Assembly: GCF_041521385.1 (NCBI RefSeq)
Contig: NZ_CP168006.1
Location: 2,320,126 to 2,355,929 of the forward strand
Length of the DNA: 35,804 bases
From: Alcaligenes faecalis
GTDB lineage: Bacteria > Pseudomonadota > Gammaproteobacteria > Burkholderiales > Burkholderiaceae_B
Direction of reading: 5' to 3'
The position numbers were made by a program, and so were the translations under genes. Positions 1-35,804 of the stretch are shown here, piece after piece. The notes beneath the pieces are model-generated. The model did not search any database and was not told where the DNA came from. It worked only from the letters and a program-made list of their open reading frames with translations. Position 1 is the first letter of the stretch. Each line of letters starts with the position of its first letter.

Positions 1-490
<490 letters not shown>

Positions 491-509
491 GACTCGATAG
501 GTCCGAGTC
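491..509 (+). terminator. Possible weak terminator of the CobW-type gene
   Basis: Directly after the stop codon, GACTCG (491-496) and CGAGTC (504-509) form a 6-bp stem with a 7-nt loop, followed by the pyrimidine-rich stretch TCTCTCTT. The tail is not a clean T run, so this is a modest candidate. Confidence 0.35.
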
Positions 510-613
510 TCTCTTGATCGGATTTTCTTGAGTCGCCGGGAGCGTGATGGAGCAGGGTCTCTACGTCATCTGAACAGACTATCCACCGCTACGATAGACA
601 GCGCCGCCAGCCG

Positions 614-640
614 AAAAAAAGGACGCCGTAGCGTCCTTTT
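614..640 (-). terminator. Rho-independent terminator (bidirectional)
   Basis: GGACGC (621-626), loop CGTA and GCGTCC (631-636) make a perfect 6-bp stem. It is flanked by A7 on the left and T4 on the right, so it can work on both strands. The longer T tract falls on the minus strand, just beyond the stop of the Bug protein gene at 665. Confidence 0.85.
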
Positions 641-664
641 CAAAAGCCGTTGGGCTCACAGGTT

Positions 665-1642
665 TTATTGGGGCTCGACGCCCACTTTCTTGAACAGGGC
701 GGCCCATTGGGGCACTTGTTGCTCCACCTTGGCCTGCAAGGCGGTCGGGTTGGCTTCTTTGTCCAGGACCGTCGCTCCCAGGGTGGCCATGCGGTTCTGG
801 AAGTCCTTGTCGGCCAGGCCGGTCTGCAAGGCTTTCACCAAGGTATCCACGACAGGCTGGGGCGTGTCTTTCGGTGCCCACATACCGTGCCAGATACCGA
901 TTTCAAAGTCCTTGAAACCGGACTCCTGCATGGTGGGGACATCCGGTAAGGTTGGGACGCGTTGTGGGCTGGTGACGGCATAGACCTTCACTTTGCCCGA
1001 TTTGATTTGCTGGGTGGTGTTGGTGGTTTGGTCACACATGACGTCCACCTGCTTGCCCATCAAATCCGCAATCGCCGGGGCGGTACCTTTGTAGGGGACC
1101 GTCAGCAGCTCGATACCCAGTGCTTCGGTGAGCATGGTGCCGCACAGATGGCTGGCGGCACCAATTCCGGCGTTGGCCAGGGAAACCTTGTCCTGGTTGT
1201 CCTTCAAGTACTGCACCAGTTCCTGAATGTTGTTGGGCGGGAAATCCTCGCGGGCAATGATGGTCATGGGAACGTCAACCACCAGACCGATGGGGGACAT
1301 ACCATTGATGGCGTCGTAGCCAGGTTTTTTGTACAGCGAAGGAGCGGTGGAAAAGCCGATGTGCATCAGCAGTATGTTGTAGCCGTCCGGTTTGGCACGG
1401 GCGACCTGGGAGGTGCCAATGGAGCCTCCGGCACCGCCCTTGTTCTCGACCACAATGGTTTCAGCCAAGGCTGGGCGCATGGCTTCGGCTAGCGCGCGTG
1501 CCACGTTGTCCGTGGGGCCGCCCGCCGCAAAAGGCACCACCATATTGACGGGGTGGTCCGGATAACCGGCTGCCTGTGCGGTAACCGAGCAGGCCAAGGC
1601 CGTGCCCAGACTGACAAACAGCTTGTTTAATGCAACAGCCAT
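665..1642 (-). CDS. Bug/TctC family periplasmic solute-binding protein
   Basis: This 325-residue protein belongs to the Bug (Bordetella uptake gene)/TctC family, whose members bind small organic acids, amides or aromatic acids in the periplasm. Residues 1-24 form a signal peptide with a probable AQA-AGYP cleavage. The mature start with P-V-x-M-V-V-P-F-A-A-G-G-P-T-D is the typical first ligand-loop signature; GGAGGSIGTSQVARAKPDGY and the late PDVPTMQESGF are other family landmarks. Length is normal. The ATG at 1642 is preceded by a perfect AGGAGG. No TctA or TctB membrane subunits are nearby, which is common for these orphan binding proteins in Burkholderiales. It stands alone between two terminators; the ligand cannot be read from sequence. 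Confidence 0.93.
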   Translation of the reverse strand: MAVALNKLFVSLGTALACSVTAQAAGYPDHPVNMVVPFAAGGPTDNVARALAEAMRPALAETIVVENKGGAGGSIGTSQVARAKPDGYNILLMHIGFSTAPSLYKKPGYDAINGMSPIGLVVDVPMTIIAREDFPPNNIQELVQYLKDNQDKVSLANAGIGAASHLCGTMLTEALGIELLTVPYKGTAPAIADLMGKQVDVMCDQTTNTTQQIKSGKVKVYAVTSPQRVPTLPDVPTMQESGFKDFEIGIWHGMWAPKDTPQPVVDTLVKALQTGLADKDFQNRMATLGATVLDKEANPTALQAKVEQQVPQWAALFKKVGVEPQ

Positions 1643-1812
1643 AATGCCTCCTTGATAAGGATTGCTTATTCTTTTGGGAGCTACTTGGGTCCGGTCGCTC
1701 TGTGTTGCGAAGCGTTGCAGGAGTGGCTTTATTCTACTGAGGGCAGACGTGTTTCTTGTTCAGGTCTAACCCTAGTAAGGGGCTGAAATGGGCTAGGGGA
1801 ATATACCGGGAT

Positions 1813-1851
1813 AAAAGAGGAAGCAAGCCGTGGCCAAAGCACACGGCTTGC
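1813..1851 (-). terminator. Rho-independent terminator of the ABM-MFS gene
   Basis: GCAAGCCGTG (1823-1832) and CACGGCTTGC (1842-1851) form a perfect 10-bp stem with a 9-nt loop. On the minus strand it is followed by a T-rich tail (TTCCTCTTTTAT). It sits just downstream of the MFS stop at 1864. Confidence 0.72.
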
Positions 1852-1863
1852 CAGAGTGAGGGG

Positions 1864-3384
1864 TCAGGTAGAGGCTGGTTTATGCAGGACCGGCGTCAAG
1901 TAGGCGATGATGGAAATCGTCAGCGCAGCCGTGGCGACCAGGCTACAAAAGATCATCAGCCCCTGGTCCAGTCCCAAGTGGTCGGCCAGCCAGCCCAGGC
2001 CCAAAATAGGCAGGATGGCACCCAGATAGCCGGTGATCAGGTAGGTGGACGTCAGGCCGGCCCGCTGGTGCGGGGGCGAGACGCGCTGCACGATGGACAT
2101 GCCGCCGTACATGCACAGGCCGTGGCCAAAGGCGGTCAGCAGTACACACACAATGAACAGCAGCGAGGAACTGGCCCACAGATTGATCAGCAAGGCGATA
2201 CAGGCCAGGGTGAAGGACAGCAGTCCCACGATGACACTGCGCTTGGCTGGCCAGCGGCGGATCAGCAACTGGAAACCCGAGGACAGAAATAGAATAATCC
2301 CGATGGAAAAGCCGCTGGTGGCCGGGCCGTGCCAAGGCACCATCTGCTCCATGAAGCTGGGCGCCAGAGAGGCAAACAGACTGAACATGGCAAAGGCGCA
2401 ACAGGCGGACAGGCAGCCAATCAGATAGGGGCGTCGTAAATGGGGGGCCGGCAGTGTCAGGCGCGGCATCCAGGTGCGCCAGCTAGTTTTTTGCGGCACA
2501 GGCTGTTTGCTGGCAATGGGCCTGATTTGAAACAGGGCATAGATGGCCAGTATGCCCAGAACCATGGAGGGGATATAGCTGGAGAACAGCGGGTTCGGTA
2601 TCCATTGTGCGATCAGGCCACCCACCACCGGGCCCAGGCCAAAGCCAAAGGCCAGCATCAGCGAGGTGGTGGCCGCAGCGCGTTGCACATCTCCGCCCCG
2701 GTTAAATTGCCCCAGACCGATGGAGGCTGAGGTCACAATCATGCTTGAGGCCATCCCGATCATGATGCGGCTGAACACAAAGCTGCCTACATCCCAGGCA
2801 AAGGCGGACAGGGTCACGCCGCTGGTGACCAGAATCAGGCCGGTACGCAGCACGGGCATAAAGCCCTTCATGTCGCTTAAGCGGCCCAGAAACAGCAGGC
2901 CAGTCAAACCGGAGGCCATATAGGCCACGTATAGTTGGGTGATGTGACTGGCATTCAAGTCCCAGCGGTCCTGGTAGAGCGGATACAGTGGGCTGGCCAG
3001 CGCCGTACCCATTACCCCGATACACATGGCAATACTGATCCACACATAAGGGTCCCACTTGCCTTTCTTGCACGCCGGGCGTGCAGCCGCAGGCTGGTCA
3101 ACACCCGCTGGCTGGGCCGGATGGTTCAGGTTTGGTTCGAGCCGTGCTGTTTGCAGGGTCTGGGCGGGGGCGCTGGCGTGAAAGTCCTTGCAGCTTTGGG
3201 AATCTCGCCAGCTTTCATGCAGCACCCATTGTCCTGGGGGCGGGTCTTTGCGCAATACATCGAAGCGTAAACAGGCGCTGTTGGCTCGAGCTTGTTCAGC
3301 CAGCGCGTCCGTATATGCGTCCTGTGCCTGAGGATCCAGATCGGTGAAATGGTAGTGTGTAGTACGAAAGTACGTATCGCCCAT
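1864..3384 (-). CDS. MFS transporter with N-terminal ABM-like domain
   Basis: The protein has two parts. Residues about 5-85 look like an antibiotic biosynthesis monooxygenase (ABM) ferredoxin-like domain: CLRFDVLRKDPPPGQWVLHESWRD followed by a conserved Phe-His pair. From about residue 105 there are about 12 hydrophobic segments of a major facilitator transporter, with GRLSDMKG between TM2 and TM3 as the usual MFS loop motif. Stand-alone ABM proteins oxidise quinones and polyketides or act as small dimeric stress proteins; MFS proteins export drugs or take up small solutes. A start at ATG 3384 is preferred over TTG 3393 because AAGGA sits about ten bases upstream of the ATG and almost touches the TTG. 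The fusion suggests that the soluble domain senses or modifies the transported compound; the substrate is unknown. Confidence 0.8.
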   Translation of the reverse strand: MGDTYFRTTHYHFTDLDPQAQDAYTDALAEQARANSACLRFDVLRKDPPPGQWVLHESWRDSQSCKDFHASAPAQTLQTARLEPNLNHPAQPAGVDQPAAARPACKKGKWDPYVWISIAMCIGVMGTALASPLYPLYQDRWDLNASHITQLYVAYMASGLTGLLFLGRLSDMKGFMPVLRTGLILVTSGVTLSAFAWDVGSFVFSRIMIGMASSMIVTSASIGLGQFNRGGDVQRAAATTSLMLAFGFGLGPVVGGLIAQWIPNPLFSSYIPSMVLGILAIYALFQIRPIASKQPVPQKTSWRTWMPRLTLPAPHLRRPYLIGCLSACCAFAMFSLFASLAPSFMEQMVPWHGPATSGFSIGIILFLSSGFQLLIRRWPAKRSVIVGLLSFTLACIALLINLWASSSLLFIVCVLLTAFGHGLCMYGGMSIVQRVSPPHQRAGLTSTYLITGYLGAILPILGLGWLADHLGLDQGLMIFCSLVATAALTISIIAYLTPVLHKPAST

Positions 3385-3468
3385 GCGACGCAATCCTTGA
3401 CAGCGAAATCATTCGGGACCATCAAGGATACTCTTTCGTGCCTGTACTTACATGGCAAATAGCTGACA

Positions 3469-4170
3469 CTAGGCTTGCTGGCGTAAATCCAGATGTATAT
3501 CAGCCACACGCAAAATTTCGGCGTCGTGATCCGGATCACGCCACGTGTCCTGACAGGCCATCTGGTGCCAGCGTTGCATGGAGGGTAGCTCCAACAAGCG
3601 ACTGATGTAGGTTTGGCATGTTTCATCCAGCTTCAGACCATAGGTTTGCAGGCGAAATACAACGGGGGCGTAAAAGGCATCGACGGCACTGAATCGCTCG
3701 CCGGCCAGGAAGGGCCCCCCAAAACGGTTCAAACCTTCTTGCCAGATGGCTTGCAGGCGCTCCAGCTCACCTTGCAGGCGCATATCGTGTTGATGGTGAT
3801 GGGCCCGTACGGCAACGGCAAAGGGGCACAGACTTCGTAGCGAGGAGAAATTGGCGTGCATTTCCGCACTGGCACTGCGAGCCCAGGCGCGTGCGACGGG
3901 GTCAATCGGCCAGACGCCGGGGTGTTGTTCGGCCAGATATTCCGTAATGGCCAGGCTGTCCCAAATAATTTGCCCATTGGTATGCAGCACAGGGACCTGG
4001 CCCGCCGGGGCCATGTCGTGAAAGGCCACACTGCTAAAGGGAGGGCCAAAGTTGAACCAGTGCACGTTAAAACTCATGCCCAAGTGGCTCATTAATAACC
4101 AGGGGCGCAAAGACCAGGACGAATAATGGGGATTGCCCAGGACAAGGGTATAGTTTCTGGAGGCTTGCAT
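3469..4170 (-). CDS. Glutathione S-transferase family protein
   Basis: At 233 residues the protein has the usual GST length. The N-terminal thioredoxin-like half begins with a beta strand and the motif NPHYSSWSLRPWLLM, where the Ser of SSWS is the likely glutathione-activating residue. It continues to GQVPVLHTNGQIIWDSLAITEYLAE, the cis-Pro and glutathione gamma-glutamyl binding region. The C-terminal half is alpha-helical with the N-capping-box segment FSAVDAFYAPVVFRLQTY. It is a cytoplasmic detoxification or isomerisation enzyme with unknown substrate. It diverges from the 5'-nucleotidase and has a poor ribosome binding site. The zeta-class signature SSCS of maleylpyruvate isomerases is not present, so it should not be assigned to the gentisate-type pathway. 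Confidence 0.88.
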   Translation of the reverse strand: MQASRNYTLVLGNPHYSSWSLRPWLLMSHLGMSFNVHWFNFGPPFSSVAFHDMAPAGQVPVLHTNGQIIWDSLAITEYLAEQHPGVWPIDPVARAWARSASAEMHANFSSLRSLCPFAVAVRAHHHQHDMRLQGELERLQAIWQEGLNRFGGPFLAGERFSAVDAFYAPVVFRLQTYGLKLDETCQTYISRLLELPSMQRWHQMACQDTWRDPDHDAEILRVADIHLDLRQQA

Positions 4171-4241
4171 AGTGGCACGGATTCACGAAGGGGATGGTGT
4201 TTGCACTGTAGTAGGCTTTGATCTGCTTGGGTAGTACCGGC

Positions 4242-4274
4242 ACCGTCTTGCCGTTTTGGTCGACGGTTTTTTTT
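4242..4274 (+). terminator. Terminator-like hairpin in the 5'-nucleotidase leader
   Basis: ACCGTC (4242-4247) and GACGGT (4262-4267) can pair around a 14-nt loop and are followed by a run of eight T. It lies only about 20 bases before the 5'-nucleotidase ATG, so it may be an attenuator or may block read-through from upstream. The stem is short. Confidence 0.4.
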
Positions 4275-4294
4275 ACTGACTTGGGGAGTCGTCC

Positions 4295-5290
4295 ATGGCG
4301 TATGACCTGGAAAAACGACTGGTCATTGGCTTGGCGTCCAGTGCTTTGTTTGATCTGAGCCAGTCTCATCAGGTCTTCCTGGAGCAAGGGGAGGCAGCCT
4401 ACCGTGATTACCAGTTGGCCCGCGAACACGAGCCTCTGAAACCGGGTGTGGCTTTTTCCTTTATACGGCGTTTGCTGGCCTTGAACGACTTGTCGCCCGA
4501 CGATCCCCTGGTGGAGGTCGTATTGCTGTCGCGTAACGATCCCAATACGGGTTTGCGGGTAATGAACTCCATCCGCCACCATGATCTGGACATTACGCGG
4601 GCGGTGTTTTTGCAAGGGGGCGATCCCAGTCCTTATATTCAGCCGCTGTCCATCAGCCTGTTCCTGTCGGCCAATCAGGAAGATGTGCACCGGGCGGTGC
4701 AGCAAGGCTATCCCGCAGGTCAGGTTCTGAACTCCTCGTATGAGGATGCCTATGACGACCAGCCTATTCGGGTGGCGTTCGATTTTGATGGGGTGATTGC
4801 GGACGACGAGTCCGAGCGCGTGTATCAGCAGGAAGGCGGCCTACCGGCCTTTTTTGAGCACGAAGTGCGTTTGGTGCAAAAGCCCCATAATCCGGGTCTT
4901 TTACAGGCGTTTTTGCTGAAGTTGGCGCATATTCAGGAAGTGGAGCAGCAGCGTCAGGCGCAGGATGCCCGCTATGTGCCGCGTTTGCGAATTGCGATTG
5001 TGACAGCACGCAATGCCCCAGCCCATGAGCGTGTTATCAATACCATTCGCAGTTGGGGCATTGAAGTCAATGAAGCCTTTTTTCTGGGTGGGATTGAAAA
5101 GCGTCGGGTGCTGGAGGTGTTGCAACCGCATATCTTTTTTGATGACCAGACCACCCACCTGATCCCCACTGCGCAGACTTTGCCCTCCGTGCATATTCCG
5201 TTTGGGGTGGTGAATCACCCACAGGTGCAGGCGGTGGAGCCGGAGAAAAAGAAAGGCCGGAAACCGGCCAAGCCGAAGTCGACGCGGTAG
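4295..5290 (+). CDS. Cytosolic 5'-nucleotidase (NT5C1-like)
   Basis: This 331-residue soluble protein resembles the bacterial members of the cytosolic 5'-nucleotidase I family (Pfam 5-nucleotidase), which dephosphorylate nucleoside monophosphates. The opening LVIGLASSALFDLSQSHQVF and the segment VEVVLLSRNDPNTGLRVMNSI are characteristic. A HAD-like acidic nucleophile motif, FDFDGV, lies at about residues 162-167; IVTARNAP supplies motif II, and FFLGGIEKRRVLEVLQPHIFFDDQ supplies the Lys and terminal Asp pair. The C terminus is a basic Lys-rich tail. GGGGAG about ten bases before ATG 4295 is a good ribosome binding site. It is monocistronic and ends before a strong hairpin. A role in nucleotide salvage is inferred from the family. 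Confidence 0.87.
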   Translation: MAYDLEKRLVIGLASSALFDLSQSHQVFLEQGEAAYRDYQLAREHEPLKPGVAFSFIRRLLALNDLSPDDPLVEVVLLSRNDPNTGLRVMNSIRHHDLDITRAVFLQGGDPSPYIQPLSISLFLSANQEDVHRAVQQGYPAGQVLNSSYEDAYDDQPIRVAFDFDGVIADDESERVYQQEGGLPAFFEHEVRLVQKPHNPGLLQAFLLKLAHIQEVEQQRQAQDARYVPRLRIAIVTARNAPAHERVINTIRSWGIEVNEAFFLGGIEKRRVLEVLQPHIFFDDQTTHLIPTAQTLPSVHIPFGVVNHPQVQAVEPEKKKGRKPAKPKSTR

Positions 5291-5451
5291 CTGCCTGCTT
5301 ATCAAAACCAGTGTCGGGATGACCCCGGACTGCTTGCCGCTTTCAGCCGGCCTTGCAACCCCGATCAAGGGCTCGGTTTGCTATCTGGCTTGTTCGGATT
5401 CAGCCCCATTTAACCCCCTTAGCTGCTTTTACTCCCTTCGTGGCACCCAAG

Positions 5452-5496
5452 ACCAAGCCGCGCACAAAGGTGGGACCCGGCGCGGCTTGGTTCTTT
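5452..5496. terminator. Bidirectional terminator between convergent genes
   Basis: ACCAAGCCGCGC (5452-5463) and GCGCGGCTTGGT (5480-5491) are a perfect 12-bp stem with a 16-nt loop, followed by TCTTT. It lies between the 5'-nucleotidase (+) and the IclR gene (-), where a shared terminator is expected. Confidence 0.75.
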
Positions 5497-5511
5497 GTGG
5501 TCCTCGTGTCC

Positions 5512-6252
5512 TTAGACTTGGGCCAGGGCGCGGCTAACGGCGCGTGCGGCGGGTTGAATCAGGCTGGCCAGGGCTTCGGGGTGGATGGCCTCAAAGCGTT
5601 CCAGGCTTCCTAGCAAGGTCAGGCTGCCGAAGATTCGTTTGGCATCGTCAAACACAGGCGCAGAAATCCCGGCGATGCCTGGGTTGATCTGCTCCTTGGT
5701 GATGCAATAACCGGCACGGCGCAGCTCTTGCATGTGAGCGGAGAAGGCTGGCCATTCCTTGCCCAGGCGCTGTACATAATCAATGTCCTGATTCTTCTCG
5801 TACAGACGGCGCAGGTGGCGGGTGGGCAGATACGCGGTGACGATACGTGCGGTAGAACTGCGGAACATATCCATGGTTCGGCCACGGCCAAACAGCAGCT
5901 CGAAACGCCCCGGCCCGGTTTCCTGATGGGTGGTCAAGATGCGTTCGCCGTACTGCTGGCCGATCAGCACGTCCAGCCCGGTTTGCTCGACCAGCGAGCG
6001 CAACAGGGGACGACAGCGGCTGACCAGTGGATCAAATTCGCGGATCAGCAAATCCATTTCTATAAACCGTGGCCCAGGGGCGTAGCCTTCTGGGCTGCGG
6101 ATCAACAGGCCACTATTGCAGAGCTCTTTCAGATAGCGATAGGTGGTGGCGGGAGGGTAGCTCAGGCGAGTGCAGATGGTCTCCACATCCAGCACCGGCG
6201 TGTGTGCACCGTACAAGTCCAAAATTTGCAGCATGCGTCTTAGACTATTCAT
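5512..6252 (-). CDS. IclR family transcriptional regulator
   Basis: This is a 246-residue protein with the standard IclR layout. Residues about 3-60 form an N-terminal winged helix (RMLQILDLYGAHTPVLDVETICTRL, then PPATTYRYLKELCNSGLL). The C-terminal effector domain from about residue 75 contains LVEQTGLDVLIGQQYGERILT and the GIAGISAPVFD signature. IclR proteins bind aromatic or small organic acid effectors. ATG 6252 is preceded by GAGGG. It is divergently transcribed from the sulfatase and Bug genes with about 250 bp between them, so it most likely controls that pair, and perhaps itself. Confidence 0.93.
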   Translation of the reverse strand: MNSLRRMLQILDLYGAHTPVLDVETICTRLSYPPATTYRYLKELCNSGLLIRSPEGYAPGPRFIEMDLLIREFDPLVSRCRPLLRSLVEQTGLDVLIGQQYGERILTTHQETGPGRFELLFGRGRTMDMFRSSTARIVTAYLPTRHLRRLYEKNQDIDYVQRLGKEWPAFSAHMQELRRAGYCITKEQINPGIAGISAPVFDDAKRIFGSLTLLGSLERFEAIHPEALASLIQPAARAVSRALAQV

Positions 6253-6504
6253 GTGCCCTCGTAAGAACGGAGTTGTTGATTCACTATTCTAACCACGCTC
6301 TGGCCTGTCAGTGGAGAGCAACAGCAAGCCTTGCTCTGCTCTACTGGTTTATACCTAAACTATCAGATTATCCGGAAATTTTTATCAGACTGCGGTAATA
6401 ATTGGGAGCATAAGCGGGTCTGTTATGTATTTGCTTACACATGGCCTACTCTTTTTGTGACGCTGGGCACCTTACGGTCCCGGCCCCGGTTTGACGAGGT
6501 GGAC
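6253..6504. promoter_or_regulatory. Divergent control region, IclR versus sulfatase
   Basis: This 252-bp spacer must hold both promoters. It is AT-rich around 6340-6415, with a possible dyad made of ATTATCC (6365-6371) and GGTAATAAT (6394-6402), which is imperfect. I could not settle on a clear operator or -35/-10 pair. Confidence 0.4.
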
Positions 6505-8100
6505 ATGGATCAGGCACAGCACAGTCAGGTGTCGTTGGAAATTAAAAATGTACTGTTCATCATGTGTGATCAGTTACGCGCGGATCACCTGTCCTGTTAT
6601 CGCCCTGGTGGCGCATTAAAGACGCCGAATCTGGATCGCCTGGCGGCGATGGGTGTGCGTTTTGATCGCGCCTATGTGAACTCGGCCGTCTGTGGCCCGT
6701 CACGCGCCTCGTACTACACTGGTCGGTATCCCTTGTCGCATCGGGTTACCTGGAACCGTGTCCCGCATCCCATCGACGAGCTGTATCTGGGCGATTATCT
6801 GGCCCAGTCGGGCAGGGACTGCCACCTGTTGGGCAAGACGCATCATGTACCGGACCCAGCGGGAGCCAATGCGCGTCGTTTTCAGGTTCAGCCCGAGGCC
6901 GCCGAGCGGTTCTGGCAAGGTGGTTTTACCGCGATTGAGCGTTATGACGGCCATTTTGAAATGGGCCCGGATAGCGAGTATCGCCAGTATTTGCAGGCCC
7001 AGGGTTACGACAGCGAGCGCCCCTGGGAGGACTATGTCATAGGTAGCCAGGACGCCCAGGGGCAGTTTGCGTCCGGCTGGTACATGCGCAATGCCAGCCT
7101 GCCCGCACGGGTACAGGCACAGGACTCCGAAACCGCGTACTTTACCCAGCGGGCCATGGATTTCATCACGGCCAAAGGCGAAGAGCCCTGGGCCTTGCAC
7201 CTGTCTTTCATTAAACCGCACTGGCCTTATAAGGCCCCGGCGCCCTACCACGACTGTTTCGGCCCGGAAGACGCCTGTACGCCCTTGCGTGCGGAGCACG
7301 AGCGCCAGAATGCACATCCGGTGCATGCGGCCTATCAGCAGCACGAAGAGTCTCAGTCTTTTGCCCAGGACGAGGTCTGGCGCACGATCAAGCCTGTCTA
7401 TATGGGCTTGGTCCAACAGATTGACGATGAAGTCGGCCGTTTGCTGGACATGCTCGAGCAGCAAGACCGCTTGAAAGACACCCTGATCATTTTCAGCTCC
7501 GATCATGGCGATTTGCTGGGCGACCATTGGTTGGGCGAGAAAGAGTACTTCTTTGAAAACGCCATTCGCGTTCCGCTGATCGTGGTGGATCCACGATCCT
7601 CAGCGAATGCCACACGCGGCCAAAGCAGCGATGCCTTTGTGGAGTGTGTGGATGTTACCCCTACGATTCTGGATGCCTTGCACCTGCCTGCCCAGGAGCA
7701 TCGGGTGGAAGGCCGTTCCCTGGTTCCGCTGTTGCACGGCCAGTCGGACTGGGCGCGTGAGTACACCGTGGCCAGTCTGGATTATGCGTATCGGGAAGCC
7801 CGCCAGATTCTGGGACGTGGTGTGGATGAATGCCGGGGTTTGATGCTGCGCGATGGTGACTATAAATACATGCACTGGCAGGGTTATCGGCCACAACTGT
7901 TCGATTTGAGGCAAGACCCTGATGAGCTGCACGATCTGGGCGCAGACCCAGCGTATGCAGCGGTTTGTCGGCGCATGAAAGAAGGCCTGCTGGACTGGCA
8001 TGACACTCTGAAAGGGCGTGCCAGCGAGAGCTGGGCCGCGGTAGAGGATCGTACCAATGCGCACGAGCGCATGATGAATATCTTGATTGGACGATGGTAA
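6505..8100 (+). CDS. Type I sulfatase / phosphonate monoester hydrolase family
   Basis: The 532-residue enzyme belongs to the alkaline-phosphatase-like sulfatase superfamily. The N terminus NVLFIMCDQLRADHLSCY carries the first metal-binding Asp. CGPSRASYYTGRYP (Cys63) matches the C-x-P-S-R sulfatase signature, in which Cys is converted to formylglycine. FSSDHGDLLGDHWLGEKEYFFENAIRVPLIV supplies the later Asp-His metal ligands. The family hydrolyses sulfate esters, and some members cleave phosphonate monoesters or phosphodiesters. No signal peptide is seen from ATG 6505, which has GAGGTGG in front of it; upstream in-frame starts would add 58 unrelated residues and are not favoured. It lies 62 bp upstream of a Bug binding protein, probably in one operon under the IclR regulator, which suggests uptake and desulfation of an organic sulfate. 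Formylglycine formation would need an activating enzyme encoded elsewhere. Confidence 0.9.
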   Translation: MDQAQHSQVSLEIKNVLFIMCDQLRADHLSCYRPGGALKTPNLDRLAAMGVRFDRAYVNSAVCGPSRASYYTGRYPLSHRVTWNRVPHPIDELYLGDYLAQSGRDCHLLGKTHHVPDPAGANARRFQVQPEAAERFWQGGFTAIERYDGHFEMGPDSEYRQYLQAQGYDSERPWEDYVIGSQDAQGQFASGWYMRNASLPARVQAQDSETAYFTQRAMDFITAKGEEPWALHLSFIKPHWPYKAPAPYHDCFGPEDACTPLRAEHERQNAHPVHAAYQQHEESQSFAQDEVWRTIKPVYMGLVQQIDDEVGRLLDMLEQQDRLKDTLIIFSSDHGDLLGDHWLGEKEYFFENAIRVPLIVVDPRSSANATRGQSSDAFVECVDVTPTILDALHLPAQEHRVEGRSLVPLLHGQSDWAREYTVASLDYAYREARQILGRGVDECRGLMLRDGDYKYMHWQGYRPQLFDLRQDPDELHDLGADPAYAAVCRRMKEGLLDWHDTLKGRASESWAAVEDRTNAHERMMNILIGRW

Positions 8101-8162
8101 GTGTGTAGCGGGGGGCTACCAGTGGGTGGCTGGCCGCAATCAATAACGATAAGGAGTGGACA

Positions 8163-9146
8163 ATGAAGCAGCTTAAAAATACGACGCTGGCCCTGTTGGT
8201 GGCAGGGGTGGGGGCCTTGGCCCCGATGATGGCTCAGGCTGCCTGGCCGACGACGGAGCAGGTTCGTATTGTGGTTCCTTACCCACCCGGCACCGAGCCT
8301 GATATTCTGGCCCGCGACCTGGGTGTGCATCTGAACAAGGCCACCGGCAAGGTGTTTGTGATTGAAAACCGCCCAGGTGCCAATGCCATTATCGGCACTG
8401 ACAATATTGCCAAAGCCAAAGGTGACGGTTCTGCCTTGCTGATGGTGGACAGTCTGGCGGTCTCCACCAATCCCCTGCTCTACAGCAACCTGCCCTACAC
8501 GTGGGAAAAAGACTTGAAGCCGGTGACCACCGTGGCCGGTGTGAACCTGTATCTGCTGGTGCGCAATGACTTTCCCGCCAAGGACTACAAGGAGTTCATC
8601 GCCCAGGCCAAGAAAGCCAATGGGGATATCAATGTAGGCACCGGTGGGCGTGGGCATGTTACGCACCTGGGCATGGGGCTGCTGGCTCGCGAGGAAGGGG
8701 TGAACTTCACCTACATTCCTTACAAGGGGATGGCCCCGGCCACAAACGCGATTTTGGGTGGTGAGACCGATGCCATGCTGGTTGGCGGGATTTTGTCATC
8801 CCAACACGCTAATGGCGGCAAGGTGCGTGTTCTGGCAGTAGGAGCAGACGAGCGTACCGAGTTGCTGCCCAACGTGCCGACGGTGCAGGAGGCAGGCGGT
8901 CATGCCAACAGTATCCCCACGACGACCTTTGCGCTGTTTGCCCCTGGGACCACGCCGGATGACACCGTGAAGGAGATTCAGGAACAGGTCGATGCGGCCC
9001 TGAAAACGCCCGAGATGCTGGCCGCTTTCAAGAACCGTGGGTTGGCCCAGTTCTACACCACCCCGGCCCAGACGCTGGAGCGCGTGCAAAATGACTCCAA
9101 GGTCTATTCCGAGCTGATTCCTACCTTGGGCATTCAGCCTGAATAG
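8163..9146 (+). CDS. Bug/TctC family periplasmic solute-binding protein
   Basis: This 327-residue Bug protein has a signal peptide ending at about AQA-AWP (residues 1-26). The first ligand loop is IVVPYPPGTEPDILARDLG, where the usual GG-x-x-D is replaced by PGTEPD, so the binding site may differ from the other Bug protein in this window. VFVIENRPGANAIIGTDNIAKAKGDG and LLPNVPTVQEAGG are standard family blocks. AAGGAG lies before the ATG at 8163. It follows the sulfatase closely and ends at a strong terminator, so it is probably the binding partner for the sulfatase substrate or product. No transporter membrane subunits are encoded nearby. Confidence 0.92.
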   Translation: MKQLKNTTLALLVAGVGALAPMMAQAAWPTTEQVRIVVPYPPGTEPDILARDLGVHLNKATGKVFVIENRPGANAIIGTDNIAKAKGDGSALLMVDSLAVSTNPLLYSNLPYTWEKDLKPVTTVAGVNLYLLVRNDFPAKDYKEFIAQAKKANGDINVGTGGRGHVTHLGMGLLAREEGVNFTYIPYKGMAPATNAILGGETDAMLVGGILSSQHANGGKVRVLAVGADERTELLPNVPTVQEAGGHANSIPTTTFALFAPGTTPDDTVKEIQEQVDAALKTPEMLAAFKNRGLAQFYTTPAQTLERVQNDSKVYSELIPTLGIQPE

Positions 9147-9226
9147 GTGGGTTGTTTGATCGCACCCCGTGCCGGCCTGTCGGTCGGACAGGGTGTGATG
9201 AGATTCGATGGCTTGAGCAGACAAAA

Positions 9227-9270
9227 AAACACCACCCACGCACTGTTCCAGTGGTGCGCGGGTGGTGTTT
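9227..9270. terminator. Bidirectional rho-independent terminator
   Basis: AACACCACCC (9228-9237) pairs with GGGTGGTGTT (9260-9269), and CGCAC/GTGCG extends the stem inward to a 10-nt loop. A7 lies on the left flank and T on the right, so it serves the Bug gene (+) and the marR gene (-). Confidence 0.82.
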
Positions 9271-9364
9271 CGTGACGTTGGCGACCGTTAAAGACCGGAT
9301 TCGGACCGTCGGGGCAGCCCCCTTGCAGGGTTAGAACCGATAGTGCGGCTGGGCAGGCTGCGTT

Positions 9365-9823
9365 TTACTGATCGTTGTAGTCGTGCTGCTCGGAGATCAG
9401 GCGCCGCAAGGTGGTCTTGAGGGCACCGACATCCAGTGGTTGCAGGCGCTGCACCACTTCCTGTTCGTGCAGGCGGGCCTTGGCAATCAGACCGGAGATC
9501 AGGGTTTGACCTTCTTCGGTAATACGGACCAGCGTGATGCGGCGGTCCACATCGTGGGCCACGCGGCGCAGCAAGCCCTGTTTTTCCAGTCTGTCCAGCA
9601 AGCGGGTGACGGTGGGTTGTTTGGTCGTTGCAATACGAGCCAGGTGGCCAATACTGACTTCGCCCGCGCCTGACAGGGTGGACAGGACACGCCACTCGGA
9701 AATGGACAAACCGTTGCTTAGCACCACTTCGTGGAACTCGGCAGAGATCAGTTGGCTGGCCTGGGCCAACAAGGCGGGCAGGTAGTTTTCGACAAAGACG
9801 GTGTCGTGTTCGGTGGGGCTCAT
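9365..9823 (-). CDS. MarR family transcriptional regulator (first)
   Basis: This 152-residue protein has the MarR fold. The dimerisation helices flank a winged helix-turn-helix: LSISEWRVLSTLSGAGEVSIGHLARIATTKQPTVTRLLDRLEKQGLLRR, followed by the wing DVDRRITLVRITEEG. ATG 9823 is preferred; the only longer start is a TTG 21 codons upstream that adds non-homologous sequence. It diverges from the iorAB-type operon with 199 bp between them. MarR proteins are usually repressors released by small aromatic ligands, so a role in sensing a substrate of the island is likely but inferred. Confidence 0.92.
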   Translation of the reverse strand: MSPTEHDTVFVENYLPALLAQASQLISAEFHEVVLSNGLSISEWRVLSTLSGAGEVSIGHLARIATTKQPTVTRLLDRLEKQGLLRRVAHDVDRRITLVRITEEGQTLISGLIAKARLHEQEVVQRLQPLDVGALKTTLRRLISEQHDYNDQ

Positions 9824-9894
9824 GTGCTTATTGTCGTTACAGGCTAGTGGGTGCCGCCGGGCGGCAACAGGGCTCACTATAACCAAGCTGTCCG

Positions 9895-9909
9895 TTTGCG
9901 TGTCGCAAA
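9895..9909. promoter_or_regulatory. Perfect inverted repeat in marR/iorA divergent region
   Basis: TTTGCG (9895-9900), spacer TGT and CGCAAA (9904-9909) form a perfect dyad 72 bp upstream of the first marR start. It differs in sequence from the ATATTY sites and may be the operator of this first MarR protein. Confidence 0.45.
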
Positions 9910-9947
9910 TAGTTTGCTGACTTTACTAGGGAAAACCATGAGGATGG

Positions 9948-9983
9948 ATATGTTGAGATATAAACATATTCATATGAAAATAA
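9948..9983. promoter_or_regulatory. Candidate operator(s) upstream of iorAB
   Basis: Two overlapping signals occur. ATATGTT (9948-9954) and AACATAT (9963-9969) are a perfect 7-bp inverted repeat with an 8-bp spacer. ATATTC-N6-AAATAA at 9966-9983 matches, with one deviation, the 18-bp ATATTY-N6-RAATAT element found upstream of three other operons in the island. It ends 39 bp before the iorA start, where a promoter is expected. Confidence 0.5.
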
Positions 9984-10022
9984 ATACCATGTTCACAATG
10001 AGCGGTAAGTAAGGAAAGAAAA

Positions 10023-12233
10023 ATGGCTGAGCGATCGTTTGTCGAAGAAGTCAAAAAGCTGCGCCTGGGTGATGGAGACGTATTCAGTGGCGAAGGCATT
10101 TTGGCGGTGACCAAAGCCCTGCTGGAGTCGGGCGTGTCCTACGTGGCCGGTTACCAGGGTGCGCCTATCTCGCACTTGATGGATGTGCTGGCCGATGCCC
10201 AGGATATCTTGCAAGAGAACGGAATCCGTTTTGAAAACAGTGCCAGCGAGGCAACGGCTGCGGCAACGCTGGCTGCATCGGTTAACTACCCGCTGCGTGG
10301 CGCCATCACTTTTAAAGCAACCGTGGGTACCAACGTGGCCTCGGACGCGCTGGCCAATCTGGCCTCGGGTGGGGTCAAGGGCGGTGCGCTGGTCATTGTG
10401 GGCGAAGACTACGGCGAAGGCTCGTCCATCATGCAGGAGCGTAGCCACGCGTTTGCCATGAAATCCCAGATGTGGATGCTGGACCCCCGTCCCAATCTGC
10501 CCTGTATTGTGCAAGCGGTCAAAGACGGTTTTGATCTGTCCGAAGCGTCCAACACCCCCGTGATGCTGCAGTTGCGCATTCGCGCCTGCCACGTGCATGG
10601 TCAGTTTGTGGCCTCGGATAACCGCCGTGCCAAGTTCACCATCAAAGAAGCCATGGAACAGCCCACACGCGACGTCAATCGCATTGTGCTTCCGCCTGCC
10701 AGCTTCATGCATGAAAAAGAAAAGATCGAACAGCGTTGGCCTAACGCCGTCAAGTTCATCGAAGAGCGTCAGCTCAATGAATTCTTTGCTGATGGCACCG
10801 ATGATGTGGGTCTGATTGTCCAGGGCGGTGGCTACAACACCGTGATCCGTGCGCTGGAGCACCTGGATATGGCCGACGTGTTTGGCGAATCCAAAGTGCC
10901 GATGTACGTCATGAACGTGGCCTATCCGCTGATCGAGTCTGAAATCGTCCGCTTCTGTGAAGGCAAGCGTGCGGTGCTGGTGCTGGAAGAAGGTCAGCCC
11001 AACTTTGTGGAACAGAACATCTCCGATATCGTGCGTCGTCACAATGTGGATGTCACCTTGCACGGCAAGGATCTGCTGCCACTGGCTGGCGAATACAACA
11101 CCGCCACCATGTTGAAAGGCCTGCGCGCCTTCATGGAAAAATACGAGCGCATCGAGCCTCTGCCAGCCCGCAAACCACGCGTGATTCCGATGAAAGTCGA
11201 GACCGTGGAACGTCCCAAAGCAGAACAAACCAGCTTGATGGAAGCCGAAGCGGCTGAAGTCAAACCCCTGGGCAGCCTGGACGAGAACGTTCACGCTCGC
11301 CCCCCTGGGTTTTGTACCGGCTGCCCCGAGCGTCCTATCTTTACCGCCTTGAAACTGGTGGAGCGCGAATTGGGTGAACACCACGTGTCGGCCGATATTG
11401 GTTGTCACCTGTTCTCCATTTTGCCGCCCTTCAATCTGGGTAACACCACCATGGGCTATGGCCTGGGTGGCGCTGGTTCGGCTGCCTTGAACGTGGATTC
11501 GGACAAGCGCGCGATCTCGGTGATGGGGGACGGTGGTTTCTGGCACAACGGTTTGACCAGTGGTATTGCCAACGCCGTGTTCAACCGCAGTGACAACCTG
11601 ACGATTGTGATCGACAACAGCTACACCGCGGCCACGGGTGGTCAGGACATTCTGTCCTCCAAGGCCAAGAACGAAACCCGCAGTACCGGTCACCTGATCG
11701 AGAAAGCGGCGCGTGGCGTGGGTGTGGAATGGTTGCGCATGATCCGTCGCACCTACGACTTGAAGACCATGACGGCAACCCTGCGTGAAGCCCTGACGAC
11801 CCAGGAAAAAGGTCCCAAGGTGCTGGTGGCGCAAAGCGAATGTATGTTGAACCGTCAGCGTCGTGAAAAAGGCCAGGTGCGTAAAGCCGTGGCAGCGGGC
11901 GAACGTGTGGTGCGCGAACGCTTCGGTGTGGACCCGGACACGTGTACCGGCGATCACTCCTGCATTCGCTTGTCCGGTTGCCCTTCGCTGTCGATTCGTC
12001 CCAATCCGGACGCTTTGCGTCAGGACCCCGTGGCGAACGTGATGAACAGTTGTGTGGGTTGCGGTCTGTGTGGTGAGGTTTCCCACGCGGCGATTCTGTG
12101 CCCGTCTTTCTACCGTGCACAAGTGGTCAGCAACCCGACAGGCTGGGACAAGTTCCGCGAAAAAACCCGCCGTGGCTTTATCGGCTGGTTGCAGCGTCGT
12201 GACGCTGCTCGTCGTGATCGTCTGGCCTTCTAA
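10023..12233 (+). CDS. iorA: Indolepyruvate:ferredoxin oxidoreductase-type alpha subunit
   Basis: This 736-residue protein is an IorA-type 2-oxoacid:ferredoxin oxidoreductase subunit, which decarboxylates an aryl 2-oxoacid with CoA to an aryl-CoA, passing electrons to ferredoxin. The N-terminal half is the pyruvate-synthase alpha-like domain (GYQGAPISHLMDVL). The thiamine diphosphate site is GDGGFWHNG at 502-510, with the VIDNSYTAATGG segment about 25 residues later. The C terminus carries iron-sulfur cysteines: C641, C647, C653 in CTGDHSCIRLSGCP, and C677, C680, C683, C693 in CVGCGLCGEVSHAAILCP. The first set departs from the CxxCxxC spacing of archaeal IorA. AAGGA precedes the ATG. It is the first gene of a two-gene operon with an IorB-type partner. 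In this island the substrate may be isatinate or another arylglyoxylate instead of indolepyruvate. Confidence 0.9.
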   Translation: MAERSFVEEVKKLRLGDGDVFSGEGILAVTKALLESGVSYVAGYQGAPISHLMDVLADAQDILQENGIRFENSASEATAAATLAASVNYPLRGAITFKATVGTNVASDALANLASGGVKGGALVIVGEDYGEGSSIMQERSHAFAMKSQMWMLDPRPNLPCIVQAVKDGFDLSEASNTPVMLQLRIRACHVHGQFVASDNRRAKFTIKEAMEQPTRDVNRIVLPPASFMHEKEKIEQRWPNAVKFIEERQLNEFFADGTDDVGLIVQGGGYNTVIRALEHLDMADVFGESKVPMYVMNVAYPLIESEIVRFCEGKRAVLVLEEGQPNFVEQNISDIVRRHNVDVTLHGKDLLPLAGEYNTATMLKGLRAFMEKYERIEPLPARKPRVIPMKVETVERPKAEQTSLMEAEAAEVKPLGSLDENVHARPPGFCTGCPERPIFTALKLVERELGEHHVSADIGCHLFSILPPFNLGNTTMGYGLGGAGSAALNVDSDKRAISVMGDGGFWHNGLTSGIANAVFNRSDNLTIVIDNSYTAATGGQDILSSKAKNETRSTGHLIEKAARGVGVEWLRMIRRTYDLKTMTATLREALTTQEKGPKVLVAQSECMLNRQRREKGQVRKAVAAGERVVRERFGVDPDTCTGDHSCIRLSGCPSLSIRPNPDALRQDPVANVMNSCVGCGLCGEVSHAAILCPSFYRAQVVSNPTGWDKFREKTRRGFIGWLQRRDAARRDRLAF

Positions 12234-12256
12234 GCACACCCGTAGAGATTTTTATC

Positions 12257-13762
12257 ATGCAGATCAAACCAATCAAGATTGCTATTTTGGCCATGGGTGG
12301 GGAAGGCGGCGGCGTGCTGGCCGACTGGATCGTCAACCTGGGCGAACAAAACGGCTACTTTGCACAGACCACCTCGGTGCCTGGCGTGGCCCAGCGTACC
12401 GGCGCCACGATTTACTACGTGGAACTGTTCCCGCACTCGGCCGCCGTGGATGGCAAAAAACCCGTGCTGGCTCTGATGCCCATGCCCGGTGACGTGGACG
12501 TGGTGCTGGCTTCCGAACTGATGGAAGCCGGTCGTGCCGTGCAACGTGGCCTGGTCACAGAGGACCGCACTACGCTGGTGGCGTCCACACACCGTGTCTA
12601 TTCCATTGCCGAAAAATCGGCCATGGGCGATGGCCGTGTGGACGACAATGCCCTGATTGCGCACGCAACCCAGGCAGCCAAGCGTTTTGTGTACTTCAAT
12701 ATGGAAAAAGCGGCCGAGGATTCGGGCAGCGTGATTTCCGCCGTGCTGTTTGGCGCCTTGGCCAGCACCGGCGTGCTGCCCTTTAGCCGCTCGCAGTTCG
12801 AGCAGACCATCGAACGCGGTGGTGTGGGCGTCAAGCCCAGCCTGAAAGCGTTTGGTGCCGCTTACGCCCGTGTTGCTGAAGGCGACGCCGGTAAATCTGA
12901 TTCAGAAAACAAGCCGGTTGATATGGCCACCCTGGCCCCCCGCGACCCTGCGGTGGCCAAGCTGATCGACCGCGTCCGTACCGAAGTGCCTGAACAGGCT
13001 CAGCCTATCGTGGTGGAAGGTGTGCGTCGTGTTCTGGACTTCCAGGATGTGGCCTACGCGAATCTGTACCTGGACCGCCTGAAAAAGATCAGCCAGTTTG
13101 CCCGTCCTGACGATGTGGCCCTGATCCGCGAAACCGGCCGCTACCTGGCGCTGTGGATGTCCTACGAGGACGCCATTCGCGTGGCCGAATTGAAAACCCG
13201 CTCCAGTCGTTTTGACCGTGTGCACAAGGAAGTGCGCGCTGCCGACGGCCAGATCGTGGCGATCAATGAATACATGCACCCCCGCGTGGAAGAAATCAGC
13301 GAAATCCTGCCTTTTGCCAGCGTAGGCCGTTGGCTGATGCGTCCTACCTGGGGTAACAAGCTGGTGAAATCCCAGACCAAATCCGGTCGCGTGATTCAAA
13401 CCAGCTCGGTGCGCGGTTTTATTCCGCTGTACCTGCTCTCGGGTTTCAAACGCTGGCGTCGTCGTACGCTGCGTTACCAGGCTGAGCAGCAGCGTATTGA
13501 AGGCTGGTTAAAGCAGATTGAACAGGCTGCCGATGCCCACCCGGCCCTGGCGCTGGAAATTGCCCAATGTCAGCGTCTGGTTAAAGGCTATGGCGACACG
13601 CATGCTCGTGGCTTGCGTAACTACCAGACCGTGATGTCGGCGCTGGAGCGTAACCCCAGCACCCTGTCACCTGCCATCCTGGGTGCCTTGCGTGATGCGG
13701 CGTTGGCCGACGAGCACGGCACCAAACTGGAGGCGGCACTGCGCCAGTACGCTCTGGTGTAA
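12257..13762 (+). CDS. iorB: IorB-type beta subunit with long C-terminal extension
   Basis: The N-terminal ~200 residues match the gamma/IorB domain of 2-oxoacid:ferredoxin oxidoreductases: IAILAMGGEGGGVLADWIVNLGEQNGY, then TTSVPGVAQRTGATIYYVE and VVLASELMEAGRAVQRG. Archaeal IorB is only about 200 residues, whereas this protein has 501. The extra ~300 residues are mostly helical and basic, with no recognisable cofactor motif, and probably form a domain specific to the proteobacterial enzyme. It lies 23 bp after iorA and would be the electron-transfer and CoA-binding partner. The ribosome binding site is weak (TAGAGA), so coupling to iorA translation is possible. Confidence 0.88.
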   Translation: MQIKPIKIAILAMGGEGGGVLADWIVNLGEQNGYFAQTTSVPGVAQRTGATIYYVELFPHSAAVDGKKPVLALMPMPGDVDVVLASELMEAGRAVQRGLVTEDRTTLVASTHRVYSIAEKSAMGDGRVDDNALIAHATQAAKRFVYFNMEKAAEDSGSVISAVLFGALASTGVLPFSRSQFEQTIERGGVGVKPSLKAFGAAYARVAEGDAGKSDSENKPVDMATLAPRDPAVAKLIDRVRTEVPEQAQPIVVEGVRRVLDFQDVAYANLYLDRLKKISQFARPDDVALIRETGRYLALWMSYEDAIRVAELKTRSSRFDRVHKEVRAADGQIVAINEYMHPRVEEISEILPFASVGRWLMRPTWGNKLVKSQTKSGRVIQTSSVRGFIPLYLLSGFKRWRRRTLRYQAEQQRIEGWLKQIEQAADAHPALALEIAQCQRLVKGYGDTHARGLRNYQTVMSALERNPSTLSPAILGALRDAALADEHGTKLEAALRQYALV

Positions 13763-13768
13763 AGGGTC

Positions 13769-13799
13769 ACACCGGGCCGCTTTCGGGCGGCCTCGGTGA
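13769..13799 (+). terminator. Strong GC hairpin after iorB
   Basis: CACCG/CGGTG outer and GGCCGC (13775-13780)/GCGGCC (13787-13792) inner stems form a long hairpin 10 bp after the iorB stop. There is no T tract, so it may instead stabilise the mRNA 3' end or work with Rho. Confidence 0.5.
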
Positions 13800-13847
13800 A
13801 AACCCTTGAGGACACGGATTTAACCCCCTAAATACTTTATTTCTAAA

Positions 13848-13865
13848 ATATTCATAGTAGAATAT
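13848..13865. promoter_or_regulatory. Candidate operator upstream of second marR
   Basis: ATATTC, six bases (ATAGTA) and GAATAT form a perfect dyad in an AT-rich stretch about 130 bp before the second marR start. It matches the ATATTY-N6-RAATAT pattern exactly, consistent with autoregulation. Confidence 0.55.
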
Positions 13866-13995
13866 AAATTCGGATTGGCACTGCGACCACGGCCCTGAAA
13901 GCCAGAGATCCTGTGTCTACTTGGCCACTTGTTCAAGCAAGAATATCCCGCCTGTTGGTCAAACTGAATTAGCCAAAGCTTGGGGGAAAAACAAT

Positions 13996-14511
13996 ATGAA
14001 TCAAAGCGAAGCAGCACTCGAATTTTTGGTAGAGCCGGCCGATGCCGGCTTTGAAGGGCGCGTCGGCCCCAAGGACCCGGCCAGCCTGAAACTGTGGTTG
14101 CGCATGCTGACCTGCACCAAGCAGATCGAGGACGAAATCCGTCGCCGCTTGCGCCAGAATTTTGATATTTCGCTGGCCCGTTTTGATTATATGGCCCAGT
14201 TGTACCGCTACCCGCAGGGCCTGAAGATGGGTGAGTTGTCGCGCTATCTGATGGTGACCGGCGGCAATATTACCGGACTGACGGACGAGCTGGCCCGCGA
14301 GGGCATGGTGTCTCGCCAGAGCAGCCCGACAGATCGACGTGCCTGGGTGTTGCGACTGACCCCCAAGGGCAAAAGCAGTTTCGAGGCGATGGCCCAGGCC
14401 CACAGCGACTGGATTGCTGAAATGTTTGAAGGGCTGGGTACCGAGGAGGTCGTGCATATCCATCAGCATCTGGGCCTGTTACGGGTTCATCTGCAAAGCA
14501 CGGCCAGCTAG
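13996..14511 (+). CDS. MarR family transcriptional regulator (second)
   Basis: This 171-residue MarR protein has an N-terminal extension of about 30 residues, then the helix LKLWLRMLTCTKQIEDEIRRRLRQNFDISLARFDYMAQLYRY. The winged helix-turn-helix is GLKMGELSRYLMVTGGNITGLTDELAREGMVSRQSSPTDRRAWVLRLTPKG. ATG 13996 is preceded by GGGGGA; an in-frame TTG 25 codons upstream is not favoured. The gene is followed by an aryl-CoA thioesterase and then the hydroxylase operon, and it carries a candidate operator in its own promoter. It is the likely pathway regulator of the island, responding to an acid or CoA-thioester intermediate; that role is inferred. Confidence 0.92.
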   Translation: MNQSEAALEFLVEPADAGFEGRVGPKDPASLKLWLRMLTCTKQIEDEIRRRLRQNFDISLARFDYMAQLYRYPQGLKMGELSRYLMVTGGNITGLTDELAREGMVSRQSSPTDRRAWVLRLTPKGKSSFEAMAQAHSDWIAEMFEGLGTEEVVHIHQHLGLLRVHLQSTAS

Positions 14512-14519
14512 CATAAGGT

Positions 14520-14553
14520 GCATCCTGCCAGGCCTGTGAACCGGGCAGGATGC
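14520..14553 (+). other. 10-bp stem-loop between second marR and thioesterase
   Basis: GCATCCTGCC (14520-14529) and GGCAGGATGC (14544-14553) form a perfect 10-bp stem with a 14-nt loop and no T tract. It may separate marR expression from the thioesterase, act as an mRNA stability element, or be a weak terminator. Confidence 0.5.
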
Positions 14554-14606
14554 GGATAGCGTCACGAACAGGCGCACAAAACACTTGCTAAAAAGGTGTC
14601 TACAAC

Positions 14607-15050
14607 ATGGTTTCCAAGCTGTACGAACAAGAACATCGCATCCGTTTTTCGGAATGCGATCCAGCGGGTATCGTTTTTTATCCGCAGTACTTTGTGATGT
14701 TTAACGACCTGATGGAAGCATGGATCGACTCCATGACCCCCGAGGGTTTTCACAACATGATCGCCAGCAAACGGGTAGGCATGCCCTCGGTGCATATCGA
14801 TGCCGAGTTCAAGTCCATCAGCCGTATGGGTGATGATGTGGTGATGAGCCTGGGAGTGGAGCGCATCGGCAATAGCTCTTTGACGTTGCTGTTGCGCTGC
14901 ATCGGTAAAGACGGTGTGTTGCGTATGCAAGTGCGCCAGACTGTGGTGACCACCTCGCTGGAGACGCACCTGGGTATTCCCATTCCTGATTTTCTGCGCA
15001 ACCCCATGCAAGCGTATGTGATTGCCCAGCCAGAAAGCAGCAAGGCTTGA
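14607..15050 (+). CDS. Aryl-CoA thioesterase, 4-hydroxybenzoyl-CoA thioesterase family
   Basis: This is a 147-residue single hot-dog domain protein. The signature FSECDPAGIVFYPQYFVMFND contains Asp18 in the D-P-A-G-I-V-F motif that provides the catalytic Asp of Pseudomonas-type 4-hydroxybenzoyl-CoA thioesterases. The rest follows the expected beta-sheet pattern. It is cytosolic and probably tetrameric by family. Lying next to a fused aryl-CoA hydroxylase and a ring-cleaving cupin that acts on free acids, it is best placed to hydrolyse gentisyl-CoA or 5-hydroxyanthraniloyl-CoA before ring opening. The exact acyl group is inferred. Confidence 0.87.
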   Translation: MVSKLYEQEHRIRFSECDPAGIVFYPQYFVMFNDLMEAWIDSMTPEGFHNMIASKRVGMPSVHIDAEFKSISRMGDDVVMSLGVERIGNSSLTLLLRCIGKDGVLRMQVRQTVVTTSLETHLGIPIPDFLRNPMQAYVIAQPESSKA

Positions 15051-15108
15051 TCTAGTTGAAGTAGTAGCAGGTAGTGTGCAGGTCAGCCATTTTTTTTGAT
15101 TTAAATAG

Positions 15109-15141
15109 TTGACTTGTATAATATTTATTAATAAATATACT
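15109..15141. promoter_or_regulatory. Candidate promoter and MarR-type operator of the hydroxylase operon
   Basis: An 18-bp perfect palindrome, ATATTTATTAATAAATAT, lies at 15121-15138, 41 bp before the hydroxylase ATG. It has the ATATTY-N6-RAATAT form. TTGACT (15109-15114), TATAAT (15117-15122) and TATACT (15136-15141) are possible promoter hexamers overlapping it; I cannot decide which pair is used. Such overlap fits repression by a MarR dimer. Confidence 0.6.
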
Positions 15142-15179
15142 ATGCTCGAAAGCATGTATTCAGACCATACGGACATATC

Positions 15180-17516
15180 ATGAATATCGTATGTATTGGC
15201 GGAGGCCCAGCCGGCTTGTATTTCGGTTTGCTGATGAAGTTGCAAAACCCTCAGAACGAGGTTTTTGTGGTCGAGCGCAACCGACCGTACGACACCTTTG
15301 GTTGGGGCGTGGTGTTCTCGGACGCCACCATGGAAAACCTGCGTGAAGCTGACCCCGTGTCCGCGCAGACCATCGGTGACGCGTTCAACCACTGGGACGA
15401 CATTGAATGCCATTTCAAAGGTAGCGCCGTGCGCTCCAGCGGTCATGGCTTTATCGGGATTGGTCGCAAGAAATTGCTGAACATCCTGCAAGCTCGTTGT
15501 GAAGAAGTGGGCGTCAAGTTGGTGTTCGAGACCGTGGTCACGGACGAAGCCGAACTGGCCCGCAAGTACAACGCCGATATCCTGATTGCTTCTGACGGCA
15601 TCAACAGCGCCATTCGTACCCGTTACGAAGACGCGTTCCAGCCTGATATCGACACCCGTAACTGCCGCTTTGTGTGGTTGGGCACGGAAAAAGTGTTCGA
15701 CGCCTTTAACTTCATCTTTGTTGAAACCGAACACGGCTGGTTCCAGGCTCACGCCTACCGCTTCCAGGACGGCCTGTCCACGTTCATCGTGGAAACGCCT
15801 GAAGAAACCTGGCAGAAAGCCGGTATTGGCGAAATGTCGCAGGAAGACGCCATTGCCTATTGCGAAAAGCTGTTTGCCGATCACCTGGATGGCAACAAGC
15901 TGATCAGCAATGCCACTCACCTGCGTGGTTCGGCCATCTGGATCCGTTTCCCACGTGTGATCTGCAACAAGTGGGTGCATTGGCAAGATTACGGCACCGG
16001 CAAGAAGGTGCCCGTGGTGCTGATGGGCGACGCCGCCCATACCGCTCATTTTTCTATTGGTTCCGGCACCAAGCTGGCCCTGGAAGATGCCATTACGCTG
16101 GCCCAGCACATGGACCATGAGTCCATGGAAGCGGCCCTGAAAGATTACGAAGCCGCTCGTAGCGTGGACGTATTGCGCATTCAGAACGCGGCCCGCAACT
16201 CGACCGAATGGTTCGAGAACGTGGCCCGTTACGCCAATATGAAGCCCGAGCAGTTTACCTACTCCATGCTGACCCGCTCGCAGCGCATCTCGCACGAGAA
16301 CATGCGCATGCGTGACGCCGCCTGGCTGGAAAAATACGAACGCTGGATGGCAACCGAAGCCGGCATGACGTTGGCTGACGGTGAAAAGGCCCCTTCGCCG
16401 ATGTTCACGCCCTTCAAGCTGCGCGATATGCAGTTGAAGAACCGTGTCGTGCTCTCGCCCACGCTGATGTACAGCGCCAAGGACGGGATGCCCGGTGCGA
16501 CACACCAGGTGCATTACGGCAGCCGCGCCATGGGTGGCGCTGGCCTGATCATGGCTGAGATGACGGCCGTGACGCCTGAAGGTCGTGTTACCCCCGCTTG
16601 TACCGGTCTGTGGAACGACGAGCAGGCCAATGCCTGGAAACCGGTGGTGGCTTTCGCCCACGAACAGGGTGCCAAGATCGGTGTGCAACTGGGCCACGCT
16701 GGCCGTCGCGGTTCGACGCAACTGGGCTGGGAAAAAGCCAATCAGCCGCTGGCTGAGGGCAACTGGCCCTTGGTGTCGGCCTCCGCCCTGCCTTACCAGG
16801 CGGGCGTCACTGCCGTGCCTGCCGAGATTACCCGTGCCCAGATGGACGAAATTCGTGACGCCTTTGTGGCCGCGGCCAAGCGTGCTGACCAGGCTGGTTT
16901 TGACTGCATCGAATTGCAGGCCGCTCACGGTTACCTTTTGTCCAGCTTCATCTCGCCGCTGACGAATCAGCGTAGTGACGAGTTTGGTGGTAGTCTGGAA
17001 AATCGCATGGCTTACCCGCTGGAAGTGTTTGCGGCTATCCGCGCCGTCTGGCCAGAGAACAAGCCCATCATGGTGCGTATCTCGGCAACCGACTGGGCCG
17101 AAGGCGGCAACACGGCGGACGACGGTGTGGAAATTGCCCGCCTGTTCAAGCAAGCCGGTGCCGATCTGATCGACGTGTCCTCGGGTGAAGTGGTGCTGGA
17201 GCAGCAGCCAATTTACGGCCGCATGTACCAGACGCCATTTTCCGACCGTATCCGTAACGAAGCCGGTATCGCCACCATGGCGGTGGGTTCGATCATGGAA
17301 GCGGATCACGCCAACAGCATTATTGCTGCAGGCCGTGCTGACCTGTGCGCCCTGTCGCGCGGCTTTTTGGCCGACGCGAACTGGCCACAACGTCAGGCTG
17401 CGGAGCTGGGTTACACCGACCTGGCCTGGCCCGTTCAGTACGAATGGGGCAAGGACTGGTTGCAGCGCCAAATCAAACGTGCGCCAGTGGCCCAGGACGG
17501 CCCTGCCAAGTCATAA
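15180..17516 (+). CDS. Fused aryl-CoA 5-hydroxylase / OYE-like oxidoreductase
   Basis: This 778-residue, two-domain flavoprotein resembles the salicylyl-CoA 5-hydroxylase and 2-aminobenzoyl-CoA monooxygenase/reductase family. Residues 1 to about 395 are an FAD monooxygenase: the dinucleotide motif [11 protein letters not shown] at the N terminus, and [22 protein letters not shown] (GD at 283-284), which contacts FAD. Residues about 405-775 form an Old Yellow Enzyme-type FMN barrel, with [29 protein letters not shown] and [27 protein letters not shown]. The expected reaction is NAD(P)H- and O2-dependent 5-hydroxylation of salicylyl-CoA or 2-aminobenzoyl-CoA; in the latter family the OYE domain can also reduce the ring. 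Sequence alone does not separate the two substrates. It heads the operon with the dioxygenase, FAH hydrolase and nitrilase. Confidence 0.88.
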
Positions 17517-17537
17517 AACACAGAAGGAGACAGCATC

Positions 17538-18662
17538 ATGTCGGAAGAACGTTTTGACACCCACCGCGAAAGCGTGCTCGGTCGTGCAGATGTTGAGGAC
17601 ACGCCCGAATTGGTGAAGTACTACCAGGATTTGACTCAGTTTGAGGCCGGTGCCCTGTGGACGGTGGCCAACAAGATTGAGCCCTGGGAGCCCAAGTCTG
17701 AATCCGTGCCGGTGGTCTGGCGCTACCGCGACCTGCGCGACTACGTGTTGCGTTCGGTCGATCTGGTCAGCCCTGAAAAAGCCGGTCGTCGCGTGATTTA
17801 CCTGAACAACCCCGGTCGCCAGGAAGTGTCGGCGGCGGTGGGTTGGCTGTACTCCGGTTTGCAGGTCATGAAACCGGGCGAAGCGGCTTCCGCACATGCG
17901 CACTCCTCCTCGGCCCTGCGTTTCATCATGGAAGGCCGTGGTGCTTACACCATTGTGGACGGCCACAAGATGACGCTGGGCGCCAATGACTTCGTGCTGA
18001 CGCCTAACGGCTGCTGGCACGAGCACGGTGTGGAAGCCGATGGCCTGCCTTGCATCTGGCAAGACGGTCTGGACATCCCCTTGGTCAACGCACTGGAAGC
18101 GGGTTTCTACGCCGTTCACCCTGACTTGTCCCAAGCCATTACGCACCCCGTCAATGACGCGGTGGGTATCTGGGGTGGCCGTGGTTTGAAGCCAACCTTG
18201 CACGACTGGCAAAAACCGTACTCGCCCCTGCTCAAGTACGAGTGGGAGCCCACTTACGAAGCCTTGTCGGCCTACGCCAAGGTTACGGATGGCAGCCCCT
18301 TTGATGGTGTCATCATGGATTACATCAATCCACTGACCGGCGGCCCTGTCATGGCCACCATTGGTGCCAGCATGCAAATGCTGCGTCCTGGTGAGCACAC
18401 CAAGGCTCACCGTCACACCGGCAGCATCATGTATCAATGCGCCAAGGGTGAAGGTTATTCCATCATCAATGGCAAACGCTTTGACTGGCGTGAACGCGAT
18501 ATTTTCTGCGTACCGTCCTGGATGTTCCACGAGCACGTGAACGGCTCCTCGTCGGATGACGCTTGCCTGTTCTCGTTCCACGACCTGCCCGTGATGCGCG
18601 CCCTGAATCTGTACCGCGAAGAAGCGTTGGCAGAGAACGGCGGCCACCAGGTCTTGCTGTAA
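17538..18662 (+). CDS. Gentisate 1,2-dioxygenase family cupin
   Basis: At 374 residues this is a full-length bicupin of the gentisate 1,2-dioxygenase family, which uses Fe(II) to cleave a 2,5-disubstituted benzoate between C1 and C2. The N-terminal cupin has GEAASAHAHSSSALRFIMEG (His120, His122) and a later His pair at 161/163. The C-terminal cupin has GEHTKAHRHTGSIMYQ (His287, His291, His293). AAGGAGA lies at good spacing before the ATG, 21 bp after the hydroxylase. With gentisate the product is maleylpyruvate; the homologous 5-hydroxyanthranilate dioxygenase (NaaB type) shares the fold, so that substrate is equally possible here. Confidence 0.9.
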   Translation: MSEERFDTHRESVLGRADVEDTPELVKYYQDLTQFEAGALWTVANKIEPWEPKSESVPVVWRYRDLRDYVLRSVDLVSPEKAGRRVIYLNNPGRQEVSAAVGWLYSGLQVMKPGEAASAHAHSSSALRFIMEGRGAYTIVDGHKMTLGANDFVLTPNGCWHEHGVEADGLPCIWQDGLDIPLVNALEAGFYAVHPDLSQAITHPVNDAVGIWGGRGLKPTLHDWQKPYSPLLKYEWEPTYEALSAYAKVTDGSPFDGVIMDYINPLTGGPVMATIGASMQMLRPGEHTKAHRHTGSIMYQCAKGEGYSIINGKRFDWRERDIFCVPSWMFHEHVNGSSSDDACLFSFHDLPVMRALNLYREEALAENGGHQVLL

Positions 18663-18721
18663 GACTACTTGTTTAACTTATTTGGACGGCCTGCCAAGGC
18701 GGGCCGACCCGATTCATTCAA

Positions 18722-18740
18722 GCCATCTGCACAAGATGGC
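18722..18740 (+). other. Small stem-loop before FAH-family gene
   Basis: GCCATCT (18722-18728) and AGATGGC (18734-18740) form a perfect 7-bp stem with a 5-nt loop and no T tract, in the 95-bp gap between the cupin and FAH genes. It may be a processing or stability element. Confidence 0.35.
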
Positions 18741-18757
18741 CCAATCTGGAGATAGAA

Positions 18758-19681
18758 ATGCGTCTTGTAACGTACCGTAGTGAAGTTGCTGCCGCTGGCC
18801 GCTTGGGTGCCATTGTGGGCGATCTGGTGGTTGACCTGGGTTACCTGGGCGACGCCACAGGCCACATGCTGCCTGACAATATGCTCGATTTCATCGACCT
18901 GGGCCCCGCCGCTGTGACCTCCACGGCTCGCTTGCTGGAAACCTACGCCGACGATATGCCTTTTGGTGTGGCGCTGCCCCTGGCCAACGTCAAGCTGTTG
19001 GCGCCTATCCCACGCCCACGCAAGAACATCTTTGGTATTGGCCTGAACTACGTAGAACACGTGGCCGAATCCAGCCGCACGCTGGACACCTCCAAAGAGC
19101 TGCCCAAACAGCCCGTGATTTTCTCCAAGCCACCAACCACCGTGGTTGGCCCTGGCGATGCCATCGAGCACAACAAGAACATCACTCAGCAAATGGACTG
19201 GGAAGTGGAACTGGCCGTGATCATGGGCACCCGTGCCCAGCGCGTGGCCAAGGAAGACGCCCTGAAGTACGTGTTCGGTTACTCCGTCATGATCGACGTG
19301 AGCGCCCGCGACTGCCGTCGTGCCGGTCAGTGGATCTACTCCAAAGGCCAGGACACCTACGCGCCTTTCGGCCCCGTGATCGTGACCGCTGACGAGCTGA
19401 CCGACCCGCACAACCTGAACCTGAGCCTGACTCTGAACGGTGTGACCAAGCAAAGCTCCAATACCAAGCACATGCTGTTCAACGTGAACGACCTGATCGC
19501 TGACATCAGCGCCGGTATCACGCTGGAACCCGGTGACATCATCGCTACCGGCACCCCGGAAGGCGTGGGCGCTGGCCGTGATCCTCAAGAGTGGATGTGG
19601 CCTGGTGACGTGGTGCACGCAGTGGTGGAAGGCATTGGTGAATTGCGTCACCCCATCGTGGACGTGACCCCCCAAAACTAA
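18758..19681 (+). CDS. Fumarylacetoacetate hydrolase family protein
   Basis: The protein has 307 residues with the FAH fold. PRPRKNIFGIGLNYVEH is the start of the C-terminal domain, WEVELAVIMG gives metal ligands Glu149 and Glu151, and GYSVMIDVSARD gives Asp180. ISAGITLEPGDIIATGTPEGVG is the C-terminal signature. FAH-family enzymes cleave C-C bonds in acylpyruvates such as fumarylpyruvate or maleylpyruvate. Placed directly after the ring-cleaving cupin, it probably splits the ring-cleavage product into pyruvate and a C4 acid. No maleylpyruvate isomerase is encoded in the island, so it may act on the cis form directly. Confidence 0.9.
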   Translation: MRLVTYRSEVAAAGRLGAIVGDLVVDLGYLGDATGHMLPDNMLDFIDLGPAAVTSTARLLETYADDMPFGVALPLANVKLLAPIPRPRKNIFGIGLNYVEHVAESSRTLDTSKELPKQPVIFSKPPTTVVGPGDAIEHNKNITQQMDWEVELAVIMGTRAQRVAKEDALKYVFGYSVMIDVSARDCRRAGQWIYSKGQDTYAPFGPVIVTADELTDPHNLNLSLTLNGVTKQSSNTKHMLFNVNDLIADISAGITLEPGDIIATGTPEGVGAGRDPQEWMWPGDVVHAVVEGIGELRHPIVDVTPQN

Positions 19682-19693
19682 GTAAAGGAGAGC

Positions 19694-20725
19694 ATGATGC
19701 TGGAATTGCGTCAGTTCAAGGCCGCCGCTGTTCAGGCAGCGCCTGTGTTCCTGGACACGAATGCGACCATCGAAAAAGTATGTCGTCTGATCAATGAAGC
19801 AGCCGACAACGGTGCCGAGCTGATCGCCTTCCCCGAGGTGTTCGTTTCCGGTTACCCCTACTGGAGCTGGGTGATGAACCCGATCGAGGGCAGCCCGTGG
19901 TTCGAGCGCCTGTGCAAATCGGCCATCGAAGTGCCCGGTCCCGAGATCCAGAAGGTTGCGCAGGTTTGTCGCCAGCGCAAGGTCAACGTGGTGTTGGGTG
20001 TGAACGAGCGCAGTCCCGTTGGCATCGGCACCATTTACAACACGCTGGTCACCATTGGCGCGGACGGCCGCATTCTGGGCCGTCACCGCAAACTGGTTCC
20101 CACCTGGGCTGAAAAGCTGACCTGGGCCAATGGCGACGCTTCTTCGATGCGTGTGCATGACACCACCATCGGCCCTCTGGGTGCCTTGGCTTGCGGTGAA
20201 AACACCAACACGCTGGCTCGTTTCAGCCTGTTGTCGCAAGGTGAGCTGGTCCACGTTGCCAGCTATATCGCCTTGCCTGTGGCACCGAAAGACTACGACA
20301 TGGCTGAGGCCATTCGCCTGCGTGCTGCGGCTCACTGCTTTGAAGGCAAGGTCTTTACGGTTGTGGCTTGCTCGACGGTTTCCGAGGAAATTGTGGATGC
20401 CATGTCGGCCAGCCATCCTGAAGCACGTGATCTGCTGGCTCGTCCCAACAGTGCGTTCTCGGGCATTATTGGCCCCGACGGTCGCGTTCAGGGCGAAGCA
20501 CTGATCGACAAGGAAGGCATTGCCTACGCCGATATCGATCTGTCGCGCTGCATTCAGCCGCGTCAAATGCACGACATCACCGGCCACTACAACCGTTTTG
20601 ATGTGTTTGACCTGCGTGTGAACCGCAAGGCTTTGACGCCTGCCCGCTTTTACGAAGGCGACGCAGCGTCCCAGCCAGACCTGAATCCTGCCGAGTTCTC
20701 CGTTCTGGACGACAAGGAAGTGTAA
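19694..20725 (+). CDS. Nitrilase (carbon-nitrogen hydrolase family)
   Basis: This 343-residue protein has the nitrilase catalytic triad: Glu48 in FPEVFVSGYPYW, Lys133 in GRHRKLVPTWAEKLTW and Cys167 in ACGENTNTLAR. The last motif and the length match true nitrilases, which convert R-CN to R-COOH and ammonia. AAGGAG precedes two adjacent ATG codons, at 19694 and 19697; either could be used. It lies 12 bp after the FAH-family gene and is the last gene before a strong terminator. In this context indole-3-acetonitrile, another arylacetonitrile or an aromatic nitrile is a reasonable substrate, but the specificity cannot be read from the sequence. Confidence 0.88.
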   Translation: MMLELRQFKAAAVQAAPVFLDTNATIEKVCRLINEAADNGAELIAFPEVFVSGYPYWSWVMNPIEGSPWFERLCKSAIEVPGPEIQKVAQVCRQRKVNVVLGVNERSPVGIGTIYNTLVTIGADGRILGRHRKLVPTWAEKLTWANGDASSMRVHDTTIGPLGALACGENTNTLARFSLLSQGELVHVASYIALPVAPKDYDMAEAIRLRAAAHCFEGKVFTVVACSTVSEEIVDAMSASHPEARDLLARPNSAFSGIIGPDGRVQGEALIDKEGIAYADIDLSRCIQPRQMHDITGHYNRFDVFDLRVNRKALTPARFYEGDAASQPDLNPAEFSVLDDKEV

Positions 20726-20736
20726 GCAGGTTCAAG

Positions 20737-20773
20737 ACGGTCCCTTTCCAGTGTTGGATCGGGACCGTTTTTT
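20737..20773 (+). terminator. Rho-independent terminator after nitrilase
   Basis: ACGGTCCC (20737-20744) and GGGACCGT (20761-20768) form a perfect 8-bp stem with a 16-nt loop, followed by a run of T to 20773. It closes the hydroxylase-dioxygenase-FAH-nitrilase operon. Confidence 0.85.
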
Positions 20774-20972
20774 GAGCCGGTCTCTTTGCTCAAGCGACCT
20801 GCTCAAAAAAAACCGCCGTGGCTTGGCCGCAGCGGTTCAAGATGCAAGCTGCCTTTGTAAAAAAGGCGGTGCCGGGCCTGAAGGAGCGGGCTGTTTTAAC
20901 GGCTGGTCCCTATCCTGCGTCATGCGGGACAGGCAACGATAACGACGACATAAGATTCAAGTAGGAGATGAC

Positions 20973-21761
20973 ATGAGCGACACGAATCCATTGGCAGCCT
21001 TTATCCAGGCGATCGACAGCAAACAGGTCCGTTTTGTGGATCTGACCCAAACGCTGTCTCCCAGCTTCCCCGCTTTGCAACTGCCCCCTCAGTTTGGCCA
21101 GACGGTCGGTTTCTCGATTGAGCGCATCAGCCAATACGACGAAAACGGTCCAGGCTGGTACTGGAACAACTTCACCTGTGGCGAACACACCGGCACCCAC
21201 TTTGACGCGCCAGCCCACTGGATCTCCGGCAAGGATCATCCAGACAACACGGTCGATACCATTCCGGTGGACAACTTCCTGCGCCCCGCCGTCGTGGTGG
21301 ATGCATCTGCTGAAGTGGCCCAGAACGAAGACTTCGTTCTGACCTCTGAATTTTTGCAGAACTGGGAAGCCCAGCATGGCCGTATCCCTGAAGGTGCCTG
21401 GGTGCTGTTTCGCACCGACTGGTCCAAGCGTGTGGACGATGCCGAGGCATTCCTGAACATGCGTGAAGACGGTGCTCACACGCCTGGCCCAGCCCAGGAA
21501 GCCGTGGAGTGGATGATTCACGAGCGCAAGGTTCACGGTTTTGGCGTTGAAACCATCAACACCGATGCGGGTCAATCCTACGCCTGGCCGATTGCCTACC
21601 CTTGCCACACCCTGATGCACGGTGCCAACCGTTATGGTTTGCAGTGTCTGTGCAATCTGGATCAGTTGCCCCCTCAAGGTGCGCTGATCATGTCGGCCCC
21701 TTTGAAGATTGAAGCCGGTTCTGGCAGCCCATTACGCGTGGTTGCACTGGTTGCTCAGTAA
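20973..21761 (+). CDS. Cyclase family metal hydrolase (isatin hydrolase / KynB-like)
   Basis: This 262-residue protein belongs to the cyclase family (PF04199), which includes bacterial kynurenine formamidase and isatin hydrolase. The metal motif is CGEHTGTHFDAPAHW with His72, His76, Asp78 and His82, the H-x-G-T-H-x-D-x-P-x-H signature, near the end of the N-terminal third. SPSFPALQLPPQF and the later WVLFRTDWSKR block also fit the family. TAGGAG precedes ATG 20973. It lies between two terminators, so it may have its own promoter in the 200-bp GC-rich gap upstream, where I saw none. The fold hydrolyses cyclic or linear amides of aryl amines; in this island isatin to isatinate fits best, and N-formylkynurenine is the alternative. 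Confidence 0.83.
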   Translation: MSDTNPLAAFIQAIDSKQVRFVDLTQTLSPSFPALQLPPQFGQTVGFSIERISQYDENGPGWYWNNFTCGEHTGTHFDAPAHWISGKDHPDNTVDTIPVDNFLRPAVVVDASAEVAQNEDFVLTSEFLQNWEAQHGRIPEGAWVLFRTDWSKRVDDAEAFLNMREDGAHTPGPAQEAVEWMIHERKVHGFGVETINTDAGQSYAWPIAYPCHTLMHGANRYGLQCLCNLDQLPPQGALIMSAPLKIEAGSGSPLRVVALVAQ

Positions 21762-21782
21762 GTAGAAAACGGTGGGGAAGTG

Positions 21783-21816
21783 GCAGAACTGTGTACCATG
21801 CGGTTCTGCTGTTTTC
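21783..21816 (+). terminator. Probable terminator after cyclase-family gene
   Basis: GCAGAAC (21783-21789) and GTTCTGC (21803-21809) form a perfect 7-bp stem with a 13-nt loop, followed by TGTTTTCT. It lies about 20 bp after the stop. Confidence 0.62.
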
Positions 21817-21836
21817 TCACCTAGTGGTTTTCCATT

Positions 21837-21904
21837 ATATTCTGCAGTATATATTTATCCGTAAACTATTCATCAATAAAATAAATTCACAAAAGAATGA
21901 ATAG
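21837..21904. promoter_or_regulatory. Control region of the Rieske operon
   Basis: The 326-bp gap 21762-22087 holds a terminator and then a strongly AT-rich stretch. At 21837-21854 there is ATATTC-N6-ATATAT, one deviation from the ATATTY-N6-RAATAT element. A second dyad, CTATTCAT (21866-21873) and ATGAATAG (21897-21904), is perfect over 8 bp with a 23-bp spacer. The leader from here to the ATG at 22088 is unusually long (about 180-230 nt). I see no riboswitch that I recognise in it. Confidence 0.5.
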
Positions 21905-22087
21905 CGATCCAGTCGTACAGCCAATGTGGGTGTCAGACAGCCGGTTTTAGCGGAGACAGTAGACGAGCCTTACGCAGCCTTCACAGGCGACGCGATACCG
22001 TCCCATTGCCCCCTGCGGCGCTACATGATGCCATGGCTTGGCCTTTTCGGCTGGGTAATTGATGTAGTCATGCTCAATGGTAGGCAC

Positions 22088-23059
22088 ATGATGGATACTT
22101 TTGAACTCGTCATCCGGGACATCCAGAACGCATCCCCGCTGATTCGCAGTTTTACGCTCGAGCCTGCCCAGGCCGGTTCCCTGCCCGCGTTTGCGCCGGG
22201 TTCGCACCTGCAGGTACAGATTCCTGATCTGAACGATCACCGCTGCTACTCCTTGATTTCGCTGGACGCCGACACGGCACAGGGTCCGACCTGTTACCGC
22301 CTGGGCGTGCGCCTGGAAGACAACAGCTCGGGTGGTTCGCGCTTCATGCACAGCCTGAAAGTCGGCGATACCCTGCGCGTGGCTGGCCCCAAGAATGACT
22401 TCCCCTTGCATGCTGGCGCTGAAGGCGAAACCGAAACCGTGCTGATTGCCGGTGGTATCGGTATCACCCCCATTGCCAGCATGGCCGCTGCCCTGCATCA
22501 CCAGGGTCGCCCTTATCAGTTGCATTATGCGGGTCGCAGCGTGGAACAACTGGCTTTTCTGGATGAGCTGAGCGCCCTGTCCGGCCCGGCTCTGCGTCAC
22601 TATGCAGACGACAGCGAAGGCCGTTTCTGCCTGAATACCCTGCTCGACGGTTTGTCCAAGGACCAGCACATTTACGTCTGTGGCCCCAAAGGCATGATTG
22701 ACGCCGTGATCGAAGCCTGCAAGCAGCGCGGCTGGCCTGGCGACCATGTTCACTTCGAGCTGTTCGTGACGGCTGCTCCCCAGGAAGGTGACCAGCCTTT
22801 TGAAGTGGAATTGCGCCAGACCGGCGTGACCCTGCAAATTCCCGCGGACAAGACCATTGTGGACGTGATGGAAGAGCAGGGCCTGGACCCCATGATCGAC
22901 TGCAAGCGCGGCGAGTGCGGCGTCTGTACCTGTGATGTGATCGAAGGCGAGGTTGACCACCGCGACTATTTCCTGAGTGACTCGGAAAAAGCCAGCAACA
23001 AGGTTATCCAGATCTGTATTTCCCGTGCCAAGACCCCGCGTCTGGTGCTGGATCTATAA
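22088..23059 (+). CDS. Rieske oxygenase reductase (phthalate dioxygenase reductase type)
   Basis: This 323-residue flavin reductase transfers electrons from NAD(P)H to the Rieske oxygenase. Residues about 5-100 are the flavin-binding barrel, with HRCYSLIS as the flavin motif. Residues about 110-225 are the nucleotide domain, with VLIAGGIGITPIASM and VCGPKGMIDAV. The C-terminal plant-type ferredoxin has Cys272, Cys277, Cys280 and Cys310 (C-x4-C-x2-C-x29-C). This order (flavin, NAD, 2Fe-2S) is the class IA / VanB arrangement. ATG 22088 is chosen because the in-frame GTG at 21926 adds 54 residues without family similarity; the ribosome binding site (GGTAGG) is modest. It is the first gene of the seven-gene operon. 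Confidence 0.88.
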   Translation: MMDTFELVIRDIQNASPLIRSFTLEPAQAGSLPAFAPGSHLQVQIPDLNDHRCYSLISLDADTAQGPTCYRLGVRLEDNSSGGSRFMHSLKVGDTLRVAGPKNDFPLHAGAEGETETVLIAGGIGITPIASMAAALHHQGRPYQLHYAGRSVEQLAFLDELSALSGPALRHYADDSEGRFCLNTLLDGLSKDQHIYVCGPKGMIDAVIEACKQRGWPGDHVHFELFVTAAPQEGDQPFEVELRQTGVTLQIPADKTIVDVMEEQGLDPMIDCKRGECGVCTCDVIEGEVDHRDYFLSDSEKASNKVIQICISRAKTPRLVLDL

Positions 23060-23079
23060 GCCCAAGGGCGACGGAGAAC

Positions 23080-24417
23080 ATGATGGAAAAGTATCGTGAT
23101 AATCCCCAGGCCATCCGCGAATTGGTACGCGAGGCCGAGGTCCACAAGGATTTGTACATCAACCAGGAGCTGTTTGAACTGGAGATGGAGCAGTTGTTCG
23201 CCAATACCTGGGTCTACGTTGGCCATGCCAGCCAGGTGCCCAATAAAGGCGACTTCTACACCACGACGGTCGGTACTGAATCGGTCATCATGGTGCGTCA
23301 TACCGACGACAGCATCCGTGTGCTCTACAACCGCTGCCCGCACAAAGGCGTGCAAGTGGCGGGCGAGACCTGTGGCAACACGGGCAAATTCTTCCGTTGC
23401 CCCTACCACGCCTGGACCTTCAAGACGGACGGCTCCCTGCTGTCCATCCCCTTGAAGAAAGGCTACGAGAACACCGGCTTTGAATGTACCGAAGGCAGCA
23501 AGGGCATGGCGGCGGTACAGAACGTCAAGGTGTACCGCGATTTCGTCTTCTGTCGTCTGGCCGACGAAGGTGTGAGTTTTGAGGACTTCTTTGGCGAGTC
23601 CCTGAGCACCATCGACAATATGGTGGATCGTTCCCCCGAAGGTCGCCTGGAAGTGGCCGGTGGCGTGATGCGTTACATGCACCAGTGCAACTGGAAAATG
23701 CTGGTCGATAACCAGACCGATACCTGTCACCCCATGGTGGCGCACGAGTCCTCGGCGGGTACCGCTGTAAAAGCCTGGGAAGCGGCCCCTGCGGGTACAC
23801 CCAAACCCATGGCTGTTGAATTGTTTGCCCCCTTCATGTCGCCTTACGAGTTCTACGAAGGCATGGGCATTCGCGTGTGGGAAAACGGTCACGGCCATAC
23901 TGGCGTGAGCAACTCCATCCACGCGGATTACTCCGAAATCCCCGGCTATTGGGACCAGATGGTCGAAGCTTACGGTGAAGAGCGCGCCAAAACCATTTTG
24001 GGCGATACGCGTCATAACACCTGTTACTTCCCCAACATCATGGTCAAGGGCCCGATTCAGACCTTGCGTTTGTTCAAGCCGCTGGCTGCTGACAAGACCC
24101 TGGTGGAGTCCTGGACTTTCCGCCTGGTGGGTGCGCCTGACACCTTCCTGGAACGCACCCTGATGTACAACCGCCTGATCAACGCACCGACCTCCATGGT
24201 GGGTCACGACGATCTGGAAATGTACGAGCGTGCCCAGCACGGTTTGCAGTCGCGTGGTCGCGACTGGATGAACCTGGCCCGTCTGGTGGAAAAAGACGAA
24301 GACCAGCAAAAGAACGTGGTGATCAACGGCACCAGCGAAATGCAGATGCGCGCTCAGTTCCGCGCCTGGTTGAAGTTCATGCTGCCCGAGCAGCAGGCCA
24401 AGAAAGAAGAGGAATAA
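23080..24417 (+). CDS. Aromatic ring-hydroxylating dioxygenase, alpha subunit
   Basis: This is the catalytic subunit, 445 residues. The Rieske [2Fe-2S] site is C86-x-H88 and C107-x2-H110 in CPHKG...CPYHAWTF. The mononuclear iron site lies in MLVDNQTDTCHPMVAHESS, with Asp214, His217 and His222 at the standard D-x2-H-x4-H spacing; a further Asp ligand is expected downstream. GGAG lies before the ATG; a second ATG follows directly. It dihydroxylates an aromatic substrate with O2. The best-supported candidate from context is indole-3-acetate or another indole; anthranilate, benzoate or phenylpropanoid dioxygenase activity cannot be excluded. The beta subunit follows after 2 bp. Confidence 0.93.
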   Translation: MMEKYRDNPQAIRELVREAEVHKDLYINQELFELEMEQLFANTWVYVGHASQVPNKGDFYTTTVGTESVIMVRHTDDSIRVLYNRCPHKGVQVAGETCGNTGKFFRCPYHAWTFKTDGSLLSIPLKKGYENTGFECTEGSKGMAAVQNVKVYRDFVFCRLADEGVSFEDFFGESLSTIDNMVDRSPEGRLEVAGGVMRYMHQCNWKMLVDNQTDTCHPMVAHESSAGTAVKAWEAAPAGTPKPMAVELFAPFMSPYEFYEGMGIRVWENGHGHTGVSNSIHADYSEIPGYWDQMVEAYGEERAKTILGDTRHNTCYFPNIMVKGPIQTLRLFKPLAADKTLVESWTFRLVGAPDTFLERTLMYNRLINAPTSMVGHDDLEMYERAQHGLQSRGRDWMNLARLVEKDEDQQKNVVINGTSEMQMRAQFRAWLKFMLPEQQAKKEEE

Positions 24418-24419
24418 CC

Positions 24420-24902
24420 ATGAGCGAAATCAGCCGTCAGGCCCTTATCGATTTTGTGTATGCAGAAAGCCGCCTGCTGGATGAACAGCGTTACGAGCAG
24501 TGGCTCGACCTGTTCACCGAGGATGGCTACTACTGGATGCCTCTGGCTCACGATCAGCAGGACGCCCGTTTGCATGCGTCCCTGATGCACGAGGACAAGC
24601 TCTTGCTGCGTATCCGTGTGGAACGTCTGGCAGGCCGCCGTACCTTTTCCCAGCAGCCCAAGAGCCGCAGCCATCACTTGCTCCAGCAACCGACTGTGGA
24701 AAGCATGGACGATGAAAAAGGCGAATACACCGTACGTTGCGCTTTCCATTACACGGAAACGCGCGGCGACAACCAAGATATTTACGTAGGCTGGAATACC
24801 TACACCCTGGTGCGCCAGGACGACGCCTTGAAGATGCGCCTGAAACGGGTGGATCTGCTCAATTGCGACGCGCCTTTCGGCAATATCCAGTTGTTTATGT
24901 GA
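24420..24902 (+). CDS. Aromatic ring-hydroxylating dioxygenase, beta subunit
   Basis: The small subunit has 160 residues and the NTF2-like cone fold seen in Rieske oxygenase beta subunits. Its N terminus RQALIDFVYAESRLLDEQRYEQWLDLFTEDGYYWMPL is characteristic. Near the C terminus, LVRQDDALKMRLKRVDLLNCD follows the family pattern. It has a structural role in an alpha3beta3 assembly. The start is only 2 bp from the alpha stop and the ribosome binding site (AAGAAGAGGA) lies inside the alpha gene, so the two are translationally linked. Confidence 0.93.
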   Translation: MSEISRQALIDFVYAESRLLDEQRYEQWLDLFTEDGYYWMPLAHDQQDARLHASLMHEDKLLLRIRVERLAGRRTFSQQPKSRSHHLLQQPTVESMDDEKGEYTVRCAFHYTETRGDNQDIYVGWNTYTLVRQDDALKMRLKRVDLLNCDAPFGNIQLFM

Positions 24903-24921
24903 CAGGACAGGAGAATTTTTG

Positions 24922-26553
24922 ATGGCCAACACCACGGTCTACCAGGCTTTTCGAGACACCGCCCAGAAATGGGGCGACAAGCCCTTTGTATGTACCCTGC
25001 CTGAGACCGCCGAGATCTACGGTATTGAAGCGGGCGAGCTGACTTACGGTCAGGCGCTGGAGCGTATCGACGCCTTGCGCGCCGGCTACGCTGCTGCTGG
25101 CTACGGCCACGGTCACCGCGTCGGCATCCTGCTGGAGAACCGCCCCGTGTTCTTCCTGCACTGGTTCGCACTGAACAGCCTGGGCGTGTCCATTGTGCCG
25201 ATCAACCCTGACCTGCGCGCTGCCGAGCTGGAATATCTGATCGGCCATTCGGAAATGATCATGGCCATTGCCCTGCCCAGCCGCCACCAGGATCTGCTGG
25301 AAGCGGCTCAGCGAGCCGGCCAGCCCTTTGCCATCATGGCTGATGGTGACATGCCTCCGATGGTCGAGCGCGCCGCGTGCCGCTCCTGTGACATTCCTGA
25401 TGAAAACAGCGAATGTGCCTTGCTGTACACCTCCGGCACCACAGGCCGTCCCAAAGGCTGCATGCTGGCCAACCAGTACTTCCATTACGCGGGTGAGTGG
25501 TACCGCGACATTGGTGGTCTGGCTTTGCTGGAGCATGGCAAAGAACGCATGCTGACGCCACTGCCCCTGTTCCACATGAATGCGATGGCCTGCTCGACCA
25601 TGGCCATGGTCAAGACCGGCGGCTGCCTGATCTCCCTGGACCGTTTCCACCCACGTAGCTGGTGGGATTCGGTGCGTGAATCCGGCGCAACCGTAGTGCA
25701 TTACCTGGGTGTGATGCCTGCCATCCTGATGAAGGCCGAGGCCAGCGAAAAAGACCGTCAACACAGCGTGCGCTTTGGTTTTGGCGCCGGTGTGGACCGT
25801 GGCCTGCATCCTATCTTTGAAGAACGCTTTGGCTTCCCCCTGCTGGAAGCCTGGGCCATGACAGAAACCGGCGCAGGTGCCAGCATCATCGCCAATCACG
25901 AGCCACGCCACATTGGTACTTCCTGCTTTGGCAAGGAAATGCCTGTGGTGGAAGTGCTGCTGCGTAAAGACGACGGTGAACCCGCTCAAGCCGGTGAAAA
26001 CGGCGAGCTGCTGGTGCGCTCGGCCGGTGACAACCCACGCTACGGCTTTTTCTCCGGTTACTGGAAAGACCCGGCAGCCACCGACGAAGCCTGGGAAGGC
26101 GGCTGGTTCCACACGGGCGACATCGTTTGCCGTGACGAACAAGGCTATCTGCACTTTGTGGACCGTAAAAAGAACGTGATCCGTCGCAGTGGCGAGAACA
26201 TCGCTGCCGTGGAAGTGGAAAACATCATGCAGCAGCACCCGCTGGTGCGCTCCATTGCCGTGGCCGCTGTGCCCGACGCCATCCGTGGCGACGAAGTGAT
26301 GGCGCTGGTGGTGCCCCACAACCCGATCGAAACCCAGGAACAGCGCGAACAGGCTGCCCAGGAAATGGTGCAGTGGGGTCTGACCCAACTGGCCTACTTC
26401 AAGGTGCCCGGTTACGTGCTGTTTGTGGATGCCCTGCCGCTGACTTCGACCAACAAGATTCAGCGCGGTGAACTGAAAACGGTTGCTCTGGCTGCGCTGG
26501 AAAACCCGGCCTGCGTGAACACGAATCACCTGAAAAAACGTCAGGAGGCCTAA
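24922..26553 (+). CDS. Acyl-CoA ligase (AMP-binding, aryl/fatty acid type)
   Basis: This 543-residue adenylate-forming enzyme activates a carboxylic acid with ATP and CoA. The P-loop-like motif LLYTSGTTGRPKG is at 168-180. Further motifs are the central AWAMTETGAG, then GWFHTGDIV, then DRKKNVIRRSGENIAAVEVE (hinge), and a C-terminal catalytic Lys in TSTNKIQRGEL. AGGAG lies about nine bases before ATG 24922; the TTG just before it is not favoured. It sits between the Rieske oxygenase and the thiolase-like protein, so the acid it activates is probably the oxygenated product, for example dioxindole-3-acetate, not a primary growth substrate. Salicylate or anthranilate is the alternative. Confidence 0.88.
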   Translation: MANTTVYQAFRDTAQKWGDKPFVCTLPETAEIYGIEAGELTYGQALERIDALRAGYAAAGYGHGHRVGILLENRPVFFLHWFALNSLGVSIVPINPDLRAAELEYLIGHSEMIMAIALPSRHQDLLEAAQRAGQPFAIMADGDMPPMVERAACRSCDIPDENSECALLYTSGTTGRPKGCMLANQYFHYAGEWYRDIGGLALLEHGKERMLTPLPLFHMNAMACSTMAMVKTGGCLISLDRFHPRSWWDSVRESGATVVHYLGVMPAILMKAEASEKDRQHSVRFGFGAGVDRGLHPIFEERFGFPLLEAWAMTETGAGASIIANHEPRHIGTSCFGKEMPVVEVLLRKDDGEPAQAGENGELLVRSAGDNPRYGFFSGYWKDPAATDEAWEGGWFHTGDIVCRDEQGYLHFVDRKKNVIRRSGENIAAVEVENIMQQHPLVRSIAVAAVPDAIRGDEVMALVVPHNPIETQEQREQAAQEMVQWGLTQLAYFKVPGYVLFVDALPLTSTNKIQRGELKTVALAALENPACVNTNHLKKRQEA

Positions 26554-26557
26554 GCCC

Positions 26558-27742
26558 ATGGCCTTGCCGCAAGCAGCCCGCCAGGGCTATGACGATGTGG
26601 TGCTGGTCGCCCCGGTGACCATTCCCTATGAGCGCCATTCCGAGCAGACCGCGCATTGGTGGCTGGGTGCGGCATTGGGTCAGTTGCTGGCCCAATCCGG
26701 CCTGGAAAAAGCCGATGTTGATGGCGTGTGTGTATCCAGCTTCACGCTGGGTTCGGACACGGCCGTCGGTGTGATGCAGCATTTTCAAATGAGCCCGCGC
26801 TGGCTGGACCACATTCCTATGGGTGGAGCCAGCGGTGTGGTGGCCATGCGTCGTGCGGCCCGTGCTGTGCAGTGTGGCGATGCGTCCATCGTGGCGTGTA
26901 TTGCGGGTGATACCAACCATCGTGAGTCCTTCAAGAACACGGTGTCGGGCTTTTCGCGTTTCTCGCAGGATGCCGTCTACCCTTATGGTGCCGGTGGTCC
27001 CAATGCCAGCTTTGCGCTGCTGACGGACTACTACATGCGTCACTACGGTGCCACGCGTGAAGACTTCGGCAAGCTGTGCGTGGCCCAGCGCGACAATGCA
27101 CTGCGCAATCCGCATGCCCTGATGAAAAAACCGCTGACGCTGGAACAGTACATGGAGGCGCGCGTCATTGCCGACCCCATCCACTTGTTTGACTGCGTGA
27201 TGCCGTGTGCCGGAGCCGAAGGCTATCTGGTGATGCGTCGTGAACAGGCCGAAGCACTGGGCCTGCCTTACGTGCGTATCCGCTCTACTATCGAGCGTCA
27301 CAATGCTTTCCCTGAAGACCCTGTGCAGCATCGCGGTGGCTGGGCCATGGACAAGGATGCGTTCTACGAGCATGCGGGCCTTGCCCCGGCAGACGTGGAT
27401 TTCATGGAAACCTACGATGACTACCCCGTCATCAATGTTTTGCAGTTTGAAGACCTGGGATTCTGCGCCAAGGGCGAAGGCCCGGCATTCATCCGCAAGA
27501 ACACCTTTACCGTGGATGGCAGCTTCCCCTTCAACACCAGTGGCGGGCAGTTGTCGGTAGGCCAGGCGGGTGCAGCCGGTGGTTATCTGGGTCTGGTTCA
27601 GGCGCTGCGCCAATTGACGGATACCGCAGGTGACACGCAAGTGGCCAATGCCCGCATCGGCCTGGTGTCCGGCTTTGGCATGATCAATTACGACCGTGGC
27701 ATTTGTACTGCTGCGGCCTTGCTGGAACGGGGGCAGTCATGA
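26558..27742 (+). CDS. Thiolase-like protein lacking the catalytic Cys (Ltp2/SCP-x type)
   Basis: This 394-residue protein has the thiolase fold of the SCP-x/lipid-transfer branch. At the position of the usual nucleophilic Cys it reads HIPMGGASGVVAMRRAARAV (residues 85-104), with Gly-Gly-Ala in place of the Cys-containing loop. The usual C-terminal GHP is GQAG (335-338). Instead it has a Tyr-rich motif, ETYDDYP (284-290), and Tyr343 in GGYLG. These losses are typical of Ltp2-type retro-aldolases, which use tyrosines and need a DUF35 partner to release acetyl- or propionyl-CoA from a beta-hydroxyacyl-CoA. The DUF35 gene overlaps its stop codon. An atypical thiolase of the BbsAB kind is the other possibility. 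GGAGG lies before the ATG. Confidence 0.83.
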   Translation: MALPQAARQGYDDVVLVAPVTIPYERHSEQTAHWWLGAALGQLLAQSGLEKADVDGVCVSSFTLGSDTAVGVMQHFQMSPRWLDHIPMGGASGVVAMRRAARAVQCGDASIVACIAGDTNHRESFKNTVSGFSRFSQDAVYPYGAGGPNASFALLTDYYMRHYGATREDFGKLCVAQRDNALRNPHALMKKPLTLEQYMEARVIADPIHLFDCVMPCAGAEGYLVMRREQAEALGLPYVRIRSTIERHNAFPEDPVQHRGGWAMDKDAFYEHAGLAPADVDFMETYDDYPVINVLQFEDLGFCAKGEGPAFIRKNTFTVDGSFPFNTSGGQLSVGQAGAAGGYLGLVQALRQLTDTAGDTQVANARIGLVSGFGMINYDRGICTAAALLERGQS

Positions 27743-28140
27743 GCGACACCCAAATTTTGCCACCCGGCGCACGCAGCGCCACGGCAGCCGGTCTGACCGA
27801 GGCCGCCCGGCGCGGCGAATTTGCCCTGCAAGTGTGCCCGTCCTGCGGCACGGTGCAGTATCCCGCCAGGGACGTCTGCGGCCATTGCCTGCACACCACG
27901 CTGAACTGGAAGCCGGTGGCGGACACAGGCGTGTTGCGTGCCACCACGACCCTGCATCACAGCAACGAACCCTACTTTCAGGCACGACTGCCCTGGCGTA
28001 TCGGCACCGTTGCCCTGGATTGCGGCCCTTTTGCCATCGCTCATTTGCCCGAAGGCGGGCAGGCCGATGAGAAAGTGCGCCTGAGTCTGGAGCTGGATGC
28101 TGGCGGCGTAGCCGTGCTGGTGGCGCGTCCTGCGCCCTGA
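27739..28140 (+). CDS. DUF35 zinc-ribbon / OB-fold CoA-binding partner
   Basis: This is a 133-residue protein with an N-terminal rubredoxin-like zinc ribbon, CPSCGTVQYPARDVCGHC (Cys33, Cys36, Cys47, Cys50), followed by an OB fold that includes LPWRIGTVALDCGPFAIAHL. DUF35 proteins are obligate partners of Ltp2-type aldolases (as in ChsH2) and of BbsB-type thiolases (as BbsA), where they bind the acyl-CoA. The ATGA overlap with the thiolase-like gene indicates translational coupling and a stoichiometric complex. The Zn site is complete. Confidence 0.9.
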   Translation: MSDTQILPPGARSATAAGLTEAARRGEFALQVCPSCGTVQYPARDVCGHCLHTTLNWKPVADTGVLRATTTLHHSNEPYFQARLPWRIGTVALDCGPFAIAHLPEGGQADEKVRLSLELDAGGVAVLVARPAP

Positions 28141-28161
28141 ATTTGCCTGGAGACAATCAAG

Positions 28162-28893
28162 ATGACACAAGCTCAATACACCGCCATTGTGACGGGCGGA
28201 AGCACCGGTATTGGTGAAGACATTTGCCGCAAGATGCTGGATCAGGGTTACACCGTGATCAGCATGGCGCGCAATGTACTGCCCTGGACGCACGAGCGTC
28301 TGCATTGCGTGCAGGTGGACTTGCTGGATGCCGTGGCAACCGAGAAAGCCGCCAAGGATATTGCCGAGCGTTTTGAAGTAACCCACTTCATCCACAATGC
28401 CGGCGTGATCTGGCCAGCCCTGCTGGACGAGGTCAAGTTGGAAGACTTGCAGGGCCTGACCCAGATTCACCTGGGTGCGGCCTTGCAAATTACCCAGGCG
28501 GTGGTGCCTGGCATGCGCGAACGCCATTTTGGCCGCATCGTGCTGATGTCCTCGCGTGGCGCACTAGGCCTGCAAACCCGTACCGCCTATGCCGCGACCA
28601 AGGCGGGCATGTTGGGCATGGCTCGCACCTGGGCGCTGGAACTGGCTGACCAGGGCATTACTGTCAACGTGATTGCCCCCGGCCCCATTACTACCAATAT
28701 GTTCTACGACGTGGTTGAAGCCGGTAGCGAGCGTGAAGCCAAGCTGGCGGCCGCAATTCCTGTGAAGCGCCTGGGCCGTGCCGATGACATCAGCCGCGCC
28801 ACGATGTTCTTCTCGGACCCTGAAAACAGCTTCATCACGGGCCAGACCTTGTATGTTTGCGGTGGTGCCAGCGTGGGTACGCTGACGATTTGA
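28162..28893 (+). CDS. Short-chain dehydrogenase/reductase
   Basis: This 243-residue classical SDR has TGGSTGIG at 11-18 for nucleotide binding, HNAG at 78-81, Ser130/131, and the Y-x3-K pair Tyr143/Lys147 in AYAATKAG. The C terminus, FITGQTLYVCGGASVG, is standard. The cofactor-specifying residue after beta strand 2 (SMARN) suggests possible NADP(H) use, but this is weak. It is the last gene of the Rieske operon. A role oxidising the cis-dihydrodiol made by the Rieske oxygenase would fit, and for an indole substrate this would give a 2-oxindole. Reduction of a keto intermediate is the alternative. Confidence 0.9.
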   Translation: MTQAQYTAIVTGGSTGIGEDICRKMLDQGYTVISMARNVLPWTHERLHCVQVDLLDAVATEKAAKDIAERFEVTHFIHNAGVIWPALLDEVKLEDLQGLTQIHLGAALQITQAVVPGMRERHFGRIVLMSSRGALGLQTRTAYAATKAGMLGMARTWALELADQGITVNVIAPGPITTNMFYDVVEAGSEREAKLAAAIPVKRLGRADDISRATMFFSDPENSFITGQTLYVCGGASVGTLTI

Positions 28894-28931
28894 TTGTCGG
28901 CTAGCGTGGATCGCCTTTGCGCTTGCATCAG

Positions 28932-30353
28932 TCATGGTTCACCTTTTGATGACATTGCACTGGATGTCGGGCGTCTCTTCCCCACGAAGAAGGTCACCAT
29001 GGCAAGTCCGAACGACGCGGCTGCCAAGAGAAACGTGTGGGAGAAGGCCTCGCCGATGGTGACTCGGGAATTTAAGGCCATCTCTTCATCGCCCAGGAAC
29101 GAGGCAAAAAGCAGCGGCATCAGTGCTGCGCCGGTCATGAATCCAAGATTGCGTGACAGGCCTATCAGCCCGGAAACCATGCCCCGTTGAGCGTCTGGAG
29201 CGGCTGCCATTGTGGCGGTGTTGTTGGCGGCCAAGAACAGTTGAAAACCCGGTGTTGTGAGTATCAGTGCCATGACGTAGCCGGGAATTCCAACTTGAAG
29301 AGGCAGCAGTGCGAAGCAGATCAATCCGCCCGTTGCAAGCACCAAACCAGCAAGCACAATTCGATCGGTGCCGAATCGGTCCGTGAGCTGGCCGGCGGGT
29401 ACACCGGACAGCGCGGCGGCAGCAGGACCGGCCGCCATCACAAGGCCCGTCATCAGTTCATTCAGGCCCAGGCCAAATGCCAGGTAGAAGGGGCCAACCA
29501 CCAGCGTGGACATCATGATGGCGCTGACAATCAGGTTCATGATCAGTGATGATGCAAGGACTCGACTACCCAACAGGGCCAAGGGCACCAGTGGGTGGGT
29601 GGCGCGTCGTTGGAAGCCGATAAAGGCCGCTAGCGCGATGGCCGTCGCAGCAAGCAACATCCAAAGAGGAATGGCCATTCCGACCTTGCTGCCAGTGGCG
29701 GACATTGCGAAGAACAGCAGTGCCAGGCACAGCCAGAGGCTACCCATCCAGTCCATACGCGCCGTCGTGCTGGTCGGTCCTTGCTGCTTGGGGATACCGA
29801 TCGCCGTAATGGCGATCATGCCAAGGGCGCACACAAGCAACAGAACAAAGACCGAGCGCCAACCCAGTAGCTCAATCAAACCGCCGCCAAGAGAAGGGCC
29901 TAGCGCGGTCCCGATTGCTGACATGGTCCCCAGCAACCCCATCACTGCCCCCATGCGTTCTTTGGCGATCAGGGCCTTGGCAAGTGACATGGGTAATGCC
30001 ATCAGGACCGCAGCAGCCAGACCTTGCCCCACCCGGCCCGCAAACAGCCAGCCCAGGGTCGGTGCTACAGCACAAGTGATTGAGGCCAAGGCAAAGAGCA
30101 CCAGGCCGGAAAGCAGTACACGGCGACTTCCGTACAGATCGCCCAGGCGTCCGGCGGACACGATAGCCACCGTCAATGAAACCAGATAGGCAAGCACGAC
30201 CCATTGCACCTGTTGTACCGAGGCCGAGAAGACGGAGGCCAGTGTTGGGAGTGCCACTGTCGTGACACTGATGCCCAGTGAGGCTAGCAAAATGGAGCCC
30301 GCCAGTGCGGTCAAAGCGAGCTTGTTGCCAGGTGGAAACGTTGGTTCTTTCAT
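28932..30353 (-). CDS. MFS drug efflux transporter, DHA2 type (EmrB/QacA)
   Basis: The protein has 473 residues and about 14 hydrophobic segments, which is the DHA2 drug:proton antiporter layout. SAGRLGDLYGSRRVLLSG is the loop 2-3 motif A, and GLLGTMSAIGTALGPSLGGGLIELLGWRSVF is motif C of antiporters. It exports toxic organic compounds across the inner membrane. It is divergent from a merR gene with a textbook MerR-type promoter between them, so it is probably induced by its own substrates. It converges with the SDR gene and could belong to the island functionally, but nothing in the sequence proves this. Confidence 0.9.
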   Translation of the reverse strand: MKEPTFPPGNKLALTALAGSILLASLGISVTTVALPTLASVFSASVQQVQWVVLAYLVSLTVAIVSAGRLGDLYGSRRVLLSGLVLFALASITCAVAPTLGWLFAGRVGQGLAAAVLMALPMSLAKALIAKERMGAVMGLLGTMSAIGTALGPSLGGGLIELLGWRSVFVLLLVCALGMIAITAIGIPKQQGPTSTTARMDWMGSLWLCLALLFFAMSATGSKVGMAIPLWMLLAATAIALAAFIGFQRRATHPLVPLALLGSRVLASSLIMNLIVSAIMMSTLVVGPFYLAFGLGLNELMTGLVMAAGPAAAALSGVPAGQLTDRFGTDRIVLAGLVLATGGLICFALLPLQVGIPGYVMALILTTPGFQLFLAANNTATMAAAPDAQRGMVSGLIGLSRNLGFMTGAALMPLLFASFLGDEEMALNSRVTIGEAFSHTFLLAAASFGLAMVTFFVGKRRPTSSAMSSKGEP

Positions 30354-30364
30354 ATGTCTGACCC

Positions 30365-30419
30365 TTGATCTAGGCTTGGTTGCAAGCTAGTATCCAACTT
30401 CAAGTCAACTTGAAGTCAA
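30365..30419. promoter_or_regulatory. MerR-type divergent promoter and operator
   Basis: ACTTCAAGT (30397-30405), two bases (CA) and ACTTGAAGT (30408-30416) make a perfect dyad. On the minus strand it falls in the spacer between TTGACT (30419-30414) and GATACT (30394-30389). That spacer is 19 bp, the overlong spacing that MerR activators correct by DNA distortion. On the plus strand TTGATC (30365-30370) and TAGTAT (30388-30393), 17 bp apart, could be the merR promoter, with the dyad just downstream for autorepression. Confidence 0.8.
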
Positions 30420-30421
30420 GC

Positions 30422-30862
30422 ATGAACCTCATTGATATCGGCATACTGTCCAAGGCCAGTGGTGTCGCCACATCGACTCTGCGCTATTACGAGGAAATCG
30501 GCCTGATCCGATCCGTCACCAGAAATGGATTGCGTCGGCAGTACCGTGAGGACACACTCGTGCAGCTCGCTTTGATTGCCTTGGGCAAGAGTGCGGGTTT
30601 TTCGCTGGAAGAGATTGGTAGCATGTTTGACAAGGATCGAAAGCCCAACCTGCCCAGATCTACATTGAGTGAGCGCGCCGATGAACTCGATCGCCAGGCT
30701 CAAAGACTGAAGACCTTGAGCAACATGCTGCGGCACGTCGCAGAGTGTCCCGAGCCCTCTCATCTGGAGTGCTCCAGATTTCAGAAGTTGCTTCGCGCCG
30801 CTTGCCCTACAGAGGCTGCCAGGGATGTGTTGCGACACGCTGTCAGAGAAAGTGATGCGTAA
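30422..30862 (+). CDS. MerR family transcriptional regulator
   Basis: This 146-residue protein has a MerR winged helix-turn-helix at the N terminus, IGILSKASGVATSTLRYYEEIGLI then NGLRRQYRED, and a dimerisation coiled coil at about residues 80-105 (LSERADELDRQAQRLKTLSNML). The C-terminal segment carries Cys109, Cys117 and Cys128, which could bind a metal or react with thiol-active compounds, but no known metal-site pattern such as SoxR's or CueR's is met. ATG 30422 is chosen because the upstream TTG at 30380 would place the operator inside the gene. It most likely activates the divergent MFS efflux gene. Confidence 0.92.
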   Translation: MNLIDIGILSKASGVATSTLRYYEEIGLIRSVTRNGLRRQYREDTLVQLALIALGKSAGFSLEEIGSMFDKDRKPNLPRSTLSERADELDRQAQRLKTLSNMLRHVAECPEPSHLECSRFQKLLRAACPTEAARDVLRHAVRESDA

Positions 30863-30935
30863 CCTTTCACATGATTGAAAATATCTGGCCTGGCCCTTCA
30901 AAAGGGGGAGATGGGTATCCAAGCTCCAGCGTGAT

Positions 30936-30970
30936 AGCCCTTGTTCTTACACAGGACAAGGGCTTTTGTT
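30936..30970 (+). terminator. Rho-independent terminator after merR
   Basis: AGCCCTTGT (30936-30944) and ACAAGGGCT (30956-30964) form a perfect 9-bp stem, extendable by two pairs, followed by TTTTGTTTG. Confidence 0.82.
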
Positions 30971-31169
30971 TGTGACTGCCTTTCTTACTATGTGAGATCG
31001 AAACCCCAAATCCATGATTTTGGATGGAATTAAGGGTTTCTTTCTATTTACCTGTATTGGTTCATCTATAAACTATTTAGAACAAAAATATAACAATGCT
31101 CGCCGATTTTTCGGGGGGCATGATGACCCAAAAAACAGGCCTACGCAGGCCAGAAAGAGTGGAGCTGTA
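30971..31169 (+). promoter_or_regulatory. Leader and promoter region of the TRAP operon
   Basis: The 307-bp gap 30863-31169 contains the merR terminator and then an AT-rich stretch. A loose dyad, CCAAA (31006-31010) and TTTGG (31019-31023), and a TATAAA at about 31068 may be control elements. No clear -35/-10 pair could be fixed. There is no gene in it. Confidence 0.35.
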
Positions 31170-31673
31170 ATGAACGACGATCTGCCAGGAATGGAGCTGG
31201 TGCGTTCACGTGGAGTAGTACGGGTTGTAGAGACAATTCTGGATACTGCCTGTGTGGTCATCTTGATCCTGATGACGGGCATCACGACCGTGGACGTGAT
31301 TGGCCGGTATGTATTCCATGCCCCTTTGCTGGGAGCTTATGAGGCCAGCGAGATCTTGCTGGGTGTGCTGATTTTTGCAGCCTTGCCACGCGTGACCTGG
31401 CATCAGCAGCACTTGACCGTCAGTTTGCTGGATGCCTGGCTGGGGCCGTGGGCACGACGGGTGCAGCAATGCCTGATCAATATCATTTCAACCCTTATGT
31501 TGGCGGTGCTGACCGTGTATCTGTGGCACCGGGCCAATGAGCTGGCTGAGTATGGTGATATGAGTAATGCCTTGCAAGTGCCCATTGCGCCGTTTGCCTA
31601 TGCCATTTCAGTCATGACCGGCATCGCAGCGGTGGCTGCCTTGCTGCAAATTTTTCGCTCCCCCCGCCGATAA
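31170..31673 (+). CDS. TRAP transporter small permease (DctQ type)
   Basis: This 167-residue membrane protein has four hydrophobic helices, about residues 20-42, 58-76, 97-118 and 138-160. The segment TTVDVIGRYVFHAPLLGAYEASEILLGVLIFAALP is the DctQ signature. It forms the inner-membrane complex with DctM and uses the sodium gradient. GGAG precedes ATG 31170; a longer in-frame start at 31014 would add a region that looks like untranslated leader. It lies 15 bp before dctM. Confidence 0.92.
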   Translation: MNDDLPGMELVRSRGVVRVVETILDTACVVILILMTGITTVDVIGRYVFHAPLLGAYEASEILLGVLIFAALPRVTWHQQHLTVSLLDAWLGPWARRVQQCLINIISTLMLAVLTVYLWHRANELAEYGDMSNALQVPIAPFAYAISVMTGIAAVAALLQIFRSPRR

Positions 31674-31688
31674 AGACGGAGTTGTTTC

Positions 31689-32978
31689 ATGTTGATTTCT
31701 ATTATCGGACTGCTTGTCCTGTTGGCTAGCTTGTTCATGGGTTTGCCCATTGCGTGGGGGATGCTGCTGGTTGGAACGGTGGGTTTTGCCCAATTCACAG
31801 GCATGGAAGCGGCCTTGATCATGGCCGCGCAAACCAGCTTTGACACCGCCATGAGCTATAGCTTTACGGTGTTGCCGCTATTTATTCTGATGGGAAATCT
31901 GGTCAATGCGTCGGGCCTGTCCAAAGACCTGTACAAAGCAGCCCATGCGTTTATTGGGCACTTGCGCGGTGGTCTGGCGATGGCCACGATTGTTGCCTGT
32001 GGAGCCTTCAGTGCGCTCTGTGGTTCCAGCATGGCGACCACGGCCGCCATGGGCCGCGTGGCCATGCCCAATATGCGCAAATATAACTACGATGATCGTC
32101 TGGCCACAGGCAGTATTGCTGCCGGCGGCACACTGGGCATTTTGATTCCGCCCAGCGTGATGATGGTGGTCTATGGGATTCTGACTGAAACCGACATTGG
32201 CAAGCTGTTTGCCGCCGGATTTTTGCCCGGTTTGATCGCCATGCTGATGTATCTGGTGACGGTCACCATCATTACCGCGATCAACCCCAATCTGGGCCGT
32301 CCCGGTGAAAAAGCCAGTTGGCGTGAACGCTTTGAGGCGACCAAAGGCGTGATGGCCATTACGGTGCTGTTCATCGTCATCATGGGTGGTATTTACGGGG
32401 GGGTGTTCACCCCGACTGAAGCGGCCGGTATTGGCGCTGCTGCCACCTTTTTGCTGACCTTGAAGCGCCGGGGCTGGCAGCCGCGCATGTATTTGACGGT
32501 GCTGATCGAGGCCGCCCAGACAACAGCGATTATGTTCGCTTTGGTGATCGGGGCATTGGTTTTTACCAACTTCCTGTCCGTGGCTGGTTTGCCCAGTGAA
32601 TTGCTCAGTTTCATCGAGGGCCTGGATGTCTCCCCGATTGCGGTGATTTTGATCATTTGCCTGATTTATCTGGTGTTGGGCTGTTTTCTGGAAACGATGT
32701 CCATGGTCATGCTGACCGTGCCCATCTTCTATCCGATTGTGGCCTCGCTGGGCTTTGATCTGGTGTGGTTCGGGGTGGTTGTGGTGGTGGCCGCTGAAAT
32801 CAGTTTGATTACCCCGCCGCTGGGATTGAATATTTTCATGATCAAGAACGTGATGTCCGATGTTTCCCTGGGCACGATTATTCGGGGTGTGACACCTTTT
32901 GTTCTGACGGATATTGCCCGTTTGTTGTTGCTGGTGTTTGTTCCCTGGATTGTGTTGGTGATCCCGAACAGTATGTAA
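31689..32978 (+). CDS. TRAP transporter large permease (DctM type)
   Basis: This is a 429-residue protein with about 12 membrane segments. Family motifs include FVGLPIAWG-like LFMGLPIAWGMLLVG, GSSMATTAAMGRVAMPNMRKYNYDDRLATGSIAAGGTLGILIPPS, and GVFTPTEAAGIGAAATF. It is the sodium-driven transport subunit. GGAG precedes the ATG. The substrate is set by the DctP protein encoded downstream. Confidence 0.95.
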   Translation: MLISIIGLLVLLASLFMGLPIAWGMLLVGTVGFAQFTGMEAALIMAAQTSFDTAMSYSFTVLPLFILMGNLVNASGLSKDLYKAAHAFIGHLRGGLAMATIVACGAFSALCGSSMATTAAMGRVAMPNMRKYNYDDRLATGSIAAGGTLGILIPPSVMMVVYGILTETDIGKLFAAGFLPGLIAMLMYLVTVTIITAINPNLGRPGEKASWRERFEATKGVMAITVLFIVIMGGIYGGVFTPTEAAGIGAAATFLLTLKRRGWQPRMYLTVLIEAAQTTAIMFALVIGALVFTNFLSVAGLPSELLSFIEGLDVSPIAVILIICLIYLVLGCFLETMSMVMLTVPIFYPIVASLGFDLVWFGVVVVVAAEISLITPPLGLNIFMIKNVMSDVSLGTIIRGVTPFVLTDIARLLLLVFVPWIVLVIPNSM

Positions 32979-32982
32979 AAGC

Positions 32983-33000
32983 GGCCCACTTATTCGGGCC
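32983..33000 (+). other. Hairpin between dctM and dctP
   Basis: GGCCC and GGGCC pair around an 8-nt loop soon after the dctM stop, in a 116-bp gap. Such a hairpin may stabilise transcripts and allow separate levels for the binding protein. No T tract is present. Confidence 0.35.
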
Positions 33001-33094
33001 TAGGAAAGGGCCACCTGTTAGTCGGTCTGGGTGACATGGTGGTCAAGAGGTCGGGCCGGTGGTCCGATAAAAAAATAGTTTACGAGGAGTCGAG

Positions 33095-34132
33095 ATGCGT
33101 GTTTTCAAAAAATTGGCCTTGAGCCTGGGCCTGGCTACCGCCGCCCTGGCACCGACCTTGCCTTCGGTTGCTGCCGAAGTCACAACCTTGCGTTTTTCGC
33201 AGTGGATGCCGCCCGGTCACTTTATCGTGACCAATATGTTCGAGCCCTGGGCCCAGGAAGTGGAGAAGGTGACAGAGGGCCGCGTCAAGGTCGAGTTCAT
33301 CAATGCTTTGGGCAAACCCCAGGCTCACCTGGATCTGGTCCGTAACGGCATTGCGGATCTGGGCATGTCGGTACACAGCTACACCGCCAATCGTTTCCCT
33401 TTGATTGAATTTGCCGAATTGCCTTTCACAACGGATGACGGCGGCGTCAACTCGGTTGCCTACTGGCGTACCTATGAAAAGTTCATGATGGATGCCAACG
33501 AGCACAAAGGCGTGAAACTGCTGGGCATGTGGACCAGTCCCGCAACGGTGATTTTTACTAGCAAGGAAGATGTGCAAAGCGTTGAGGATCTGGATGGCCA
33601 GAAGTTGCGCTCTCCCAGCCCGCTGTTCGATGCCATCGGCAAGGCTTTGGGTATTGTGACGGTGAATGCGCCCGCCTCAGACAGCTACGAAATGCTGTCG
33701 CGTGGTGTGATTGACGGCATGTATTTTCAGTACGACCAGTTGGATAACTGGAAGCTGGACAAGCTGATCAAAACGGCGGTTTCTGTTCCTGGCGGGTTTG
33801 GTAAATCCAGTCAGTACCTGTTCATGAACGAGCGTAAATGGAAGAGCCTGTCCGAAGCCGATCGTGCGGCTATCGAGAAGATCAGTGGCGAGTGGATTGC
33901 CAACGATTTTGGTTCCAAGTGGCAAGCGGCTGAGCAGCAAGCCATTGAGAAGCACACGGCTGCGGGTCTGAAGACGCTGCGTATCGAAGGTGAGGCGGGT
34001 GACAAGCTCAAGGAGCGTTTGGCCTTTGTGGAAGAGGACTGGATCAAGGCCGCAGACAAGAAGGGCGTAGACGGCAAAGCCGCTCTGGCCTACTTCCGCG
34101 AGCAGATCAAAGAGCTGAGTGCTGCCAAGTAA
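33095..34132 (+). CDS. TRAP transporter substrate-binding protein (DctP type)
   Basis: The 345-residue protein has a signal peptide of about 27 residues ending VAA-EVTT. The mature part has the DctP/DctP-like fold: LRFSQWMPPGHFIVTNMFEPWAQEVEKVTEGRVKVEF, then GIADLGMSVHSYTANRFPL, and the ligand-contact segment DLDGQKLRSPSPLFDAIGKALG, where the Arg usually pairs with the substrate carboxylate. It works in the periplasm with the DctQM permease encoded upstream. GAGGAG precedes the ATG. The ligand is an organic anion of unknown kind; aromatic or keto acids are possible given the neighbouring island. Confidence 0.93.
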   Translation: MRVFKKLALSLGLATAALAPTLPSVAAEVTTLRFSQWMPPGHFIVTNMFEPWAQEVEKVTEGRVKVEFINALGKPQAHLDLVRNGIADLGMSVHSYTANRFPLIEFAELPFTTDDGGVNSVAYWRTYEKFMMDANEHKGVKLLGMWTSPATVIFTSKEDVQSVEDLDGQKLRSPSPLFDAIGKALGIVTVNAPASDSYEMLSRGVIDGMYFQYDQLDNWKLDKLIKTAVSVPGGFGKSSQYLFMNERKWKSLSEADRAAIEKISGEWIANDFGSKWQAAEQQAIEKHTAAGLKTLRIEGEAGDKLKERLAFVEEDWIKAADKKGVDGKAALAYFREQIKELSAAK

Positions 34133-34162
34133 TCTGCAGCAAGAGACACACTACAGTTTTGG

Positions 34163-34196
34163 CCCCGTGCTCCTTTGGGAGGGCGGGGTTTTTTTT
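34163..34196 (+). terminator. Rho-independent terminator after dctP
   Basis: CCCCG (34163-34167) and CGGGG (34184-34188), with an inner CTCC/GGAG stem and a TTTG loop, are followed by a run of eight T. It ends the TRAP operon. Confidence 0.87.
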
Positions 34197-34378
34197 GGGG
34201 CTTATGCCGTGGGGTCAGAGGATAGGAAATTGAGTTGTGGCTTCAGCTCTGGTCGTCGTTTGTCTCTGTAAAATCGCCGCTTCAGGCCCCGGGGGGCTGG
34301 CAGGGCTGACCACTTGCCGGTGCTGCGCACCGGTGCCCTGGTCAAGAGAGAGCGACGGGCGCATCCTGAACTCGCCGG
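34197..34378. other. Gene-free stretch with an imperfect palindrome
   Basis: I see no gene here; short frames lack a ribosome binding site or family similarity. The main structure is at 34307-34344: TGACCA and TGGTCA enclose a perfect CCGGTGC (34317-34323), TGC loop, GCACCGG (34327-34333) hairpin. It lies about 50 bp from the IS end and has no T tract. Confidence 0.5.
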
Positions 34379-34393
34379 GTACTTGGTCCCCCG
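34379..34393. other. Left part of the IS target palindrome
   Basis: GTACTTGGTCC at 34379-34389 plus CCC and G at 34390-34393 flank the element. The matching arm GACCAAGTAC lies at 35788-35797 on the other side. Joined, they form an 11-bp stem with a 3-nt loop. Confidence 0.75.
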
Positions 34394-34396
34394 TAC

Positions 34397-34408
34397 ATGG
34401 ACGCCCCT
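34397..34408 (+). repeat. IS1111-type subterminal inverted repeat (transposase 3' side)
   Basis: ATGGACGCCCCT, the exact inverted partner of 35769-35780, at the transposase 3' side of the element. Confidence 0.88.
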
Positions 34409-34669
34409 GTTTTGCCAAGCACTCACTTCATGTTGGACAGTGGGTCGAGATTGCACCCGTACATTCGGACTTGATTGCCGCGTCAGCGGCGGTCCCTGAT
34501 GGGTTTTGCTGGTTGGTGCCTCAATCGGACCAGCGCACTGCGTTGTGCCTGGGGGACATCGGGTTTAACCAACCACGGTCTGACCTATCTTGCCATCATG
34601 TCGTGCTTGCCTGAGCAATCGGGGGAAGGGTTAATAGTGGTTTTTAAAGGGGAGCTCAGTTCAGCCTGA
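34409..34669 (-). ncRNA. Candidate guide RNA (seekRNA/bridge RNA type) region of the IS
   Basis: The 261 bp between the transposase stop and the inverted repeat carry no gene. IS1111-group elements are reported to encode their targeting RNA downstream of the transposase, which is this place. Several hairpins are visible: GCCGC, GTCA, GCGGC at 34477-34490, extended by GGAC/GTCC, and GCTGGT (34508-34513) with ACCAGC (34529-34534). RNA boundaries and the guide loops cannot be set from this one copy. Confidence 0.5.
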
Positions 34670-35698
34670 CTATGAGCCGTCAGGCGTATAGTCAGGCTGG
34701 AAGGTTCGTTGATTGGCCAGTAACGCCCAGACGATACGGGCATTTTTGTTGGCTAATGCAACCGCCGCTACGTTGGTGTGAGATCGCTGCAAGAGTCGTT
34801 GTAGCCAACCGGTGGGCTCTGCGGCTTGCCGCGCACGATAGATTACCGCTCGAGCGCCATGAATTAACAAGGTACGCAGATATTGATCTCCTCGTTTGCT
34901 GATTCCCAGGAGCACGGACTTGCCACCACTGGAGTGCTGCTTGGGCACTAAGCCTAGCCACGCGGCTAACTGTCGGCCATTGGTGAAGTTTTTGGCATCG
35001 CCGATCGTGGCAACCAAGGCACTGGCGGTGATCGGGCCAATGCCCGCAATTTTCTCAAGTCGGCAGCTCGCTTCATTGGCCTTATGCCAGGCTTTAATCT
35101 GCCGCTCCAACTCATGGACCTGTTTATCCAGTTCTTTTAAGTGATCCAGGAGCCGGAGTATGAGTAATCGAAATGAGCCTGTCAGCTCCTGATTCGCCTG
35201 CTCGAGTAGCGCAGGGACACGTGTATGCAGGTGAGAGATTCCCTGTGGGACGATCAGCCCGAACTCAGCCAGCAATCCGCGGATCTGATTGGCCTGTGCG
35301 GTCCGTGCCCGTACGAACCCTTGTCGAGCCCGGTGCAAGGCCAAGACGGACTGTTGTTCGATATTTTTGATCGGTACAAACCGCATGTTAGGCCGAGCCA
35401 CTGCCTCGCAGATGGCTTCGGCATCAGCAGCATCGTTCTTGTTGGTTTTAACGTAGGGTTTAACAAACTGAGGGGCAATCAAGCGTACGGTATGTCCGAA
35501 CGATTCTAATTTACGGGCCCAATGATGCGCACTGCCACATGCTTCCATGCCAATAAGGCAGACCGGTAAGGTAGCGAAGAACGTGGCCATCTGGTCGCGT
35601 TTGAGCTGTTTTCTTAATACGGTTTGGCCTTGTTCATCAACGCCGTGCAGTTGAAAAACGTGCTTTGCCAGATCGATACCCAGTGTCGTAATCTTCAT
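34670..35698 (-). CDS. IS110 family transposase (DEDD recombinase), IS1111 group
   Basis: The full-length 342-residue recombinase has the RuvC-like DEDD domain at the N terminus: Asp9 in GIDLAKHVFQLHGVDE, Glu52 in GMEACGSAHHWAR, and Asp89/Asp92 in KNDAADAEAI. A coiled-coil stretch follows at about 180-210. The C-terminal Transposase_20 domain has LEKIAGIGPITASALVATIGDAKNF and WLGLVPKQHSSGGKSVLLGISKRGD, with Ser256/Ser257 as the likely catalytic serine. The reading frame is intact and both element ends are present, so the element may be active. It is encoded opposite to the TRAP operon and its stop lies 262 bp from the inner edge of the repeat. Confidence 0.95.
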   Translation of the reverse strand: MKITTLGIDLAKHVFQLHGVDEQGQTVLRKQLKRDQMATFFATLPVCLIGMEACGSAHHWARKLESFGHTVRLIAPQFVKPYVKTNKNDAADAEAICEAVARPNMRFVPIKNIEQQSVLALHRARQGFVRARTAQANQIRGLLAEFGLIVPQGISHLHTRVPALLEQANQELTGSFRLLILRLLDHLKELDKQVHELERQIKAWHKANEASCRLEKIAGIGPITASALVATIGDAKNFTNGRQLAAWLGLVPKQHSSGGKSVLLGISKRGDQYLRTLLIHGARAVIYRARQAAEPTGWLQRLLQRSHTNVAAVALANKNARIVWALLANQRTFQPDYTPDGS

Positions 35699-35768
35699 GA
35701 TGGACGCCTCGCTCGGTTCAAGTGGTTGGTGCTACGCCCACTTTGGCACATAGGATGCCGGTGCGGGT

Positions 35769-35780
35769 AGGGGCGTCCAT
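35769..35780 (-). repeat. IS1111-type subterminal inverted repeat (transposase 5' side)
   Basis: On the minus strand this reads ATGGACGCCCCT, identical to 34397-34408. It is followed outward by seven bases, then the palindrome arm GACCAAGTAC. Confidence 0.88.
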
Positions 35781-35804
35781 CCCATTGGACCAAGTACAAG
35801 CGCC

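Follow-up and report, generated by a model that had tools for sequence, protein, structure and literature searches.

An iad-type indole-3-acetate operon of Alcaligenes faecalis with a putative complete isatin module

Introduction

How far does the indole-3-acetate (IAA) gene cluster of Alcaligenes faecalis carry its substrate? We analysed a 35,804-nucleotide stretch of contig NZ_CP168006.1 (the window), in which a first-pass annotation had read positions 9365..28893 as a complete aerobic IAA route through isatin and 2-aminobenzoyl-CoA. This overall interpretation is supported: with a probability of roughly three in four, the cluster is an iad-type IAA operon with a complete isatin module and the lower route as proposed. 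The upper half was already known; the lower half, from isatin onward, is the additional part and looks built to feed ordinary metabolism. Downstream of isatinate, we infer the chemistry from sequence. Literature is cited by PMC number from partial texts.

Results and discussion

The cluster is of the iad type

Profile searches and sequence searches against solved structures located every gene family of the first-pass annotation at its position, among them the Rieske set, SDR, ligase, thiolase-like protein with DUF35, IorAB-type pair, thioesterase, FAH hydrolase and nitrilase. Orthology with iad loci, left unclaimed there, is demonstrated by sequence. IadD matches PDB 9o71, reported as IadDE of V. 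paradoxus CL14, at E=1.4e-180, the best match to any other protein being 4e-42, and IadI falls among solved isatin hydrolases (see below). By these matches the upper genes are of the published iad (auxin degradation) locus type, and IAA degradation by the host strain is predicted from the gene set. An IadD/IadE Rieske oxygenase (IadE recognised through Pfam only), iadA together with iadB, and a MarR repressor gene divergent from iadA are all present. Alcaligenes is among the iad genera named in PMC9613470, where iadA and iadB are called exclusive markers of iad-like loci.

Predicted route from indole-3-acetate to isatin

20973..21761, + strand: IadI, isatin hydrolase (PDB 5nmp, E=1e-138; 4j0n, E=1e-79)
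22088..23059 (frame from 21926), + strand: IadC, Rieske reductase (Pfam/NCBIfam)
23080..24417, + strand: IadD, Rieske oxygenase alpha subunit (PDB 9o71)
24420..24902, + strand: IadE, Rieske oxygenase beta subunit (PF00866)
24922..26553 (or from 24919), + strand: IadF, AMP-type acyl-CoA ligase (PF00501/PF13193)
26558..27742, + strand: IadG, Cys-less thiolase-fold protein, proposed retro-aldolase (Pfam/NCBIfam; Gly at Cys column)
27739..28140 (or from 27703), + strand: IadH, stand-alone DUF35 protein (zinc ribbon and OB fold), proposed IadG partner (PF12172, PF01796)
28162..28893, + strand: IadJ, SDR dehydrogenase (Pfam/NCBIfam)

IadCDE and IadJ would convert IAA to dioxindole-3-acetate, as published for Variovorax and here by homology. 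The first-pass annotation had derived this product from the Rieske oxygenase plus the SDR; one point is to be amended: according to a 2025 preprint (PMC12633357), the Rieske enzyme works as a monooxygenase, and hydration followed by IadJ leads to dioxindole-3-acetate. The YxxxK motif of IadJ is intact in 31/31 aligned copies. IadF would then form the CoA ester.

The thiolase Cys column, assigned by aligning IadG with its structure matches, holds Gly in 47/47 aligned copies, the window copy included. IadG thus lacks the nucleophilic Cys of thiolases, in line with its earlier description as Cys-less. Its gene, with the thiolase fold recognised by sequence match, adjoins the DUF35 gene, as in the pair Ltp2-ChsH2 DUF35 (PDB 6ok1), a steroid side-chain aldolase. 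The likeness to 6ok1 is a sequence match only (E=6e-37), and the tertiary beta-hydroxyacyl-CoA proposed to be cleaved here would be dioxindole-3-acetyl-CoA. The predicted retro-aldol cleavage by IadG-IadH, which would free acetyl-CoA and leave isatin, thereby gains support independent of the original proposal. In 38/47 other loci the IadH frame has a further domain, which is an SDR domain in the three that were scanned.

IadI would hydrolyse isatin to isatinate (2-aminophenylglyoxylate). The earlier call of an isatin hydrolase/KynB-family protein resolves to the solved isatin hydrolase family, the match to KynB (4cog) being 3e-4.

IadAB and the fate of isatinate

10023..12233, + strand: IadA, IorA-type ThDP subunit with ferredoxin-like C-terminus (TIGR03336; TPP_enzyme_C)
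12257..13762, + strand: IadB, IorB-type subunit with DUF6537 (NF006179, 706 bits, cut-off 348)

Phenylglyoxylate ferredoxin oxidoreductase oxidatively decarboxylates an aryl 2-oxo acid to its CoA ester. By the same chemistry, common also to indolepyruvate ferredoxin oxidoreductase, IadAB would convert isatinate to 2-aminobenzoyl-CoA without ATP. IadA differs from the indolepyruvate enzyme in scoring 298 bits on its alpha-subunit model, far under the equivalog cut-off of 651, and its C-terminal motif C-x-GDH-x-C is conserved in 16/16 aligned copies. The partial texts of the iad papers (PMC9613470, PMC12633357) state no reaction for iadA or iadB.

We compared 80 iadI loci, 46 auxin-type and 34 non-auxin. 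iadA and iadB are not exclusive to the former: both occur in 14/34 non-auxin loci, four of which have StyA-like indole oxygenases. StyAB-type (iif-like) indole clusters have an isatin hydrolase in common with the window and, in L020, L040-L042 and L101, IadAB as well, whereas their upper pathway uses a flavin oxygenase and neither a Rieske oxygenase nor an IadF-type ligase was seen in them. In plasmid operon L148 the order is IadAB, thioesterase, hydroxylase, cupin, FAH, nitrilase, Asp/Glu racemase, MarR and isatin hydrolase, with auxin genes absent from its 20 kb. Because isatin hydrolase and IadAB occur together without auxin genes, including in StyAB-type indole clusters, IadAB probably acts after isatin hydrolysis. 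Among 300 Burkholderiales genomes (E<=1e-60), IadB was found in 37, IadI in 14 and both in 12 (Fisher p=1.6e-10); the pair lay within 8.1 kb in 9/12 and on different contigs in 3/12. Against this, 25 of the 37 IadB-carrying genomes gave no IadI at that threshold, IadAB was absent from the pieces of 25/46 auxin-type loci (some pieces being incomplete), and some IadAB-like pairs sit beside a canonical gentisate dioxygenase (L089-L092).

In published work (PMC9613470/PMC12633357), Variovorax rebuilt with the iadC-K2 region, to which iadAB does not belong, accumulates C8H7NO3 and C7H7NO; by formula arithmetic these match isatinate and 2-aminobenzaldehyde. The same work, as far as its partial texts go, stops at anthranilate, which the rebuilt strain forms although it lacks iadAB, and this counts against our proposal. 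It would agree with an iad locus ending at anthranilate, the published end product for which iadC-K2 is sufficient; IadAB would then do another task (e.g. indolepyruvate to indole-3-acetyl-CoA) and a separate ligase would activate anthranilate for the hydroxylase. Since a ligase of the same family lies elsewhere in the window's genome (G000:C1:1648956, near a MarR gene; 59% identity with the L105 ligase; the aligned span is flagged with one stop, but the frame is open over 555 codons), anthranilate could also feed the hydroxylase. However, indolepyruvate has no obvious place in the 14 non-auxin loci that combine IadAB with isatin hydrolase. Moreover, next to the hydroxylase IadAB occupies the position that a ligase-like gene has elsewhere: the neighbours of 29 hydroxylases (>=55% identity) were IadAB in 3, a ligase-like gene in 21, both in 0 and neither in 5 (p=0.015), although L073 has both IadAB and a ligase. 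We consider an end at anthranilate quite unlikely. The formation of 2-aminobenzoyl-CoA from isatinate, proposed in the first-pass annotation, now has comparative-genomics support.

A fused hydroxylase with an altered ene-reductase site

14607..15050, + strand: 4HBT_2 hot-dog thioesterase (Pfam)
15180..17516, + strand: fused aryl-CoA 5-hydroxylase/old-yellow enzyme of the 2-aminobenzoyl-CoA monooxygenase/reductase type (NF006101)
16917-16919, + strand: Q580 codon of the fused hydroxylase (from alignment of the reductase half)

The fused hydroxylase scores 1307 bits on NF006101 over its full length (cut-off 1078) and is present in 9/10 Alcaligenes genomes. That it is a hydroxylase fusion was correctly called; its parts are an FAD-hydroxylase and, as second half, an old-yellow enzyme, the two halves of 2-aminobenzoyl-CoA monooxygenase/reductase. 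In the window copy the conserved ene-reductase site is altered, with Gln580 instead of His and Thr428 instead of Met, and the enzyme has presumably lost its ene-reductase activity. With Gln580 in that site, the hydroxylated product should therefore stay aromatic for ring cleavage.

Position 580 is Gln in 14/14 copies adjoining a cupin gene and His in the other 54 (Gln 0/54). L016 ends inside a Gln580 hydroxylase, and overlapping sequence shows the cupin directly downstream. The pattern held in 10/10 plasmid loci retrieved later, chosen from 40 listed of 356. On the tree Gln580 requires two changes (single clade rejected, p-AU 0.0024), so that it apparently arose twice, one origin being a single row.

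Gene context suggests 2-aminobenzoyl-CoA as the substrate, which the flavoenzyme would 5-hydroxylate; the thioesterase would free 5-hydroxyanthranilate from the CoA ester. This role of the thioesterase is put forward with caution because its relatives also adjoin beta-oxidation-type hydroxylases. The Azoarcus evansii pathway shares the fused enzyme and CoA thioester chemistry, but it depends on a ligase for the CoA ester and follows ring reduction with beta-oxidation (PMC4539516), whereas here IadAB takes the ligase's place, Gln580 sits in the reductase site and a cupin follows.

The NCBI name of the fused hydroxylase is salicylyl-CoA 5-hydroxylase. This name, which counts against our substrate, and the cupin's resemblance to gentisate dioxygenases would fit a salicylate operon (salicylyl-CoA to gentisate) merely inserted into an iad locus. 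Yet no salicylate ligase was recognised within the cluster, hydroxylase relatives lie near kynureninase genes (L153, L156), and the same genes accompany isatin hydrolase and/or IadAB in Burkholderia, Caballeronia, Pseudomonas and a Bacteroidota species. The cupin, moreover, scores 315 bits on the gentisate dioxygenase model TIGR02272 (cut-off 442), as against 547 for the canonical enzyme in L089. An inserted salicylate operon is thus very improbable.

Proposed ring cleavage to an amide

17538..18662, + strand: gentisate-dioxygenase-like bicupin, proposed 5-hydroxyanthranilate dioxygenase (TIGR02272; PDB 3bu7)
18758..19681, + strand: FAH-family hydrolase (PF01557)
19694..20725, + strand: nitrilase-superfamily C-N hydrolase, proposed to act as amidase on the ring-cleavage product (PF00795)

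With 5-hydroxyanthranilate as substrate, the cupin would open the ring between C1 and C2 and leave an amide (maleamylpyruvate), the FAH hydrolase would release pyruvate and the nitrilase-fold enzyme ammonia; maleate would pass to fumarate by a maleate-isomerase-like protein whose gene lies elsewhere in the genome. The earlier gentisate-type label holds for the cupin's family but not for gentisate dioxygenase proper, given the score above. We found no published assay of the lower-pathway enzymes in a literature search, and the partial texts of PMC9613470 and PMC12633357 assign no reactions to IadAB, thioesterase, hydroxylase, cupin, FAH or nitrilase.

Alternatively, 5-hydroxyanthranilate might be deaminated to gentisate before cupin cleavage, in which case the nitrilase's substrate would be some nitrile, e.g. 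indole-3-acetonitrile. A 1983 report described gentisate from the indole degrader Alcaligenes spec. In3, and 5-hydroxyanthranilate followed by gentisate was reported from Nocardia opaca (reviews PMC6221969, PMC4539516). Among solved structures the nitrilase is closest to nitrilases and cyanide hydratases, which counts against an amidase role, and the cupin to one (3bu7, E=6e-173) named a gentisate dioxygenase. However, no deaminase was recognised within the cluster, and the nitrilase stands with cupin/FAH in loci showing no auxin genes (L042, L095, L148). All three operons have maleate-isomerase-like genes, directly adjoining the nitrilase gene in L095 and L148; these would fit an amide product passing through maleamate and maleate to fumarate. 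Counting against this, in L103 one such gene lies ~7 kb away from a hydroxylase of the ligase type, and the cupins of L093, L097 and L149 have no adjoining nitrilase. Deamination to gentisate seems unlikely to us. The substrate of the nitrilase is probably the ring-cleavage product rather than indole-3-acetonitrile.

A StyAB-type indole oxidation locus lies ~15 kb beyond the window in the same genome, and the isatin module would serve indole by way of it. We lean towards a view in which auxin and indole catabolism meet on a mobile isatin module, an IorAB-type enzyme replaces an ATP-using ligase, the ene-reductase site was lost twice, and the aromatic 5-hydroxy product is cleaved to an amide leading to maleamate, maleate and fumarate. 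If true, the scheme would give an aromatic amine a new aerobic route, extending auxin degradation by root bacteria past anthranilate and joining it to indole catabolism at isatin, with a testable role for iadA and iadB, the markers of iad-like loci. It would also supply genes for the gentisate-like metabolism of indole reported from Alcaligenes in 1983, for which our literature search found no gene set in print; a 2018 review calls that route unrevealed (PMC6221969). Loss of an active-site residue in step with an adjoining ring-cleavage gene would be a clear genomic mark of a bifunctional enzyme switching pathway.

Regulation and transport

9365..9817, - strand: IadR-type MarR repressor (PDB 7kki, E=6e-42; 7kfo, E=1e-41; MarR Pfam)
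9948..9969, no strand: candidate MarR operator, inverted repeat ATATGTT-N8-AACATAT (read from sequence, between iadR and iadA)
13996..14511 (frame from 13921), + strand: second MarR regulator (Pfam MarR)
31014..34132, + strand: TRAP transporter DctQ-DctM-DctP, candidate auxin uptake (families named from reading translations)

Of the repressor's 32 matches at E<=1e-5, the top two were 7kki and 7kfo, which we take to be Variovorax MarR_73. The reported MarR_73 binding site lies between iadR and iadA (PMC9613470), where the candidate operator is found.

The iad loci of Variovorax paradoxus CL14, Achromobacter and Bradyrhizobium share IadR, IadA, IadB, the IadC-IadJ homologues and the isatin route. 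In the window, by contrast, the cluster itself encloses the thioesterase, hydroxylase, cupin, FAH and nitrilase genes, IadH consists of DUF35 only, and the genes next in line encode a TRAP transporter in place of the ABC system with IadK2. The gene content given for 9365..28893 holds, but its end does not: the transcription unit probably extends through the transporter to 34132. A DctM at least 70% identical occurs in 10/80 iadI loci, every one auxin-type.

Locus identity and upper pathway

The window (G000:C1:2320126-2355929) is part of a 4.15 Mb chromosome. Each gene family named in the first-pass annotation, which had proposed an indole-3-acetate route through isatin and 2-aminobenzoyl-CoA, was confirmed by Pfam and NCBIfam. 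The isatin hydrolase IadI matches solved isatin hydrolases, and the best matches of the divergent MarR regulator are the MarR entries 7kki/7kfo, which we take to be MarR_73. Orthology to published auxin degradation (iad) loci, which the first-pass annotation had not claimed, is established by comparison: IadD of the Rieske system IadCDE matches PDB 9o71 (E=1.4e-180), the IadDE structure of V. paradoxus CL14 (accession from excerpts of PMC12633357). In excerpts of that preprint, IadCDE acts as a monooxygenase, IadJ is a dehydrogenase giving C10H9NO4, anthranilate formation requires IadF, IadG, IadH and IadI, and iadAB is given no reaction. The upper pathway of the window is already known.

The isatin hydrolases of the window and of Alcaligenes faecalis AU14 share 97% identity, and in AU14 the gene order from iadA to the TRAP transporter is the same, but without an MFS-MerR pair. 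In the window, this pair, an MFS transporter (minus strand) and a MerR regulator, occupies 28932-30862 between the SDR gene iadJ and the TRAP genes. It looks like an insertion, because only ~0.6 kb separates SDR and DctQ in L009 (L numbers denote fetched loci, G numbers genomes). Directly upstream of iadR (6331-9146) are genes for a sulfatase-family protein and a TctC-type binding protein. A scan of promoters and terminators gave no more sites than shuffled sequences.

Proposed isatin release by IadG-IadH

In IadG, a thiolase-fold protein, Gly replaces the thiolase Cys in all 47 aligned copies, and the protein matches Ltp2-type structures (9myr, E=1e-49; 6ok1, E=6e-37). The IadH frame has an extra C-terminal domain of ~250-270 residues in 38 of the 47 fetched loci with the gene (an SDR domain in 3/3 scanned); in the other nine, and likewise in the window, IadH is a DUF35 protein alone. 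Excerpts of PMC12633357 present IadH as a reductively acting alcohol dehydrogenase. We reject this role: YxxxK is kept in only 2 of the 38 extra domains, as against 31/31 IadJ proteins, and the domain is absent from nine loci and the window. Since the extra domain of IadH mostly lacks YxxxK or is missing, we read IadGH as an aldolase. IadG-IadH would then carry out the retro-aldol step suggested in the first-pass annotation, a step that frees isatin without a reductase. Dioxindole in mutants may have arisen by reduction of isatin. Judging by the gene order in L043, L046 and L052, IadH of CL14 is probably a DUF35-SDR fusion.

IadAB accompanies isatin hydrolase

A single search of the genomes with IadI identified 148 relatives, and the analysis used the 80 loci that ranked best. 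Loci L001-L008 are left out of the analysis. Loci with at least one of iadD, iadF, iadG and DUF35 above set identities were called auxin-type (46/80, the other 34 being non-auxin). Among these best 80 of 148, the IorAB-type pair IadA and IadB was present in 21/46 auxin-type and 14/34 non-auxin loci. StyA-like oxygenases occurred in four of the latter 14 (L020, L040, L041, L042); the families of L040 and L042 were checked and scored under the StyA equivalog cut-off. The combination of StyA-like oxygenase, IadAB and isatin hydrolase recurs in G299 (L101), and G204 has StyA and IadI on one contig and IadAB with ring genes on another. In L044, L055 and L059, IadA, IadB and IadI lie 48-517 bp apart and the other queried genes are absent.

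Among 300 Burkholderiales genomes (E<=1e-60), IadB was found in 37, IadI in 14 and both in 12 (p=1.6e-10), leaving 25 with IadB without IadI. The pair was 0.2-8.1 kb apart in nine of the 12 genomes and on separate contigs in three. Judged from gene neighbourhoods, IadAB appears to accompany isatin chemistry and not auxin alone. The C-terminal cluster motif of IadA reads C-x-G-D-H-x-C in 16/16 aligned copies; Cys is usual at the Asp position of such motifs. In the main texts of the open PMC literature, indolepyruvate ferredoxin oxidoreductase together with isatin returned only PMC9613470.

In L089-L092, genes resembling IadAB (45-57% identity in the cases measured) lie close to a gentisate dioxygenase, which scores above cut-off in L089, and an alpha/beta hydrolase, with TRAP transporter genes in L089 and L091. 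This gene set may represent a related pathway. L012 and L014 each have two isatin-hydrolase-like genes (59% and 77-78%) flanking SDR and TRAP genes.

IadAB in place of a ligase

Full-length copies of the hydroxylase (fused aryl-CoA 5-hydroxylase/old-yellow enzyme) numbered 43, in 42/300 genomes. Among the 29 with at least 55% identity, three had IadAB nearby, 21 a ligase-like gene without IadAB and five neither (IadAB versus ligase-like gene, Fisher p=0.015). Of the 14 below 55%, five had a ligase-like gene and none IadAB. The three ligase-like proteins scanned were nearest to benzoate-CoA ligase (341-364 bits; cut-off 375). A rule that ligase and IadAB never occur together failed, as L073 has both. 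The neighbourhoods suggest that IadAB occupies the place of the ligase found beside hydroxylases elsewhere.

Some hydroxylase relatives lie near kynureninase (L153) or near both kynureninase and tryptophan dioxygenase (L156), which points to anthranilate chemistry. According to excerpts of PMC3534580, expression confirmed two ligases of Arthrobacter Rue61a as anthranilate-CoA ligases; their partners are putative 2-aminobenzoyl-CoA monooxygenase/reductases, an enzyme type reported to yield 5-hydroxyanthraniloyl-CoA when NADH is limiting.

A lone benzoate-CoA-family ligase at L145:8948-11854 has a MarR gene and an argJ-like gene in its vicinity; this Alcaligenes gene may be a remnant, because a similar neighbourhood in L104 holds a ligase-ECH-SDR-hydroxylase operon. 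On a Deinococcus plasmid (L150:16360-18773), a ligase-type hydroxylase operon is followed by two genes, one for a protein of the cyclase family and one for a ThDP enzyme that may decarboxylate isatinate non-oxidatively.

Gln580 marks hydroxylases beside the cupin

The hydroxylase occurs in 9/10 genomes of the window genus. When the reductase halves are aligned, 13/13 copies beside the cupin (ring-type) have Gln as residue 580, where solved old-yellow enzymes have His (five alignments shown). Ten plasmid loci, picked by hand from 40 listed of 356 records after the pattern was seen, had Gln580 in 2/2 with a cupin and His in 8/8 without. L016 stops inside its Gln580 hydroxylase; in overlapping sequence, where the match is in two pieces, a cupin lies directly downstream. 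In the L018 genome, a cupin adjoins a hydroxylase that, from its fitting coordinates, is probably the one in L018.

A 68-row tree, built without trait columns and without the near-duplicates L010 and L011, had Gln in 14 ring-type rows and His in the other 54, where non-ring means no cupin in the fetched piece (the L012 and L109 pieces end early); this requires two changes. A quick tree rejected a single clade of all ring-type rows (p-AU 0.0024). Of the two origins, the second is less sure than this figure suggests, because it comes from a single row, L042, on a long branch. Hydroxylases covered to <90% (L016, L018, L054) were omitted from the 13-copy alignment and from a fuller tree (L016 was added to the 68-row tree). 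In the fuller tree, the twelve ring-type rows from Proteobacteria make up one clade (100/99) nested in ligase-type enzymes. Thr428, found in 13/14 ring-type hydroxylases, does not mark all of them, since L042 retains Met428, together with Lys510. We infer that the Gln580 hydroxylase would lose its reductase activity and that its product would stay aromatic.

Proposed ring cleavage and nitrogen handling

Every reaction after isatinate is proposed from gene content. If the C1-C2 bond of 5-hydroxyanthranilate were cleaved in the way that gentisate dioxygenase cleaves gentisate, an amide would result, and an amidase and maleate handling would therefore be expected. A nitrilase-fold gene accompanies the cupin in 10 of the 11 cupin loci among the best 80 of 148 IadI relatives, and also in L095 and L148; the eleventh, L020, ends early and has the nitrilase in overlapping sequence. 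An amidase role for this enzyme would fit, but the solved structures nearest to the window's copy are nitrilases, and cupins without it occur in L149, L093 and L097. Action on indole-3-acetonitrile is made unlikely, because the nitrilase goes with cupin and FAH hydrolase in loci without visible auxin genes. Asp/Glu-racemase-family genes adjoin the ring genes in L095 and L042 (67-72% identical to the L148 copy), and the window genome has one elsewhere (61%). By family, we take those of L148, L095 and L042 to be putative maleate isomerases; library names were EutA (below cut-off), Amdase or Asp_Glu_race. Against a maleate link, another homologue lies ~7 kb from a ligase-type hydroxylase in L103. 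A salicylate operon was rejected as the main reading: no ligase was recognised, and the partner genes are different.

Probable indole oxidation in the same genome

A porin-SDR-StyA-StyB-CrtI-AraC locus lies at ~2371308-2377637, ~15 kb past the window (L146:16309-19900 and L147:1-3637). This StyAB-type locus has no isatin hydrolase, IadAB or hydroxylase of its own, and the genome has a single match each for IadI (E<=1e-60) and the hydroxylase (E<=1e-150). This genome probably encodes a conversion of indole to isatin, and the isatin module may also be used for indole. Excerpts of PMC6221969 state that indole degradation via isatin, anthranilate and gentisate was proposed in 1983 for Alcaligenes spec. 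In3, and call the gene for the gentisate route unrevealed. Very similar transposases ~15 kb apart stand after the TRAP genes (window 34670-35698) and just before the indole locus (L146:14794-15852). Both are presumably of the IS110 type.
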